DNA of 64,000 nt, from positions 1,736,001 through 1,800,000 of the forward strand of contig NZ_CP041637.1 in the NCBI RefSeq assembly GCF_007197735.1, given 5' to 3'. The notes beneath the pieces were generated by a model that had not been told where the DNA came from, ran no database searches, and saw only the letters and a list, made by a program, of their open reading frames with translations. The position numbers and the translations under genes were made by a program. The first letter of the stretch is position 1; every line of letters begins with the position of its first letter. This DNA comes from Formosa sediminum. Its GTDB lineage: Bacteria > Bacteroidota > Bacteroidia > Flavobacteriales > Flavobacteriaceae. Below are positions 1 to 64,000 of this stretch, one piece after another.

Positions 1-1
1 G

Positions 2-700
2 CATCCTGGTCACGGAAATTATTCAGGAACTTTAATAAATGCCTTAATTTATCATTTTGATAATTTACCTGAAAATTCTTCTGGTCGTCCAGGTCTGGTT
101 CACAGAATAGATAAAGATACTAGCGGTTTGTTGGTTGTAGCCAAAACGGAAGAAGCTATGGCACAATTATCTTTACAATTTGCAGAAAAAACGTCAGAAC
201 GTGAGTATGTCGCTATTGTCTGGGGAAATGTAGAAGACGAAGAAGGCACCGTAGAAGGCAATATTGGGCGTCACCCTAAAAACAGACTTCAAAATACTGT
301 GTTTTTTGGAGACGATGAAGATAAAGGAAAACCTGCTGTAACACATTACAAAGTAATTGAACGTTTAGGGTATGTAACTTTGGTGTCTTGTAAATTAGAA
401 ACCGGACGCACACATCAAATTCGTGTGCATATGAAGCATATTGGGCATACTTTATTTAATGATGAACGTTATGGTGGAGAGAAGATTTTAAAGGGCACTA
501 CTTTTACTAAATACAAACAGTTTGTAGATAATTGCTTTAAAATTTTACCACGACAAGCGCTACATGCTAAAACGCTTGGTTTTGAGCATCCTCGCACCAA
601 AGAATTCATGCGTTTTAATACAGATATTCCAGAAGATATGCAATTGTGCATTGAAAAATGGAGGCAATATGTAAAACATCAAGAGTTAGGTGAAGCATAA
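2..700 (+). CDS. RluA-family RNA pseudouridine synthase (5' end cut by window)
   Basis: The open frame runs in from the left edge, so the N-terminus (normally an S4 domain and the start of the catalytic domain) is missing. The visible part has the RluA/RluD catalytic motif HRIDKDTSG with the active-site Asp, then the conserved ETGRTHQIRVHMKHIGH block. This family isomerises uridines in 23S rRNA or tRNA in the cytoplasm. The fragment ends with the usual RluA-like C-terminal HP-R-TKEFMRF segment. Which uridine it modifies cannot be told from this piece; RluD-like is the commonest assignment in this phylum. The TTG at 128 is internal to the domain and is not the real start. Confidence 0.9.
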   Translation, partial: HPGHGNYSGTLINALIYHFDNLPENSSGRPGLVHRIDKDTSGLLVVAKTEEAMAQLSLQFAEKTSEREYVAIVWGNVEDEEGTVEGNIGRHPKNRLQNTVFFGDDEDKGKPAVTHYKVIERLGYVTLVSCKLETGRTHQIRVHMKHIGHTLFNDERYGGEKILKGTTFTKYKQFVDNCFKILPRQALHAKTLGFEHPRTKEFMRFNTDIPEDMQLCIEKWRQYVKHQELGEA

Positions 701-743
701 ATATTTGTTATGCAACTATAAAAAGTAACAGTCTATACCTATA

Positions 744-772
744 TATATTTGTCCTTTTCAATTGTAAATTTG
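744..772 (+). promoter_or_regulatory. Two TAnnTTTG -7-type boxes upstream of yaaA
   Basis: TATATTTG (744-751) and TAAATTTG (765-772) both match the Bacteroidota -7 consensus TAnnTTTG and lie 21 bp apart, 55-75 bases before the yaaA ATG. No good TTG element lies at the -33 distance from either box. They may be two start sites, or only one may be used. This is inferred from consensus alone. Confidence 0.45.
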
Positions 773-827
773 TGTGATTTTAATACTGAAATCAATATAG
801 AAGTTAAATTGATATAATCCTACATAT

Positions 828-1586
828 ATGAAATTAGTAATATCCCCAGCAAAGTCTCTAGATTTAGAAAGTAAATTACCAACAGAAGCTTATACCGAAG
901 CTCAATTTTTAAAACAAGCAGAGCGTCTAAATAAGGTGGTGAAAAAGAAATCTGCTAAGCAGTTGTCTGAATTAATGAAAATTTCGGATGCATTAGGGCA
1001 ACTAAATTATCAGAGAAATCAAGAGTGGGAATTACCTTTTACTACAGATAATGCTAGACAAGCCATTTATGCATTTAATGGAGATGTGTACCGTGGACTG
1101 GATGCATATACTATTTCTGAAGATAAACTCGAGAAATTACAAAGTACGGTAAGAATTTTATCTGGATTATATGGTGTGTTAAAGCCTTTAGATTTAATTC
1201 AGGCTTATCGTCTAGAAATGGGTACTAAATTACCTGTAGGCACAGATAAAAATTTGTATGAGTTTTGGAAAAAAACAATAACAAATGCTCTTAATGAAGA
1301 TTTAGAAGATGGCGAATTATTTTTAAATTTAGCTAGTAATGAGTATTTTAAAGCTGTAGATGTTAAAGCATTAAAAGTTCCCGTTATTACAGCAACTTTT
1401 AAGAATTTTAAAAATGGCGAATACAAGATGATTGCAACTTACGCAAAATTAGCTAGAGGCTTAATGGCGCGATATGTTGTAGATACTGATGCTAATAGTG
1501 TTGAAGATTTAAAAGGATTTAACTACGAAAAGTATAGATACGATGAGCAATTATCAACAAAAACAGAGTTGGTCTTTACAAGATAA
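828..1586 (+). CDS. yaaA: YaaA family peroxide-stress protein (DUF328)
   Basis: The 252-residue protein opens with MKLVISPAKSLDLESKLP, the hallmark of the YaaA/UPF0246 family, and keeps the conserved FNGDVYRGLDA and LSGLYGVLKPLDLIQAYRLEMGTKL blocks. E. coli YaaA is a cytoplasmic protein that lowers intracellular free iron and limits oxidative DNA damage during peroxide stress. Length and ends fit the family. The ATG at 828 gives the family N-terminus exactly. A small membrane-protein frame begins inside its last 44 bases, so the two are probably co-transcribed. Confidence 0.93.
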   Translation: MKLVISPAKSLDLESKLPTEAYTEAQFLKQAERLNKVVKKKSAKQLSELMKISDALGQLNYQRNQEWELPFTTDNARQAIYAFNGDVYRGLDAYTISEDKLEKLQSTVRILSGLYGVLKPLDLIQAYRLEMGTKLPVGTDKNLYEFWKKTITNALNEDLEDGELFLNLASNEYFKAVDVKALKVPVITATFKNFKNGEYKMIATYAKLARGLMARYVVDTDANSVEDLKGFNYEKYRYDEQLSTKTELVFTR

Positions 1587-1881
1587 TAAACGGTCTGAGG
1601 CAGAACGTGAAGCGTTTAAACCTACAGGTAAAACCTCTAGAAAGCTATCTAAATTGTATGTTATTGTAGCTGTATTAATAACTTATTTAACCAGTTTAAC
1701 ATTAACCGTAGGATCCAAAAAAACCTTAGAAACCTGTCTGACCTCAGAGTTTTGTTTCAATTCTAAAGACAACGTTTTTCTTTATGCGTTGTATGTGTTT
1801 AGTACAATAGCAATTATTGGGGGTGTTATTTTTGTGGCTTATAAATTTGGAAAGCGTTTTGGTAATGCTATAAAACAGTAA
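1543..1881 (+). CDS. Small two-helix membrane protein, unknown function
   Basis: This 112-residue frame starts with MSNYQQKQSWSLQDNKR, a soluble lysine/arginine-rich head of about 37 residues. Two hydrophobic helices follow (about residues 38-56 and 79-101), joined by a loop with two Cys, and then a basic tail. It overlaps the end of yaaA by 44 bases in another frame, and no later ATG would avoid the overlap, so translation is probably coupled to yaaA. It ends immediately before the convergent ribosomal protein THX gene. I do not recognise a family. The clear hydrophobic pattern and tight packing support it as a real gene. Confidence 0.6.
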   Translation: MSNYQQKQSWSLQDNKRSEAEREAFKPTGKTSRKLSKLYVIVAVLITYLTSLTLTVGSKKTLETCLTSEFCFNSKDNVFLYALYVFSTIAIIGGVIFVAYKFGKRFGNAIKQ

Positions 1882-2019
1882 TTAACGTTTTATTGTTTGG
1901 TCTTTATCGATGTCTATTTTAATTTCTGGACGAACTTTTTTCTTAATACGCGGACGTTTAACACCATAAGATCCTCTGTTTATTTTTCCGCGTTTAGTTT
2001 TTTTATCTCCTTTTCCCAT
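1882..2019 (-). CDS. Small ribosomal subunit protein bTHX (30S protein THX family)
   Basis: This is a 45-residue, very basic minus-strand gene. The start MGKGDKKTKRGKINRGSYGV and the following arginine/lysine-rich stretch match the THX family of Bacteroidota (counterpart of Thermus Thx, a small peptide buried in the 30S head). The THX-typical MGKGDKKT-RGKI-GSYG-RRP pattern is directly readable. An acidic/basic tail ends DKDQTIKR. The stop abuts the convergent membrane-protein gene with no spacer, and the start diverges from the glycosylase-like gene 45 bases away. It is easily missed because of its size. Confidence 0.85.
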   Translation of the reverse strand: MGKGDKKTKRGKINRGSYGVKRPRIKKKVRPEIKIDIDKDQTIKR

Positions 2020-2064
2020 AGTTTTTCTTTTAAAATACTATTTTTAAAGTAAACCCCAAAATAA

Positions 2065-2718
2065 ATGTTCAAGCACAAGCATCCATACCCTCCATTTATC
2101 CCTGAAAACACCACTAAACTAATTGTAGGCACCTTACCGCCTCCAAGGTTTTCTGTTGGGCAATTTAAACCTGGAGATGTTAATTTTTGCTATGGTAGTA
2201 TTAATGGGCTTTTATGGCCTATTTTAAATACAATATTCGATTTAAATCTAAAATTTGAAACTACTGAAGAGGCAATACTTCAGCGTAAAAACTTTTTAAA
2301 ATCTAGACATATCGGAATTTGTGATATTGTTGAAAGTGCAGAACGCGAAAAAATTGATGCCTCAGATCTTGGTATGCAAAATGTGGAGTTAAGAAATTTA
2401 CTAAAATATTTAAAACAGCATCCTAAAATAGATACTTTACTCTTTACTGGTGGTAATAGTAAAAATGGACCAGAATATTTTTTTAGAAAGCATTTAAAAG
2501 CTAATAATTTGGCTTTAAAATTGAAGTGTAAAGATGTGCCAAAACTTCATACTTTTGAGTTTGAAGGACGCCTTATAAAAACAGTCTCTTTAACAGCGCC
2601 ATCGGGCGCTGCTAATAGAGCTGTTGGCAGTATGACACAGTATAAACACATAAAACAGACTAATTCAAAGTTTACTACTTTTGATTTTCGTGTCATGCAG
2701 TACCGCCATTTTTTTTAA
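2065..2718 (+). CDS. Uracil-DNA glycosylase superfamily protein
   Basis: The 217-residue protein has LIVGTLPPPRFS near residue 20, FCYGSINGLLWPIL near 42-55 and IGICDIVESAERE near 87-100, which together look like the UDG superfamily fold: a GT-PP loop, an aromatic base-stacking region and a late catalytic strand. LLFTGGNS near 129-136 and SLTAPSGAANRA near 178-189 would form the DNA-intercalation side. Such proteins excise uracil or mismatched bases, but the family also holds enzymes of unknown substrate, and the canonical GQDPY motif is absent. It converges tail to tail with the alginate lyase gene, one base apart. Fold assignment is moderate and the substrate unknown. Confidence 0.65.
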   Translation: MFKHKHPYPPFIPENTTKLIVGTLPPPRFSVGQFKPGDVNFCYGSINGLLWPILNTIFDLNLKFETTEEAILQRKNFLKSRHIGICDIVESAEREKIDASDLGMQNVELRNLLKYLKQHPKIDTLLFTGGNSKNGPEYFFRKHLKANNLALKLKCKDVPKLHTFEFEGRLIKTVSLTAPSGAANRAVGSMTQYKHIKQTNSKFTTFDFRVMQYRHFF

Positions 2719-2719
2719 A

Positions 2720-5236
2720 CTAATTATTAATAATAAAACGTTTAAATGTCGTCTCATTATTGGAATTACTCGCTTTTAAAATATAAGTACCTGCAGCAAA
2801 ACTAGACACATTAATAGTAGTCTCGAGCCCTACTTGTAAGGGTTGAGATAATATTTTTTGACCTTGTATGTTATAAACTTCTATACGACTTAATTGTTGT
2901 TTTGTATCTAAAATATGAAGTTCTTTTTGAGCAGGATTTGGGAATACTTTTAAGGTTTTGGTAAGTGAATTTTCGGAAACCGAAAGTCTATCTTCGGTGC
3001 CATAAATACGCACTTCGGTTATACTTGTCCAAGCACTATTTTCGTTTCCATAACCTATAATTTGAACATAACGCGCAGTTGTGGCATTTAGAATAAAATT
3101 CTCGTATTCATCGGTAGTTCCTGAACTTTCTAATCGGTTTGTTAATGTGGTAAATTCGGTTCCGTTTTCGGAAACAGCTATTTCAAAATACGTTTTACGA
3201 GAGGTTCCGTTATGAAATGCAATTTTTAATAAGCTTACTGTATTAATTTCGCCTAAGTCGTAAGTAATTGTTTGGCCATCACCTTCTGCAGACCAGCGAG
3301 TGTCAAAATCGTCATCGAGTGTGTTTTCAGGACCGTTAGAATCTTGAGCAGCACTAGCAAAAACGGTATCAGGGTCTAATAAATCTAATCCGTCTGACGG
3401 GTCTTTCCCCATTTGGGTAATGGTTATTGTTCTAGTTAGTGTACTGCTTGCAATGGTAAGCGTTCCAGTACGTTCTTCAGTAGTAGTATTTTCAGAAACC
3501 ATAATTTCTATAGTTTCATTATTTTCTCCGTTTGTAGGTGATGCAGAAATCCAATCTTGGTCAACAGAAACGTCCCAAGCCATATTAGACGTAACTGCAG
3601 TTTCTTGAGTACCTGCTTCGGCAGTAAAAATATCTATAGCTGCAATAGATAACTGATCTACTTCTTCAAGTTCTCCTTCATCAGAATATGGGCCAACATC
3701 TTCTGGTTCGAGTGGTGCATAACGCACACTTTCTGTGCTAAAATGATCGGCGCCGGCATTACTTTCTGTAGGTCTATTTTGACCTTCAATATCTTCATTA
3801 ACCATCACAGAAGTTGTCCCAGAAGTAAATAAAGGAGATGCGGCTGTGCTTTTCCAAACGCCATTAGTAAATTCTAAATTGGGATTCTCAACTGTAACTT
3901 CGTTATTATTAAAAGTAGAATTGTCACTAATTAAAATAGCATCACCTTCAGGGTACATTAGGTTGTTTGACCATGAGACTCCGTCGCCTTGATCATTTCC
4001 ATCTACATAGTTTACTAAGCTATTTGTTTTCCCGATTACTAGATTGTTAGCAAACATTACATCTTTAACTTTTTTGCTGTAATTTCCGTTATTATCAAAA
4101 CCAATTTCAATACCATAAGTATTATTTACTAGCGTATTATAAGCAATAGTGACGCGTTCTGCCCTAAAGTGTTTACTTAAACTGCTACTTTCCCCATCAA
4201 TGGCATCACCTTGAGTAATTGTAATTGGGGCATCCCAGCGTGTGCCTTCCAGGTTTTCAAAATAATTATTTATTATAATATGGTCTGTACCATACACTCT
4301 AATGCCTCCGGTGTACAGTGTGGATCCTGTGTTAGATGTGCCAATCTCTTTATCGTCACCAAAGAAATAGTTCCCTTCTATTCGGTTTCTGTTACCATGT
4401 CTTAGCGATAATGTTCCGTAGCTTTTTCTAAATGTATTATGTCTTACCACATTGTCACAACTTTTTACTGAGACTATTTCTGGATCGCCATCACAATCTT
4501 CAAATAAGTTGAATTCTACTGTGGTATAACCGCTAGATTTAGACATTTCGCTCCAGCCAATTCTAATAGATTCTTGTTCGTTTTCTGCTCGAGGTCCGTT
4601 ATTTTTAAAATAGTTATGATCTATTCTATCGTAAGTAGATTGTCGGAAATCTGAGTCGCCATCATTAGTGCCGTCAATAGTTATGTAGTGTCCAGGCGTA
4701 GTTTTGTTCTGGAAGGTGTTATGGTCTATTCTGTTGTTGTGACTGGTGTATTGAAAGGTGTGGTCGTCCCATATGCCGCCTATGTATACCCATTTAATAG
4801 ACTCTTCTGTTTTTAGTTCAAATACATTTCGTGTAATGCGTATGTTGTTAGAACCTTCCAATTTTACTAGTGAGTTATCACCTTCACAATCAAAGATAAA
4901 TCCTTGTAAAGTAATGTAAGACGATTTTTTAAAAACAAAGTGCGATTCACCTGTTAAAGTTACGCCTCCAACAGTCTCCGCTTGTATTACAATAGGCGAT
5001 CCAGAATTTCCATGTTTTTCAGAGATACTTAACTCGAAATCGTTATACGTTCCGTTTTTAATAATAAATACATCTCCTGCAGTTACATTGTCTAATAGAT
5101 CTTCAAGTTCATCTAGATCTTCAATATAAGTTTGTGCAGAAACACAAAAAGCAAATAATGATAGCATTAAAAATAGAAGGTGCTGTTTGTTAAGTCCATA
5201 ATTTATGGACCGAAGTAATGAGTAGTTGTTTGTCAT
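2720..5236 (-). CDS. Secreted PL6-family alginate lyase, BACON + discoidin + T9SS domains
   Basis: The 838-residue protein has a signal peptide (about residues 1-34, ending CVSA-Q). A PL6 right-handed parallel beta-helix (about 36-500) follows, with repeated N-R-I-D-H-N-x-F coils. The PL6 catalytic Lys/Arg pair is visible as K258 (in EIVSVKSCDN) and R279 (in GTLSLRHGNRN); E220, E222 and E253 are the likely calcium ligands. After it come a BACON domain (about 529-610), an F5/8 type C discoidin-like carbohydrate-binding domain (614-748) and a C-terminal type IX sorting domain (762-838, with FPNPA and ending RFIINN). PL6 enzymes cleave alginate by beta-elimination; a few members act on chondroitin or dermatan. 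It would be exported by Sec and then T9SS. It stands alone here, with no SusC/SusD or other alginate genes in the window. Confidence 0.88.
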   Translation of the reverse strand: MTNNYSLLRSINYGLNKQHLLFLMLSLFAFCVSAQTYIEDLDELEDLLDNVTAGDVFIIKNGTYNDFELSISEKHGNSGSPIVIQAETVGGVTLTGESHFVFKKSSYITLQGFIFDCEGDNSLVKLEGSNNIRITRNVFELKTEESIKWVYIGGIWDDHTFQYTSHNNRIDHNTFQNKTTPGHYITIDGTNDGDSDFRQSTYDRIDHNYFKNNGPRAENEQESIRIGWSEMSKSSGYTTVEFNLFEDCDGDPEIVSVKSCDNVVRHNTFRKSYGTLSLRHGNRNRIEGNYFFGDDKEIGTSNTGSTLYTGGIRVYGTDHIIINNYFENLEGTRWDAPITITQGDAIDGESSSLSKHFRAERVTIAYNTLVNNTYGIEIGFDNNGNYSKKVKDVMFANNLVIGKTNSLVNYVDGNDQGDGVSWSNNLMYPEGDAILISDNSTFNNNEVTVENPNLEFTNGVWKSTAASPLFTSGTTSVMVNEDIEGQNRPTESNAGADHFSTESVRYAPLEPEDVGPYSDEGELEEVDQLSIAAIDIFTAEAGTQETAVTSNMAWDVSVDQDWISASPTNGENNETIEIMVSENTTTEERTGTLTIASSTLTRTITITQMGKDPSDGLDLLDPDTVFASAAQDSNGPENTLDDDFDTRWSAEGDGQTITYDLGEINTVSLLKIAFHNGTSRKTYFEIAVSENGTEFTTLTNRLESSGTTDEYENFILNATTARYVQIIGYGNENSAWTSITEVRIYGTEDRLSVSENSLTKTLKVFPNPAQKELHILDTKQQLSRIEVYNIQGQKILSQPLQVGLETTINVSSFAAGTYILKASNSNNETTFKRFIINN

Positions 5237-5266
5237 GATTTAGTAGTTTTTATCTGGGTTACCAGA

Positions 5267-5306
5267 TTGGTTAACCAAATTTAATTAAATTTATTATTAT
5301 GAACAA
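5267..5306 (-). promoter_or_regulatory. Promoter with palindromic operator candidate for the alginate lyase
   Basis: On the minus strand a TTG (5306-5304) is followed after 20 bases by TAAATTTG (5283-5276), a good Bacteroidota -33/-7 pair about 40 bases before the lyase ATG. A perfect 12-base palindrome TTGGTTAACCAA (5267-5278) overlaps the end of the -7 box and the expected start site, and a related GGTTACCA copy lies beside it at 5257-5264. The position suits a repressor that responds to a sugar. The sequence shows the palindrome and boxes; the role is inferred. Confidence 0.5.
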
Positions 5307-5481
5307 TAAATTGTGTTTAAATAATTGTGATATTCTTATTAAAAAAGCTAAATAATTAGTAAAATACAATTTTGATAAAATACTTTATAGATAAGTAAAA
5401 ACTAAAGGTCACTAAGGTAAATACCATAAATTAGAGAGATATTTTTATGAGTCAATACTTCTTTAATACACTTCAAATCAT

Positions 5482-5489
5482 TAAATTTG
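5482..5489 (+). promoter_or_regulatory. -7-type box for ffh
   Basis: TAAATTTG matches TAnnTTTG and sits 26 bases before the ffh ATG. No clear TTG lies about 20 bases upstream, so this rests on the -7 match and on position in a divergent intergenic region. Confidence 0.45.
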
Positions 5490-5515
5490 CGTTTCTTAAA
5501 ATTTGATGAAAGTTT

Positions 5516-6844
5516 ATGTTTAATAATTTAAGTGAGAAGTTAGATAAAGCGTTACACGTTCTTAAGGGACATGGAAGTATAACAGAAGTTAATGTTGCAG
5601 AAACCTTAAAAGAAGTACGTCGTGCTTTATTAGATGCCGATGTTAACTTTAAAATTGCTAAAGATTTTACAAATAGAGTAAAAGATAAAGCATTAGGGCA
5701 AGATGTATTAACTACATTACAGCCTGGACAATTAATGGTTAAAATTGTTAAAGACGAATTAACCGCATTAATGGGAGGTGATGCCGAAGGGATTAACTTA
5801 TCTGGGACACCAAGTGTTATTTTAATGTCAGGGTTACAAGGTTCTGGTAAGACAACATTTTCAGGTAAATTAGCAAACTATCTTAAAACAAAAAAAACAA
5901 AGAAACCTTTATTAGTTGCTTGTGATGTATACCGTCCAGCCGCTATAGATCAATTACATGTTGTTGGAGAACAAATTAATGTGGAGGTTTTTAGTGATAA
6001 AGGAAATAGCAACCCTGTTGCCATTGCTGAAGCTGGTATTGCTCATGCAAAAGCAAACGGACATAATGTGGTTATTATAGATACCGCAGGTCGTTTAGCT
6101 GTAGATGAAGCCATGATGACTGAAATTTCAGAAATACATAAAGCCATACAACCTCAAGAAACCTTATTTGTTGTAGACTCTATGACAGGTCAAGATGCTG
6201 TTAATACAGCAAAGGCCTTTAATGATGTTTTAAATTTTGATGGTGTTATCTTAACGAAATTAGATGGTGATACACGTGGTGGTGCAGCAATATCAATTAA
6301 ATCTGTAGTAAATAAGCCAATTAAATTTATTGGTACAGGAGAGAAGATGGAAGCGATAGATGTGTTCTATCCATCTCGTATGGCAGATCGTATTTTAGGT
6401 ATGGGAGATGTGGTGTCTCTTGTAGAGCGTGCGCAAGAGCAGTTTGATGAAGAAGAAGCCAGAAAATTACAAAAGAAGATTGCTAAAAATCAATTTGGTT
6501 TTGATGATTTCTTAAAGCAAATTCAGCAAATCAAGAAAATGGGGAATATGAAAGACCTTATTGGAATGATTCCTGGAGCAGGAAAAATGATGAAAGATAT
6601 TGATATTGATGATGATGCTTTTAAACATATTGAAGCTATTATTCATTCTATGACGCCTTTAGAGCGTACCAATCCATCAGTAATAAATGCTAGTAGAAAA
6701 AAACGTATTGGTAAAGGGTCTGGAACATCTGTACAGCAAGTCAATCAATTGTTAAAGCAATTTGATCAGATGAGTAAAATGATGAAAATGATGCAAGGCG
6801 GTGGCGGAAAACGTATGATGCAAGCCATGAAAAATATGCGTTAA
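5516..6844 (+). CDS. ffh: Signal recognition particle protein Ffh (SRP54)
   Basis: The 442-residue protein shows the full SRP54 layout. The helical N domain (1-90) is followed by the GTPase domain with P-loop GLQGSGKTT (106-114), DTAGR (189-193) and TKLDGDTRGG (247-256). A methionine-rich M domain follows, which binds 4.5S RNA and signal sequences and ends KMMKMMQGGGGKRMMQAMK. With FtsY it delivers nascent membrane proteins to SecYEG. Length is normal. The ATG at 5516 gives the standard MF-NLSEKLDKAL start. folD follows after 38 bases with no terminator, so the two are probably co-transcribed. Confidence 0.97.
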   Translation: MFNNLSEKLDKALHVLKGHGSITEVNVAETLKEVRRALLDADVNFKIAKDFTNRVKDKALGQDVLTTLQPGQLMVKIVKDELTALMGGDAEGINLSGTPSVILMSGLQGSGKTTFSGKLANYLKTKKTKKPLLVACDVYRPAAIDQLHVVGEQINVEVFSDKGNSNPVAIAEAGIAHAKANGHNVVIIDTAGRLAVDEAMMTEISEIHKAIQPQETLFVVDSMTGQDAVNTAKAFNDVLNFDGVILTKLDGDTRGGAAISIKSVVNKPIKFIGTGEKMEAIDVFYPSRMADRILGMGDVVSLVERAQEQFDEEEARKLQKKIAKNQFGFDDFLKQIQQIKKMGNMKDLIGMIPGAGKMMKDIDIDDDAFKHIEAIIHSMTPLERTNPSVINASRKKRIGKGSGTSVQQVNQLLKQFDQMSKMMKMMQGGGGKRMMQAMKNMR

Positions 6845-6882
6845 GATTTAAAATCTAATTAATAAATAATATACCCTATTAC

Positions 6883-7767
6883 ATGACAATTTTAGACGGA
6901 AAAAAGGTTAGTAACGATATTAAAGACGAAATCACCGAGCAAGTAAAAAAAATGAAAGCTAAAGGTGAAAAAGTACCACATTTAGCAGCTATTATTGTTG
7001 GAAACGATGGTGCAAGTTTAACGTATGTAGGAAGCAAAGTAAGAGCTTGCGAACGAGTTGGTTTTGAGTCTACTTTAGTTAAAATGTCTAGTACAACTAG
7101 TGAGGTAGAATTATTAGATAAAATTCATGAACTTAATGAGAATCCAGAAATAGACGGATATATTGTGCAATTGCCATTACCAGACCAAATAGACACTCAA
7201 AAAGTGCTTTTGGCTGTTAATCCAGATAAAGATGTAGACGGTTTTCATCCTGCAAATTTTGGAAAAATGGCTTTAGATATGACTACGTTTATTCCAGCTA
7301 CACCTTTTGGTATATTGGAGTTATTAGAGCGTTACGGGGTAGAAACTAGTGGTAAACATACTGTAGTTATTGGTCGTTCTCATATTGTAGGTCGCCCAAT
7401 GAGTATCTTAATGGGAAGAAAAGGTTTTCCAGGAAACTCCACCGTTACATTAACACATAGTCATACTAAAAACATTACGCAAATTACATCTCAAGCAGAT
7501 ATTATAATTTCTGCATTAGGAGTTCCTAATTTCCTTAAAGCAGAAATGGTTAAGGATGATGTTGTAATTATTGATGTAGGAATTACACGTGTTGCAGACG
7601 ATTCTACCGAAAAAGGATACAGAATTACGGGAGATGTAGATTTTGTTAATGTAAGTAAAAAAGCAAGTTTTATTACGCCTGTTCCAGGAGGCGTTGGACC
7701 TATGACTATTGCAATGTTATTGAAAAACACATTGTTAGCTTGTGAGAGACACAGAAAAAGAGCTTAA
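6883..7767 (+). CDS. folD: Bifunctional methylene-THF dehydrogenase / methenyl-THF cyclohydrolase
   Basis: The 294-residue FolD interconverts 5,10-methylene-, methenyl- and 10-formyl-tetrahydrofolate with NADP(H) in cytoplasmic one-carbon metabolism. It carries the Y48/K52 catalytic pair in TYVGSKVRACERVGF, the folate-loop motif GYIVQLPLP, the NADP-binding GRSHIVGRPMS and the near-C-terminal PVPGGVGPMT signature. Length is typical. It lies 38 bases behind ffh, and a strong hairpin terminator follows, closing a two-gene unit. Confidence 0.97.
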   Translation: MTILDGKKVSNDIKDEITEQVKKMKAKGEKVPHLAAIIVGNDGASLTYVGSKVRACERVGFESTLVKMSSTTSEVELLDKIHELNENPEIDGYIVQLPLPDQIDTQKVLLAVNPDKDVDGFHPANFGKMALDMTTFIPATPFGILELLERYGVETSGKHTVVIGRSHIVGRPMSILMGRKGFPGNSTVTLTHSHTKNITQITSQADIIISALGVPNFLKAEMVKDDVVIIDVGITRVADDSTEKGYRITGDVDFVNVSKKASFITPVPGGVGPMTIAMLLKNTLLACERHRKRA

Positions 7768-7791
7768 TAAGTTATAATCTTTATTTATTTA

Positions 7792-7831
7792 AATAAGCAT
7801 AATTACATACGTAATTATGCTTATTTTTTTT
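7792..7831 (+). terminator. Rho-independent terminator after folD
   Basis: A 15-bp perfect stem (7792-7806 with 7811-7825), loop ATAC, runs directly into a T tract (to 7831). The left arm has no A tract before it, so it works mainly for the plus strand. Confidence 0.85.
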
Positions 7832-7889
7832 GTGTTAACTGTTACTGCTTTGTTTTTTTATTAGCTTTATAGTGACACCTAGTATTCCG

Positions 7890-8645
7890 TTAAGCTTTTC
7901 GTCTAGATGGTCGTGCTGGAGAATACGTTTTAGTAGATTCTCCTATTAATTGTTGTAGTTCTTTCATTTCCTCTCTAGTGATTTCACGATATTCGCCTAT
8001 TGGCATATCTAACTTAATATTCATAATTCGAACACGCTTTAGAGTTTGAACTTCATAAGTTAAATATTCACACATTCTACGAATTTGCCTGTTTAAACCT
8101 TGGGTAAGTATAATTTTAAATTCGTAAGTTCCTAATTTTTCAACTTTACACTTTTTAGTAACCTGATCTAAAATAGGGATACCATTAGACATACGCTCAA
8201 TAAAAGTTTGTGAAATGGGTTTGTCTACTGTAACAATATATTCTTTTTCGTGATTATTACTAGCGCGTAATATTTTATTTACAATGTCACCATCGTCGGT
8301 AAGTAAAATTAAACCTTCGCTTGGTTTATCTAATCGCCCGATAGGAAAAATACGTTTTGGATAATTAATAAACTCAATAATATTATCTTTTTCAACACGT
8401 GTGTCTGTAGTACAAACTATACCAACAGGTTTGTTAAAAGCGATATAAACAAATTCTTCTTTGGTATTGCCAATAGGCTTGCCATCTACAGCTACAATAT
8501 CATTACTTCCTACTTTAGTTCCCATTTCAGGAACCACACCATTAATAGTAACACGTCCAGCATCTATAAGTTTATCTGCAGCACGTCTAGAGCAGTAACC
8601 TGCTTCGCTTAAATATTTGTTTATTCGTTTTAATTCCGTTTCCAT
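7890..8645 (-). CDS. rluF: RluF-like 23S rRNA pseudouridine synthase (RsuA family)
   Basis: The 251-residue protein has an N-terminal S4 RNA-binding domain (RINKYLSEAGYCSRRAADKLI, about residues 6-55) and an RsuA-type catalytic domain. The active-site Asp lies in GRLDKPSEGLILLTDDG, and the QGLNRQIRRMCEYL block is conserved. The PSEG form of the motif is characteristic of RluF-like enzymes, which modify U2604 in E. coli 23S rRNA. The tail is short and basic. It is the last gene of a tightly packed minus-strand run, 20 bases after the hydrolase. The exact target base is inferred. Confidence 0.88.
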   Translation of the reverse strand: METELKRINKYLSEAGYCSRRAADKLIDAGRVTINGVVPEMGTKVGSNDIVAVDGKPIGNTKEEFVYIAFNKPVGIVCTTDTRVEKDNIIEFINYPKRIFPIGRLDKPSEGLILLTDDGDIVNKILRASNNHEKEYIVTVDKPISQTFIERMSNGIPILDQVTKKCKVEKLGTYEFKIILTQGLNRQIRRMCEYLTYEVQTLKRVRIMNIKLDMPIGEYREITREEMKELQQLIGESTKTYSPARPSRRKA

Positions 8646-8665
8646 GTTGCAAAGATACGATAAGT

Positions 8666-9493
8666 TTAGGCTTCTAAAAAGTTGTATATATGTTCTCTAA
8701 CAGAAGGATCATTTAAGGAGTGACCTAAACCTTCAGTTGTAATCAATGTGCTATTTTTATACTCTTTGTTAATAAGTAAAGCATCATTATATGGAATAAT
8801 AGTATCTGCTTTATCATGTATAATTAAACCTTTAGTGTCTACTGTACGTATAAGTTTAGCTGAGGAAAATGCTTTTGGAACGACTCCAAAACGTTTAAGA
8901 ATAGTCTGTTCTAATTGCTGTGTTATGCGGTTGTTGTACCCCAACATATTTACATATCTGCTAATAATATCTTTAAATTCTGAAGGAGCGCCAAGTAATA
9001 TTAATTTATCTAAATCAGGAAGTTGATATTTATTGAGAAATGCACTAGTTGCCATGCCTCCAACTGAATGAGCAATAATTATGCTAGGTTTAAAACGTTT
9101 TGCAACTACATTAATATATTCTGCGTACAAGAGAGCGTTAAATGTTTTGCTACCAGATCTGCCATGGGCTGGAGCATCAAGAGCGACTACTGTATGTCCT
9201 TTTTTTATTAACTCTGTAACAAGAGGTCTCCATCTGTAAGAGTTGCTTTCCCAACCATGAGCTAATAAAATGGTGTCTTTGGTTCCTAACCAACGGTAGG
9301 TCATGATAGGTTGGTTGTTGTAAATAAGCTCTTCATTAAAAGCTGTGTCTAAAAAATCAATTTGATGTTTTAAGACACGACCTTTTCTTGGTTTGATAAA
9401 GAGGTTTAATGCCTTGTTTGCTGCGTATGGCTTAGAAAGATAACTTAAAATGTTAATGTAGCTACCAACCGATTTTACAATTAAAGTTTTCAT
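8666..9493 (-). CDS. Alpha/beta hydrolase
   Basis: The 275-residue alpha/beta-hydrolase fold has the oxyanion-region LLAHGWESNSYRW (about 76-88), LDAPAHGRSG (105-114), the nucleophile elbow IAHSVGG with Ser143, the acid Asp230 in HDKADTIIPY and the final His258 in GLGHSLND. The triad is therefore complete. Substrate is unknown; esterase or lysophospholipase-like activity is plausible. No signal peptide is evident, so it is probably cytoplasmic. It overlaps the cupin gene by four bases (ATGA), indicating translational coupling. Confidence 0.85.
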   Translation of the reverse strand: MKTLIVKSVGSYINILSYLSKPYAANKALNLFIKPRKGRVLKHQIDFLDTAFNEELIYNNQPIMTYRWLGTKDTILLAHGWESNSYRWRPLVTELIKKGHTVVALDAPAHGRSGSKTFNALLYAEYINVVAKRFKPSIIIAHSVGGMATSAFLNKYQLPDLDKLILLGAPSEFKDIISRYVNMLGYNNRITQQLEQTILKRFGVVPKAFSSAKLIRTVDTKGLIIHDKADTIIPYNDALLINKEYKNSTLITTEGLGHSLNDPSVREHIYNFLEA

Positions 9494-9858
9494 AAATCCG
9501 CTTCTCTATTTACCTGATCTAGGGAAAAAGCAGGTGTGCAAATAGCGATGTACTCGCAAGGATTTTCAAAGGGATTTGAATATTGAACTCGAGTGTTTTT
9601 TTCTATTTTAATAGACTCTCCAGCTTTTAAAACCACAATTTCATTGTCTATAATAAATTGTTTTTTGCCTTTAATTATAAAAGTAAACTCATTAAATTCT
9701 GGGGTTTGGAAAGGTTCTTTCCATCCCGGAGGCGCTGTCATATGTGCTATGCTTATGTTAGAATCTCCAGTTGTAGCATTACCAAAATGTTCTTTTATAA
9801 TTTTACCATCTGTTGTGGGTACTATAAATGGATTTTTTATAACTGTATACTTTTTCAT
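9490..9858 (-). CDS. Small cupin-domain protein
   Basis: The 122-residue single cupin has a beta-rich pattern with TAPPGWKEPFQTPEFNEFTFIIKG (first cupin motif region, about 42-65) and VLKAGESIKIEKNTRVQYSNP (second motif region). Metal ligands are degenerate: the usual two His of motif 1 are replaced by Phe/Asn/Glu positions, so metal binding is doubtful. It lies 6 bases after the YitT-family gene and overlaps the hydrolase by four bases, so it belongs to the same operon. Ligand and role are unknown. Confidence 0.75.
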   Translation of the reverse strand: MKKYTVIKNPFIVPTTDGKIIKEHFGNATTGDSNISIAHMTAPPGWKEPFQTPEFNEFTFIIKGKKQFIIDNEIVVLKAGESIKIEKNTRVQYSNPFENPCEYIAICTPAFSLDQVNREADL

Positions 9859-9864
9859 GCGCGT

Positions 9865-10833
9865 TTATTTTAATGGTTTTTTCTTAATCATTCCTCCTTT
9901 AATATCTTTTACTACTCCCATAATAATAAATGCATTTTTATCAATTTTATCAATTTCCGTTTCCATTTTAGCAAGTTCTAAACGTGTTACTATGGTGTAA
10001 ATAATATCTTTCTCTCGTGCACCACCTTCTAAATGGTAGCCTCCTTTACCGGTGTAAATGGTGCAAGCACGTCTTAACTCTTCAGTAACCATTATACGGA
10101 TGGCCTCATGTTTTTCAGAAATTATGGTTACACCTACATATTCTTCAACGCCATCTACAACAAAATCAACTGTTTTTGCTGCCGACATGTAAGTTAATAT
10201 GGCATACAATGCAGTTTCAATAGAAAGAATGTAAGCGCCAAAAGAGAAAATAATTATGTTTATTAATAATAAAATATCCCCAACTGTCATTGATAATTTT
10301 CGTCCTAGAAAGAGCGCTAAAACCTCTGTACCGTCTATCACAGCACCACCTCTCATAGACATACCAATACCAAACCCTAGAAAGAATCCTCCGAAAACTG
10401 AAATTAGTAATTTATCGTCTGTTATCGTTGGGTAGTCTACATTATGAACTACAAAGGCTAAAAATGTAATAGCCGCTATACTTTTTAAAGCAAACTTAAG
10501 GTTAAAGGTTCTGGCGCCTAATATTATAAATGGTAGGTTAACTAATAAAAGTAAGTACCCTAAAGACAAGCCTGTTAAGTTTTCTAGAAGTAAAGAAATA
10601 CCTGTTGCACCTCCATCGATAAATCGGTTTGGTAGTAAAAATCCTTTTAATCCAAAGCCAGCAGATACTACTCCAATCGCTATAAATATATATTCTTTTA
10701 TGGCATGGCTAAGTTCTACTTGAAGGGTCCTAACCATAGGGACTACTTTTTTTAAACTAGCAGGCTCCGTCTCACTTGTCTCGAGTTTTTTTCGAGCAAT
10801 TATAATAAGGAGTTTCGATACAAGTGAGTTCAT
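9865..10833 (-). CDS. YitT family membrane protein (DUF161/DUF2179)
   Basis: The 322-residue protein carries a cytoplasmic head of about 45 residues and five to six membrane helices. Family motifs are LLPNRFIDGGATGISLLL near residues 66-83 and GFGIGMSMRGGAVIDGTEVLAL near 151-172. A C-terminal soluble DUF2179 domain (about 225-310) contains IYTGKGGYHLEGG. YitT-like proteins are widespread inner-membrane proteins of unsettled, possibly transport, function. The head is longer than usual; a start at the internal Met near residue 33 is possible. It sits mid-operon, 12 bases after the lipoprotein gene. Confidence 0.85.
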   Translation of the reverse strand: MNSLVSKLLIIIARKKLETSETEPASLKKVVPMVRTLQVELSHAIKEYIFIAIGVVSAGFGLKGFLLPNRFIDGGATGISLLLENLTGLSLGYLLLLVNLPFIILGARTFNLKFALKSIAAITFLAFVVHNVDYPTITDDKLLISVFGGFFLGFGIGMSMRGGAVIDGTEVLALFLGRKLSMTVGDILLLINIIIFSFGAYILSIETALYAILTYMSAAKTVDFVVDGVEEYVGVTIISEKHEAIRIMVTEELRRACTIYTGKGGYHLEGGAREKDIIYTIVTRLELAKMETEIDKIDKNAFIIMGVVKDIKGGMIKKKPLK

Positions 10834-10845
10834 AGACGTTTAGGT

Positions 10846-11397
10846 TTACCAGTTTAAGAAGAAGTATTTTATTTTTGCTGAATCAGGAATTTGAGAAGCC
10901 TCAATATTTAAATTCATATCGAATCTTAAGTTTGAAGGTAATTGTTCTTTATCAATAGTAAAGGATGCGTTTATTTCGTTTACAGATATTACTACAGATC
11001 TAATTAAATTATCGATGCTTGATATTTTGTAATGATCTTGAATGTCCTTAAACGTACTAAGTGTAGAAATTCCTTTTTCAGTTTTAAAACGCGAATCAAA
11101 AATTTGAACGGTTTTGATTACTGATGTAGAGTCCATTAACGTTTTTGGAGTTAATGTTAATAATTTTGAACCTCCTTTTTCAAAGATTTCTATTTCGTTA
11201 ATACTTGTAGTAAACTCCCCACCAGGCACAAACTTTACTATAGAGTCGGTTTTAAAAATAGACTCTAAATCTTTAACTTGAGACGTTGAGGTTAAGTTAC
11301 CAACACTTGTTTTTGTAATTGAAAAATTGTCGTTTTTAGTAGAACAACTAAAGCATGTAATAGCAATGATAGCTATGCTTAATATGGTTTTTTTCAT
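10846..11397 (-). CDS. Hypothetical lipoprotein
   Basis: The 183-residue protein begins MKKTILSIAIIAITCFSCS, a lipoprotein signal with the lipid-accepting Cys at residue 18. The rest is a soluble, mixed alpha/beta sequence rich in Thr, Ser and Ile with no motif I recognise, ending FFLNW. It would be anchored in the outer or inner membrane facing the periplasm. It lies between the HerA-like ATPase gene (48 bases upstream) and the YitT-family gene. Function is unknown. Confidence 0.75.
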   Translation of the reverse strand: MKKTILSIAIIAITCFSCSTKNDNFSITKTSVGNLTSTSQVKDLESIFKTDSIVKFVPGGEFTTSINEIEIFEKGGSKLLTLTPKTLMDSTSVIKTVQIFDSRFKTEKGISTLSTFKDIQDHYKISSIDNLIRSVVISVNEINASFTIDKEQLPSNLRFDMNLNIEASQIPDSAKIKYFFLNW

Positions 11398-11445
11398 GTT
11401 AAGATAATCTGATTTTTGTAATTTTTTTTGAGTCTGTGAAAATAG

Positions 11446-12963
11446 TTATTTTTTCATCACTTTAGTTAAAATTCCAAAAACACTTCTAATAAAAGTTGCG
11501 CTCGTTAACACTTTTACTATCGGGTTCATGACCGTGCTTTTACGTCTGGATGTTGTTTTTTTTGAGCGTTGTTCTTCACGCTCGGCTTCTTTTTCAGCCT
11601 CTGCTTCAGCACGATTTATTTTGTCGGTTAAAATTTCGTAAGCGCTTTCTCTGTCAATGGTTTGGTTGTATTTTTTTACTAATTTAGATTCTGAAATTAG
11701 CTCAGATAATTCAGTATCTGTTAAGATGTCCATACGGCTCATTGGAGCGCGCATCATAGTCGCTGCTAATGGAGTTGGCCTTCCTTTTTCATCTAAAGCA
11801 GAAATTAAAGCTTCTCCTGTTCCTAAATTAGTAAGTACGCTTTCTGTATCGTAATAAGCAGAATCTGGATAGTTTTGAGCGGTTAATTTAATTGCTTTAC
11901 GGTCTTTGGCTGTGAAGGCACGTAACGCGTGCTGTATTTTTAATCCTAATTGCCCCAATACAGCTTCTGGAACATCTGTAGGATTTTGCGTTACAAAATA
12001 TAAACCAACACCTTTACTACGTATTAACTTAACAATACTTTCTATTTGGTTTAGTAGTGCTTTAGAAGCTTCGCTAAAAATAAGATGCGCTTCATCAATA
12101 AAAATAACTAATTCAGGTCTGCCACTATCCCCTTGTTCTGGAAAAGTAGTGTAAATTTCTGCTAATAAACTTAACATAAAGGTTGAGAACAATTTTGGTT
12201 TGTCTTGAATATCTGTAAGTCTAAGAATATTAATGTATCCGCGACCATCACTATCAATTCGCGTTAAATCCTGAACATCAAAAGATGTTTCTCCAAAAAA
12301 TAAATCGGCACCTTGTTGTTCTAGTTCTACAACTTTTCTTAAAATAGCACCGGTGGATGCTGTCGAGATTCTTCCGTAGGCTTCTTGGAATTCTGCTTTA
12401 CCTTCTTGAGTTGCATATTGTAATATTTTTTTAAAATCTTTTAAATCAAGTAATGGTAATTTATTATCGTCGCAATATTTAAAAATAACAGAGACAATAC
12501 CAGATTGGGTGTCTGTTAGGTCTAGGATTCTCGAGAGTAAAATTGGTCCAAATTCACTAACAGTGGCGCGAAGTCTAACGCCGTCTTGGTGAGAAAGGGT
12601 AAGGACATCTACAGGAAAACCTTTAGTAGTGTATTCAAGTCCAATTTTTTCATGGCGTGTCTCAATAAAATTATTGCTTACACCAGGTTTAGCTAATCCG
12701 CTTAAATCCCCTTTAATATCCATTAATAAAACAGGAATGCCTTGGTCAGAAAGTTGTTCTGCCATGACTTGTAAAGTTTTAGTTTTACCTGTACCTGTAG
12801 CACCGGCAATTAAACCATGTCTGTTTAACGTTTTTAAAGGTATATTTACATAGGCATTTTTTAAGGGGTTTTCATTTAATATGGCAGATCCCATAGTAAT
12901 ATAATCTCCTTTAAATGTATTTCCTTCAGTTATTTCCTTCAAAAAAGCGTCGTTGGTGGTCAT
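11446..12963 (-). CDS. HerA-like ATPase/helicase (DUF853 family)
   Basis: The protein is 505 residues from the ATG at 12963. The frame is open for 26 more codons, but those encode an unlikely lysine/isoleucine-rich leader, while MTTNDAFLKEITEGNTFKGDY matches the family start. Walker A is GATGTGKTKTLQ and Walker B VIFIDEAHLIF, followed by the VYFVTQNPTDVPEAVLGQLG-like sensor region typical of DUF853/HerA-FtsK ATPases. A charged coiled segment and basic tail end the protein. These are hexameric DNA-pumping-like ATPases of poorly known role; no NurA partner is adjacent. It heads the minus-strand run ending at rluF and diverges from queE. Confidence 0.88.
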   Translation of the reverse strand: MTTNDAFLKEITEGNTFKGDYITMGSAILNENPLKNAYVNIPLKTLNRHGLIAGATGTGKTKTLQVMAEQLSDQGIPVLLMDIKGDLSGLAKPGVSNNFIETRHEKIGLEYTTKGFPVDVLTLSHQDGVRLRATVSEFGPILLSRILDLTDTQSGIVSVIFKYCDDNKLPLLDLKDFKKILQYATQEGKAEFQEAYGRISTASTGAILRKVVELEQQGADLFFGETSFDVQDLTRIDSDGRGYINILRLTDIQDKPKLFSTFMLSLLAEIYTTFPEQGDSGRPELVIFIDEAHLIFSEASKALLNQIESIVKLIRSKGVGLYFVTQNPTDVPEAVLGQLGLKIQHALRAFTAKDRKAIKLTAQNYPDSAYYDTESVLTNLGTGEALISALDEKGRPTPLAATMMRAPMSRMDILTDTELSELISESKLVKKYNQTIDRESAYEILTDKINRAEAEAEKEAEREEQRSKKTTSRRKSTVMNPIVKVLTSATFIRSVFGILTKVMKK

Positions 12964-13053
12964 AATTCTTAATTTTTTTATAAAAATAGTAATCTTAAAG
13001 GAATAGCCTTTAAATCTTTTTAAGATTTTATATGCTAACATAAATGTGTGAAC

Positions 13054-13061
13054 TATCTTTG
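13054..13061 (+). promoter_or_regulatory. -7-type box immediately before queE start
   Basis: TATCTTTG matches TAnnTTTG and ends 6 bases before the ATG at 13068, so the transcript would start on or beside the start codon (leaderless). It also argues against the upstream in-frame ATG at 13044, which would lie before the promoter. No -33 TTG is clear. Confidence 0.45.
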
Positions 13062-13067
13062 CACGTT

Positions 13068-13697
13068 ATGAAGAAAGATATTCAAGAGTTGGTTAATAAA
13101 GGCGAAATGTTGCCTTTAATGGAAGAGTTTTATACCATACAAGGCGAAGGATTTTACAAAGGTACCGCAGCTTATTTTATAAGAGTAGGAGGGTGCGATG
13201 TAGGATGCCATTGGTGTGATGTAAAAGAAAGTTGGGATGCAGAATTGCATCCGCCAACCGAGACTTCTAAAATTGTTGAAAAAGCAGCACTACATAGTAA
13301 AACTATCGTGGTTACTGGTGGTGAACCTTTAACTTGGGATATGACGCCTTTAACAACGCAATTAAAAGCTAAAGGTTTGCAAGTGCATATTGAAACTTCA
13401 GGAGCTTATCCGTTAACTGGGGTTTGGGATTGGATTTGTTTATCGCCTAAAAAAATGAAATTACCAACACCAGAAGTATCGGCTAAAGCGCACGAATTAA
13501 AAGTAATTATTTTTAATAAAGACGATTTTAAATTTGCTGAAGAACAAGCTGCATTAGTAAATAAAGACTGTATTTTATACATGCAACCTGAATGGAGTAA
13601 ACGTGATAAAATGATTCCTCAAATTGTAGAGTATGTAATGGCTAACCCAAAATGGAAAGTATCTTTACAAACTCATAAATATCTTAATATACCTTAG
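13068..13697 (+). CDS. queE: 7-carboxy-7-deazaguanine synthase QueE
   Basis: The 209-residue radical SAM enzyme converts 6-carboxytetrahydropterin to 7-carboxy-7-deazaguanine in queuosine (tRNA wobble base) synthesis. It has the early substrate-binding block LMEEFYTIQGEGFYKGTAAYFIR, then the cluster-binding GGCDVGCHWCD (C-x3-C-x2-C) and TGGEPLTW. Length fits. I chose ATG 13068 over 13044 because the protein start MKKDIQELVNKGE fits the family and a -7 box overlaps the longer leader. Other queuosine genes are not in the window. Confidence 0.92.
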   Translation: MKKDIQELVNKGEMLPLMEEFYTIQGEGFYKGTAAYFIRVGGCDVGCHWCDVKESWDAELHPPTETSKIVEKAALHSKTIVVTGGEPLTWDMTPLTTQLKAKGLQVHIETSGAYPLTGVWDWICLSPKKMKLPTPEVSAKAHELKVIIFNKDDFKFAEEQAALVNKDCILYMQPEWSKRDKMIPQIVEYVMANPKWKVSLQTHKYLNIP

Positions 13698-13737
13698 TGT
13701 ATATACAGAGAAGAAAAGAATATAAAATAAAACATAA

Positions 13738-13774
13738 AAAGCGGTTTGTCTATATTATTTAGAAAAACCACTTT
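13738..13774 (-). terminator. Hairpin terminator between queE and DUF2911 gene
   Basis: An imperfect stem (13738-13752 with 13760-13774; one A-C mismatch and one unpaired position) lies between converging genes. On the minus strand it is followed by a T-rich tract; on the plus strand by CTTTATAGTTTT, so it may act both ways. Confidence 0.6.
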
Positions 13775-13797
13775 ATAGTTTTATAAGCCTTTAAAAA

Positions 13798-14331
13798 TTA
13801 CTTGAAAGGTACAGAAACTCGAGTTGTTCCCCATCCTAAATACATGGTTTTTTCATCACTAAAAGTTATTGAAAATGCTTCAATAGACTCGGCATCTATA
13901 GATGCAATAGCATTGTAACGGGCAACATCTTGGTTTGGGTTGTAAGAATAAGCCCCCCAAGCATTAAGGTCTTTATTTAAAATCATTGTCCACATTTTTT
14001 CTCCTCTAATAGCAAATAAAGAATATGTTCCTGCTTTCACAAGAGTATCTCCAAAATAGGTGTCTTCGTAGAATGTGATTTCAGCAGATTCATTAGCGCC
14101 TAGTCTCCAAACCTTTCCTAAAGGCACTAAGTCGTATAACTCACGGCCGTTTAGTTGTGGTCTGCTGTAAACGACCTTGATTTTTTTATTAGAGTCTTTG
14201 TGGTTTGCGGGAAATGCCGCGGCATCCATTGGGCTTTTGTCTAATCCGTTAAATTTTTGTGCGTGCATTTCAGTAGTCATACTAAAAGCTACTAATAAAC
14301 AGAATACCGAGGCTTTAAATAATTTCATCAT
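13798..14331 (-). CDS. DUF2911 family exported protein (copy 1)
   Basis: The 177-residue protein begins with a signal peptide (MMKLFKASVFCLLVAFSMTTEMHAQ, cleavage after HA or AQ). Next come the DUF2911 hallmarks: VVYSRPQLNGRELY, VWRLGANESAEITFYED, AGTYSLFAI and WGAYSYNPNQDVAR. The domain is beta-rich and periplasmic or secreted; its function is not established. A second, longer copy lies at 54762-55340, so this is one of two paralogues in the window. The ATG one codon upstream of MKL is equally usable. Confidence 0.88.
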   Translation of the reverse strand: MMKLFKASVFCLLVAFSMTTEMHAQKFNGLDKSPMDAAAFPANHKDSNKKIKVVYSRPQLNGRELYDLVPLGKVWRLGANESAEITFYEDTYFGDTLVKAGTYSLFAIRGEKMWTMILNKDLNAWGAYSYNPNQDVARYNAIASIDAESIEAFSITFSDEKTMYLGWGTTRVSVPFK

Positions 14332-14565
14332 AGTGTTTTTTGTTATTGAATATTAAGTCTTAGGTAAAGGTCGCTAATTTTTGCTAAACTTTACAAAATA
14401 TAAATTTTGAAAGCATGTTTTTGTTGTTTGGTTTTAAATTTGCTTAAATTAATGTTATTTTGTTTTAATTTGTAATTAATATTAGGCTTGTTGTTTTATA
14501 ATGTGAATGTTAAATGCATATTTGCTTAAGAATTAAAATAAAAGAGAATTTAAAATATATAAATT

Positions 14566-16233
14566 ATGTGTGGAATTGTATGTGCATTCGATTTAAAACA
14601 AAAATCGGATGAATTAAGACCTCAGATTTTAGAAATGTCAAAAAAAATCCGTCACCGTGGACCAGACTGGAGTGGGATTTTTAGTAATGATAAAGCCATT
14701 TTGTCTCACGAACGTTTAGCTATTGTAGATCCAGCTTCAGGGAAACAACCTTTATTTAGCCCAGATGGAACTTTAGTTTTAGCAGCAAACGGAGAAATTT
14801 ACAATCACCGCGAACTTCGTAAACAATTTGTAGGGAAATACAACTTTCAGACCGAATCAGATTGTGAAGTGATTCTAGCGTTATACAAAGAAAAAGGTGT
14901 AGATTTTGTTGATGAAATGAATGGAATCTTTGGTTTTGCTATATATGATGTAGAAAAAGATGAATATTTTGTGGCGCGTGACCATATGGGAATTATTCCT
15001 TTATATATAGGATGGGATCAAAATGGAACATTTTATGTTGCTTCAGAATTAAAAGCTTTAGAAGGACAATGTACTAAAATTGAATTGTTTCCTCCAGGGC
15101 ACTATTTATCTAGCAAAGACGGAGAATTAGTAAAATGGTATAAGAGAGATTGGACTGAATACGATGCTGTTAAGGAAAATGAAACCAGTATTAAAGCGAT
15201 AAAAGACGCTTTAGAAGCTGCAGTGCACAGACAATTAATGTCTGATGTGCCTTACGGAGTATTGCTTTCTGGAGGATTAGATTCTTCAGTTACTTCTGCA
15301 ATTGCAAAAAAATATGCACAAAAACGTATTGAAAGTGACGATGAGTCTGATGCGTGGTATCCACAATTACACAGTTTTTCTGTAGGTTTAGAAGGGTCTC
15401 CAGATTTAGCCGCTGCTAGAAAAGTTGCAGATCATATTAAAACCATTCACCACGAAATTAAATTTACCATTCAAGAAGGTTTAGATGCTATTCGCGATGT
15501 CGTATATAACCTAGAAACTTACGATGTAACTACAATTCGTGCTAGCACGCCTATGTACTTAATGGCTCGTGTTATTAAGTCTATGGGAATTAAAATGGTA
15601 TTATCTGGTGAAGGTGCAGACGAATTATTTGGAGGGTATTTATACTTCCATAAAGCGCCAAACGCACAAGAGTTTCATGAAGAAACTGTACGTAAATTAA
15701 GTAAACTGCATATGTATGATTGTTTACGTGCTAATAAAAGTTTAGCAGCTTGGGGTATTGAAGGGCGTGTACCATTCTTAGATAAAGAATTTATGGATGT
15801 TGCTATGCGTATCAATCCGCAAGATAAAATGATTAACGGCGAGCGTATGGAAAAATGGGTGGTTCGTAAAGCATTTGAAGATATGATTCCAGAAAGTGTA
15901 GCGTGGAGGCAAAAAGAACAATTTAGTGATGGTGTTGGCTATAGCTGGATAGATACTTTAAAAGAAGTTGTGGCTACAGAAGTTACAGACGAGCAATTAG
16001 CAAATGCTAAATATAAATTCCCGCTACAAACACCAACAACTAAGGAAGAGTTCTATTACCGTTCTATTTTCGCAGAGCATTTCCCTAGCGATGCAGCAGC
16101 ATTATGTGTGCCACAAGAGGCAAGCGTAGCTTGTAGTACTAAAATAGCACTTGAATGGGATGAAGCGTTTAAAAACATGAACGATCCAAGCGGACGTGCT
16201 GTAGCAAATGTGCATACAGAAGCTTACAAATAA
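14566..16233 (+). CDS. asnB: Asparagine synthase B (glutamine-hydrolysing)
   Basis: The 555-residue AsnB converts aspartate, glutamine and ATP to asparagine and glutamate. Cys2 at the processed N-terminus (MCGIVCAFD) is the glutaminase nucleophile; the glutaminase domain spans about 2-200, with HERLAIVDP and ANGEIYNH. The synthetase domain has the pyrophosphate-binding LLSGGLDSSV motif (about 235-244) and LSGEGADELFGGY. Size and ends match E. coli AsnB (554). It is monocistronic, with a strong terminator after it. Confidence 0.97.
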   Translation: MCGIVCAFDLKQKSDELRPQILEMSKKIRHRGPDWSGIFSNDKAILSHERLAIVDPASGKQPLFSPDGTLVLAANGEIYNHRELRKQFVGKYNFQTESDCEVILALYKEKGVDFVDEMNGIFGFAIYDVEKDEYFVARDHMGIIPLYIGWDQNGTFYVASELKALEGQCTKIELFPPGHYLSSKDGELVKWYKRDWTEYDAVKENETSIKAIKDALEAAVHRQLMSDVPYGVLLSGGLDSSVTSAIAKKYAQKRIESDDESDAWYPQLHSFSVGLEGSPDLAAARKVADHIKTIHHEIKFTIQEGLDAIRDVVYNLETYDVTTIRASTPMYLMARVIKSMGIKMVLSGEGADELFGGYLYFHKAPNAQEFHEETVRKLSKLHMYDCLRANKSLAAWGIEGRVPFLDKEFMDVAMRINPQDKMINGERMEKWVVRKAFEDMIPESVAWRQKEQFSDGVGYSWIDTLKEVVATEVTDEQLANAKYKFPLQTPTTKEEFYYRSIFAEHFPSDAAALCVPQEASVACSTKIALEWDEAFKNMNDPSGRAVANVHTEAYK

Positions 16234-16273
16234 AATCTTAATTTCGCATTTTTATAATAAATTTAGTGTTTAT

Positions 16274-16316
16274 AAAACCTCGAAATCTCTGTTATTAGAG
16301 ATTTTGAGGTTTTTTT
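16274..16316 (+). terminator. Rho-independent terminator after asnB
   Basis: The stem pairs 16274-16290 with 16297-16313 (one internal G-T position), the loop is GTTATT, and a T tract runs to 16316. It lies 40 bases past the asnB stop. Confidence 0.85.
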
Positions 16317-16432
16317 GATTTTAACACGATGTTAAAAAGTGGCTAAATTCAATTTAAAGCTATTTTTAGGCGTTTTTAGAGTGTTTTGTGTAATTAACAA
16401 ATGTTGATAATTTTAAGCCTTCCTGCGTTAAA

Positions 16433-16465
16433 TTGTTTTTAAAGTGCCTTTAAATTTGTATATTT
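16433..16465 (+). promoter_or_regulatory. Promoter for gyrB
   Basis: TTG (16433-16435), 22 bases, then TATATTTG (16458-16465) fits the Bacteroidota -33/-7 pattern, although the spacer is slightly long. It leaves a leader of about 70 bases before the gyrB ATG. Confidence 0.5.
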
Positions 16466-16534
16466 GTTAGTATTCTAAATGGTGCGGATGCATCATTTTT
16501 TTTATGATTATAAATTAAAAAGTATAACATTTAA

Positions 16535-18481
<1,947 letters not shown>

Positions 18482-18488
18482 TTATTAT

Positions 18489-18521
18489 AACACCTTAAGC
18501 TTAATTTAAGGTGTTTTTTTT
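18489..18521 (+). terminator. Rho-independent terminator after gyrB
   Basis: AACACCTTAA (18489-18498) pairs with TTAAGGTGTT (18506-18515) across a seven-base loop, followed by a T tract to 18521. It begins 8 bases after the gyrB stop. Confidence 0.88.
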
Positions 18522-18672
18522 AACTATTTTTAAAATTTAACCCGTTTAAAATAGGGTAACTTATATTTATGTTAATTTGATAAATTACCGCTCATTATTG
18601 TAATATAATTATAATTAAGAGGTGCTTAAAGGGTTAATTATATTAAATGTGTTAAATTAGCAAAGAATAAAA

Positions 18673-18680
18673 TATTTTTG
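18673..18680 (+). promoter_or_regulatory. -7-type box for mdh
   Basis: TATTTTTG fits TAnnTTTG and lies 20 bases before the mdh ATG. There is no clear TTG at -33. Confidence 0.4.
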
Positions 18681-18700
18681 AATCTTAAAATAAAAATAAA

Positions 18701-19627
18701 ATGAAAGTAACAGTAGTTGGAGCAGGAGCAGTAGGTGCAAGTTGTGCAGAATATATTGCTATTAAAAACTTTGCTTCAGAAGTTGTATTGTTAGACATTA
18801 AAGAAGGTTTTGCAGAAGGTAAAGCTATGGATTTAATGCAAACAGCATCTTTAAATGGGTTCGACACAAAAATAACAGGTGTAACTAATGACTATAGCAA
18901 AACAGCTGGTAGTGATGTTTGCGTTATTACAAGTGGTATTCCTAGAAAACCAGGAATGACAAGAGAAGAACTTATTGGTATTAATGCAGGTATTGTAAAA
19001 AATGTATCAACAAGTTTATTAGAGCATTCTCCTAACATGATTCTTATTGTTGTAAGTAACCCTATGGATACCATGACGTATTTAGCTCATAAAGCTACAG
19101 GTTTACCAAAAAATAGAATTATCGGAATGGGTGGAGCATTAGATTCTGCGCGTTTTAAATATAGATTAGCAGAAGCTTTAGGTGCGCCTATTAGTGATGT
19201 AGATGGTATGGTAATTGGTGGACATAGCGATACAGGTATGTTCCCATTAACACGTTTAGCTACTAGAAATAGTGTGCCAGTTTCAGAATTTTTATCTGAA
19301 GAACGTTTAAATCAAGTCAAAGAAGATACTAAAGTTGGTGGAGCTACATTAACTAAATTATTGGGTACTTCTGCTTGGTATGCACCAGGTGCAGCTGTAT
19401 CAGGAATGGTACAAGCAATTGCTTGCGATACTAAAAAAATATTCCCATGTTCAGCATTATTAGATGGTGAATATGGTTTATCAGATATTTGTTTGGGTGT
19501 ACCAGTTGTTTTAGGTAAAGATGGTATCGAAAAAATAGTAGATATTTCTCTTAATGACGAAGAAAAATCACATTTAGCTGCAAGTGCAGAAGGTGTAAGT
19601 AAAACAAACGGATTATTAGAATTCTAA
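18701..19627 (+). CDS. mdh: Malate dehydrogenase
   Basis: The 308-residue NAD-dependent enzyme oxidises malate to oxaloacetate in the TCA cycle. The Rossmann start is VTVVGAGAVGASCAEY, with Asp33 in LLDIKEG selecting NAD. ITSGIPRKPGMTREEL is the mobile active-site loop with the substrate-binding arginines. GMGGALDSARF carries the catalytic Asp/Arg region and GGHSDTGMFP the catalytic His. It is of the LDH-like (MDH type 3) class found in Bacteroidota. It is flanked by terminators, so monocistronic. Confidence 0.96.
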   Translation: MKVTVVGAGAVGASCAEYIAIKNFASEVVLLDIKEGFAEGKAMDLMQTASLNGFDTKITGVTNDYSKTAGSDVCVITSGIPRKPGMTREELIGINAGIVKNVSTSLLEHSPNMILIVVSNPMDTMTYLAHKATGLPKNRIIGMGGALDSARFKYRLAEALGAPISDVDGMVIGGHSDTGMFPLTRLATRNSVPVSEFLSEERLNQVKEDTKVGGATLTKLLGTSAWYAPGAAVSGMVQAIACDTKKIFPCSALLDGEYGLSDICLGVPVVLGKDGIEKIVDISLNDEEKSHLAASAEGVSKTNGLLEF

Positions 19628-19649
19628 TTGTTTTTTAAATATTCTTATT

Positions 19650-19683
19650 AAAAACGACTGTCTGAGAGGGCAGTCGTTTTTTT
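19650..19683 (+). terminator. Rho-independent terminator after mdh
   Basis: AAAAACGACTG (19650-19660) pairs with CAGTCGTTTTT across a ten-base loop, and a T run continues to 19683. Confidence 0.87.
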
Positions 19684-19824
19684 GTCTTATTTTGTAGTGT
19701 TTGCAATTTCCAAATATAGAGTATAATGCGTATTTAGTCTTGTAAATTTAACAGTAATAATAGCGTTGTAACATTGGTGAAAAATGAGATATTCCGTAAA
19801 TTAGTAGTATAATCTATATACGTT

Positions 19825-20640
19825 ATGGGACCAATAATTGTAGCTACAAATTTCTCCAAATTATCTGACAATGCAGAATTGTATGCAGCAGCATTAGCTA
19901 AGCATTTTAATGTTAAACTTATTCTTTTTAATGCCTTTCAAATTCCGCTACACGCATCTAACACTTTGCTATCTGCTACATCTATTAATAACTTGATGCA
20001 AAATAATGTGGATCGGTTAGAAATTACAGCAAAAAGTTTAAATAAAGAATTTGGTATAGAGGTAGATTACGATTGTAGATTTGCACAATTAGAGTTTAAT
20101 ATCGAAGATGTTATGTATGCTAACGAAGCGTCATTGTTAGTTATAGGTATGTCTCCAAAATCTTTAGAGCAAAACCTAATAGGAAATCCCACCACAACTT
20201 TAATAAGTATGAAAAAATTTCCCGTGTTGGCCATTCCAATTCATGCAAAATTTAAAGGGATGAAGAAAATTCTTTTTGCGTGCGATTTAATGGAAGATGT
20301 ACCTCTAAAAACCTTAGCGAAACTGCGCCAAATTTCAACAAAATTGAAATCTGAAGTCACTGTGTTTTATGTAGATAAAATGATAGACGAATTAAAATTT
20401 AATACATCTACACTCGGAAATATTGATAAGCAATTAGCGAAAGTAGACTATGTTTATAAAAATGTTAAATCTGATGCTGTTATTGAAGAAATTGAAAAAG
20501 AAATAAAAACATTTCATTCTGACTTATTAGTAATGATACCTCGTGAATATGGATTTTGGGAATCTTTAATTCATAAAAGTAAAACACGAGTTATGGCTTC
20601 GGGTTTAAATATTCCTTTATTATCAATTCCGGTAAAATAA
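19825..20640 (+). CDS. Universal stress protein (tandem UspA domains)
   Basis: The 271-residue protein consists of two UspA-type alpha/beta domains. Domain 1 (about 2-142) opens with IIVATNFSKLSDNAELYAAALAKHF, and domain 2 (about 148-270) with KKILFACDLMEDVPLKTLAKLRQI. The ATP-binding G-2x-G-9x-G-S/T motif is only partly kept (VIGMSP-KSLEQNLIGNPTTTLI), so nucleotide binding is uncertain. Such tandem proteins are cytoplasmic and linked to stress or growth arrest. No neighbour suggests a specific role. Confidence 0.88.
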   Translation: MGPIIVATNFSKLSDNAELYAAALAKHFNVKLILFNAFQIPLHASNTLLSATSINNLMQNNVDRLEITAKSLNKEFGIEVDYDCRFAQLEFNIEDVMYANEASLLVIGMSPKSLEQNLIGNPTTTLISMKKFPVLAIPIHAKFKGMKKILFACDLMEDVPLKTLAKLRQISTKLKSEVTVFYVDKMIDELKFNTSTLGNIDKQLAKVDYVYKNVKSDAVIEEIEKEIKTFHSDLLVMIPREYGFWESLIHKSKTRVMASGLNIPLLSIPVK

Positions 20641-20757
20641 TGTAGCTTTTATAAATGAATTCAAAATGGTTTCCTAGTTATTTTATTGTACAGAAAATGA
20701 TTTAAAACCCTGTTGATAATAAACTAATAACGATAGAAACTAATCTTAATTTTTTTA

Positions 20758-20765
20758 TATATTTG
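20758..20765 (+). promoter_or_regulatory. -7-type box abutting the start of the 20770 gene
   Basis: TATATTTG is a perfect TAnnTTTG box ending 4 bases before ATG 20770. Transcription would start at or just inside the start codon, predicting a leaderless mRNA. Confidence 0.45.
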
Positions 20766-20769
20766 GCGC

Positions 20770-21378
20770 ATGAATTTGAAATGGTACTTTAGTACTTTAA
20801 TAGTAAGTGTTGCTCTGTTTTTTGGTGTTGTTAGTCAGCAGCAAAATGTAGTGCCTAACCAGGAAATTGTGTTGCAGTATTCTGGTGATGCTGCTGTGCA
20901 AGATAAATCCGATTATGCCATTTCAATTGTTAAGCAGCAATTAAAAAATATTGGTGCAGAAAACATTCAAGTGAGTGAAACCTTAGAAGGGGTTTTAAAG
21001 ATTACTTACTATTCTGATTCTGATGTAGATCGTATCAAAGAAATCCTGTCAGACGATGAGGCTTTTGAGTTTGATAATTCTAAACAGGACTCTTTACCTA
21101 CCAATGATGAACAGGCTGTAACCTACAATTTTGATGTATTTGAGATTCATAACGGATCTGATTTTGCATTTAGTCATGCTGGTAAAATAGCAGTAGAGCT
21201 TAAAGCGAGCAGTCATCATTTTAATAACACCAATTCTCATACTTGCGTAAATAATACGGCTCATCTTATAGCCTTACCTTCCATTAAGGTTGCTTATAAA
21301 ATTCATAAAGATGTAGCGTTAGCAATAGATAATAATTCTAAAAAAATACCTGAAGTTAGGGCAGGGCCTCGAGTTTAA
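20770..21378 (+). CDS. Exported protein with a SecD-like segment, unknown function
   Basis: The 202-residue protein has an N-terminal membrane or signal segment (about 5-21). A segment at about 46-101 can be lined up with residues 179-236 of the SecDF encoded 220 bases downstream: ENIQ against PNIQ, DVDRIKEIL against DVERAKKLL and AFEF against QLEF, with similar helix and strand pattern. In SecD this is the periplasmic P1 base. The remainder is His/Asn-rich (SSHHFNNTNSHTC) and ends RAGPRV. The similarity is read by eye. The protein may be an accessory of Sec export, or the likeness may be chance. Confidence 0.6.
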   Translation: MNLKWYFSTLIVSVALFFGVVSQQQNVVPNQEIVLQYSGDAAVQDKSDYAISIVKQQLKNIGAENIQVSETLEGVLKITYYSDSDVDRIKEILSDDEAFEFDNSKQDSLPTNDEQAVTYNFDVFEIHNGSDFAFSHAGKIAVELKASSHHFNNTNSHTCVNNTAHLIALPSIKVAYKIHKDVALAIDNNSKKIPEVRAGPRV

Positions 21379-21598
21379 GGAGTTGTTTAAAAATACTATG
21401 CTTAAACATACGTCTCTCTTACTTATAGACGTATTTATCTCCAAATTTTGAACATGCTATATTTACTAGTATGTATTCTAGCAAAGCATATCTGCTTAAA
21501 AGCTAAATTTTACTTTAACAAAAACAAAACATTACATATCTAACAGTCAAATAAGAATTGTTAGAAGGTCAAAATATTGATTAATAAATAATTAAATA

Positions 21599-24562
21599 AT
21601 GCAGAATAAAGGATTAGTAAAGTTGTTTGCAGTCTTATTCGGTTTGGTAAGTATTTACCAATTATCGTTTACATTTAAAGCAAACAGTATAGACGACGCT
21701 GCTAAAGCGTACGCAAACGGAGACTCAGTAAAAGAGGCTCAGTATTTAGATTCATTGTCAACCGAAAAAGTATTCGACTTAGGAATTGCAGATTACACTT
21801 ATAGCGAAGTGAAAGACAAGGCTATGAATCTTGGACTTGACCTTAAAGGAGGGATTAACGTTATCCTTCAAGTATCTGTAAAAGATATCTTAAAAGGATT
21901 AGCAAACCATACAAGCGATCCAGCGTTTAACAAAGCGTTAGATGATGCTTCAGAACTTCAAAAAAACAGTCAGAATACTTATTTAGAAGATTTCTATATT
22001 GCTTTTGATAAAATTAAAGGAGATACAAAATTAGCTTCTCCAGATATTTTTGCAAACAGAGCATTAAGTGAAGAAATCACGTTTGATATGACTGATGATC
22101 AAGTGAAGCCTATAATCAGTAAGAAAATAGACGAATCTATCACTTCAGCATTTGAAGTATTACGTAAGCGTATTGATGAATTTGGTGTAACTTCTCCAAA
22201 CATTCAACGTTTAGGGGAGTCTGGACGTATATTAGTAGAACTTCCAGGTGTTAAAGATGTAGAGCGTGCAAAAAAATTATTACAAAGTACTGCGCAATTA
22301 GAATTTTGGGATGTGTATAAAGGAGAAACATTTATTCCTTTTATTATTCAGGCAAACAATGTACTAAAAGAAGAATTAGCGTCTAAAACTGAAACTACTG
22401 AAGAAGCTACAACAGAAACATCTGAAACAGATTCACAAATTGATGATTTATTAGGGGAAGCAGTTACAGATTCTACAAAAGTAGATGAAAACCCGTTATT
22501 AGATTTAATTGTTGGTCAAGGATACCAAGGTGGTCCAATCGTAGCTCAGTTTGATGTTAAAGATAAACAAACTGTTTTAGATTACTTAAACAGACCAGAC
22601 ATTAGAGCATTACTTCCTGCAGAGCAACGTTACGTTAAATTTGCTTTTGGAATGCCAGAACAAAACAGTACAGCTGTTGGTCTTTATGCTTTAATCGGAA
22701 ATAGAGAAAATGTTCCTCCAATGAGTGGTGCTGTAGTAACAAATGCAACACAACAATACGATCAATTAGGAAAACCTGCTGTTTCTATGCAAATGAATGC
22801 AAAAGGAGCTAAAGTATGGGAAGAAATGACTGGTAAAGCTTATGCGCAACAAAGTCAAATTGCTATTGTTTTAGATAATATTGTATACTCTGCACCAGGA
22901 GTTACAACAGGTGCTATTTCAGGTGGGAATTCAGAAATTTCAGGAAACTTTACTTTAAATGAAGCAGTCGATTTAGCAAATGTTTTACGTGCAGGAAAAT
23001 TACCAGCTTCAGCAGATATTATTCAAAGTGAAGTAGTAGGACCATCTTTAGGTCAAGAAGCTATCGATAGCGGAGAAATTTCTTTTGTTATTGCTTTGGT
23101 ATTAGTATTAGTATGGATGTTGTTTTACTATGGTAAAGCAGGTGGATTTGCAGATATTGCAATGGCTTTAAATATTTTATTAATATTTGGTGTACTATCA
23201 GGATTAGGAGCGGTATTAACATTGCCTGGTATTGCCGGTATTGTTTTAACTATAGGGATGTCTGTAGATGCGAACGTATTGATTTTTGAACGTATTCGAG
23301 AAGAAATCTCTAATGGTAAAGGACAAAGAGAAGCTATACAAGACGGATTTAGTAATGCATTATCGTCTATTTTAGATGCTAACATTACAACAGGTTTAAC
23401 AGCTTTAATTTTATTTGTTTTTGGTACAGGACCTATTAAAGGTTTTGCTACGACTTTATTAATTGGTATTGTAACGTCTTTATTTACGGCAATTTTTATA
23501 ACTAGATTAATAATTGACTGGTACATTAACCGTGGTGGAAATTTAGATTTTTCAACAGCGATTACTAAAAAACTATTCAGAAATATTAATATCGAATTCT
23601 TGAAAAAACGTAAAATAGCTTACATTATTTCAGGAACTTTAATTGTTGTTAGTTTAGGATCTTTATTTACAAATGGATTAGACCAAGGTGTAGATTTTGT
23701 TGGAGGTAGAAATTACCAAGTGCGTTTTAATGAATCTATTACACCTTCAGAATTGTTACCTGCATTAAACGATGCTTTTGGAAGTGCTGATGCTAAAACA
23801 TTTGGTAGCTCTAATCAAGTAAAAATTACGACTAAATATAAAGTAAACGAAACAAGTGCTGAAGTTGATGAGCAAATCAGAAAAGATTTATACACCGCTT
23901 TAGAATCACACTTAACAGGAATTTCTTACGCAGACTTTATTAGTGATAACCAACACAAAACTGTTGGTTTAATGAAATCTTATAAAGTAAGTCCAACCAT
24001 TGCAGATGATATTAAAAAAGAATCATTCTGGGCGGTATTAGGGTCTTTAATTGTGGTATTCTTATATATCTTATTCCGTTTTAAAAAGTGGCAATATTCA
24101 TTAGGTGCAGTATCTGCTGTGTTCCATGATGTTATTATTGTATTAGGAGTTTTCTCTTTAACATATAAGTTTATGCCTTTTAATATGGAAATAGATCAAG
24201 CATTTATTGCAGCAATCTTAACTGTAATTGGTTACTCTTTAAACGACACCGTGGTTGTATTTGATAGAATTCGTGAGTATTTCCATGAACATACAGGATG
24301 GGGCTTAAATAAAGTGGTAAATGTATCGTTAAGCAGTACGCTTAGTAGAACATTAAATACGTCACTTACAACTTTAGTTGTATTATTAGCAATCTTTGCT
24401 TTTGGTGGCGATTCCATACGTGGGTTTATGTTTGCATTAATTGTTGGAGTTGTAGTAGGTACATATTCATCATTATTTATTGCTACACCTATCATGTTCG
24501 ATACGTTAGCTAATTCTGAAAAGAAAAGAAAATTAAAAGAAGGAGACGATATTACTGCATAA
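21599..24562 (+). CDS. secDF: Protein translocase SecDF fusion
   Basis: The 987-residue protein fuses SecD and SecF, which use the proton gradient to pull exported proteins through SecYEG. The SecD half has TM1 near residues 8-24, the D1 motif LGLDLKGGINVILQV (78-92), the large P1 domain (about 95-490) with an acidic Ser/Thr/Glu-rich insert near 260-300, and five helices from about 500 with GMSVDANVLIFERIREE. The SecF half starts near 665, with VDFVGGRNYQVRF and IGYSLNDTVVVFDRIRE. Twelve helices are expected. It is monocistronic and closed by a terminator. The small gene before it may be functionally related. Confidence 0.96.
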   Translation: MQNKGLVKLFAVLFGLVSIYQLSFTFKANSIDDAAKAYANGDSVKEAQYLDSLSTEKVFDLGIADYTYSEVKDKAMNLGLDLKGGINVILQVSVKDILKGLANHTSDPAFNKALDDASELQKNSQNTYLEDFYIAFDKIKGDTKLASPDIFANRALSEEITFDMTDDQVKPIISKKIDESITSAFEVLRKRIDEFGVTSPNIQRLGESGRILVELPGVKDVERAKKLLQSTAQLEFWDVYKGETFIPFIIQANNVLKEELASKTETTEEATTETSETDSQIDDLLGEAVTDSTKVDENPLLDLIVGQGYQGGPIVAQFDVKDKQTVLDYLNRPDIRALLPAEQRYVKFAFGMPEQNSTAVGLYALIGNRENVPPMSGAVVTNATQQYDQLGKPAVSMQMNAKGAKVWEEMTGKAYAQQSQIAIVLDNIVYSAPGVTTGAISGGNSEISGNFTLNEAVDLANVLRAGKLPASADIIQSEVVGPSLGQEAIDSGEISFVIALVLVLVWMLFYYGKAGGFADIAMALNILLIFGVLSGLGAVLTLPGIAGIVLTIGMSVDANVLIFERIREEISNGKGQREAIQDGFSNALSSILDANITTGLTALILFVFGTGPIKGFATTLLIGIVTSLFTAIFITRLIIDWYINRGGNLDFSTAITKKLFRNINIEFLKKRKIAYIISGTLIVVSLGSLFTNGLDQGVDFVGGRNYQVRFNESITPSELLPALNDAFGSADAKTFGSSNQVKITTKYKVNETSAEVDEQIRKDLYTALESHLTGISYADFISDNQHKTVGLMKSYKVSPTIADDIKKESFWAVLGSLIVVFLYILFRFKKWQYSLGAVSAVFHDVIIVLGVFSLTYKFMPFNMEIDQAFIAAILTVIGYSLNDTVVVFDRIREYFHEHTGWGLNKVVNVSLSSTLSRTLNTSLTTLVVLLAIFAFGGDSIRGFMFALIVGVVVGTYSSLFIATPIMFDTLANSEKKRKLKEGDDITA

Positions 24563-24586
24563 GTAAATTAAGTACTCCATGATTAT

Positions 24587-24621
24587 AAAGCCTTCTAAAC
24601 TTACGTTTAGAAGGCTTTTTT
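24587..24621 (+). terminator. Rho-independent terminator after secDF
   Basis: A 14-bp perfect stem (24587-24600 with 24605-24618), loop TTAC, is followed by Ts to 24621. Confidence 0.9.
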
Positions 24622-24867
24622 ATTTGTAATTAGTACTGTTTTAAGTCTAAGAAAGTTTGCGTAAATAATTCCGAAGCTATTTTAATACGAAGTTTTAATT
24701 TTTTTTACGTTAATCAACAAAACCACTGATTAAAAAAATGGATATAATGCTTATAGTGAATGTACTATGCTTAAAATATTCGTTAGAATTTAATTATCAA
24801 TAATTTTATAGTGTTTTAATTTTTATTTTCATAATAATACGTATTAATTTCATATTTACTAGTTTTT

Positions 24868-24910
24868 TACTTAAATAATTAAGTATTAATACTTACTTTT
24901 GAATTAAGTA
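24868..24910 (+). promoter_or_regulatory. NarL-like half-site array and -7 box at the nirB promoter
   Basis: Four TACTTA-type heptamers in alternating orientation occupy this region: TACTTAA (24868-24874), TTAAGTA (24879-24885), TACTTAC (24890-24896) and TTAAGTA (24904-24910). Centre spacings are 11, 11 and 14 bases. The middle pair forms a perfect 16-base palindrome (24880-24895). TACTTTTG (24894-24901), a TAnnTTTG match, overlaps its end, 29 bases before the nirB ATG. The heptamer resembles the NarL consensus TACyymT. Binding by the nearby NarL-like regulator is inferred. Confidence 0.6.
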
Positions 24911-24930
24911 ATCGAATAATAACTACGTAT

Positions 24931-27468
24931 ATGAAAAAAGTAATAGTTGTAGGAAACGGCATGGTTGGGTATAAGTTTTGTGAAAAATTTGTAGCCAAAG
25001 AAGGAAGTGAGGCTTATAAAATAACTGTTTTTGGCGAAGAGCCAAGACCTGCATACGATCGTGTTCATTTAAGTGAATTTTTCGAGAGCCAAGATGCTAA
25101 AGCCTTAGAAATGGCGCCTAGGTCTTGGTACGAAGAACATAATATAGAGTTAATTACAGATGTTCGTATTACAGATATTCATAGAGATAAAAAAACAGTA
25201 ACCAGCGTTAATGATGAAGCATACAGTTATGATTACTTAGTATTGGCAACGGGGTCTTCTGCATTTGTACCGCCTATTAAAGGTGTAGAAAAAGAAGGGG
25301 TTTTTGTTTATAGAACCATTGAAGATTTAGAAGGTATGCTTGCCTATGCAGCTAAGTTAAAGGCTAAAAAACCTAATGCTAAAGCTGCTGTTCTTGGTGG
25401 CGGATTGTTAGGTTTAGAGGCCGGTAAAGCAGTAATGGACATGGGTTTGGAACCTCATATTGTAGAATTTGCTCCTAAACTTATGCCAAGACAATTAGAT
25501 TCTAGAAGTAGTCAAGTGTTACAATTGAAATTGGAATCAATTGGATTGAATATTCATTTAAGTAAAGCTACAAATCAAATTCTTGGAGACGAAGGCTATA
25601 TCACCGGATTGGAGTTTGGTGAAGATGATAAACTGGATGTAGAAATGTTAATCATTTCTGCAGGTATACGTCCGCGTGACGAACTTGGAAAAACTTGTGA
25701 TTTAGAAATGGGAGTTCGTGGCGGAATTGTAGTAGATAATAAAATGCAAACGTCAGATCCTAATATTTTTGCAATAGGAGAAGTGGCCTTATATAACCAA
25801 ATGATTTATGGATTAGTCGCTCCTGGTTACGATATGGCCGAAATTGCGGCGAGTCAAATTTTGGGGCAAGTAGAAGTCTTAATGCCTGACGAAATAGATA
25901 TGTCTACCAAACTAAAATTAATTGGTGTAGATGTGGCTAGTTTTGGAGAGCCTTTTATGCCAGCTTCTAAAGGGCATTCGGTTATTTTCGAAAACAAAAC
26001 ACAGCATTTATATAAGCGTATTAACGTAAGTTTAGATGGTAAAAGCTTATTGGGAGGAATCTTGGTTGGCGATGCTTCAGATTATAATATGTTGCATCAA
26101 GTGTATTTAAACGGTATGGCCATTCCCGAAGATGCGGCGCAACTTATTTTACCAGCTACTGAAGGCGGGGCTTTTGGTAGTGCATTAGATTTGCCAGATG
26201 AGGCTCAAATATGTTCTTGCGAGAATGTGAGTAAAGGTCAGATTTGTGGTGCGATTAAAGATGGTTCTTGTCAAGATTTAGCAGGAGTAATCTCAGCAAC
26301 AAAAGCGAGTACAAGCTGCGGTGGATGTAAACCTATGGTTACCGATTTAGTAAACGAAACCCTTAAATCTTTAGGTAAAACCGTTAAAAATGTAATTTGT
26401 GAGCATTTTGATTACAGCCGCCAAGAATTATATGGTATTATAAAAGTAAAAAAACTAACAAGCTTTAACGAGGTTTTAGATGCTTGTGGTACGGGGCATG
26501 GTTGCGAAACTTGTAAGCCTGTGGTATCTTCAATTTTTGCAAGTTTATATAATGTTACACCAAATAAAGAAGATGTTACTCAAGATACCAACGATAAATT
26601 CTTAGCCAACATTCAGCGTAACGGAACGTATTCTGTAGTGCCAAGAATTGCCGGAGGAGAAATTACGCCTGAAGGATTAATTGTCTTAGGGCAAATAGGT
26701 GCTAAATATAATTTATATACCAAAATTACGGGAGGTGCTCGTATAGATTTCTTCGGAGCGCAACTAAACGACTTACCTGCCATTTGGAAAGAATTAATTG
26801 ATGCTGGTTTTGAAAGCGGACATGCCTATGGTAAATCGTTACGAACGGTAAAAAGTTGTGTGGGGTCTACCTGGTGTCGTTATGGTTTAGATGAAAGTGT
26901 CTCTTTTGCAATTGCTTTAGAAAATAGATACAAAGGGTTGCGTTCTCCTCATAAAATTAAAGGCGGTGTGTCTGGATGTATTCGAGAATGTGCAGAGGCT
27001 AGAGGAAAAGACTTCGGAGTTATAGCAGTAGAAGGTGGCTGGAACTTATATGTTGGCGGAAACGGTGGCGCTACACCTAGACATGCCGAATTACTTGCAG
27101 AAAAAATAGATAACGAAACAGTTATTAAATACATAGATCGCTATTTAATGTACTATATACAAACTGCTGCACCGTTAATGCGTACAGCAGCATGGTTAGA
27201 TAAGTTAGAAGGCGGTATTGAGCAACTAAAAAAAATAGTGATTGACGACAGTTTAAATATAGCTGAAGAGTTAGAAAAAGATATGCAATTTCTAGTAGAT
27301 GCTTACGAATGTGAGTGGAAGCAAGCTATAGAAAATGAAGATATGAAAAAACGTTTCAGTCATTTTGTAAATTCAGAAGATCGCGATGATAACTTAGTTT
27401 TTGTACCGCTTAGAGAGCAAAAAATGCCGAAACATTGGGAAAAAGAAACGAAAGCAGCAGTCATATAA
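24931..27468 (+). CDS. nirB: Assimilatory nitrite reductase NAD(P)H large subunit
   Basis: The 845-residue protein reduces nitrite to ammonium in the cytoplasm with six electrons from NAD(P)H. Its N-terminal FAD/NAD module has IVVGNGMVGYKF, the RPAYDRVHLSE segment and VLGGGLLGLEAG. A BFD-like [2Fe-2S] domain lies at about 428-475 (CSCENVSKGQICG ... CGGCKP), with a second Cys-rich piece at CGTGHGCETCKP. The siroheme/[4Fe-4S] domain carries SCVGSTWCRYG (near 642) and GCIRECAEARGKDFG (near 681), giving the four Cys ligands. It starts the nirB-nirD-DUF4202-sensor-regulator run. Confidence 0.96.
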   Translation: MKKVIVVGNGMVGYKFCEKFVAKEGSEAYKITVFGEEPRPAYDRVHLSEFFESQDAKALEMAPRSWYEEHNIELITDVRITDIHRDKKTVTSVNDEAYSYDYLVLATGSSAFVPPIKGVEKEGVFVYRTIEDLEGMLAYAAKLKAKKPNAKAAVLGGGLLGLEAGKAVMDMGLEPHIVEFAPKLMPRQLDSRSSQVLQLKLESIGLNIHLSKATNQILGDEGYITGLEFGEDDKLDVEMLIISAGIRPRDELGKTCDLEMGVRGGIVVDNKMQTSDPNIFAIGEVALYNQMIYGLVAPGYDMAEIAASQILGQVEVLMPDEIDMSTKLKLIGVDVASFGEPFMPASKGHSVIFENKTQHLYKRINVSLDGKSLLGGILVGDASDYNMLHQVYLNGMAIPEDAAQLILPATEGGAFGSALDLPDEAQICSCENVSKGQICGAIKDGSCQDLAGVISATKASTSCGGCKPMVTDLVNETLKSLGKTVKNVICEHFDYSRQELYGIIKVKKLTSFNEVLDACGTGHGCETCKPVVSSIFASLYNVTPNKEDVTQDTNDKFLANIQRNGTYSVVPRIAGGEITPEGLIVLGQIGAKYNLYTKITGGARIDFFGAQLNDLPAIWKELIDAGFESGHAYGKSLRTVKSCVGSTWCRYGLDESVSFAIALENRYKGLRSPHKIKGGVSGCIRECAEARGKDFGVIAVEGGWNLYVGGNGGATPRHAELLAEKIDNETVIKYIDRYLMYYIQTAAPLMRTAAWLDKLEGGIEQLKKIVIDDSLNIAEELEKDMQFLVDAYECEWKQAIENEDMKKRFSHFVNSEDRDDNLVFVPLREQKMPKHWEKETKAAVI

Positions 27469-27502
27469 TTTTTAATAAAATCATGGTTTTAAAATAAAAA
27501 GT

Positions 27503-27880
27503 ATGGAACAATTAGCATCAAAATATAAAACAGTTAAAGAAAGTGACGTTAAAATTTGGTTTAAAGCAGCTCCTGTAGAAGCTTTTCCAAAAGATGGTGG
27601 CGCTTGTGTAAAATATAAAGATTTACAAATAGCAGTATTTAATTTTTCAAGACTTAATACATGGTATGCCTGTCAAAATTTATCACCAGAAAAAAAAGAA
27701 ATGGTATTGTCTAGAGGAATGTTAGGAGATTATAAAGGCATACCAAAGATTGCGTGTCCATTACATAAAAAAACTTTTTCATTAGAAACCGGCGAAAACC
27801 TAAATGGCGATCTAGACCCTATTGCAATTTATCCTGTAAAAATAGAAAACAACGTTGTGTATATCGGATTTTCTGAATAG
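27503..27880 (+). CDS. nirD: Nitrite reductase NAD(P)H small subunit
   Basis: The 125-residue Rieske-fold protein is the partner of NirB. YACQNLSP (near residue 53) and IACPLHKKTFSLETGE (near 85-100) occupy the two ligand loops. As in most NirD proteins, the first loop lacks the Rieske His (C-Q-N instead of C-x-H), so a normal Rieske cluster is unlikely and the role is structural or regulatory. It begins 34 bases after nirB and precedes the DUF4202 gene by 30 bases, in the same operon. Confidence 0.93.
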   Translation: MEQLASKYKTVKESDVKIWFKAAPVEAFPKDGGACVKYKDLQIAVFNFSRLNTWYACQNLSPEKKEMVLSRGMLGDYKGIPKIACPLHKKTFSLETGENLNGDLDPIAIYPVKIENNVVYIGFSE

Positions 27881-27910
27881 ATTTGATAGATATCCAAAAC
27901 ATAATTAACC

Positions 27911-28492
27911 GTGAGTACAAAATTTGAACAGGCTATAGCATTAATTGATGAAAAAAATGCTCAAGACTTAAATCGTGAAATTGATAATGGTAAATCTGTC
28001 CCTAAAGAATTGTTGTACTCTCAGCGTATGACAGCTTGTTTGTTAGATTATATGCCTACAGCTTCCGAAGCTTTACAAATAGCTGTTCGAGCTCAACATA
28101 TTTGTCGTTGGGAGATTCCTAGAAAGGCATATCCTATGACTAAAGCGGGATACATGAATTGGCGCAACGATCTTAAAAAAATGCACGCCAGTTTAACTGC
28201 AGAGATTTTAGAATCGGTTGGTTATGATGACGATTTTATAGCACGCGTTAAATTTATTATTAGTAAAAAAGCACTTAAAAAAGATCCAGATTCGCAGACT
28301 TTAGAAGATGTGGTTTGTTTAGTGTTTCTTCAGTATTATTTTGAAGATTTTGCAAAAAAACATGAAATCGATAGGTTGATAGATATAGTTCAAAAAACTT
28401 GGCGAAAAATGTCTGATGCAGGACATAAAAAAGCAATGACTATACCATTTTCAGAATCTATTTTAAATCTTATAAAAGAAGCATTAGCTTAA
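27911..28492 (+). CDS. DUF4202 family protein in the nitrite reductase operon
   Basis: The 193-residue, mostly helical soluble protein reads from a GTG start (VSTKFEQAIALIDEKNAQD). It has LLYSQRMTACLLDYMP, AVRAQHICRWEIPRKAYPMTKAGYMNWR and VCLVFLQYYFEDFAKKH, recognisable as DUF4202. The conserved His, Arg and Tyr in AQHICRWEIPR and the D-x-Q region suggest an HD-like helical enzyme, but this is only an impression. The family has no established function. It sits 30 bases after nirD and 13 before the sensor kinase, so it is co-transcribed with nitrite reduction. Confidence 0.82.
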   Translation: MSTKFEQAIALIDEKNAQDLNREIDNGKSVPKELLYSQRMTACLLDYMPTASEALQIAVRAQHICRWEIPRKAYPMTKAGYMNWRNDLKKMHASLTAEILESVGYDDDFIARVKFIISKKALKKDPDSQTLEDVVCLVFLQYYFEDFAKKHEIDRLIDIVQKTWRKMSDAGHKKAMTIPFSESILNLIKEALA

Positions 28493-28505
28493 ATACAAGT
28501 ATTGA

Positions 28506-30317
28506 ATGAATGACTTAAGTAGTACGTTAGATAATAGTACATTTAATAGGCTACGTCGTTTATATATTATTGCATTAGGAGCAATTGCATGCTCCGTTTT
28601 TATAAGTCAGCTTATTGTACGCAATTTTTTGCAAGATCAGCAGGACGACTCTACTGTTATTAATGTTGCCGGTCGTCAACGTATGCTTAGTCAGAAATTA
28701 AGCAAAGAAGTGCTATTAATAGCTAATACTACAGATATTTCTAAACGTTTATTACTAAAAGACACTTTAAATAAAACCATTAAGCGATGGAAAACGGCGC
28801 ATATAGCTTTACAACAGGGCAGTGATAGCTTAAAAGTCTCTGGTACAAACAGCGATAAAATTATTGAAATGTTTTCCCGATTGGAGGTCAAGTTTTTGGC
28901 TATGTATCAAGCGTCTCAGAGCATTATTTCAAAAATAGAACAAAATCCCACAATAGATCAAGCTTTTCTTGAACCTGATGTAAAACAAGTTACTGCTAAC
29001 GAATATCAATTTTTAACAATTATGGATACGATTGTTAATCAATATGATGTAGAAGCTAATGAAAAGGTAAATCTATTACGCAATTGGGAGTTGTTTTTAA
29101 TGGTATTTACACTATTATTATTATTTCTTGAATTTTTATTCATTTTCAAACCTACTGCTAAAATGGTTAAAGAGACCATTACAAGGTTATTGCATTCTGA
29201 ACAAAAAGCTATTAAAGCAGCTTATGAAGCCGATGAGTTAAGAGAAGAAAATGAAAAATCTGTTAAAGAACTCCGAGTACTAAATCAAGCTATGGATAAA
29301 GCCTTGTTGTTTGCAAGAGTAACACCAGAAGGCGCAATTTTACATATAGGAGAAAAATTTTCTAAACTTTTTGAACACTCTAAGTTTAATATTAATATAA
29401 ATTTTTCTGAGTTAATTACTACCGAAAAAAAAGGACAACAGTATATTGATCACATTTTAAAAACCTATTATAAATCGGGATGGCAAGGCGAAATTAAAGC
29501 AACTAAAACCACGGGAGAATTGCTTTGGTTAGAAATGTATATCATTCCAATTTATTCTAAAATTGAAAAATCTGAAATTCTAATTATCGCTTCAGATATT
29601 ACTGAAAAAAAAGAAGCGCAATTAGAAGTCGAATCGTTAACAAAATTGAGTTACGAAGAGAAGATGAATCAACAGAAAATTATTTCTAGTAAAATTATAG
29701 AAAACCAGGAGCAAGAACAAAATCGAATTGCCAAAGATATACACGATGGGATTGGCCAAATGTTAACGGGTTTAAAATATAATTTAGAAAGCGTAAATCT
29801 AAATGATTTAGAAAAGGCGACTACCAAAATAGAATTGCTCAAAAATTTAACCGCCGATATTATTCAAGGTGTTCGTGCAGCTACTTTTAATTTAACACCT
29901 CCAGAATTGAGCGATTATGGTATTGTGCCAGCACTCGCAAAACTTACACAAGAACTTGCAAAACTTACAGGTAAAACTATAGAAATTTATAACCGTAAAA
30001 ATTTTAATAAACGTTTAGATTCTTTAGTAGAAATTAATATCTATCGCATCACTCAAGAAGCAATTAATAATGCCATAAAATATGCCGATTCTACATATAT
30101 TTTAGTTTCTATTTTTCATACAGACACTATGTTAAGTATTACGATTGATGATGATGGTAAAGGATTTGATGTCAATCGTCCTAAAAATATTAAAACTGGA
30201 GTAGGAGGTATGGGAATGACGTTTATGAATGAAAGAATTAATTATATTAACGGTAGGCTGTTTTTAAATTCATCTCCAGAAACAGGTACCCGAATTACAT
30301 TAAATATCCCAATTTAA
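28506..30317 (+). CDS. NarX/NreB-like sensor histidine kinase with nitrate-type P-box
   Basis: The 603-residue membrane kinase has TM1 (about 19-38) and a periplasmic four-helix domain beginning VINVAGRQRMLSQKLS (51-66), the P-box of NarX/PilJ-type sensors that binds nitrate in NarX. TM2 (about 195-214), a coiled linker, a PAS-like domain (about 264-370), HisKA_3 with phospho-acceptor His413 in RIAKDIHDGIGQ, and an HATPase domain with TQEAINNAIKYA and DDDGKGFD follow. It phosphorylates the NarL-type regulator encoded 63 bases downstream. Its place between nirBD and the nitrate transporter supports nitrate or nitrite as the signal. Confidence 0.9.
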   Translation: MNDLSSTLDNSTFNRLRRLYIIALGAIACSVFISQLIVRNFLQDQQDDSTVINVAGRQRMLSQKLSKEVLLIANTTDISKRLLLKDTLNKTIKRWKTAHIALQQGSDSLKVSGTNSDKIIEMFSRLEVKFLAMYQASQSIISKIEQNPTIDQAFLEPDVKQVTANEYQFLTIMDTIVNQYDVEANEKVNLLRNWELFLMVFTLLLLFLEFLFIFKPTAKMVKETITRLLHSEQKAIKAAYEADELREENEKSVKELRVLNQAMDKALLFARVTPEGAILHIGEKFSKLFEHSKFNININFSELITTEKKGQQYIDHILKTYYKSGWQGEIKATKTTGELLWLEMYIIPIYSKIEKSEILIIASDITEKKEAQLEVESLTKLSYEEKMNQQKIISSKIIENQEQEQNRIAKDIHDGIGQMLTGLKYNLESVNLNDLEKATTKIELLKNLTADIIQGVRAATFNLTPPELSDYGIVPALAKLTQELAKLTGKTIEIYNRKNFNKRLDSLVEINIYRITQEAINNAIKYADSTYILVSIFHTDTMLSITIDDDGKGFDVNRPKNIKTGVGGMGMTFMNERINYINGRLFLNSSPETGTRITLNIPI

Positions 30318-30380
30318 TTAGATGTTTTTACTTATTTTTTGGTTATTTTGCTACGTATTAAATAGAATGTTTTTAAGTAT

Positions 30381-31034
30381 ATGATAAATGTAATATTGGC
30401 GGACGATCATATTTTGGTTCGTGATGGAATTAAATCTTTATTAGAAGATCAAGAAGGTGTACATGTTATAGCAGAAGCATCTAATGGGAAAGAAGCTTTA
30501 GAGATTGTAGCTTTAAAACGCCCTGATGTCCTCATTGTAGATATTCGAATGCCTGAAATGAATGGGATAGAAGTGGTCGCCGAATTAAAAAAAAATAATA
30601 TAGCTATAAAAACTTTAGTGCTTTCCATGCACGATTCTGAGGAGTATGTATTAAACGCAATAAACGCAGGAGCAGATGGTTACTTGTTAAAAGGATCTAG
30701 TAAAGAAGAGTTTATGAAAGCCTTACATATGATTGCTAGCGGTGGAAAATATTTTACAGGAGATATATCTTCCATAATAGTGAATAGTATGATGAACAAT
30801 GGAGGACATCTGTCTCAAGCACAAGAAGTCCCAGAACCCACTTTTAAACTAACAAAACGTGAAAAACAAATTTTAGGTTTGGTGTTAGATGGGAAAAGTA
30901 ATAAGGAAATAGCTGAAGATTTAGATGTTAGTAAGCGAACTGCCGAGGTTCATCGGTTCAATTTAATGAAAAAACTTGAAGTGAAAAATTTAATTGAATT
31001 AACTAAAGTAGCTTCTAAGTATAAGTTGGTGTAG
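30381..31034 (+). CDS. NarL/FixJ-family response regulator
   Basis: The 217-residue protein has a receiver domain (1-120) with acidic D8/D9, phospho-acceptor D54 in LIVDIRMPEM, S82 and K104. A LuxR-type helix-turn-helix (about 152-210) reads LTKREKQILGLVLDGKSNKE, then the recognition helix around VSKRTAEVHR. It is the cognate partner of the preceding HisKA_3 kinase. It probably binds the TACTTA-type half-sites found upstream of nirB, narK and moeA; this is inferred from NarL family behaviour and gene context. Confidence 0.92.
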   Translation: MINVILADDHILVRDGIKSLLEDQEGVHVIAEASNGKEALEIVALKRPDVLIVDIRMPEMNGIEVVAELKKNNIAIKTLVLSMHDSEEYVLNAINAGADGYLLKGSSKEEFMKALHMIASGGKYFTGDISSIIVNSMMNNGGHLSQAQEVPEPTFKLTKREKQILGLVLDGKSNKEIAEDLDVSKRTAEVHRFNLMKKLEVKNLIELTKVASKYKLV

Positions 31035-31109
31035 CCTATATCATTATATTATAGCTTTTTAGGTCTAATTTTTAAAGGATTAATAATTTAAGCTTGAAAT
31101 TTTACTATC

Positions 31110-31168
31110 TACGTAATAATTGAAAAATTACGTATATTTTTACGTATAAATTAAGTATTATTACTTAG
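31110..31168 (+). promoter_or_regulatory. NarL-like half-site array upstream of the narK-type gene
   Basis: Five related heptamers lie here: TACGTAA (31110-31116), TTACGTA (31128-31134), TTACGTA (31140-31146), TTAAGTA (31151-31157) and TACTTAG (31162-31168). Centres are 18, 12, 11 and 11 bases apart, close to helical phasing. The last pair is separated by four bases exactly as in the nirB site and is followed by TTTTA (TAGTTTTA, one mismatch from TAnnTTTG). It ends 31 bases before the transporter ATG. Confidence 0.6.
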
Positions 31169-31199
31169 TTTTATGCTGTAAACGTAAAATTCCAATGTT

Positions 31200-32615
31200 A
31201 TGAATTCAACAAAAGCTACTAAATTAGACCTTTTAAATGTTAAAAGTCTACCGATCCGTACATTTTGGATTACCTCTATTGCCTTTTTCTTATGTTTCTT
31301 TGCTTGGTTTGGTATTGTGCCATTTATGCCAGATGTTGTAAAAGATTTAGGTTTAACACCTTCACAAAAGTGGAACTCTATCATACTTGCAGTTTCAGGG
31401 ACTGTATTTGCTCGTTTATTAATTGGTAAATTATGCGATAAATACGGGCCAAGATTATGTTATTCGTGGTTACTAGTGTTGGGAGCAATTCCAGTAATCT
31501 TATTAGGGTTAGTGCAAACACCGCTTCAATTTTTAATCTGTAGATTTTTTATTGGATTTATTGGTGCTTCATTTGTTATTACCCAATTTCATACCTCTAT
31601 CATGTTTGCCCCAAATATTGTGGGTACTGCAAATGCGACTTCTGCGGGATGGGGAAATTTAGGAGGTGGAGCAAATCGTTTAGGTATGCCTTTAATTGCT
31701 GCAGCTGTAGTTGCTTTTGGAGCTGCAGAATCTGAAGCTTGGCGTTACTCTATGGTTGTTGCTGGTGTGGTTTGTTTTCTAATGGGACTTGTATATTACA
31801 ATTTTACACAAGATACTTTACAAGGGAATTACAAGGATTTAAAAGCAACAGGAGAGATGCCGGTAGCTAAAAAAGATGATGTTGGTTTTTTAGAAGCTAT
31901 AAAAGATTATCGTGTTTGGATTTTATTTTTAGTTTATGCAGCGTGTTTTGGAATAGAATTGACGGTGTACGGAACTATGGATGATTATCTTCAAAATACG
32001 TTTCAATTAGAACGTGTTACTGCTGGTAACATTGTATTGTCTTTCGCTTTAATGAATATTTTTGCTCGAACTTTGGGTGGTTTTTTTGGAGATTTATTTG
32101 GGAAATTAAAAGGATTAAGAGGACGCGTTTTATTCTTAGCTACAATTTTAGCCGTAGAAGGAATTGTTTTAGCATTATTCTCTACAGCCACCGGAATTAT
32201 TTTAGGAATAACATTATTAATTTTGTTTAGCTTATCTGTCCAAATGGCTGAAGGTGCTACATTTTCAGTTGTTCCATTTGTGAATTCTAAAGCTATTGGT
32301 TCAATATCTGGAATTGTAGGAGCAGGAGGAAATGTTGGAGCCTTTTTAGCTGCTATTTTATTGAAATCAAAATCTGCTATAGCAGAAAAAGCGGCAATAA
32401 CGGCTACAGAGGGCATGGGTGCCGAAGCGGTTCAGGCTGCACAATCTGCAGCATCATCTGCAGCAGTATCTAGCGGATTTTTACTTATAGGAATTATTGT
32501 AGTTTGTGTTGCAGTAGGCGTACTGGCTATTAAATTCTCTACAGCTACAAACGAAATTGTTGAAAGAGAAATTGAAGAAGATTTAGAAGCCGAAATATTA
32601 ACACAATCTATTTAA
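31200..32615 (+). CDS. narK: NarK/NasA-type nitrate/nitrite MFS transporter
   Basis: The 471-residue major facilitator protein has 12 predicted helices. Both nitrate-signature motifs are visible: GWGNLGGGANRLGMPL (about 150-165, TM5) and SGIVGAGGNVGAFLAAI (about 371-387, TM11). A cytoplasmic loop near 200-235 is charged. An Ala-rich stretch (about 400-425) precedes the last helix and an acidic tail. It would import nitrate (or exchange nitrite) at the inner membrane for the reductases around it. It starts a new transcription unit after the regulator, behind its own operator array. Confidence 0.94.
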   Translation: MNSTKATKLDLLNVKSLPIRTFWITSIAFFLCFFAWFGIVPFMPDVVKDLGLTPSQKWNSIILAVSGTVFARLLIGKLCDKYGPRLCYSWLLVLGAIPVILLGLVQTPLQFLICRFFIGFIGASFVITQFHTSIMFAPNIVGTANATSAGWGNLGGGANRLGMPLIAAAVVAFGAAESEAWRYSMVVAGVVCFLMGLVYYNFTQDTLQGNYKDLKATGEMPVAKKDDVGFLEAIKDYRVWILFLVYAACFGIELTVYGTMDDYLQNTFQLERVTAGNIVLSFALMNIFARTLGGFFGDLFGKLKGLRGRVLFLATILAVEGIVLALFSTATGIILGITLLILFSLSVQMAEGATFSVVPFVNSKAIGSISGIVGAGGNVGAFLAAILLKSKSAIAEKAAITATEGMGAEAVQAAQSAASSAAVSSGFLLIGIIVVCVAVGVLAIKFSTATNEIVEREIEEDLEAEILTQSI

Positions 32616-32684
32616 AAAATAAGTCGTCTTAATAGATAGTTTCATTACTTTTAATTGAATAGCTAATATATTTAAAATCTTATT

Positions 32685-35600
32685 ATGCCTCAAAAAGAAA
32701 TCAAAACAACGTGTTCATACTGTGGTGTTGGCTGTGGTATTATTGTGAAGAAGGACGAATATAATAAGGTTTATGTGGAAGGCGATAAAGATCATCCCGT
32801 AAACAGAGGTATGCTATGTTCTAAAGGAATGAATTTACATTATGTTGCTAACGATGTTTCCGATAGGTTACTTTATCCGCAAATGCGATGGAGTAAGTCG
32901 CATCCATTAGAGCGTGTTAGTTGGGATACAGCATTAGATCGTGCAGCAAAAGTGTTTAAATCTATTATACAAAAATATGGTCCAGATAGCGTAGGGTTTT
33001 ATGTGTCTGGCCAATGCTTAACCGAAGAGTATTATCTTGCAAACAAACTAACCAAAGGATTTTTAGGGACAAATAATATAGATACTAATTCTAGATTATG
33101 TATGAGTTCTGCTGTTGTCGGTTATAAAAAAACATTTGGTGAAGATTCGGTGCCTATTTCTTATGCAGATATTGAATTAGCCGATTGTTTTTTAATAACC
33201 GGTGCAAATCCGGCTTGGTGCCATCCTATACTTTTTAGACGCATAGAGCAACACAAAGAAAAACATCCAGATGTAAAAATTTTGGTTGTAGATCCTAGAA
33301 AAACAGATTCTGCAAATTTTGCAGATCTTCATCTTCAAATTTTACCTGGTACAGATGTTATTTTGTATAACGCTATTGGTAGACGTTTAATAGAACGTCG
33401 AATGATTGATAAAAATTTCATCAATTCACATACAGAAAATTTCGAAAAATATAAAAAACAAGTCCTTGCTACCTCTTTAAAAGAGGCCGCTAAATTATGT
33501 GGCATTACCATTGATGAAATTAAAAAAGCAGCACAAATAATAGGGAGTTCTAAAGCGTTTATTAGTATGTGGGCTATGGGCTTAAACCAAAGTGCTATTG
33601 GAACTCATAAAAATTATGCGCTTTTAAATTTATCATTAATTACCGGACAAGTTGGTAAGCCAGGTTCTGGTCCGTTTTCATTAACAGGGCAACCCAATGC
33701 TATGGGTGGGCGAGAAGTAGGCGGAATGGCGAATTTATTAGCAGTTCATAAAGATTTATTTAATGCAACACACCGGCAAGAGGTTGCCGATTTTTGGAAT
33801 GTAGATAAAATTTCAGATAAAGCTGGATATACAGCAACAGAAATGTTTGAAGCGTTAGAATCTGGTAAAATGAAAGCAGTTTGGATTGTTTGTACTAATC
33901 CAATGGTTAGTATGCCCAATGCACATAAGGTTGAAAAAGCTTTAAAACACGCTAAGTTTGTTATTGTTCAGGACATATCTAATAGGTCGGATACCCTAGA
34001 ACATGCCGATATGGTGTTGCCTGCTGCTGCTTGGTTAGAAAAAGAAGGGACGATGACGAATTCTGAACGTCGTATCTCTTATTTACCTAAAGGCATAGAA
34101 GCACCCGGCGAAGCTAAACCCGATGTAGAAATCTTATGTGAATTCGCTCAGAAAATGGGATTCGAAGGGTTTAATTATAATTCGACTGCCGAAATTTATC
34201 AGGAATACTGCGAGATGACCAAAGGTTCTAATATAGATGTATCGGCATTAAATTACGACCGATTAAAAAATGAAGGCACGTTTCAATGGCCGGTTTCAGA
34301 AACAGTAAAAGCAGGCACACCGCGTCTTTTTCAAGATAAAAAATTCTACACACCGTCTCAAAAAGCGATGTTTAATGTGCCTGAATTTGTAAAAAATACA
34401 TCAGACTTACCTGACGAAACTTATCCTTTAATTTTAACTACGGGACGTGTTCGCGATCAATGGCACACCATGACGAAAACGGGAAAAGTATCCCGATTAA
34501 AAACACATTATTCTACACCTGTTTTAGAAATTAGTCAGGTAGACGCCTTCTTAAATAAAATTAAAGATGGCGATGTGGTTGAAGTAACGAGTGCAAAAGG
34601 AGTGGTAAGAGTGCGTGCTAAAGTCACCGATGCTGTTAAAAAAGGAGTAGTGTTTTTACCTATGCATTGGGGAAAACAATTACAAAGTGATTTAAACCGT
34701 ACAAATAATTTAACGCATACCATAGTCGATCCTGTCTCTAAAGAACCGGATTTTAAATATACCCGAGTATCAGTTTCAAAATATAAAAAAGACACAGAAA
34801 AAATAATAGTAATAGGAGCAGGAGCCGCCGCTTTTAGGTTTATTCAAAATTATAGAGAGCATAGCGAAACCGATAAAATTGTTGTGTTTTCTAAAGAACG
34901 TAATCCGTTTTACAATCGGGTACTACTGCCAGAATATATTACTGAAGAACTAACATGGGAACAACTTAAAAAAATTAAAGAAAAAGAGTTAAGCAAGCTT
35001 AAAATAGAGCTATTTTCTAATACTTACATTGTTGAAATAGACCGGGATAATAAATTGGCAACCGATAATCATGGTAATTATCATGCCTACGACAAACTGA
35101 TTTTGGCTACGGGAAGTAGGGCATTTGTTCCTAATGATGTGCAATTAAATTTACCTGGTAGATTTACGTTACGTTCTAAAGACGATGCAGACCGTTTTAA
35201 GGCGTATTTAGATGGAACAAAATTAAAAGCAGAAGACCAACATGTCACTATTGTTGGAGGTGGACTTCTGGGGTTAGAACTGGCGGCAGCTTTAAAACAC
35301 AGAAATGTAAATACCACTATTATTCAACGCGCTTCTAATTTAATGGAGCGGCAATTAGATCCTATTTCATGTAAACTGTTAGCGAAACACGTACAAGAAT
35401 TAGGAATTCAGATTTATTTCTCTAATGAAGTTAGTACTGTTTTTGATGACGAAGACACTAATCATGCTTTAAATATTACGCTAAAAAGTGGAAAAACATT
35501 TAAATCTAATGCCATTGTTTATGCCATTGGTACGCGTCCAAATATAGAAATTGCAAAGGCCAGCGGTATAGCTTGTGGCCGTGGTATAAAAGTGAATCAG

Positions 35601-36209
35601 CATTTACAATCGTCTGATTCTAGTGTTTTTGCCATTGGTGAGATTGCCGAGTTTAATAATAATATTTTAGGAATTACCTCTGCAGCAGAAGAGCAAGCTG
35701 CGATACTTGCTAATTATTTAGCGGGCGATATTAGCAGTGTGTATAAAGGCTCTGTATCTATGAATATTTTAAAATTTAGCGATTTAGATTTGTGTAGTTT
35801 AGGAGATGTATCGGTACCTGAAAATGATAATAGTTATGAAGAAATCATTTTTATGGACATGTCTAAGCGCTACTATAAAAAATGTATTGTTAAAGACGAT
35901 TTATTGGTTGGTGCGGTATTGATGGGAGATAAAAATGAGTTCGCAGAATTTAAAACGCTTATTGAAAGCAAGGTAGAATTGTCTGATAAACGCGATAAAT
36001 TATTACGTGGTGCGTCTAACGATAAACCAATGGTTGGAAAATTAGTCTGTTCTTGTAGTCAGGTTGGCGAAGGAAATATTACTGAAGCGATACAAAATGG
36101 TTGTACAAATTTCACCGAATTATGTAACCAAACAGGAGCAGGATTAGGTTGTGGAAGTTGTAAAACGGAAGTCAAAGAGATATTAAATAATCATAAAGTT
36201 TTAGCATGA
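32685..36209 (+). CDS. One-chain assimilatory nitrate reductase: Mo-bisMGD + FAD/NAD + BFD domains
   Basis: The 1174-residue fusion starts with a [4Fe-4S] site (C10, C13, C17, C45). A NasA/NapA-like molybdopterin oxidoreductase follows, with a probable Mo-ligating C139 in SRLCMSS and a molydopterin-binding C-terminal domain to about 700. A NirB-like FAD/NAD(P)H oxidoreductase module (about 704-1090) has IVIGAGAAAFRF, NPFYNRVLLPEY and VGGGLLGLELA. A BFD-type [2Fe-2S] domain (about 1120-1165) has CSC and CGSC. It would carry electrons from NAD(P)H to nitrate in one polypeptide, in the cytoplasm (no Tat signal). It overlaps the rubredoxin gene by four bases. Confidence 0.92.
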   Translation: MPQKEIKTTCSYCGVGCGIIVKKDEYNKVYVEGDKDHPVNRGMLCSKGMNLHYVANDVSDRLLYPQMRWSKSHPLERVSWDTALDRAAKVFKSIIQKYGPDSVGFYVSGQCLTEEYYLANKLTKGFLGTNNIDTNSRLCMSSAVVGYKKTFGEDSVPISYADIELADCFLITGANPAWCHPILFRRIEQHKEKHPDVKILVVDPRKTDSANFADLHLQILPGTDVILYNAIGRRLIERRMIDKNFINSHTENFEKYKKQVLATSLKEAAKLCGITIDEIKKAAQIIGSSKAFISMWAMGLNQSAIGTHKNYALLNLSLITGQVGKPGSGPFSLTGQPNAMGGREVGGMANLLAVHKDLFNATHRQEVADFWNVDKISDKAGYTATEMFEALESGKMKAVWIVCTNPMVSMPNAHKVEKALKHAKFVIVQDISNRSDTLEHADMVLPAAAWLEKEGTMTNSERRISYLPKGIEAPGEAKPDVEILCEFAQKMGFEGFNYNSTAEIYQEYCEMTKGSNIDVSALNYDRLKNEGTFQWPVSETVKAGTPRLFQDKKFYTPSQKAMFNVPEFVKNTSDLPDETYPLILTTGRVRDQWHTMTKTGKVSRLKTHYSTPVLEISQVDAFLNKIKDGDVVEVTSAKGVVRVRAKVTDAVKKGVVFLPMHWGKQLQSDLNRTNNLTHTIVDPVSKEPDFKYTRVSVSKYKKDTEKIIVIGAGAAAFRFIQNYREHSETDKIVVFSKERNPFYNRVLLPEYITEELTWEQLKKIKEKELSKLKIELFSNTYIVEIDRDNKLATDNHGNYHAYDKLILATGSRAFVPNDVQLNLPGRFTLRSKDDADRFKAYLDGTKLKAEDQHVTIVGGGLLGLELAAALKHRNVNTTIIQRASNLMERQLDPISCKLLAKHVQELGIQIYFSNEVSTVFDDEDTNHALNITLKSGKTFKSNAIVYAIGTRPNIEIAKASGIACGRGIKVNQHLQSSDSSVFAIGEIAEFNNNILGITSAAEEQAAILANYLAGDISSVYKGSVSMNILKFSDLDLCSLGDVSVPENDNSYEEIIFMDMSKRYYKKCIVKDDLLVGAVLMGDKNEFAEFKTLIESKVELSDKRDKLLRGASNDKPMVGKLVCSCSQVGEGNITEAIQNGCTNFTELCNQTGAGLGCGSCKTEVKEILNNHKVLA

Positions 36210-37654
36210 TGAAAGAGTTATCTAGATTAATAGTAAAAGGCGGTGTTTTATCGCCAGGAGAGTTAAAATCGATTTGTTTAACAGCTGAAGGTTTAGGTTT
36301 AGATACAATATCTTTTGGATCGAGGCAAGATATATTAATTTCAGAAAGTGTTGAAACGCAGAAACTAGAAACCATAGATAAACTCCAGGTTGTGCCAGCG
36401 CATGGACAAGGTTCTGTAAATATTGTATCGTCTTATGTGAGTGCAGGAATATTCTCAAGTACATCTTGGTTAACTGGAGAGAAGTATTTATACGTCTTAG
36501 AGCAGTTTAGAACTCACCCGCAGTTAAAAGTAAATATTACCGACCCTAAACAACGTTTGGTGCCCCTTTTTACAGGGCATCTTAATTTTATAGCTTCAGA
36601 ACATGAAGATTATTGGTATTTGTATGTGCGTTTACCAGAGTGGGATGAGGCCGAAGTTTACCCTGCATTAATTTATAGTTGGGATATGGCTAAAATCCAG
36701 ACGACTATTGAAGGGCTTTTACAGGAAGAATTGGAAAGTGTAGAAATGATTTTCGATTTAGTTAGTGATGCTGTCGACACCAATAACAGAACCATAGATA
36801 AGCCACTGCAAGTTCCATTTTATCCATTCCCGTATTATGAAGGGATGAATAGAATTGGTAATGATAAATATTGGTTAGGCTTATATTGGAGAAATAATAA
36901 GTACGATTTAGAGTTCTTAAAGGCCATGTGCGATTTGTGTTCCGATTGTAAAATTGGTAAAATTTCTATTACGCCTTGGAAATCGTTTATAGTAAAAGAT
37001 ATTCCGAACGAATCTAAACTGATTTGGGAAAAGTTTTTAGGAAAATTCGGAATCAATGTTCGTCATTCCATGTTAGAGTTAAATTGGCATTTACCTGTGG
37101 CCAATGAAGAGGCTTTAAAACTTAAAAAGTATTTAGTGTCTAATTTCGACCAAAATGATATAAGTACTTATGGGTTAACATTTGCTATTACTGAAAATGC
37201 CAAGAAAGCAAGTTATTTTACATCAATAGTTATCGAAAAGAATGAGCAACCAAAAGCGTTGTCTGAATTTAAAATTAGAGAGACTTATAACTTGTTATAT
37301 GCAAAAAATTTCGACCCCAACACGAGAGAATATATAACGCATGTACAGGATATAGACCAAGTAGAACTGCCAGGTTTACTTATGGAATTAAGTCAGTTGT
37401 ATTTTGAGCAATTAGGCACAGAGCGCGATGAAGATAAAATAGTTAAATCAGATTCAGAAAGTGAAGATGTTGAGGTATATCAATGTCAGGATTGTTTAAC
37501 TATTTATAATGAAGTTTATGGCGACGCCACGCAAGATATTACGCCTAACACTCCGTTTTCAGAATTACCAGAAACTTATGTGTGTTCGCTTTGCGAAGCG
37601 CCTAAATCTCAATTTATAAAAACCACACATAAGCAATATGTAGGACAAGATTAG
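36206..37654 (+). CDS. Rubredoxin fused to a nitrite/sulfite-reductase-like scaffold lacking siroheme ligands
   Basis: In this 482-residue protein, residues 1-75 resemble the ferredoxin-like half-domain of siroheme reductases (KGGVLSPGELKSICLTAEGL, then ISFGSRQDILI). Residues 100-160 (PQLKVNITDPKQRLVPLFTG) and a second half-domain near 205-345 continue that fold. The C-x5-C and C-x3-C siroheme/[4Fe-4S] ligands are missing. A CDLCSDC cluster occurs at 242-248. The C-terminus is a rubredoxin (YQCQDC at 425-430, VCSLC at 459-463). Coupled by ATGA to the nitrate reductase gene, it is probably its electron carrier or a docking subunit. Rubredoxin is certain; the role is inferred. Confidence 0.82.
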   Translation: MMKELSRLIVKGGVLSPGELKSICLTAEGLGLDTISFGSRQDILISESVETQKLETIDKLQVVPAHGQGSVNIVSSYVSAGIFSSTSWLTGEKYLYVLEQFRTHPQLKVNITDPKQRLVPLFTGHLNFIASEHEDYWYLYVRLPEWDEAEVYPALIYSWDMAKIQTTIEGLLQEELESVEMIFDLVSDAVDTNNRTIDKPLQVPFYPFPYYEGMNRIGNDKYWLGLYWRNNKYDLEFLKAMCDLCSDCKIGKISITPWKSFIVKDIPNESKLIWEKFLGKFGINVRHSMLELNWHLPVANEEALKLKKYLVSNFDQNDISTYGLTFAITENAKKASYFTSIVIEKNEQPKALSEFKIRETYNLLYAKNFDPNTREYITHVQDIDQVELPGLLMELSQLYFEQLGTERDEDKIVKSDSESEDVEVYQCQDCLTIYNEVYGDATQDITPNTPFSELPETYVCSLCEAPKSQFIKTTHKQYVGQD

Positions 37655-38658
37655 CCTCCAATAGTAATCATACTTCTGTTATTGGTGTGATTCTCTGGTT
37701 TGTTTAGTGTTTCAAAATCTGTCATACCTGCACGAACGGCATGTTTCTTATTAATTAAATTAGAGATAAGTGGTTCTATATTTTCACCATGTCTGTAAGC
37801 AGCTAAAAGATTGGTTTCTTGGTTAGAGAATAAGCAATTTTTAATATTTCCATTAGCTGTTAATCGGATTCTATTACAGCTGTCGCAAAAAGGATTACTT
37901 ACCGAACTAATAATACCAAATGTACCTTTAAACCCTTTTATCTGATAATTTCTAGAGGTGAAATTAACCTCGTTTGGTAGTGAAATTAAAGCTTCTGCTC
38001 CAAAATGCGAATGGGTTTGTTCTAAAATTTCGGCTTGGGTTACTAATTTCTCTTTGTTCCAATTGTTTCCATCAAAAGGCATAAATTCTATAAAACGTAT
38101 TGAAATCGGTAAGTGTTTGGTGAATTGTATAAAATCTATGATTTCATCATCATTAAAACCTTTAATCAGAACCACATTCATTTTTACATTAAAACCTTGT
38201 TCTAATAAAAGAATGATGTTGTTGTAGGCCGCTTTAAACTGATTTCTTCTGGTAATAAATGTAAATTTATCGGCATCTAAACTGTCTAAACTAACATTAA
38301 TATCGTATAACCCAAAACGTTTAAAGTCTGCTATAAAACGGTCTACCAATACCGCATTAGTCGTAATGGATAACTTGGTGTTTAAAGTGGATAAGCGTTC
38401 AAGAATTTCAGAGAAATCTTTTCTGACTAACGGTTCTCCGCCAGTTAATCTGATTTTTGAAACGCCGTGCTTAACAAAAATAGAGGCGATTTTAAAAAGC
38501 TCATCGGCCGTCATTATATTGCTTTTAGGCGTTAGCGGTACACCGTGTTCTGGCATACAATAGGTACAACGTAAATTACATTTTTCGGTTAATGAAAGCC
38601 GTAAATACGTGTGTTTTCTGTTAAACGTATCAGTTAATATGTTGGTTTCACTAATCAT
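37651..38658 (-). CDS. moaA: GTP 3',8-cyclase MoaA
   Basis: The 335-residue radical SAM enzyme performs the first step of molybdenum cofactor synthesis. The N-terminal cluster motif is CNLRCTYCMPEHG (C-x3-C-x2-C). The C-terminal second [4Fe-4S] motif is FCDSCNRIRLTANGNIKNC. The chain ends in the required Gly-Gly (ITIGG), which inserts into the active site. It is last in the moeA-to-moaA operon, one base after the moaC-moaB gene, and overlaps the rubredoxin gene tail to tail by four bases. Confidence 0.96.
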   Translation of the reverse strand: MISETNILTDTFNRKHTYLRLSLTEKCNLRCTYCMPEHGVPLTPKSNIMTADELFKIASIFVKHGVSKIRLTGGEPLVRKDFSEILERLSTLNTKLSITTNAVLVDRFIADFKRFGLYDINVSLDSLDADKFTFITRRNQFKAAYNNIILLLEQGFNVKMNVVLIKGFNDDEIIDFIQFTKHLPISIRFIEFMPFDGNNWNKEKLVTQAEILEQTHSHFGAEALISLPNEVNFTSRNYQIKGFKGTFGIISSVSNPFCDSCNRIRLTANGNIKNCLFSNQETNLLAAYRHGENIEPLISNLINKKHAVRAGMTDFETLNKPENHTNNRSMITIGG

Positions 38659-38659
38659 C

Positions 38660-39565
38660 TTAATGCTGTTGCCCTCTTAATATTTTAAAAATATGAAGCA
38701 CGTGAGGGAATACTGCATCCATAGATTCTTTAGCGCCATTTGTAGAGCCTGGTAAAGCCAAAACCAGACAGTTTCCTATGGTTCCTGCTACACTTCTAGA
38801 TAGCATTGCATACGGCATGCGGTCTTGACCATAACTTCTAATAGCTTCTTCAATACCTGGAATTCTGCGTTCTAAAATGGGCTCTAAAGCTTCAGGGGTA
38901 ACATCTCTAAAAGATAATCCTGTACCTCCAGTAAATATGATAAGATTATTGATTTCTGATAATTCTAAGGCTTTAGTTCGTATCTGTTCTACTTCATCAG
39001 GGATAATATCGTAATTCTGAATGTTAACCGCGTTTGCCTCTAATTTTTCTATAATCGCTTTGCCTGCAAAATCTTCTTTTTTACCTGCCGAAATAGAATC
39101 TGAACACACAATCACACTAGCTTTTAAAGCAGATATTTGTTTGGTTTTAAAACTGCTCTTACCACCTTTTTTTTCGATTAATTTTATAGAGCCAATTTCA
39201 ATTTGTTTGTCAATTGGTTTTAGCATATCGTACATGGTAAGTGCCACAACAGAAGCGCCATGCATGGCTTCTACTTCAACTCCTGTTTTGTAAATGGTTT
39301 TTACATTAAATAAAATATGTATGTTTAAACCTTCAATAGTATAAGTAACAGACGTGAATTCTATAGGCAACGGATGACAATCTGGAATTACGGTATGCGT
39401 ATTTTTTACTGCAAAAAGTCCGGCGGTTTTAGCCATTTCAAAAACATTTCCTTTAGGAACTAAATTTTGCTGTAACGCTTCAATGGTTTCAGGTTTACTT
39501 ACCGTAACAATAGCAGTTGCTGTTGCGGTGCGTAATGTGTTTATTTTGTGGGTAATGTCTACCAT
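38660..39565 (-). CDS. moaCB: MoaC-MoaB/MogA fusion (cPMP synthase + molybdopterin adenylyltransferase)
   Basis: The protein is 301 residues from ATG 39565. The frame is open 19 codons further, but that overlaps moaE, while MVDITHKINTLRTATATAIV is the normal MoaC start. The N-terminal MoaC domain (1-145) has KGNVFEMAKTAGLFAVKNT, PDCHPLPI and VEVEAMHGASVVALTMYDM. The C-terminal MoaB/MogA domain (about 150-300) has FTGGTGLSFRDVTPEAL and the VLALPGST region. MoaC completes cyclic pyranopterin monophosphate and the second domain adenylates molybdopterin. The start codon begins one base after the moaE stop. Confidence 0.92.
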   Translation of the reverse strand: MVDITHKINTLRTATATAIVTVSKPETIEALQQNLVPKGNVFEMAKTAGLFAVKNTHTVIPDCHPLPIEFTSVTYTIEGLNIHILFNVKTIYKTGVEVEAMHGASVVALTMYDMLKPIDKQIEIGSIKLIEKKGGKSSFKTKQISALKASVIVCSDSISAGKKEDFAGKAIIEKLEANAVNIQNYDIIPDEVEQIRTKALELSEINNLIIFTGGTGLSFRDVTPEALEPILERRIPGIEEAIRSYGQDRMPYAMLSRSVAGTIGNCLVLALPGSTNGAKESMDAVFPHVLHIFKILRGQQH

Positions 39566-39566
39566 A

Positions 39567-40004
39567 TTATGTAATATTTGTTTTCCATTGGTGAGAATTG
39601 TCTTCAAAAATTTCTTTACCAAAAATGGGTACTTTCTTTTTTATAATGTTAACAAGATATTCTGTGGCGGCATATACATCTTTGCTATGTTTGGCAGAAA
39701 CGAATACAAAAAAACAGAGTTCTCCTGCCTTAACCGTGCCTAAGCTGTGGTAAATATGCATACAGGTTAGGTTAAATGTTTTAAATGCTTTTTCACGTAT
39801 ATCTGCAATCTGTTCTAAAGCCATATCTTCGTAGGCGGTAAAATCTATAGCAGCAACTGTTTTATGGTCTATAACATCTGCACGTACTTGTCCTAAAAAA
39901 ATATTATGTCCACCAATAGTATGTTTGCTTTGGTGTTTAGCAATAGAATCTGCTATAAAACTAGGTGGTATGGCGCCTTCAATAAAGATATTTTTCATTT
40001 TCAT
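39567..40004 (-). CDS. moaE: Molybdopterin synthase catalytic subunit MoaE
   Basis: The 145-residue MoaE adds sulfur to cPMP together with MoaD. GGHNIFLGQVR (31-41), LEYEDM-like FTAYEDMALEQI, RLGTVKAGE-like HSLGTVKAGE and the catalytic-lysine region VPIFGKEIFEDNSHQW are all readable. Length is normal. It is 52 bases downstream of moaD, the only sizeable gap in the operon, and directly precedes moaCB. Confidence 0.94.
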   Translation of the reverse strand: MKMKNIFIEGAIPPSFIADSIAKHQSKHTIGGHNIFLGQVRADVIDHKTVAAIDFTAYEDMALEQIADIREKAFKTFNLTCMHIYHSLGTVKAGELCFFVFVSAKHSKDVYAATEYLVNIIKKKVPIFGKEIFEDNSHQWKTNIT

Positions 40005-40056
40005 TAGTTTGCTTTTAAAGTCAGTTTTTAAAAATAGTTAATCCAAATGCTTTGTT

Positions 40057-40293
40057 TTATCCGCCTGCAAAAGGAGGTAAAAGTGCAATTTCGTCTTGTA
40101 ATTGCAGCGTAATATCTTCGGAATCTTGAACGAGTTTGCGGTTTAATGCGACATGAAATGAGTCTGGATTAAACTTGTATTTTATATTTAAATCTTCAAG
40201 TAATTCCGATAATTTTACGGCTTTAAAATCAAGTTGCTCTTCATTACATTGGGTGTGTTCGGCTAGCATGCCAAAATATTTTATTGTAATCAT
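40057..40293 (-). CDS. moaD: Molybdopterin synthase sulfur carrier MoaD
   Basis: The 78-residue ubiquitin-like protein ends LLPPFAGG; the C-terminal Gly-Gly is thiocarboxylated to carry sulfur to MoaE. The ITIKYFGMLAEHTQC start and HVALNRKLVQDSEDITLQ core match the family. It overlaps the preceding Met8-like gene by four bases. The MoeB-type enzyme that activates MoaD is not in this window. Confidence 0.94.
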   Translation of the reverse strand: MITIKYFGMLAEHTQCNEEQLDFKAVKLSELLEDLNIKYKFNPDSFHVALNRKLVQDSEDITLQLQDEIALLPPFAGG

Positions 40294-40880
40294 TTGTTTT
40301 GTTTTTTAGAAACTAATCCTTCGGTAACTTTATTCATTTCGTCTACTTTAGCTTGAAAATCACCTTTTAAGGTTTTTCTGTAGGTGTTTAAGTTTGATAC
40401 CAATTCAGTAATATCTTCTGGAAGAATTTCTTCAAATAACTGACGTAAACGTTTTGCTGTAGTTGGCGATTTTCCGTTTGTAGAAATGGCGATTTTTACG
40501 TGACCTTTGGTGACAATTCCACCTAAATAAAAATCGCATTGGTCTGGTGTGTCTGCAATATTTACAAGAAGATGTTTGGCTTTTGCTTCTTGATTAATTT
40601 GAAGATTAACATTTAAATTGTCTGTACAGCCAATAACAAAATGACGTTGTTCTAAATCTGAAATGTCATACGCTTTCTGAATTAAATTTACGTTAGGATG
40701 CTGTGCTGCCAAATCTTTAAGTTCGTCTAAAAAATTTATAGAAACCACATCTACATTGGCATTTGGGCTAGATTTTAAAAGAAAACTTAATTTCTCTAAA
40801 CCAACATTTCCGCCACCTACTATAAGGACGTCTAGCTGATTTACTTTTAAAAATACGGGATATAATTCGTTACGTTCCAT
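40290..40880 (-). CDS. Precorrin-2 dehydrogenase / sirohydrochlorin ferrochelatase (Met8/CysG-N type)
   Basis: The 196-residue protein has NAD-binding VLIVGGGNVGLEKLSFLL near 16-33. The family motif LVNIADTPDQCDFYLGG follows near 98-114, then KIAISTNGKSPTTAKRLRQ. It oxidises precorrin-2 and inserts iron to make siroheme, the prosthetic group of NirB. It sits one base after cobA and overlaps moaD by four, tying siroheme and molybdenum cofactor supply into one operon. No methyltransferase domain is fused, as cobA is separate. Confidence 0.92.
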   Translation of the reverse strand: MERNELYPVFLKVNQLDVLIVGGGNVGLEKLSFLLKSSPNANVDVVSINFLDELKDLAAQHPNVNLIQKAYDISDLEQRHFVIGCTDNLNVNLQINQEAKAKHLLVNIADTPDQCDFYLGGIVTKGHVKIAISTNGKSPTTAKRLRQLFEEILPEDITELVSNLNTYRKTLKGDFQAKVDEMNKVTEGLVSKKQNK

Positions 40881-40881
40881 G

Positions 40882-41691
40882 TTATTTTGTTATCGGTTCT
40901 ATGTCTAAATTTTGATATATAAAATCGTCTTCCATAAATTGTTCATTAAAATAAGTCAGTAAACTTTTATGGCCGTTTACGACTTCTCCGATAATAATAA
41001 TGGCAGGCGATGAGAGTTGTTTGTCTTGTACTAAATTTATAATATTTGATATGGTGCCAACAGCCTGTTTGGCTTCTTTTTTGGTGCCGTTTTGTATTAC
41101 AGCTACAGGCATATCAGCCCGTTTGTTCTGTTTGTAAATGGCTACAATTTCGGTAAGTTTAGACATGCCCATTAAAATAACAACTGTGGCTGTAGATTGG
41201 GCAGCTAAGGTAATGTCGCTAGAAATTGTACGATTAGAAGTTGTACCTGTAATCACCCAAAAACTCTCAGAAACTTTACGGTGCGTAACAGGAATTCCAA
41301 CCGAAGCAGGAACGGCTATGGCTGAGGTAATTCCTGGAATAATGGCCGTTTTTATACCAAACCCTTCTAGGTAATCTGTTTCTTCTTTGCCACGACCAAA
41401 AACAAAAGGGTCTCCACCTTTTAGTCGTACAACTTTACCGTATTTTTTAGCGTAACTCACTAACAAATCGTTAATCTGGTCTTGTGTGTAACTGTGATTG
41501 CCTTTACGTTTTCCTATATATAATTTAACGGCATGTGGTGCATGTTCTAAAATATCTTCATTAACCAAAGCATCGTAGAGTACAGCTTTGGCTTTGTTAA
41601 GTGCTTTTACAGCTTTTAAAGTCAGTAAATCTGGGTCTCCTGGACCAGCCCCAACAAGCGTCACTTTAGGTTGAATGTCTGCTTTTTTCAT
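40882..41691 (-). CDS. cobA: Uroporphyrinogen-III C-methyltransferase (SUMT)
   Basis: The 269-residue enzyme methylates uroporphyrinogen III twice with SAM, giving precorrin-2. VTLVGAGPGDPDLLTLKAVKAL is the family start, RLKGGDPFVFGRGKEE the SAM/substrate loop and IPGITSAIAVPASVGIPVTHR the third motif. It feeds the downstream Met8-like enzyme for siroheme. It overlaps mobA by four bases. A C-terminal extension of about 15 residues is acidic and unremarkable. Confidence 0.95.
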   Translation of the reverse strand: MKKADIQPKVTLVGAGPGDPDLLTLKAVKALNKAKAVLYDALVNEDILEHAPHAVKLYIGKRKGNHSYTQDQINDLLVSYAKKYGKVVRLKGGDPFVFGRGKEETDYLEGFGIKTAIIPGITSAIAVPASVGIPVTHRKVSESFWVITGTTSNRTISSDITLAAQSTATVVILMGMSKLTEIVAIYKQNKRADMPVAVIQNGTKKEAKQAVGTISNIINLVQDKQLSSPAIIIIGEVVNGHKSLLTYFNEQFMEDDFIYQNLDIEPITK

Positions 41692-42272
41692 AATTTACGC
41701 TGTATTAAAGTTTGTAATTCGGCTTGGGTGTTAATGTTATATAACGCATCAAAATCTCGTGCTGCTACTTGTATGCGATGATACGTAGAAGACTGAATGA
41801 GGTGCATTAACTTTAAATGATTCTGCTGAATAGCAACTTCAAAACGTTCTAAATTTTTAGTGCTATACATCCCAATTAAAGGGTAATCTCTAGTACGGTC
41901 TGAAACAAAAGCAATGTTAGAATTAATTACTTTTGAATGTATTAAATACCGGTTTATAATATGGGTTGATATCATAGGGATATCGCAACTTAATATTAAA
42001 TTTTGTTGAGTACTTGTATGTGATAATGCTGTGTGGATACCTCCTACAGGTCCTTTGTTTTTATAAATATCTGCAATCAAAGGATAGTTGTAAACACTAT
42101 AATCTGTATTTTCTGTAATAAGAAATATCTGATTGGAGATGGGTTTTACGGCCTCTAAAATCCATTCTATAAACGGTTTGTTTTTAAACACAACTAGTCC
42201 TTTCTCTGTTTGCATACGAGAACTTTTTCCGCCACAAAGAATATAAACAGATATGTGTTTTTGTATATTCAT
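41688..42272 (-). CDS. mobA: Molybdenum cofactor guanylyltransferase MobA
   Basis: The 194-residue nucleotidyltransferase has the signature LCGGKSSRMQTEKGLVVFKN (GTP-binding, about 12-31), then GPVGGIHTAL and LSCDIPMIS with the metal-binding Asp. It converts Mo-molybdopterin to the bis-MGD cofactor required by the NasA-like domain. It overlaps cobA by four bases and shares one base with the permease gene upstream. Confidence 0.93.
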   Translation of the reverse strand: MNIQKHISVYILCGGKSSRMQTEKGLVVFKNKPFIEWILEAVKPISNQIFLITENTDYSVYNYPLIADIYKNKGPVGGIHTALSHTSTQQNLILSCDIPMISTHIINRYLIHSKVINSNIAFVSDRTRDYPLIGMYSTKNLERFEVAIQQNHLKLMHLIQSSTYHRIQVAARDFDALYNINTQAELQTLIQRKL

Positions 42273-43018
42273 TAAAACATAAATAATTTAATAGATGCTA
42301 AGACCAGTACAAGTGATAGCATATAGGTTAACTTAACATTTGAAAATTTCTGACTACCATATATAGCACCTAATGTACCGCCAACTAATGCAAAAGGAAT
42401 GAGGTAGAAGGATTCCGTTGGGAAACTGTCGTTTTTTAAAAGAAAACCAACAATACCTGAGAGAGAATTTACAAATATAAATAGTGCAGAAACGGCTGCC
42501 GATTCTTTTGTAGTTCCCCAAGCTAAAAGTAAAATTATCGGACTTAATATGATGCCACCTCCAATACCAATCATACCTGAAAACAACCCAATGCCACAGC
42601 CAATAACTAATGCAAGGGGCAGGTTTACAGATTTTAGCGTGGTTTGCTCTTTACCAAAAACACCCAAAATACGTAAGACAGCAATGATTAAAAATGCACC
42701 TAAAATTTGCTTGTATAAAGTAGTATTAATGGTAAGGTAACCACCAATAAACGCAGCCGGGATAGAAGTTATGGCAAACGGATAAAATAGATTCCATTTA
42801 AAATGCTTATTCTTTTTAAAATACCAGAATGAAATACCACTCACAAAAATATTAAGCAAAAGCGCAGTCGGTTTAATTATAGCAATAGGAAATGTAAATA
42901 AAGCCATTAATGCTAAGTAACCACTAGCACCACCATGTCCTACCGAAGCGTATAAAAAGGAAATACACACCAGGATGACAGCAAATATTATAAATACATT
43001 TGTGCTAAGAAATTCCAT
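42272..43018 (-). CDS. TauE/SafE family permease in the Moco operon
   Basis: The 248-residue membrane protein has about eight helices. The TauE/SafE pattern of two internally related halves is visible as VGHGGASGYLALMAL (about 27-41) and GLFSGMIGIGGGIILSPIILLL (about 143-164). Family members move sulfite, sulfonates or other organic or inorganic anions. It overlaps the ModE-like gene by 14 bases and mobA by one, so it is firmly in the Moco operon. A link to oxyanion transport (molybdate, nitrite or sulfite) is an inference from context; no modABC genes are present here. Confidence 0.88.
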   Translation of the reverse strand: MEFLSTNVFIIFAVILVCISFLYASVGHGGASGYLALMALFTFPIAIIKPTALLLNIFVSGISFWYFKKNKHFKWNLFYPFAITSIPAAFIGGYLTINTTLYKQILGAFLIIAVLRILGVFGKEQTTLKSVNLPLALVIGCGIGLFSGMIGIGGGIILSPIILLLAWGTTKESAAVSALFIFVNSLSGIVGFLLKNDSFPTESFYLIPFALVGGTLGAIYGSQKFSNVKLTYMLSLVLVLASIKLFMF

Positions 43019-43349
43019 TAGTCTCGGGCTTAAATTCGTTGTTTAAAAAGGTTTCACATTTGGTGTTTAATTGTTCAAATTCTGTAATTAGCTGTTTCCC
43101 ATAAGGCGTTAAAGTGGAGCTACCACCAGATTTTCCTCCAATAGATTTAACTAATATAGGTTGGTCTGCCAATTGTTCTATATCGCGTATTAAGGTCCAA
43201 GCTTTTTTATAAGACATATTTAAAGCTTTAGCAGCTGCTGTAATGGAGTGTTTACTTTCTATTTTTTTTAGTAATGCAATTTTGCCGTAACCTAAAAAGG
43301 GTTTCCCATCTTTTTCAATCCAAATTCTACTTTTAATTTCCATAGCCAT
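43005..43349 (-). CDS. ModE-type winged-helix regulator (N-terminal domain only)
   Basis: The 114-residue protein matches the DNA-binding half of ModE: FLGYGKIALLKKIESKHSIT, then the helix-turn-helix AAAKALNMSYKKAWTLI and the wing region GGKSGGSSTLTPYGKQLI. The C-terminal TOBE/molbindin domains that sense molybdate are absent, so any ligand must be bound differently or by a partner. It overlaps moeA by 17 bases and the permease by 14. It probably controls molybdenum-related genes, perhaps this operon. Confidence 0.88.
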   Translation of the reverse strand: MAMEIKSRIWIEKDGKPFLGYGKIALLKKIESKHSITAAAKALNMSYKKAWTLIRDIEQLADQPILVKSIGGKSGGSSTLTPYGKQLITEFEQLNTKCETFLNNEFKPETNGIS

Positions 43350-44517
43350 TTAAATTTATACAGGTTACTCTATCTTGAGGTTTTAAGGTTTCTACATTTT
43401 CTGGAATAGTGACTAAAACGTTACTAGTCGCAAATGTGTTTAACATTGAGGATTGCTGGTTAGGTAAAATACTTACTTGGCCCGCGTTATAAAAAGCTTT
43501 TAAAAATAAAGTCTTGCCAGTCGTGTTCTTAAAATCAGAATTAATTTGGGCTTCTAGTCTTGGTAAATGATAGTCGCTAAAGCCAGAATACTTTTTTAAA
43601 AGGGGGAGCACGTACACGTAAAAACAAGTTAACGCAGAAGCGGGATTTCCAGGAAGCGCAAATACAAACTGCTGATCTTTTTTACCAAACCAAAGTGGTT
43701 TTCCTGGCTTTTGGTTGATTTTGTAAAAAGTTTCGTCGACAAAATTTTGATTTAATGCTTCTTTTACAAAATCGTAATCTCCAACCGAAATTCCGCCAGA
43801 TATTAAAAGTACATCCCCATATTCTAGAGCTTTCTTAATTGCTTTTTTAGTGGCTTTTAAAGTGTCTTTGGCCTTAAATGTTTTTACTTTATGTGTCCCA
43901 AATCGGTGTAAAGCCATTTGCAACATAACCGAATTACTTTCGTAAATGGCGCCTTCTTTTAAAGGTTTTCCAGGTTTTTGCAATTCATTTCCAGTAACTA
44001 AAATAGATACTTTTGGAGGTGAAAATACGTGCACTTCTTTAAAACCTAAACCTGCTAAAAAACCAATACCTCCTTCATTTAATACCATGCCTTTATTTAA
44101 AACACAATCCCCTTTTTTTACTTGCTCTCCAATGGGTCTAATATTAGCCCCTTTTTTAGGCATATTGGTAATTAGAAATTTATCATCTATTCTAGAGACG
44201 TGTTCTTGCATAACCACCGTATCTGCATTTTCAGGAACTTTGGCACCTGTAAATATACGTGCAGCTTCAGAGTGTTCTAAATGTATAGTGTTAGCATCAC
44301 CAGCTTTGGATTCGTTAGTAACAGTAAAGGTTTTATTTTCATTCCAAATTAGAGCATATCCATCCATAGCCGATTGTCTGAAATTAGGCATATTTATAGG
44401 AGCAATAATATTTTCGGCTAAAACATGGCCTAAAGCTTTTGAAATTTGTAGCTCTTTAATTTGAGGCGTAACCTTAGTCTCGTCTATAATGTTTAAAGCA
44501 CGTTTAACTGAAATCAT
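43333..44517 (-). CDS. moeA: Molybdopterin molybdenumtransferase MoeA
   Basis: The 394-residue enzyme inserts molybdate into adenylated molybdopterin. Visible motifs are MPNFRQSAMDGYAL, ARIFTGAKVPENADTVVMQE, SILVTGNEL, LLISGGISVGDYDFVKEAL and FALPGNPASALTCFYVYVLP. Domain order and length match E. coli MoeA (411). It is the first gene of the ten-gene minus-strand operon and lies 59 bases downstream of a nirB-like operator. Four-base and longer overlaps downstream imply strong translational coupling. Confidence 0.95.
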   Translation of the reverse strand: MISVKRALNIIDETKVTPQIKELQISKALGHVLAENIIAPINMPNFRQSAMDGYALIWNENKTFTVTNESKAGDANTIHLEHSEAARIFTGAKVPENADTVVMQEHVSRIDDKFLITNMPKKGANIRPIGEQVKKGDCVLNKGMVLNEGGIGFLAGLGFKEVHVFSPPKVSILVTGNELQKPGKPLKEGAIYESNSVMLQMALHRFGTHKVKTFKAKDTLKATKKAIKKALEYGDVLLISGGISVGDYDFVKEALNQNFVDETFYKINQKPGKPLWFGKKDQQFVFALPGNPASALTCFYVYVLPLLKKYSGFSDYHLPRLEAQINSDFKNTTGKTLFLKAFYNAGQVSILPNQQSSMLNTFATSNVLVTIPENVETLKPQDRVTCINLNGYGN

Positions 44518-44575
44518 ATATTTAAGCGTTATGTCTTGCCGAATATAACGAATAAAATAACTCGAAATACAAAAA

Positions 44576-44593
44576 CTAAGTATTTTTACGTAG
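44576..44593 (-). promoter_or_regulatory. nirB-like operator upstream of moeA
   Basis: CTAAGTA-TTTT-TACGTAG has the same 7-4-7 layout as the sites before nirB and narK. Read on the minus strand it ends TACTTAG followed by TTTTTG, the same extension seen at the other two. It lies 59 bases before the moeA ATG. Shared control of cofactor and reductase genes is inferred. Confidence 0.55.
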
Positions 44594-44741
44594 TTTTTAA
44601 GTTTTAGACTTTATTTTGATAATAACATAAAGAATTACAGTTAATTGTGATGAAATGCGTTTTCGAATTACTAAGAAATTCGAATGAGTTAACTCTGCTT
44701 ACTAATGGATTGTATTTTTACTATTTCAATGTAACTAATGT

Positions 44742-45956
44742 ATGAAGACCTATTCACTGTCTGTAATAATACTTCTCTGTTTTACCATTTTAGTGGTAGA
44801 TGCGGTGTCGTTTTATTGGTTGCAAGCCATAATTAAACATGTGCCTTCTCAAGAATTAAGGATAGCAATAAATGTAGTGTTTATTGGCATGTCGTTTAGT
44901 TTAATACTGGCTATTATAATTTTAAAATTGCGTTTGGATCATATCGATGTAAAGAAAAAACAACGTTTAATTTCATCGTTATATGGAATTACTGTAGCTG
45001 CGTTTGTTCCTAAGATTTGCTTTGTGCTATTTGTTAGTCTATCATCGGTTACTAACAGTATATTATCTAACACAGAGTCTGTATATATTGTACCCGTTTT
45101 GGGAATAATTGCTTGGGCTTTTCCTTTATCTGCAATATTATATGCCATTTTTAAAGCGGTATATCACTTTAAAATTTATACTATTTCTGTACAGCATGAC
45201 GATTTACCAAATGCTTTTGATGGTTTACGAATTGTGCATATATCAGATTTACATTTGGGTAGTTTAAATTACCGATACAAAGTGTTAGATAAAGCCATAC
45301 ATATTATTAATACTTTAAAACCCGATATTCTTTGTTTTACAGGCGATTTAATAAATAATTATGCTTGGGAATTAAAAGGGTGGGAAGCGTCTTTTTTAAA
45401 ATTGTCTCCGGAGATTAAGAAATACGCTGTATTAGGAAATCATGATTATGGTGATTACAGTAAATGGCCTACAAAATTAGAAAAACAAGATAACTTACAA
45501 CAACTTAAAGCGTTTTATGAAACAATACAGTTTAAATTATTAATGAATACGAATGAGGTTATTGAAATTGATAACGCAAAACTCTATATGGTAGGAGTTG
45601 AAAATTGGGGCATGCCTCCGTTTAAGCAATATGGCGATTTAAAGCAAAGTTTAACAGGTATTGAAACTAAAGCGTTTAAGATTTTAATGTCTCATGATCC
45701 CACTCATTGGAGTGAAGAAGTAATTAAAAACACAAATATAGCTTTAACATTGTCAGGGCATACACACGGCATGCAAGCAGGATTTCAAACCAAAAATAAG
45801 GCCTGGAGTCCCATACAATATAAATATAAACACTGGGCTGGATTGTATAAAGAAAACAATCAGTATTTATATGTTACAAGAGGTTTAGGTTGGTTAGGAT
45901 TTCCTGGGAGATTAGGTATGCGTCCAGAAATTACTCAGCTTACATTGCACAATTAA
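44742..45956 (+). CDS. Membrane-anchored calcineurin-like metallophosphoesterase
   Basis: The 404-residue protein has four N-terminal helices (about 5-27, 40-62, 80-105, 115-140) followed by a phosphoesterase domain. Its metal ligands are visible in order: VHISDLHLG (about 165-173), CFTGDLINN, VLGNHDYGDY, LMSHDPTHW and LSGHTHGMQ. This is the YkuE/YaeI-like class, some of which cleave UDP-diacylglucosamine or phospholipids; the substrate here is unknown. It is transcribed away from moeA and followed after 41 bases by the ArsC-like gene. Confidence 0.9.
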   Translation: MKTYSLSVIILLCFTILVVDAVSFYWLQAIIKHVPSQELRIAINVVFIGMSFSLILAIIILKLRLDHIDVKKKQRLISSLYGITVAAFVPKICFVLFVSLSSVTNSILSNTESVYIVPVLGIIAWAFPLSAILYAIFKAVYHFKIYTISVQHDDLPNAFDGLRIVHISDLHLGSLNYRYKVLDKAIHIINTLKPDILCFTGDLINNYAWELKGWEASFLKLSPEIKKYAVLGNHDYGDYSKWPTKLEKQDNLQQLKAFYETIQFKLLMNTNEVIEIDNAKLYMVGVENWGMPPFKQYGDLKQSLTGIETKAFKILMSHDPTHWSEEVIKNTNIALTLSGHTHGMQAGFQTKNKAWSPIQYKYKHWAGLYKENNQYLYVTRGLGWLGFPGRLGMRPEITQLTLHN

Positions 45957-45997
45957 GAAGAAAATATATAAAAATTAATCAATAAAAATATAAAATT

Positions 45998-46408
45998 ATG
46001 GATATTATGGGAATTTTAGCAGAAGACAAAAATCAGATGACATTAATTTACAATTCGGAAACATCTGTAGGAAAACAAACTTTAGCATATGCCAAGGCAT
46101 CAGATAAAAAATTAGCGTCTATAGATATTTCTAAGACAAAAGTTACAGGAACACAATGGGCTGATTTAGCATCAAAATTGGATATAAAGATTGCAGACTT
46201 AATAGATCAAGAACATACCGATTTTATTAAAAATTTTGGTGATAAAGGGGCGCTTTTAAGTTCTGAAGATTGGATTAAGGTTTTACAAAATCAGCCTGAA
46301 GTATTAAAAGGTTGTATTGTAATTAATGGTAAGGAATCTTTAATAATTACTAATCCGTCAGATCTTACTAAGTATTTAGAGTCTAATAGTGCTGGGATAG
46401 ACGAATAA
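45998..46408 (+). CDS. ArsC/Spx-like thioredoxin-fold protein lacking the catalytic Cys
   Basis: In this 136-residue protein of the ArsC/Spx fold, TLIYNSETSVGKQTLAYAK (about 15-33) is where arsenate reductases have a CxxxxR-type active site, but there is no Cys here. The only Cys is in KGCIVING. DISKTKVTGTQWADLASKL and DWIKVLQNQPEVLKG follow the family helix pattern. It is probably not an arsenate reductase; a binding or regulatory role is more likely. It starts 41 bases after the phosphoesterase and converges with the next gene. Confidence 0.78.
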   Translation: MDIMGILAEDKNQMTLIYNSETSVGKQTLAYAKASDKKLASIDISKTKVTGTQWADLASKLDIKIADLIDQEHTDFIKNFGDKGALLSSEDWIKVLQNQPEVLKGCIVINGKESLIITNPSDLTKYLESNSAGIDE

Positions 46409-46410
46409 TA

Positions 46411-46809
46411 TTAAGTAGTTTTTAATTTTACATCGTTTAAAAAGGCTTGTAGCTTAATAAGATCATCTGTATTAATAAGTTCTGTATTAATTGATATTGT
46501 TTTGGTATCGCTTATTAATTTATATCCAGCAGTAAATGTTTTTATCTGTGTTAGTTCCTGACGTGCAATTTGCTTAGGAAATGGTAATGTTTTTGTAATA
46601 CCATCCTCTTCAATCACCAAATATGCACCAAAACGCTGTACAAAATATAGTCCTAAATATAATACAGATAGAATAATCCAACCGTAAGTAAGGAAATTAG
46701 GGTTGGAATTATCTGTAAAAATAATTTTTAAAATTGCAATTATACCCCAGATTATTCCAGCTATAAGATTCATGTTTAGTTTTCTTTTTTTATAGCGTAT
46801 TTTTATCAT
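46411..46809 (-). CDS. Small membrane protein, PH-like tail, unknown function
   Basis: The 132-residue protein has a basic head (MIKIRYKKRKLN) and two hydrophobic helices (about 13-31 and 40-60). The soluble C-terminal part is GAYLVIEEDGITKTLPFPKQ, then a beta-strand-rich stretch ending LQAFLNDVKLKTT. The layout resembles bacterial PH-domain (YdbS/DUF-type) membrane proteins, seen only as a pattern. A start at the internal MNLIAGIIW (46776) is also possible. No functional context. Confidence 0.65.
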   Translation of the reverse strand: MIKIRYKKRKLNMNLIAGIIWGIIAILKIIFTDNSNPNFLTYGWIILSVLYLGLYFVQRFGAYLVIEEDGITKTLPFPKQIARQELTQIKTFTAGYKLISDTKTISINTELINTDDLIKLQAFLNDVKLKTT

Positions 46810-48300
46810 GGGTATAATTTAATTAGTGTTTTAATTTTAAGTGATCTAAATTCACAATTTATAACAAATAGCTAAGTTAGTACTTTTTGCATAAAACTAA
46901 TTTACACAAATTTTATATGTAATAGAAATTGTTGAGTAGACTTTTTAATTGCAACATCTTTGAAAAAAATGTGAATTTGCCATCATAAATAATTTTAATA
47001 TGAGCAGTTATTTATAAAGTTTAAGCAGCAACCAAAGTCAATTAAAATGTTTAGTATTATATAGATGATTGCAGTTAAAAGTCATACATGTAGTTACTTT
47101 TAAATTTAACTCTTTTTAGAGGTCTTGGCCTAATACTAAATATTTCATTATCAGGTATCGGGTCTTTTAATATTCATTGCTCTTAAATCCGAAAGAACTG
47201 TCTGACATGAACTGGATCTGTAGTAAAAAACGAATAATTGAGTTGAATAAAAAAATTAATGAAGTTATTGGGCTTAAATTATAATTGATGAGCGAATATG
47301 TTGAAAGTAAAATGTAACCTAAAGAACTTGATAATTATGGAGGGCAATTCTAAAAAGTACGGAGCTAAATCTTTACATAAAACGTATGGGTATCCAGATT
47401 ATTCTTGTATAAGTATATCTAAATAAGAAGCTCCCAGCATTCCTTCTGATAAAAATATTGAAAGGCAACAATTTAATCAATATTGATGCTTCTGCAGAAA
47501 TTAATCTGTTTTAGTCTAGTAATAAGATGTTCTAACAATAGATATCCATAATCACCAAACTATTGGTAATAATTTGAAAATATTTTGTGTTAAGTGACAA
47601 ACATTATTAAAGGCATATTTAAAATTTATAAATCGTTTTTTAAGAAACGAAAGTATTAAAGTGCAGATTTAAAATTATTAATACTTGGTTGACCTCGGGT
47701 TGGATAGAATTTGCGATCCTACGAAACACTACAAAAAAATAAACTAACAGTAAATAGTAACAATAGAAAATTTTACTTTAACCATTAAACAGTAGTAATA
47801 GAATTAAAGGGTAATTGTGTATAGCTAATACTGGAAGAATACTTAATAATAGATAAATATTCTTTCCTTTAAAAGAATTTAATTTAGAATTATAGAGGTA
47901 TGAAGGCTTTTGTGAAAATTGTTTTCTGGTATTTACTAGATTAGTTTAAACTAATTGGATACTGTTTCATGATTAGATTCTTTTTTTTACCAGAATAGGT
48001 ACAACGCATATAATTTATTACTAAATTTTAGGTAAGTTAGAAAAATGAGAGATGTCGGTTTTTGTTAGTTTTATCTGGTTTTGTATTCAGTTTTTATTTG
48101 TTAAATTAGTGCGCTTAAAGGCACTGTTTATAATACATACTCAACATAAAAAACACATATTTTATTGTAAAATTTCTTCTCCTAGAATCAAAAAATATAC
48201 TCAAAACTTAAAAATAATATCCTGAATTTTAATCCAGGAAAACAGCGGATAAAAATTCTGTAAGGAGGAATATACAAGGAACACAAATACGACTCGATTT
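46810..48300. other. Gene-poor 1.5 kb AT-rich stretch, possible decayed sequence
   Basis: No frame longer than about 60 residues is open and none looks like a protein family. Short coding-like shreds occur: one from about 47206 reading MNWICSKKRIIELNKKINEV, one from about 47337 (MEGNSKKYGAKSLHKTYGYP) and another near 47690 (WLTSGWIEFAILRN). They are broken by stops, as expected of a decayed gene or element. No inverted terminal repeats, tRNA or terminator was found. A small hairpin AGTGC/GCACT lies near 48108-48127. Confidence 0.5.
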
Positions 48301-49458
48301 ATGAAAATAAGAACATATAGCGTCTTACTATTAACAATATTCTTTTTTTTTTCATGTAATAATGCTTCAAGTAAAAAAGAGTTTTTACCCAAAGTTAAGA
48401 TGCCAGTTAATGCTTTTATTCCGCTAAAAGAGGCAGCTGAAATAGAGTATACGATCCATTCTGTTATGCCTGAACAACCTTATGTGTTTACTAACACCTC
48501 AACCCAGAACGATGTTTCTATACTAAATCAATTAGATAATACAGAGTTTCATTATTACCAAGGATTAAAATTTAAAAATGATGATTTTGGTGTCCTCGTT
48601 GGAGGGACCGGGTTAAGAGTTAGGATTACTAAAAATGGAGGCGAAAATTGGAAAGAAATAAGATTTTCTAGATTTTCTAACGCATTTCAATCGGTTGATT
48701 TTTCTGATAAAAATATATTTATTGTAGGTGCCAATCAATATATTTTTAAGAGTAATGACTTTGGTGAAAATTGGAGCGTATTTGATACTAAATATTTTTT
48801 TAAAGATGATAATAGTCGGTATCAAACATTTAAATATTATAAGGTTCGTTTTTTTAACTCAAAAATCGGTTTTATTGTTGGGGCACGTAAAAACGAACCT
48901 ATTATACTAAAAACTTTAAACGGAGGTGAGACTTGGGAACTTATTAAAAATGATACATTATTAAAAGAAGATAAAGGCATTTCGGATATCGCAGTATTTT
49001 CTCCCAACGACATAATGATTACAACGCTTTCAGGAAAATGTTATAAAAGTATAAATGGTGGAGTTACTTGGCAATTGCTGTTTTCAAGAACTAATAACGC
49101 ATTATCTTCTATTGGCTTTTTTAATTCTAGTACTGGTTTTATTGGCGGTTTAAATAATTTATGCATGTATACGAATGATTCTGGTACGTCTTGGAAACCT
49201 GTACATATACCATATGGAGAAGTATCAGATATAGGCATTCATGAAGATACTGCTTTTATCACATCTGCTTTTATGGCATTAGAAGAAGCTAAATCATTTG
49301 TCTTTAAGGCAGATATAAAGGGAGAAAAGATAGAGCCTTTTCTAACAAAAAAAGACAGCTCTGTATTTTTTAAGGCTGATTCTTATGGCATACAAGTATT
49401 AAACGATAATGTTTACATCTTAGATAGAAATAACTTGTATAAAACAAATATAAATTGA
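48301..49458 (+). CDS. YCF48/BNR-like beta-propeller lipoprotein
   Basis: The 385-residue protein starts with a lipoprotein signal (MKIRTYSVLLLTIFFFFSCN, Cys19). Five repeats carry the NGGxTW-type motif: NGGENWKEI, DFGENWSVF, NGGETWELI, NGGVTWQLL and DSGTSWKPV. Between them are F-x-D/N-x-G-F/V-G strands (FGVLVGG, IGFIVGA, TGFIGGL). This is the YCF48/Asp-box propeller pattern found in photosystem assembly factors, sialidases and many secreted proteins. It would sit on the cell surface or in the periplasm; its ligand is unknown. Confidence 0.85.
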   Translation: MKIRTYSVLLLTIFFFFSCNNASSKKEFLPKVKMPVNAFIPLKEAAEIEYTIHSVMPEQPYVFTNTSTQNDVSILNQLDNTEFHYYQGLKFKNDDFGVLVGGTGLRVRITKNGGENWKEIRFSRFSNAFQSVDFSDKNIFIVGANQYIFKSNDFGENWSVFDTKYFFKDDNSRYQTFKYYKVRFFNSKIGFIVGARKNEPIILKTLNGGETWELIKNDTLLKEDKGISDIAVFSPNDIMITTLSGKCYKSINGGVTWQLLFSRTNNALSSIGFFNSSTGFIGGLNNLCMYTNDSGTSWKPVHIPYGEVSDIGIHEDTAFITSAFMALEEAKSFVFKADIKGEKIEPFLTKKDSSVFFKADSYGIQVLNDNVYILDRNNLYKTNIN

Positions 49459-49853
49459 CATTACTTAATATAATCTTTTTCTAAAAGAAATACTCTATAA
49501 GGGGTGGTTGTGAAAATTTTTGTTGTTTATATAGGTGTAAACCTTTTTTAGCATGTTTCAAGTAAAAAGAGATATTAAATGTAATTAATTTATAAAAAAG
49601 AAGTAAATAATATTTATCTTATAGCTTATAACTACTAATTATATAGTTATGAGTGGTCAAAATTTAATTTTTAACCTGTAGCTATCTTTACCATATTACG
49701 ACATAAATTAGTACCCGTAAATTAAAAATCACGTATGTTAAGATTAAAGTTTGTAATACTTTAAAAGCTTTTATGACTGCATTTTAAACTTATTTAAACG
49801 AAACTGTTTTTCGTATATTTACAAGAATTAATTTTTACTTAAATATAATTTTT
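49459..49853. other. Intergenic region, only a weak promoter-like box
   Basis: The 395 bases are AT-rich with no convincing frame. TATATTTA at 49817-49824 is one base off TAnnTTTG and lies 29 bases before the next ATG. Nothing else is recognisable. Confidence 0.4.
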
Positions 49854-50453
49854 ATGTCATTCTATAATAAAATAAAATGGGTTCTTGGTATTCTAATGAT
49901 TTTTGTTCTAATACTTGCAACAAATTTAATAGATAGAAATAATTTTTTGCGCGTAAAAGAGTCTGTTATTACAATCTATGAAGATAGGTTAGTAGCAAAC
50001 GACATTATTTTTGAAATGTCTAGAAGTGTTCAGGAAAAAGAAGTTGCAGTTGCAAAATCAGATACTGTTTTCTTTTTAGAGAGAAATAAACAAGCAAACA
50101 AAGATATTCAAGAATTAGTTTCAAAGTTTAAAATGACAAAACTAACACTTGATGAGAGTAAGATATTTAATGACTTTTTAGAAAATATTAACTCATTAAA
50201 AGAATATGAAACAGCTTATATTCAGTCAAATTTTTCTGAAAAAACATCATTAAATAATCAGATTAGTAATATTAAACAGAACCTTTATGAGTTATCTAAA
50301 GTGCAGTTAAATGAAGGTAAGAGGCAAACGTCATTGAGTAAAAAGGCTATTGATTCTGTAGAGCTATTTACTCAAATGGAAATATATATTTTAATCTTTC
50401 TGGCAGTTCTAATTCAAATCATAGTTATTTACAGGCCAAAAGAACAGCACTAA
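49854..50453 (+). CDS. Orphan four-helix-bundle sensor protein (4HB_MCP-like), no output domain
   Basis: The 199-residue protein has TM1 (about 8-26), about 140 residues of long amphipathic helices, then TM2 (about 172-191) and a tail of a few residues (YRPKEQH). The helical part begins NNFLRVKESVITIYEDRLVANDIIFEMSRSV-like, as in chemoreceptor 4HB domains. This is the membrane-bound ligand-binding half of a chemoreceptor or kinase without HAMP, kinase or methyl-accepting parts. It may act through a partner. It stands alone between long intergenic regions. Confidence 0.75.
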   Translation: MSFYNKIKWVLGILMIFVLILATNLIDRNNFLRVKESVITIYEDRLVANDIIFEMSRSVQEKEVAVAKSDTVFFLERNKQANKDIQELVSKFKMTKLTLDESKIFNDFLENINSLKEYETAYIQSNFSEKTSLNNQISNIKQNLYELSKVQLNEGKRQTSLSKKAIDSVELFTQMEIYILIFLAVLIQIIVIYRPKEQH

Positions 50454-50741
50454 ATTTTGCGGCAAACTTGTTTTCTTTTATAGTTAACACAGTTCATGGA
50501 AAGTTATGGTTTTGTAGGCAAGAGATTTCCGAAGGAAAATCATATGTAACCCAAATGTAAATTTTGGTCAATGTTTTATATATTTTAAATATTTTGTAGT
50601 TGGGTTTTGAGCGTTTAAATTAATATTTTTCTAAAAATTGTATAGATTTTTTTTTGATAAATATTAGTGTCTATTCTTAGTGTTAAATGGAAGCGTTAAA
50701 GATTAACTTATAACATAAAATGTTTTAAGACATTAATTTGC

Positions 50742-51683
50742 TTAGTTTATGATGTGTAGTAAATCATTATATATCTTTGCAGTACAAGGTGTATTTACAT
50801 GGTATATTTTACCATAATTAATAATGGCTCCTGCAAATAATTCTAGCTCGTTATTGTCTTTTCCTGAATTAATATCCAATTGTAGAGAAGTTGCTGTGTC
50901 TGGTGGAAATGTTGCAGCTTTTTCAAAAAGATTTTCTATGGTGTAATCGTTTAAATGTATTTTTTTTAAATCGGCAATTAAACTAATTTCTTGCATTATT
51001 TTTATTGCTTCTTCTTTTTGTTTTTTATCTGTACATACAGCACCTATAGAAGAGTTATATTTAGCTGTAATGAGACCAAAACTTGCCACAAACATAAATT
51101 TAGTCCAAATGTCTGTTTGCGCATTAGTTTTAAATTCGAAGTTTATTTCACTTGTTTTTAAAACATTTAATACCCAATCTAAATTTGTGTCTAAATGTTC
51201 TTGATCTTCTGAAAAAATTAATTTTCCAGGAAATCCTTTTTGTTCTATAACTCCTGTTTCTTTTATATGTGAGGTTACGTATACACAAGAAGGTAAGATG
51301 GTGCTATGGGGGAGTTTTGTACGAATTCTATCTGTAATGTCTACACCATTCATTATTGGTAGTACAATGGTATTTGGGGTAATAACTTCTGAGAGTTGTT
51401 GACATACGTGTTCTAAGTCATATTCTTTTACACATATTAAAACTAAATCTGGGGTGGCTATTTTAGAAATAGTTTCACAAATGGCATTTGGATGTGTAAC
51501 AGTATTTATATGTTCTGAAGATAATAACCTAAGTCCATTTTGTTTTACGGTTTTATAGGTTTGTCCACGAGCGACAAAAGTTGTGGTAAAATTTTTTTCA
51601 GAGCCATTTACTTGATTTATTTTAAACCCAAAATAACCTCCAACTCCTCCAAGTCCTATTATAACAATGTGTTTTTTATCCAT
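50742..51683 (-). CDS. Ketopantoate reductase family protein (PanE/ApbA-like)
   Basis: The protein is 313 residues from ATG 51683. The frame extends 15 codons further, but MDKKHIVIIGLGGVGGYFGFKI is the natural Rossmann start with GxGGVGG. The N-terminal NADP domain (about 1-170) has LVLICVKEYDLEHV and PIMNGVD. The C-terminal helical domain has the active-site Lys region WTKFMFVASFGLITAKYN and SLQLDINSGKDNNELE. Panthothenate-pathway ketopantoate reduction or a related 2-oxoacid reduction is expected. It follows the Crp/Fnr gene on the same strand. Confidence 0.87.
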   Translation of the reverse strand: MDKKHIVIIGLGGVGGYFGFKINQVNGSEKNFTTTFVARGQTYKTVKQNGLRLLSSEHINTVTHPNAICETISKIATPDLVLICVKEYDLEHVCQQLSEVITPNTIVLPIMNGVDITDRIRTKLPHSTILPSCVYVTSHIKETGVIEQKGFPGKLIFSEDQEHLDTNLDWVLNVLKTSEINFEFKTNAQTDIWTKFMFVASFGLITAKYNSSIGAVCTDKKQKEEAIKIMQEISLIADLKKIHLNDYTIENLFEKAATFPPDTATSLQLDINSGKDNNELELFAGAIINYGKIYHVNTPCTAKIYNDLLHIIN

Positions 51684-51746
51684 CGGTTGCTTTTTTACAA
51701 ATATGAATACACTTAATAGAAAAACCACTTGATAAATGGCAAGAAA

Positions 51747-52328
51747 TTACATTTTACTTGTGTCTTTTCTAATTCGGCTTAAAGAACTATCGGTAATGCC
51801 TAAGTAAGAAGCTATTATTTTTAAGGGTATATGCTTGAAAATATCTGGTTGTTGTTTTAGTAAATTTAAATATCTAGTCTCAGCTTTTTTGCTCGTCATT
51901 TCTATTAGGCGATCGTTTAATTTATAATAATTTACAACAAATAATAAGCGGCTAAACTCTCTAAATTCTGAAATGTTATGAAAATTGTCCTGAATACTAT
52001 CAAAATCTGTTTTCCAAAATTCGCACTCTGTCAAAGTTTGGTAAGTTTCCTTTGTAGGCTGTTTTTTAAAAAACGATAAAAAATCATTTACAAAGCATGG
52101 CGCCACATAAATGTTAGTTGTAACTTCTTCATTATTTTCATTTAAAATAAAAGAGCGTACATATCCTGTTTCTAAGAAATAAGTCTCTGTACTAACTGTA
52201 TTTTTATCTAATAAGGTAGTATGCTTGTTTAATTTGAAATCACAAAAAGGTTCCGATATTTTTTTTGTAATCTCTTCAGAAATTGGAATTAGAGATTGAA
52301 AATACGTATTTAGTGCCTGTTTGTTCAA
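51747..52328 (-). CDS. Crp/Fnr-family transcriptional regulator
   Basis: The 193-residue protein has an N-terminal cyclic-nucleotide-binding-like beta roll (about 15-120: LNKHTTLLDKNTVSTETYFLETGYVRSF and so on). A C-terminal winged helix ends LKIIASYLGITDSSLSRIRKD. The cNMP-binding phosphate loop is not conserved, so it may bind no nucleotide, as in many Bacteroidota members. Lacking Fe-S Cys, it is not a canonical FNR. It lies 63 bases upstream of the PanE-like gene on the same strand and may be co-transcribed with it. Confidence 0.88.
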   Translation of the reverse strand: MNKQALNTYFQSLIPISEEITKKISEPFCDFKLNKHTTLLDKNTVSTETYFLETGYVRSFILNENNEEVTTNIYVAPCFVNDFLSFFKKQPTKETYQTLTECEFWKTDFDSIQDNFHNISEFREFSRLLFVVNYYKLNDRLIEMTSKKAETRYLNLLKQQPDIFKHIPLKIIASYLGITDSSLSRIRKDTSKM

Positions 52329-52683
52329 GGGGATTATCTTTTAAAAGCGTGTTGTAATTTACATAATTTTAAGACGATTATTAGCTATGAACCTTACTTC
52401 AACTTATAGTCTTGAATTTTTATTTTTTATTCTTAGTAAATATTCATTTGGGTAACTAAGTGATTAATTTGTTGTTTGTCTTTCTACAGTAAATAAAATT
52501 TGTACGAGTTCCTCGCGAGTAAGAACTGTATTTTGTTGTAGAGCTATTTGCAAATACTTCGGAGTATATTCTCTCATACCAACTTAATTATCCGTTAGGG
52601 GTTTATAAATAATACTTTAGTTTTCATATTTTCTAATTTGACATTATTGTACTATCTAAATAATTTATATGATCTTCAATTTG
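52329..52683. other. Intergenic region with one short possible ORF
   Basis: The 355 bases carry no family-like gene. The one reasonable frame is the 37-codon minus-strand ORF listed separately at 52464-52577. The remainder is AT-rich and unstructured. Confidence 0.4.
52464..52577 (-). CDS. Possible 37-residue ORF or gene remnant
   Basis: It reads MREYTPKYLQIALQQNTVLT, then REELVQILFTVERQTTN. The composition is protein-like, with an amphipathic helix pattern, and it stands out from the surrounding AT-rich sequence. No family is recognised. It could be a small protein, the remnant of a larger gene, or chance. Confidence 0.22.
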   Translation of the reverse strand: MREYTPKYLQIALQQNTVLTREELVQILFTVERQTTN

Positions 52684-53604
52684 TTATAGTATTGGTATAT
52701 ATAAATCAACAAAACATTTGTGTTCGGGATGTGTTCTAAAATCGTTATGATATATTTCAAAAGGATGTGCGTCACTCTTTTGGTATCCATTTTCGTTCAT
52801 CCAAATAAAAAGACCAGTCCAAGATTTTTCAAAATCTTCAGGTTTAATTTCAAAATGGCCAACAATGCATTTTCCTTTTTCTATTGTTAAGTTGTTAATT
52901 TCTCCTTCGGTTTTTATAGGTGTTTTAGTCGTTAAAAACACACTCATTCTTACTTGTTCTGCTGCTGTAATTTTAAAGCTGTTATAAAAAATCCGTCCTA
53001 CTTTAGCTTCAGGTATATGCATTAAATGTTTAGAATTTGCCCACATTATAAGTTTTTGAAATGCATGTTCTATTCCGTTTACTCCAATATGTGTTAATCC
53101 TATTGCTTGTATCTCAGATATATCTTTAACGTCTATTTTTGCATTCATTTTAATCCAGTTTTTTAAGTTGTTGATAGTGCAAATATATTTTTCATAACAG
53201 GGATACGCTTGACCATTCTTGCTTTCTAATTGACTAATCTTGCTAAATATGTTCGTGTTTTGTGCTCTAAAGTCGGTTGGACTTATCTTATAAAATTTTT
53301 TAAAAGCTCTTGTAAAAGATGAATTATCATTAAAACCACATAGCATTGCAATTTCAGAAATACTTTTGCTTTTGTGAATTAACATTGAAGCAGCCTGTTC
53401 TATACGACGTCTATTTACATAAGTGCTCAACGTTTCTTGAGTGACAAATTTAAAAACACGATGAAAATGATAAGGAGAGTAAAGAGCTATTCGTGATACA
53501 AGTTCTAACGACAAATTTTCGTTTAAATGCTCATCAATATATTTGAAAACATTGTCTATCCTATTTCTGTAATCTGAATGTATGTCTTTGTCTGAATTTT
53601 TCAT
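52684..53604 (-). CDS. AraC-family regulator with GyrI-like effector domain
   Basis: The 306-residue protein has an N-terminal AraC DNA-binding domain (about 12-115). The first helix-turn-helix is ENLSLELVSRIALYSPYHFHRVFK; the second is SISEIAMLCGFNDNSSFTRAFKKFYKISPTDFR. The C-terminal GyrI-like ligand domain (about 155-305) starts IDVKDISEIQAIGLTHIGV and ends ECKCFVDLYIPIL-like. This is the Rob/SoxS-associated arrangement that binds hydrophobic or cationic drugs. No target gene is adjacent; it lies between two unrelated genes. Confidence 0.9.
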   Translation of the reverse strand: MKNSDKDIHSDYRNRIDNVFKYIDEHLNENLSLELVSRIALYSPYHFHRVFKFVTQETLSTYVNRRRIEQAASMLIHKSKSISEIAMLCGFNDNSSFTRAFKKFYKISPTDFRAQNTNIFSKISQLESKNGQAYPCYEKYICTINNLKNWIKMNAKIDVKDISEIQAIGLTHIGVNGIEHAFQKLIMWANSKHLMHIPEAKVGRIFYNSFKITAAEQVRMSVFLTTKTPIKTEGEINNLTIEKGKCIVGHFEIKPEDFEKSWTGLFIWMNENGYQKSDAHPFEIYHNDFRTHPEHKCFVDLYIPIL

Positions 53605-53944
53605 GTATTGTAGGCTGGCTTTACACGAAATTAAGTATTAAATACTGAAAGGGATATCCATAAATCGCTATAAATTCTAATTATCTATCGCCTAACGAAA
53701 CTAATCATCTTATATATTGTAATTTCAGGTTTGTTTTTTATTTAAATTTTAGAATTATACATTATTGAAATTAATAATCTATTCATTTTGTTGTCAATGT
53801 GTTATGGTTGTTTTAATGTGTTTATTATTCTTTAATTAAGTCCTTCTTTAAGATTATTGTCGTAAATACTGTTTTTAATTAAAATTATTGAAAGGTTTTA
53901 ACATTATATACGGCTAAATTCGAGTCAAATAAAAATATATAGTA
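53605..53944. other. Intergenic region upstream of the DUF6503-like lipoprotein gene
   Basis: The 340 bases between divergent genes hold no open frame. TAAATTCG (53915-53922), one base off TAnnTTTG, could be the -7 box for the downstream gene. A partial copy of the nirB-type site (TTAAGTA-N5-TACTGA, 53631-53648) lies before the AraC gene, but its spacing differs. Confidence 0.4.
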
Positions 53945-54757
53945 ATGCACACACTTAAATTAGTTTTAATTCTTTTTACAATAGGAGTATTTACATCATG
54001 TAATTCTTCAGAAAAAAAGAAAGTTATAGATCCTATAGTGTTAGAGGACACAGCTTCAGAAATAGTAAAAAATCCAAATACATTATCTGCTTCCGAAAAA
54101 ATAATAAACGAAGCTATTGCAGCTCATGGAGGTGATTTATACAATTCGGCTAATTATTCATTTGTATTTAGAAAAAATATATTTCAATTTAAAAACGATG
54201 GATCTAAATATAAATATACCAAGACCTACAAAAAAGGAGATTCTATAATTGTAGATGTTTTAAATAATGGCAAATTTTCTAGAACAGTAAATGGTAAAGT
54301 GGTTTCCTTATCAGAAAAAGCAATAGCTACAGGAACAGGAGCTGTTAATTCTGTAATATATTTTGCAACCTTACCTTATAAATTAAGTGATAAGGCCGTA
54401 CATTCTAAACTTATAGAAGAGATTTCAATTAAAGGAGAAATGTATAATGCTATACAGGTCACTTTTAGTGAAGCAGGAGGTGGTGAAGATCATGACGATG
54501 AATATATGTATTGGATTAACACAAAGACTAAAAAAGTAGATTACTTAGCTTATAATTATAGAGTAAACGATGGTGGTGTACGCTTTAGAGTGGGATACAA
54601 TAAAAGAGTAGTAGATGGGATTACGTTTCAGGATTATATAAATTATGAAGCGGCAGTTGGGACGCCTTTAAAAGACTTACCAGAGCTTTTTGAAGCGAAT
54701 ACATTGAAAGAACTTTCTAAAATAAAAACTGAAAACGTAATTAATTTAAATAAATAA
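53945..54757 (+). CDS. DUF6503-like lipoprotein
   Basis: The 270-residue protein has a lipoprotein signal (MHTLKLVLILFTIGVFTSCN, Cys19). A linker leads to a beta-rich domain starting INEAIAAHGGDLYNSANYSF, with FRKNIFQFK, FSRTVNGKVV, YFATLPYKL, the EAGGGEDHDDEYMYWIN acidic patch and VDYLAYNYR. The AHGG-Y-F pattern and strand order match flavobacterial DUF6503 proteins, which look like LolA-type lipid-binding sheets; that comparison is structural guesswork. It is followed after four bases by a DUF2911 gene, with which it forms a pair. Confidence 0.72.
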   Translation: MHTLKLVLILFTIGVFTSCNSSEKKKVIDPIVLEDTASEIVKNPNTLSASEKIINEAIAAHGGDLYNSANYSFVFRKNIFQFKNDGSKYKYTKTYKKGDSIIVDVLNNGKFSRTVNGKVVSLSEKAIATGTGAVNSVIYFATLPYKLSDKAVHSKLIEEISIKGEMYNAIQVTFSEAGGGEDHDDEYMYWINTKTKKVDYLAYNYRVNDGGVRFRVGYNKRVVDGITFQDYINYEAAVGTPLKDLPELFEANTLKELSKIKTENVINLNK

Positions 54758-54761
54758 TAGA

Positions 54762-55340
54762 ATGAAAAGAATACTACTTATTGTAGCAATTGTACTTGCA
54801 GGAACTACTGTAAATGCCCAAGAATTTAATAAAATAGATAAGAGTCCAATGGATCGTGCCTATTATCCTCCTGGTGTGGCTCACGATCGCATTTTTGAAA
54901 AAGATCCAGTTAAAAAGAAGGCTTTAATACCACAAATACGGGTAACATATTCTCGCCCAGCTAAACGAGGACGAGTTGTGTTTGGTGAATTATTAAAATA
55001 CGGACAGCCATGGCGAGTAGGAGCCAACGAATCTACCGAAATATTATTCATGAATGATGTTGTTTTTGCAGGGAAAAAAATTAAAGCAGGACGTTACACT
55101 ATGATTATTATTCCTACTGAAAAAGAATGGACATTAAAACTTAATACTGCTTTAGATGGTTGGGGTAATTATGGTTATGATGCGAGTTTAGATATTGCTA
55201 GTTTAAGTGTACCTGTTACTTATAGCGATACCGAAATTGAAAACCTCTCTATTGTTTTATACGAAGCCTCTCCTAAAACGGTACATTTAAAAATAGGTTG
55301 GGATAAAACCATTGCAGAATTTCCTATTACGTTAAAGTAA
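54762..55340 (+). CDS. DUF2911 family exported protein (copy 2)
   Basis: The 192-residue protein has a signal peptide (MKRILLIVAIVLAGTTVNAQ) and the full DUF2911 pattern: SRPAKRGRVVFGELL, WRVGANESTEILFMND, AGRYTMIIIPTEKEWTLKLN and DASLDIASL. It has an extra PPGVAHDRIFEKDP-type insert not in copy 1. It lies four bases after the DUF6503-like gene, so it is co-expressed with that lipoprotein, and a hairpin terminator follows. Function is unknown. Confidence 0.88.
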   Translation: MKRILLIVAIVLAGTTVNAQEFNKIDKSPMDRAYYPPGVAHDRIFEKDPVKKKALIPQIRVTYSRPAKRGRVVFGELLKYGQPWRVGANESTEILFMNDVVFAGKKIKAGRYTMIIIPTEKEWTLKLNTALDGWGNYGYDASLDIASLSVPVTYSDTEIENLSIVLYEASPKTVHLKIGWDKTIAEFPITLK

Positions 55341-55357
55341 AAACGAGTTCTAAATAT

Positions 55358-55392
55358 AAAAAAAGCGAAAACACCTATTTTCGCTTTTTTTT
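55358..55392. terminator. Bidirectional hairpin terminator
   Basis: An A-tract, GCGAAAA stem (55365-55371) with matching TTTTCGC (55778 region excluded; 55378-55384), a six-base loop and a T tract separate converging genes. The A and T tracts on either side suit termination in both directions. Confidence 0.8.
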
Positions 55393-55416
55393 ATATCAAA
55401 TTTTAAAATTAGGAGT

Positions 55417-56214
55417 TTAAAATTCAGTATCTAATTTTGGTAATATCTCGCCATTTTTCCATTCTAATTCACGACTTACCGTATTAATTTCAACCCAATT
55501 AGTAGCTTCATCTTGGTAAGTACCACTTTCTTTTTTGTAAACTATTTTACCATCTATACCATCTTTGTCGTTAGGGAAAATCAATGTTTCAAAATACCAA
55601 TAGATTCCAGCATTAGACATTTGCGAAATATTAAACACTTTTGTCATGCTTCCATCTACTTCAAAAAAGTAAACACCACCACCTTCAACACCGCAAGCTT
55701 CAGCTAAATAGTTTACAAATATTATATTATCAATGCCTTGTATACCTTTATTATCATAGACTTCTAAAGCAAAATCATTGGTTTTAAGATCTGTAGTAGC
55801 TTCTGTTATTTCTTGCTTGTCATTAACATGTCTAATAATAATATAGTAAGTGTCATTTTTTTTACCATAAGTGTAAAAATATGTAGAAGCCCCCATTTCT
55901 TTTTTTCCAAGAGAAATAAGTCCGCCTAAAACATACCCTATTTGTTCGTTGTATTTTACCTTATAGTAATTAGACGGTAATCCGTTATATAGTACTGTGT
56001 TTTCCGATTTTTCAATGATTTGAATTTTAGAGCCAATTTTTATAAGATCTATAGTTTTAGATTTTGTGTCAGGGTCTGTTCTAAAAGCGACATCATTTCC
56101 AAATAGATAATACTCTTTTCCATTTTCTAAATCTGAATATGTATTGTTGTAATCAATATCTTGACTATATATAAGACAAGACATAAATAGGAAGATACAA
56201 GTTAATTTGTTCAT
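55417..56214 (-). CDS. Exported SH3b-domain protein, unknown function
   Basis: The 265-residue protein has a signal peptide (MNKLTCIFLFMSCLIYSQ). A bacterial SH3-like domain (about 35-100) shows the pattern YLFGNDVAFRTDPDTKSKTID, LIKIGSKIQIIEK, then YYKVKYNEQIGYVLGG. The C-terminal 160 residues form a beta-rich domain, with a Cys in LAEACGVEGGGVYFFEVDG and strands ending VEINTVSRELEW. SH3b domains commonly bind peptidoglycan or peptides. No functional neighbour. Confidence 0.72.
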   Translation of the reverse strand: MNKLTCIFLFMSCLIYSQDIDYNNTYSDLENGKEYYLFGNDVAFRTDPDTKSKTIDLIKIGSKIQIIEKSENTVLYNGLPSNYYKVKYNEQIGYVLGGLISLGKKEMGASTYFYTYGKKNDTYYIIIRHVNDKQEITEATTDLKTNDFALEVYDNKGIQGIDNIIFVNYLAEACGVEGGGVYFFEVDGSMTKVFNISQMSNAGIYWYFETLIFPNDKDGIDGKIVYKKESGTYQDEATNWVEINTVSRELEWKNGEILPKLDTEF

Positions 56215-56348
56215 GTTGTTATTGTTAAAAATTTCCTGTGAATTACATTGGAAGATTAATTAAAATGTGAAAACGATACATCATCATTCTTTTATGGATA
56301 GTGATAATATGTTTTTTAATTTGTGTTTTTATGTAAACATAAGGTGTA

Positions 56349-56984
56349 TTATTTTATTATAATTTTTTCTCCAAGAAATTTAGGTTTTACGCCAAGTAAA
56401 ATATCTAAAAATACTTTTGTTCGTGCTAAATATTCTCTGAGTTGTACTTTTATACCATAGCGCCCAGAGACATCTTTTGCATTAAAGCCAATGGCCTTAA
56501 TACCATTTTTTTCGGCTAAATAAATAGCCCTTTCGTTATGAAATTTTTGTGATATTATAGTGATTTCTGTTTGTCCAAATATGGCTTTTGCACGTACAAC
56601 AGAATCTAAGGTTCTAAAACCTGCATAATCTAAAATTATTTTATTTTCGGGTATACCACGTTCTATTAATGTTGTTTTAAAAGCTGTAGGCTCATCGTAG
56701 TTCTTATTTCCGTTGTCTCCACTAACAAGGATAAAGTTAATTTTCTTGCTTTTAAATAATGCTACGGTAGCTTGTATTCTATACTCAAAATATAAATTTA
56801 ATTCTCCAGTTGTTAGATATTTAGATGTTCCTAATACTAAGCCTACTTTATTGTGTTTAATAGCATTAAGCTCTGAATACGTTTTATGTTTTGCATTTGT
56901 TTCAATTTTCTTATTTGCTATAAAAATTAAGGCTAGATTAGCTATTACAACAAGCGTTAGGAGTTTTAAAATTTTAGTTTTCAT
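56349..56984 (-). CDS. SanA/YdcF-type DUF218 membrane protein
   Basis: The protein is 211 residues from ATG 56984; MKTKILKLLTLVVIANLALI gives a typical signal anchor, while the longer start at 57002 adds six residues. The DUF218 fold reads VGLVLGTSKYLTTGELNLYFEYRIQATV, then NFILVSGDNG, LDYAGFRTLDSVVRA and IISQKFHNERAIYLAEKNGI. The YRI and FRTLDS motifs are those of SanA (vancomycin exclusion at high temperature). It would act at the inner membrane in cell-envelope maintenance. The exact reaction is unknown. Confidence 0.87.
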   Translation of the reverse strand: MKTKILKLLTLVVIANLALIFIANKKIETNAKHKTYSELNAIKHNKVGLVLGTSKYLTTGELNLYFEYRIQATVALFKSKKINFILVSGDNGNKNYDEPTAFKTTLIERGIPENKIILDYAGFRTLDSVVRAKAIFGQTEITIISQKFHNERAIYLAEKNGIKAIGFNAKDVSGRYGIKVQLREYLARTKVFLDILLGVKPKFLGEKIIIK

Positions 56985-57297
56985 CAGAGTTTCGGATTGC
57001 AACGTCTAAGCTAGTAAAAATAGTGATCACGATGTATAACGAAATCTACAAAGCTTTTAAATTAATAACTACAAACTGCCCAACTTACCTGTAAGTTAAT
57101 ACGGTTCTATGTATATAAAAATTTGCATGCATGAAACATATGTGTTATATTGCATATGTTTTATGTGTGTTGCATTCAGCTAATTTATAACAACACAATT
57201 TATTTTATATGCGTTTTTAAGCATATGTAAATAAATGCAAGAGGAGCTAAGTTCTGTGTTTTAGGATTAAAGCTTAAAATTTTTTAATAATATTAAA
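56985..57297. other. Intergenic region rich in ATGCATATG-like steps
   Basis: The 313 bases contain no gene. Around 57125-57235, short variants of GCATATG and TGCATG recur (for example 57124-57134, 57152-57160 and 57217-57227), without a regular period. No terminator or promoter consensus is clear. Confidence 0.35.
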
Positions 57298-57645
57298 ATG
57301 ATGAAATCTTTTAGACAATTTTTTAAATCTGTAGTACAAGCATGTCCCTATACACATGTTGGTAAAAGATGTATAAATGTTGTTACAAGAAAATCTGAAA
57401 AGTCTACACAAATACCTAAAAATGCAGCATTTTTTAAAGCAGGTATGAAAACCGGTCGGAATATTGCTTTAGTTGGTGTGTTTTGTCCCTTTTTATGGTT
57501 TTCAATTTTATCCGGAGGGACTAAGGATTTTATAATTTTAAATGCCATCCACTCCGGAATTATAGTATGTTTAGGACTAAGTGTTATGGGAGTAAATTAT
57601 TTATCCCTATGGTATTTTAAAAGAAAATTACACGTAAACAATTAG
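57298..57645 (+). CDS. Small membrane protein, unknown function
   Basis: The 115-residue protein has a basic N-terminal half (MMKSFRQFFKSVVQACPYTH, with two early Cys). Two hydrophobic helices follow (about 53-70 and 77-103), and a basic tail YFKRKLHVNN. The positive-inside pattern suggests both ends are cytoplasmic. I recognise no family. Its stop is one base from the end of the convergent PoxB-like gene. Confidence 0.6.
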   Translation: MMKSFRQFFKSVVQACPYTHVGKRCINVVTRKSEKSTQIPKNAAFFKAGMKTGRNIALVGVFCPFLWFSILSGGTKDFIILNAIHSGIIVCLGLSVMGVNYLSLWYFKRKLHVNN

Positions 57646-57646
57646 A

Positions 57647-59383
57647 TTAAAATACTTCTTTCATGTGTTTGTAATTGGTTTTAACCATTTCTAAAACTTC
57701 ATCCATACGTCCACTTAAAATCATTTTACTGATCGATAATGTGTAACCTTTCATTTGGTCAAATTCCATTTTAGGAGGCATAGCCAATGCTTGAGGATTC
57801 GTAAATACACTTACTAAAACAGGTCCTTTATGTGAAAAAGCATCTTGTAAAGCGGGTTTTAAATCGTCAGGTTGCGTAACCGAAATGCCTTTAAAGCCCA
57901 TAGCTTGAGCGACCATTTCAAAATTAGGATTAACCATATCTGTTTCGTTGTTAGGTAAACCTTCTACTTGCATTTCTAATTGTACCATACCTAAAGAGCG
58001 GTTATTAAATACTATTAACTTTATAGGTAAATTATATTGTTTAATAGTAGCCAGATCTCCGAGTAACATTGATAACCCTCCATCTCCACAAAACGCAACC
58101 ACTTGGCGTTCTGGATAAGCTAGTTGAGCGCCTATGGCCATAGGCATTGCATTGGCCATAGACCCATGATTAAAAGATCCTAACATAATACGTTTACCTG
58201 TAGCATCTATATATCTGGCTCCCCACACGCAACACATTCCTGTATCTACTGTAAATACCGTGTCACTATTAGCCATTTTATTAATGGTTGATGCCACATA
58301 CTCTGGACTAATGTGGTTTTCAGATCCTTTTTCTTGTACATAAATATCAAGATTTTCTTTAACTTTATCGTAAAATTCTAATTGTGCATTTAAGAAACTT
58401 TCATCTTCTTTTTCTTGTATAAAAGGCAATAATGCGGTTATGGTATCTGTTATTTTTCCAGATAATCCCATTGCTAATTTAGCACGTCTACCTAAGCGTT
58501 CTGGCTTTTCATCGACTTGTATTATTTTATTTTTTACAGGCATAAAATGTTCGTAAGGAAAATCTGTTCCTAGCAGTATAACCACATCAGATTCGTGCAT
58601 AGCATGAAAGGCAGAAGGAACGCCCAATAAACCTGTCATACCTACTTCGTAAGGATTGTCGTACTGCATGCCCATTTTTCCTCGAAATGAATATCCTATT
58701 GGTGCTTTAATTAAGGCTGCCAGTTTAATGATATCGTCATGAGCTTCTCGAGCACCAATACCACAGTAAATAGATATTTTTGGATGGGTGTTAACCAGAT
58801 CTGCAAATTTTTGTATATCGGTATCTGAAGGGCGTAAAATAGTGTCTCCATGAAAATTATACATAGAGGTCGCACTCTCTTCAGCAGGCAACGCAGAGAC
58901 ATCTCCAGGTAATCCAAAAACAGCTACGCCTTTTTTATGTACGGCATTTTGTATGGCAGCTTGTAGCATACGTGGTACTTGTTTTGGGGTGCTAGCCACT
59001 TCATTATATACGCTACAATCGTCAAATAATTTATAGGTGTTTGTTGCCTGAAAATAATCGACTCCAAATTCAGGAGTATTTATGGTTGATGCAATTGCTA
59101 TTATAGGTACTCCAGAGCGATTAGCATCATATAATCCATTTATTAAATGAACATGTCCCGGGCCGCTACTTCCAGCACAACAAGCAAGTCCGTCTAACTC
59201 AGCTTCTGCGGCAGCAGCATAAGCACCAACTTCTTCATGTCTAACATGAATCCATTTAATCTTTCCATTCCTTCTAACGGCATCATTCAATTCATTTAAG
59301 CTATCTCCTGTAACGGCATAGATGCGTTTTACATTGTTATTAACTAACATGTCTACAATTTGGTCTGCTACTTTCTGTCCCAT
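57647..59383 (-). CDS. Thiamine-diphosphate enzyme, PoxB-like (pyruvate dehydrogenase/oxidase)
   Basis: The 578-residue protein has all three domains of the POX/acetolactate synthase family. The Pyr domain carries the catalytic Glu in VRHEEVGAYAAAAEAEL (about 47-63). The central FAD/NAD-like domain has IYCGIGAREAHDDI. The PP domain has the TPP motif GDGGLSML...LPIKLIVFNN (about 433-465). E. coli PoxB decarboxylates pyruvate to acetate at the membrane and passes electrons to ubiquinone. Its C-terminal membrane-binding helix is not obvious here, so soluble oxidase activity is possible. It stands alone. Confidence 0.85.
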   Translation of the reverse strand: MGQKVADQIVDMLVNNNVKRIYAVTGDSLNELNDAVRRNGKIKWIHVRHEEVGAYAAAAEAELDGLACCAGSSGPGHVHLINGLYDANRSGVPIIAIASTINTPEFGVDYFQATNTYKLFDDCSVYNEVASTPKQVPRMLQAAIQNAVHKKGVAVFGLPGDVSALPAEESATSMYNFHGDTILRPSDTDIQKFADLVNTHPKISIYCGIGAREAHDDIIKLAALIKAPIGYSFRGKMGMQYDNPYEVGMTGLLGVPSAFHAMHESDVVILLGTDFPYEHFMPVKNKIIQVDEKPERLGRRAKLAMGLSGKITDTITALLPFIQEKEDESFLNAQLEFYDKVKENLDIYVQEKGSENHISPEYVASTINKMANSDTVFTVDTGMCCVWGARYIDATGKRIMLGSFNHGSMANAMPMAIGAQLAYPERQVVAFCGDGGLSMLLGDLATIKQYNLPIKLIVFNNRSLGMVQLEMQVEGLPNNETDMVNPNFEMVAQAMGFKGISVTQPDDLKPALQDAFSHKGPVLVSVFTNPQALAMPPKMEFDQMKGYTLSISKMILSGRMDEVLEMVKTNYKHMKEVF

Positions 59384-59661
59384 AATTCTTTTTTTTGTGC
59401 GTTTCCATTAGATGTTCTAATAAAATTACAAAATAGAAATTGCAAAGGGTTGTAATGTTTTGTTAACTTATAGAAATAAATTGAGCAAGAAACCTTTAGT
59501 GGCTAGAGATATTTTAGGTAATTAGTATCTTAAAAAAAGTATGTTATTTACTTTAGCAAGTGCATTTATACCTGTAATAACTGTTTGTTATCAGTATTTT
59601 TTAATGAAGAAAAATCTGTAAGTATAATCGTTTAGCTTTATAAGCCTCTATTAATATGAAT

Positions 59662-60156
59662 TTACTCTATTGTAACAGCTGCGATCTCTAATTTAAAATG
59701 TTCTTCTTTTTTGTTGGCTATTAGAAAAGCCACTTCTTCTATATGAGATGCATTAAAATTAGGTAAATCTAGTTTTTGACCTTTAAAGGTCGGGTACATA
59801 TCTGTAATGTATATTGTAATATGTTGCCATTCTGTTGTGGCTGTAAAATAAGAAATATAAGCATGTTTATTTGTTGCTCTATCTTTAATTCTGAATTGAT
59901 AGCGTTTACCATCGCCTTTAACATTCAGTATAATTTTTGAAAAACCAGCTGTGTCTAGAGCATTAAATCGATATTTAACAGATGCAAAACCACCATTATC
60001 TTCAAGTGAGACATCACCTTCGAAAACACCATGTCCGACTTTATTTAAGGAAAAATGACTTGAAGATTTTCCACCCATTACATTATCGTTAACCGTTGTC
60101 CAAAGTGACGTATGAGCTGTTTTATTAAATTTAAAGATGTGGTATTCTTTTTTCAT
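59662..60156 (-). CDS. CIA30-family protein (NDUFAF1-like domain)
   Basis: The 164-residue single CIA30 domain shows WTTVNDNVMGGKSSSHFSLN (about 19-38), FEGDVSLEDNGGFASVKYRF, KGDGKRYQFRIKDRATN and the closing EEHFKLEIAAVTIE. CIA30 is a galactose-binding-like fold linked in eukaryotes to complex I assembly; bacterial members are scattered and unexplained. It lies 10 bases downstream of the photolyase-like gene and is likely its operon partner. No Nuo genes are in the window. Confidence 0.88.
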   Translation of the reverse strand: MKKEYHIFKFNKTAHTSLWTTVNDNVMGGKSSSHFSLNKVGHGVFEGDVSLEDNGGFASVKYRFNALDTAGFSKIILNVKGDGKRYQFRIKDRATNKHAYISYFTATTEWQHITIYITDMYPTFKGQKLDLPNFNASHIEEVAFLIANKKEEHFKLEIAAVTIE

Positions 60157-60166
60157 TATTATAAAA

Positions 60167-61651
60167 CTAATTTAATTGTTTTAGAAAGGCATTGGCATAT
60201 TCTAAATGCTTTTGTTGTTGTTCTTTAGGCATTTTGTCATACATGCGCACTAACATTCTTAATCTAGGGTTTGCTAAAAAGAAATCGCGATGAGTGTGCA
60301 TAAATCGCCAAAACAAACCATCCCACGTATCTTGCCAACTCCCTTTTTTATAATTACTCATTTTTATAAGGTAATTACTTCCGCTAATATAAGGCTTGGT
60401 TGCAATTAGACCGCCATCTGCAAATTGACTCATGCCATATACATTGGTAACCATAACCCAATCGTAGGCGTCTATAAAGAGTTCCATAAACCACTTATAC
60501 ACATCGTCAGGATCAAATTCGCATAGCAACATAAAATTACTAAGCACCATTAAGCGCTCTATATGGTGGCAATATCCAGTTTGTAATACTTTTTTAATAG
60601 TGTGATCTATGGGTGCAATTCCTGTAGTTCCAGTGTAAAAAGATGCAGGAATTTTCTTTTTAAAATTCCAAAAATTAGTGGTACGTTCTTCACTTCCTCG
60701 TGTTTCATAAACGCCGCGTATAAATTCGCGCCATCCTATAATTTGCCTAATAAAACCTTCGGTAGAATTAATGGGGATTTTATGTTTTGTGGCATAATTT
60801 AAACAGGCGTTAATAACTGCTTTTGGTGTAATTAAACCCACATTTAGCATGGGCGTTAAAACACTATGATGAAGTATGGTGTGTTCTGCAACGATAGCAT
60901 CTTCGTAAACTCCAAACTCTACAAAACGATGTTCAAAAAACTGTTGCAACCATGTTTGTGTGGTTTTAAAATTTGTAGGGTATAATTGGTAAGTTGTTAG
61001 GTTTCCTAAATGGTTAGAAAAGTGTTTGTTTACGTACTGTACAGCATCGTGGTAATACTGATCTGTATCAGGAAATTGTATAGCAGGAGGTGTTTTTTTA
61101 GCAGGATATTTTTTTCTGTTTTCAGCATCAAAAGTCCATTTACCTCCGGAGGGGTGTCCATTAGCATCTATAAGAATGTGTCTTAGCTTGCGTTGTTGTG
61201 TGTAAAAAGTGGTTTGGTGATATGTTTTTTTGTCTTTTTTAAAAAAATCAGATAAGTCTTCTTTCGTATTTATAAATAAAGGGGAATTGTAAATGGTTGT
61301 TGAAATATTAAGTGTATTACAATTATTTTCAATACGTTTTTGTAACCAATTATCTGTAGGATCTATATAATTAATATGTTCAATTCCTTGTGCTTTTAAT
61401 TCGGGAATTAATTGTCTTATATCCGACAATCTATTAACCGATTCGATGTATTTAACTGTTCGTTTTTTTTCATTTAAAAGATAAGCTTCGTAACATTTCA
61501 TTGTTGCTCTATGAAACGCGATTTTTTGTTTATGGAAAGGATACTGTTTAAAAAACAAAAACTCTTCTATTATATAAATAGGCGCATCGGTTTCAAAAAG
61601 TGGTGACTCTTGAAATAACTGATGTGGAAAAATTAAGTTGATGCTTTTCAT
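60167..61651 (-). CDS. Cryptochrome/photolyase-related protein, CryB/FeS-BCP type
   Basis: The protein is 494 residues from ATG 61651, chosen because it overlaps the DUF2256 stop in an ATGA arrangement and gives the natural [19 protein letters not shown]. The C-terminal half has the FeS-BCP signature: [59 protein letters not shown] and the [17 protein letters not shown] tract. These flavoproteins include (6-4) photolyases with a [4Fe-4S] cluster and blue-light regulators; several Cys are in place, but I cannot confirm the ligands. The CIA30 gene follows. Confidence 0.9.
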
Positions 61652-61776
61652 GACTGTCTTCTGCAACGCTCACTACAATATTTAACGTGTTCCCAATTGG
61701 TTTTCCATTTTTTACGCCAACTAAATGGACGTTTGCAAACCACACATATTTTCTGAGGTAGGTATTGCTTTTTAAT
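61648..61776 (-). CDS. DUF2256 zinc-ribbon small protein with probable ATT start
   Basis: The 42-residue frame, unmistakably DUF2256, reads [19 protein letters not shown], then [20 protein letters not shown]. Cys11/Cys14 and Cys34/Cys38 form a zinc-ribbon-like pair. DUF2256 genes are typically beside photolyase/cryptochrome genes, and its stop here overlaps the photolyase ATG (ATGA). No ATG, GTG or TTG lies in the frame before the upstream stop at 61795. ATT (61776-61774) sits where the family's initiator is expected. It either uses a rare ATT start or has lost it by mutation. Confidence 0.65.
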
Positions 61777-61821
61777 GACGGTTTCCGTATTAAATTAAAC
61801 TTATCACTAAACTCGGTAGAT

Positions 61822-63714
61822 TTACTTTAAAATTATAGGTAAACTAATATGCGATGCATGTTTAGAGGAATGATGAATGTTATTATGAGCCACAATACCT
61901 TCTTTCTCGTCGTAATTATTACCACCTGTATTTAAGTTTCTAGCAAATCTCGGAAAATTACTACTTGAAATTTCTACACGAATTCTATGCCCTTTTTTAA
62001 AATAATTACTTGTTGCCATAGGTGTTAAATCTATTTTATACACTTCACCTTTTTTCATAAATACTTCTTTGTCATATCCTTCTCTGTATCTAGCACGTTG
62101 TATGGTTTCATCTAAATTATAAGCGCTACCATCAGGATGTACATCAATAAGTTTTATAGTAAAATCTGTGTCTTTTACATCTGAAGACACATATAATGTA
62201 GAGGTTATAAAACCTGTCACTTCAATACCTTTATCTAATACATCTGTAGTATATACTAAAATATCGTTTCTGGTTTCCATTTGTTGCTGATTGTAAGCAC
62301 CTCCCTTAATCACGTTATCAGTACAACAAATATTACCTCCCAAAGAAGGCACAGGTAACATCGGATCGTAGGTATACTGATCAGGATGATCTGTTTTGGG
62401 TTTAGTAGTTGTTAATTTACCATCTCCAAAAGCGCTATTAGCATGTCCGTTACTGTTTAAATAATATGTTATTGGTTTGGCATTTTCTGGAGGCCAAGTT
62501 TCTGAGGCTTGCCAAATATTACGTCCCATAGTATAATATTGCACTCGAGGAGTTTTTTCTTTAAAGTTATTTTGTTCTCCTTTAAGCCAAAAATCAAACC
62601 ACGCATAAATTTGTTCATCATAATTTAATCTAGCATCGCCAACACTTAATTCTCCAATTATAGTATTTTGGCTTGTACCACGTGTAAATTCGCAATGTAA
62701 ATTAGGTGATATAACTAAATACTGGTTATCTCTTATACTTGTATCTTTTGCATTATTTCTAACATGATTAAACAAGACTAGATTTGGAGTTATAGATAAA
62801 TCGTACCAAGAGGCAAACCAAAAACTAGGCACTCCAAAATCCATATCGTCGTGGTATAAACCACCTTCATACCAATCGGGATCATTAGGTTTGCGTGTAA
62901 TCATTTTATCAAAAATCTCGGTTTTACCATGTACATTTTTTATAATATCTTGGATGGGTAAATGTTTAAAAGCTTCAGCCATATCTATAGGCGGATTTTC
63001 AGGGTCTAAGTCATAAAATCTAGAAATTCTAATAAGATCTTCTTGAGTTGCTCCGGCTGGAATTCGAGGTTTAAATTTATCGTGTTCAACTCGATACAAC
63101 CAAGCCATAAATAGCATTTGTTCTACACCACCACGATACCAGTTCCCTTGTTCGTAAAGATTGCCCACACGACCAATTCCTGCTCCATACCCCTGCGGAA
63201 CCATTGCTGCATGAGAAGGGTGATCTAAAGCGGCTACTGCCAATTGCCACTCTGCAGAGGAAGAACAACCGTAGGTTCCGATTTTACCGTTAGACCATGG
63301 TTGGTTTTTCATCCAAGTAAAAGTGTCGTAACCATCGGTTACAGGAACGCCCAAAATATCCCATTCGCCCTCAGAAAAATAGCGGCCACGTTCGTTTTGT
63401 ACAACATATGCATATCCTTTTTTTACTGCTTCAAGTGCTTTTTTAACGCGCATGGTTGTAATTTGCTTACCATCTACCCAATTGTTGAAATTGTAGGGTG
63501 TTCGTGAAAAGATAATGGGAACTTTTTTATCTGTTTTTGGACGATACACATCTGCAGCCAAGCGTACACCGTCTCGCATTGGTATCATCACTTTTTGATC
63601 TATAATTGCGATTTCTTCTAGTTCTTGAAGAACTTCATTTTGGGCAATAACAGAAAAACTATTAAATAAAAAATAGCTTGTTATAATTGAGATTAAAAAA
63701 TGATGCATTTTCAT
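61822..63714 (-). CDS. Secreted CocE/NonD-family hydrolase
   Basis: The 630-residue protein has a signal peptide (about 1-24, ending FSVIAQ). The alpha/beta hydrolase domain of the CocE/X-Pro dipeptidyl-peptidase type carries IDQKVMIPMRDGVRLAADVY, FSRTPYN, the nucleophile region KIGTYGCSSSAEWQLAVAA and ISPNLHCEFTRG. A C-terminal jelly-roll domain (about 400-620) has VYVSSDVKDTDFTIKLIDV and GHRIRVEISSSNFPRFARN. Members hydrolyse esters, acyl chains or Xaa-Pro peptides; glutaryl-7-ACA acylases are relatives. Substrate is unknown. Confidence 0.88.
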   Translation of the reverse strand: MKMHHFLISIITSYFLFNSFSVIAQNEVLQELEEIAIIDQKVMIPMRDGVRLAADVYRPKTDKKVPIIFSRTPYNFNNWVDGKQITTMRVKKALEAVKKGYAYVVQNERGRYFSEGEWDILGVPVTDGYDTFTWMKNQPWSNGKIGTYGCSSSAEWQLAVAALDHPSHAAMVPQGYGAGIGRVGNLYEQGNWYRGGVEQMLFMAWLYRVEHDKFKPRIPAGATQEDLIRISRFYDLDPENPPIDMAEAFKHLPIQDIIKNVHGKTEIFDKMITRKPNDPDWYEGGLYHDDMDFGVPSFWFASWYDLSITPNLVLFNHVRNNAKDTSIRDNQYLVISPNLHCEFTRGTSQNTIIGELSVGDARLNYDEQIYAWFDFWLKGEQNNFKEKTPRVQYYTMGRNIWQASETWPPENAKPITYYLNSNGHANSAFGDGKLTTTKPKTDHPDQYTYDPMLPVPSLGGNICCTDNVIKGGAYNQQQMETRNDILVYTTDVLDKGIEVTGFITSTLYVSSDVKDTDFTIKLIDVHPDGSAYNLDETIQRARYREGYDKEVFMKKGEVYKIDLTPMATSNYFKKGHRIRVEISSSNFPRFARNLNTGGNNYDEKEGIVAHNNIHHSSKHASHISLPIILK

Positions 63715-63965
63715 GATAATTAGTGGGGGGTTTTAGGATTATAATTTAGGTTACAATGTCTTGTGGGGTTAATGAGAATAAGACATGAAACGTTATAAAA
63801 ATACGTAAAACTTCCGATTATATCCGAAAAGAAGCGTATTAATAAGAGATATGCAATTGAAGTGAATTATAGAGATAAATATGTTTTTTTATTGAAAATT
63901 TTGTGAAAAATATTCAATTTAAACAATTAAAAAATGAATCTAGAGGGATGTATTATAAAAACAAA

Positions 63966-63999
63966 AAACCTCTGAATTTTAAAAAAAAATCAGAGGTTT
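63966..63999 (-). terminator. Hairpin terminator of a gene beyond the right edge
   Basis: AAACCTCTGA (63966-63975) pairs with TCAGAGGTTT (63990-63999). On the minus strand it is followed by TTTTTTGTTTTT, so it should end a minus-strand gene lying to the right. It also forms the boundary upstream of the CocE-type gene. Confidence 0.7.
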
Positions 64000-64000
64000 G

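Follow-up and report, generated by a model that had tools for sequence, protein, structure and literature searches.

The targets of the NarX-NarL and NarQ-NarP systems of Escherichia coli comprise nirB, narK and molybdoenzyme genes, with several short sites per promoter. The NarL site consists of inverted TACYYMT heptamers in a 7-2-7 arrangement, and the FNR site is TTGAT-N4-ATCAA. In Bacteroidetes, the NSHK class was described as nitrate-sensing kinases (PMC8199190); the accessible part of that review gives neither an operator nor a list of targets for that phylum, and no promoter logic. In the accessible portions of the literature, no published description of a motif, operator or regulon governing nitrate use by Flavobacteria was found. 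Bacteroidota promoters contain a -7 box at -12 to -5 (available text of PMC9723704), and those of F. johnsoniae were reported without a -33 motif (available text of PMC7366714).

The window analysed here, a 64-kb stretch of the Formosa sediminum genome, contains a nitrate island, the features of which are listed in Table 1. An earlier note on this DNA had described one palindrome before nirB, narK and moeA, and all three sites were found at the positions that it gave. It had also described a near-TAnnTTTG tract after each site; this was borne out at narK with one mismatch, while the moeA element was one base too long and the nirB one was a perfect box. Before the regulator gene of F. sediminum, hexamers alone were present and no N4 pair was found. 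The kinase possesses the domains of the NSHK class (PilJ PF13675, HisKA_3 and HATPase_c), with VINVAGRQRMLSQKL in the sensor helix. The regulator, already called NarL-like in the earlier note, was assigned to NarL/FixJ by its receiver (PF00072) and LuxR/GerE helix-turn-helix (PF00196), both above cut-off; its closest solved structure by sequence is NarL (1a04), and it scored 157.8 bits against the NCBIfam NarL equivalog, below the cut-off of 250. The minus-strand gene run is one of cofactor and sirohaem synthesis.

Table 1. Features of the nitrate island of F. sediminum (coordinates of the window).
Feature	Position	Strand	Basis
Hexamers TACGTA/TAAGTA/TACTTA before nirB	24838, 24868, 24880, 24890, 24905, 24924 (span 24838..24929)	+	
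Palindrome TTAAGTA-N4-TACTTAC before nirB	24879..24896	+	
Perfect TAnnTTTG (-7 box) TACTTTTG, TA common to palindrome	24894..24901	+	
nirB, NADH nitrite reductase large subunit	24931..27468	+	NCBIfam TIGR02374
nirD, nitrite reductase small subunit	27503..27880	+	NCBIfam TIGR02378
DUF4202 protein, often neighbours nirBD	27911..28492	+	Pfam PF13875, neighbourhoods
Nitrate/nitrite-sensing-type histidine kinase (PilJ-type sensor with VINVAGRQRMLSQKL, PAS, HisKA_3, HATPase)	28506..30317	+	
Hexamers before regulator gene, 23 + 22 bp steps	30329, 30352, 30374 (30329..30379)	+	
NarL-like response regulator, proposed array binder	30381..31034	+	Pfam Response_reg + GerE, co-occurrence
Five hexamers before narK	31110, 31129, 31141, 31152, 31162 (31110..31167)	+	
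Palindrome TTAAGTA-N4-TACTTAG before narK, then TAGTTTTA at 31166-31173	31151..31168	+	
narK, nitrate/nitrite MFS transporter	31200..32615	+	Best match TIGR00886 (293.7 bits, just under cut-off 311.7)
Nitrate reductase NasA/NasC type with fused NirB-like FAD reductase domain	32685..36209	+	Matches below curated cut-offs
Rubredoxin-domain protein, weak nitrite/sulfite reductase half-domain match	36206..37654	+	
moeA, modE-like, 42272-43018 ORF, mobA, cobA, cysG-N, moaE, moaCB, moaA run	37651..44517	-	
Palindrome before moeA (minus-strand CTACGTA-N4-TACTTAG), then TAGTTTTTG	44576..44593	-	

The degenerate exact form of TAMGTA-N4-TACKTA (TAMGTANNNNTACKTA) was found at 7 places in the 3.93-Mb genome as compared with 3 for the control. 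Three of the seven were those before nirB, narK and moeA in the window, and two lay at a locus of a nitrate-type ABC transporter and an FNR-like gene. The remaining two (103188 and 2617693) resemble noise and not promoters: the 3' end of a 123-aa ORF, with an rpoB-like ORF right after it (names given by eye), overlaps one of them, and the other is between two convergent ORFs. The mismatch-tolerant palindrome was rejected as a genome-wide signal, with counts at chance both in the window (two mismatches, 11 matches vs 11.7 expected) and in the whole genome (one mismatch, 39 places vs 49 for the reversed control). Scanning of the own genome for TACGTA-N(4-17)-TACGTA arrays gave 9 places (6 for the control), two of them at narK, and was not specific alone.

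Among 199 genomes, the strict motif gave 94 matches in 48 genomes as compared with 4 for the reversed control. The N4 site was present before nirB in all 46 Flavobacteriaceae genomes having the gene and, where the upstream region was free, before narK in 27/33 exactly and in 32/33 within one mismatch (all genomes of the 199 with the respective gene being counted); nirB and narK have a common operator, as the earlier note had proposed, and it is conserved. N6 and N5 pairs were also seen before narK, in 12/33 and 5, respectively. The exact N4 form with a free upstream region was found in 25/27 for the FNR-like gene (27 of the 34 genomes with the gene having such a region) and, within fetched regions, in 30/33 for nrtA; the N4 pair was present before the regulator's own gene in 19/39 where the upstream region was free and, in fetched regions, before nasA in 14/36. 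No exact N4 site with a free upstream region was found for nirD (0/21), DUF4202 (0/15) or moaA (0/6). Among 363 unassigned genes, 37 carried it, of which 22 were recognisable as further targets or pieces, namely 14 ORFs of 137-142 aa (the one tested being a globin), 4 cut nasA, 3 ORFs of 492-496 aa (the one tested being an MFS protein) and 1 cut nirB. Many Flavobacteria carry the palindrome signal, as do some other Bacteroidota; the shared site is confirmed as real and extends further than the earlier note had it.

The moeA, cobA, nasA and nrtA counts cover fetched regions only, some of which were chosen for holding the strict motif. A site was counted at 8/8 moeA genes, 7/8 also belonging to a divergent FNR-like gene, and the 8/8 cobA sites are those of the divergent nirB; the cobA and moeA sites are not independent because of this sharing. 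Stand-alone moeA genes had no site in 4/4 relatives, and the family-wide moeA link first drawn from 8/8 was withdrawn. In the sibling genome of the same genus (G014) the moeA site was kept as TACGTAAAAATACGTA, 66 nt before the gene, and in G143 one site was 38 nt before moeA. The claim that three transcription units share one site stands for nirB and narK and is weaker for moeA; likewise, the expected concentration of sites upstream of pathway genes held in relatives for nir, narK and nrt and was weaker for moeA.

The core promoter is covered by a helically phased array of hexamers whose core is the palindrome. In relatives the hexamer spacings were 10, 20-24, 30-34 and 42-43, and the narK arrays had 11-13 bp steps. 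The -7 box was at +14 from the palindrome start in 36/44 nirB sites, and a perfect one was found within 100 nt for nirB in 37/44, narK in 27/33, nrtA in 30/33, the FNR-like gene in 15/27, the regulator in 23/39 and other genes in 57/243. With the box position of -12 to -5 taken from PMC9723704, transcription of nirB is predicted to start near 24906. At nrtA, the first base of a perfect TAnnTTTG lies 15-17 bp before the palindrome in 25/32, and transcription is predicted to begin about 12 bp beyond the first base of the TATATTTG box. A TTG placed 17-23 bp before the -7 box was rare at these promoters and also in other genes, and the -33 TTTG search by spacing yielded too few cases for use.

NirB and the island regulator were found in an identical set of 46 of the 199 genomes. 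The strict motif followed the NarL-like regulator, in line with the earlier suggestion, being present in 43/46 genomes with it and 5/153 without it (Fisher p 3e-34); the regulator without the strict -7-fused form was seen in G001, G024 and G075. No Flavobacteriaceae genome has nirB or the regulator without the other, so linkage could explain the tie in this family. Cases that can tell the two apart come from 11 genomes outside it: the nirB site was present in 2/2 with a regulator ortholog (one exact, one with one mismatch) and in 0/9 without it, 8/9 having no hexamer at all in 200 nt and two (G437 and G485) lacking the site although a relative of the regulator (42 or 36%) lies near nirB. The NirB of the other-family genomes without the site is also more distant. 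For the named-loci counts and the regulator tree, 60 of the 80 loci were used (the 20 at 35-41% identity being left out): 104 sites (0.3 expected) were found at the 39 loci whose regulator reached 50% identity or more, and one at the 17 with 42% or below. Two of the 39 had no N4 site, one of which (L236) has narK beside the regulator. In Lewinellaceae, no N4 pair was found at the 4/4 loci examined, and N5 was found in three. One supported side of the tree (99/97) contains 38 of the 39 site-bearing rows, and Algoriphagus, its site included, nests among Flavobacteriaceae. The A/C letter of the half-site varies by regulator subtype (27:49 vs 253:87, genomes without a fetched regulator being counted in the second group), and this split may be one ancestral change.

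Control of the regulon by the island's NarL-like regulator is well supported, its binding being predicted from co-inheritance, and the palindrome probably serves as the core operator unit for the NarX/NarL-type two-component system that the island encodes. The kinase would sense periplasmic nitrate or nitrite, and the regulator would bind TAMGTA hexamers of neighbouring helical turns along a single DNA face, with the TAMGTA-N4-TACKTA pair as the nucleation point; at nirB, narK and the FNR-like gene, this pair mostly has its end within the -7 box. The array would span -26 to -11 at these three promoters and roughly -35 to -20 in front of the regulator gene itself; at nrtA it would cover DNA beyond the predicted start. 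Nitrate import (narK and nrtABCD) and nitrate and nitrite reduction (nasA and nirBD) would be regulated, together with cofactor genes in some lineages (moeA in Formosa; cobA where the nirB site is common to both) and a globin operon in relatives. The binder might instead be the FNR-like Crp/FNR regulator (CxxC-x4-C + central Cys; Pfam cNMP_binding + HTH_Crp_2) encoded beside nrtA, since AAGTA-N4-TACTT has the 5-4-5 geometry of Crp/FNR sites with G third from the centre, and its gene carries the site in 25/27 and adjoins nrtA or narK in many genomes. It was dropped as improbable, however, because site presence does not follow it: 12 of the 46 genomes that have both regulator and nirB, among them G014 of the same genus, yielded no match to the protein at E <= 1e-40, and all 12 keep the nirB site; the 11-13 bp steps at narK and the Lewinellaceae N5 pairs are also unsuited to a rigid Crp/FNR dimer. 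Equally little probability is given to a third protein gained and lost with the island, although co-inheritance cannot name the binder and some ORFs of the fetched regions are unannotated; the kinase and regulator are the only regulators recurring beside nirB among the assigned genes, and the motif tracks the regulator clade even through the apparent transfer into Algoriphagus. A chance or generic AT-rich promoter origin, as the mismatch-tolerant counts might suggest, is hardly credible and already refuted by conservation (94 vs 4 and 104 vs 0.3 above), and three sites each occur in Algoriphagus aestuariicola and Chryseolinea lacunae at 51 and 53% G+C.

For binding by the NarL-like regulator, occlusion of RNA polymerase relieved by nitrate is slightly favoured over activation inside the core promoter, because the array covers the core promoter and, at nrtA, a region past the predicted start. 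A NarL-type regulator that represses assimilation genes would run against the usual nitrate-on logic, barring inverted kinase polarity, and a simple repressor would not require the +14 register to be fixed across unrelated promoters. As an activator, the phosphorylated regulator on -26 to -11 and upstream hexamers would contact sigma and replace the missing -33 element; this has a serious but less than even chance. Nitrate induction is the expected logic, the palindrome/-7 box register is fixed in three unrelated promoters and TTG is rare 17-23 bp before their -7 boxes, but an nrtA site past the predicted start (25/32) cannot activate in the usual way, the -7 boxes are near consensus, and such an element is also rare in other genes here and was reported absent from F. 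johnsoniae promoters (available text of PMC7366714). Rather unlikely, and offered tentatively, is a HAMP-less kinase of inverted polarity with a NarL-like cooperative filament on phased TACGTA hexamers across the -7 box and start, which nitrate would disassemble to switch the regulon on, the same array logic with changed spacing extending from Flavobacteriaceae to Cytophagales and Lewinellaceae.

The co-occurrence of the palindrome with a nitrate-sensing-type regulator points to a nitrate control circuit for which no earlier description was found in Flavobacteria, an abundant marine group. Its cis-element, likely regulator and targets (narK, nrtABCD, nasA, nirBD, the FNR-like regulator, the globin operon and, in Formosa, moeA) are now listed, and they bear on how Bacteroidota regulators act at promoters without a recognisable -33 element. 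As in E. coli NarX-NarL and NarQ-NarP, a PilJ/NarX-type sensor kinase is combined with a NarL/FixJ-type regulator, and the nirB, narK and molybdoenzyme targets with several short sites per promoter are alike. The sites differ in overlapping the core promoter, and the earlier likening of the heptamers to the NarL consensus TACyymT was not upheld: the 7-2-7 site was found in 0/220 upstream regions of seven target classes, and the recognition helix is SKRTxExHRFNLM as compared with TESTVKVHVKHML in NarL. A single TACYYMT heptamer on either strand was uneven, occurred in 88/363 other genes and was rejected as a regulon mark. Among the FNR/NtcA-type nitrogen regulators, FNR has sites that are likewise palindromes with a 4-bp gap, and the FNR-like gene carries the operator; missing from 12/46 genomes keeping the nirB site, it is itself a likely target. 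Unlike E. coli NarX, the kinase has PAS, and its class is without HAMP/GAF (available part of PMC8199190); with the Bacteroidetes NSHK described there it has the sensor domain, PAS, HisKA_3 and neighbouring nitrate genes in common. The TAnnTTTG -7 box of Bacteroidota sigma-A promoters (available texts of PMC9723704 and PMC7366714) is likewise used here, with the difference that it mostly has two bases in common with the operator half-site.

The three palindromes that the earlier note had placed before the nitrite reductase gene nirB, the transporter gene narK and moeA were all present, and its near-TAnnTTTG box after each site was amended at nirB, where the box is perfect and its opening TA is the final TA of the palindrome. 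Mismatch-tolerant counts of the palindrome were not above chance in the window or the whole genome. The exact degenerate form TAMGTANNNNTACKTA occurred at 7 places in the 3.93-Mb genome versus 3 for the reversed control, with 3 inside the window and 2 at 3.588 Mb, before the gene of an ABC-transporter substrate-binding protein and before an FNR-like (Crp/FNR-family) gene, respectively; the remaining two, not promoter-like, were rejected as operators. The permease and ATPases of this transporter matched nitrate transporters best, with one ATPase above the curated cut-off and the other two proteins below it. By eye, the FNR-like protein has CxxC-x4-C and a central Cys; the ORF called in G113, a surveyed genome, is without the N-terminal Cys cluster.

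Coordinates of the features (window positions unless a genome or locus is named)
Feature	Location	Strand	Remark
nirB palindrome	24879-24896		
DUF4202 gene	27911-28492		between nirBD and narK
Nitrate-sensor-type histidine kinase			between nirBD and narK
NarL-like response regulator	30381-31034	+	between nirBD and narK
narK palindrome	31151-31168		
Nitrate reductase fused to NirB-like FAD domain	32685-36209		1174 aa
ModE-type DNA-binding protein	43005-43349		next to moeA
Second moeA palindrome	44527-44550	-	CGTTATATTCGGCAAGACATAACG
moeA palindrome	44576-44593	-	
FNR-like gene	G000:C1 (own genome) 3588009-3588755		operator in own promoter
Globin run	L142 (fetched region) 2868-6434		operator, then globin, Tll0287-like, small membrane-type ORF, FAD/NAD/2Fe-2S (flavin) reductase, multihaem cytochrome c

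For the family survey, 199 evenly drawn Flavobacteriaceae genomes were used, with regions fetched and genes called. NirB and the regulator were found in the same 46 genomes and NarK in 33; the 34 genomes with the FNR-like protein all belong to the 46. The strict motif (palindrome fused to the -7 box TAnnTTTG) gave 94 matches in 48 genomes versus 4 control matches, two palindromic places being counted twice, and was carried by 43/46 regulator genomes versus 5/153 others. A site preceded nirB in all 46 genomes (43 from the main scan and 3 missed there through region cut or start-codon choice), its centre at most about 130 nt from the called start. For the other genes, counted with free upstream regions only, the site was present at narK in 27/33 (32/33 at one mismatch or fewer), nrtA in 30/33, FNR-like genes in 25/27, regulator genes in 19/39, nasA in 14/36, and cobA and moeA in 8/8 each (initial fetched regions), versus none at nirD (0/21), DUF4202 (0/15) or moaA (0/6); the enrichment upstream of orthologous operons, which the earlier note had proposed as a check, was thus observed at nirB, narK and nrtA. 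Among unassigned genes it preceded 37/363, and the gaps N3, N5, N2 and N6 gave 4, 1, 2 and 1, respectively, and the reversed form 0. Twenty-two of the 37 were 14 ORFs of 137-142 aa (the one checked by Pfam, the L142 copy, is a globin), 4 cut nasA, 3 ORFs of 492-496 aa (the one tested is an MFS transporter) and 1 cut nirB. The globin operon with its operator may have a role against nitric oxide or nitrite stress; the run often adjoins the FNR-like gene. DUF4202 is a very frequent nirBD neighbour (45 family genomes), a term not found in the full-text literature searched.

The cobA sites are the nirB site in divergent arrangement, common to both genes. Since 7/8 moeA sites likewise have an FNR-like gene diverging on their other side, five further moeA regions were fetched. 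The sibling genome G014, without an FNR-like match, keeps TACGTAAAAATACGTA 66 nt upstream of moeA, and G143, a relative, has a site 38 nt upstream; four other relatives, whose moeA stands apart, lack a site up to a distance of 400 nt. Support for nitrate control of moeA therefore extends to this genus and G143 and not to the whole family, so that the extension of the shared operator to cofactor synthesis is kept at that scope, and the overall reading of the earlier note is partly supported and downgraded on account of moeA. The second palindrome before moeA is distinct from the nitrate operator; moeA promoters of the relatives examined mostly show a similar one, CGTTATATTTG...ACATAACG, and the CGTTATATTTG-like form resembles a ModE box.

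In the 150-nt stretches upstream of nirB, narK, nrtA, FNR-like, regulator and cobA genes, the hexamers TACGTA, TAAGTA and TACTTA had a density of 17-27 per kb; upstream of nasA it was 7 per kb, and elsewhere 1.6-1.8. Their spacings, given as per-gene counts without a phasing statistic because orthologous promoters are non-independent, cluster at 10, 20-24, 30-34 and 42-43 bp, and at narK additionally at 11-13. As judged from these sequences, the hexamers are an array along one helix face, with the 18-bp palindrome as its tightest pair. Four Lewinellaceae loci (54-64% G+C) have no N4 pair and carry hexamer clusters before nirB and nasA; in three (L257, L258 and L259, 62-64% G+C), a TACGTA-N5-TACGTA pair at nirB has its TA in common with the TAGATTTG box. 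In the same three loci the TACGTA arrays before nirB and nasA are dense, and the nirB step is 11 bp instead of 10. Relative to the start of the palindrome, a perfect TAnnTTTG begins at +14 bp at nirB (36/44), narK (17/26), FNR-like (17/25) and nasA (5/16), at +22 to +25 at regulator genes (19/23) and at -15 to -17 at nrtA (25/32); among the 9 moeA sites no offset was seen repeatedly. If the -7 box spans -12 to -5 relative to the start of transcription, as stated in PMC9723704, the predicted site centres would lie at about -18.5 (nirB, narK and FNR-like), -27.5 (regulator) and +11 (nrtA). Perfect -7 boxes were present at nirB in 37/44, narK in 27/33, nrtA in 30/33, FNR-like in 15/27 and regulator genes in 23/39, versus 57/243 other genes.

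As the reader of the operator, the FNR-like protein is disfavoured: it is missing from 12 of the 46 genomes that all keep the nirB site, and its gene is therefore more likely a target. Because nirB and the regulator never separate within the family, genomes outside it were compared (295 of the class; NirB in 15, of which 11 in other families). In G462 and G402, a regulator ortholog (64 and 61%, respectively) is encoded near nirB and the site is present; in G402 the site has one mismatch and is accompanied by four hexamers. The other nine have regulator relatives of at most 42% (near nirB in G437 and G485, 42 and 36%, respectively) and no N4 site before nirB (0/9), and eight show no hexamer within 200 nt before nirB. 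The comparison in named genomes covered 60 of the 80 loci that surround relatives of the regulator. Of these, the 39 with a regulator of at least 50% identity, Lewinellaceae excluded, held 104 sites versus 0.3 expected (Markov-1 model), at least one in 37; the two without were contigs of 9.1 kb (carrying narK) and 6.2 kb. One site in total was found in 17 loci with a relative of at most 42%. A branch (99/97) divides the regulator tree, and on one side of it fall 38/39 site-bearing rows, along with all four Lewinellaceae and both short contigs. Regulators of Algoriphagus, another family (L241, L246, L247, L249 and L250), nest within Flavobacteriaceae with the operator conserved, which suggests that the nitrate island and its cis-sites were transferred together. 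Such co-inheritance is compatible with an unseen third protein, inherited with the island, as a less probable reader of the motif. At least 95% of 43 orthologs share the recognition helix of the regulator, SKRTxExHRFNLM.

The best reading of these patterns is that the island's two-component system would directly control the operator-bearing genes; its kinase falls in a class that PMC8199190 describes as nitrate sensors of Bacteroidetes, which contain PAS and lack HAMP. The fixed register of palindrome and -7 box in three unrelated promoters suggests that the regulator could activate the nitrate genes from the operator, which matches ordinary nitrate logic. Because the -7 boxes are near consensus and the sites either cover part of the -7 box or lie downstream of the predicted start, we lean slightly towards occlusion, in which the array-bound regulator would block the core promoter and nitrate would relieve the block.

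The resemblance to the NarL consensus was not supported, as NarL-type 7-2-7 sites were found in 0/220 upstream regions and the recognition helix differs from that of NarL. No description of the motif or regulon was found in the full-text literature searched, judged by titles and abstract starts and by passages of PMC8199190 and PMC8510549, with subscription journals mostly outside. Compared with the already known NarX/NarL-type nitrate systems, the system type appears the same, and what appears new is the operator class and its core-promoter placement.
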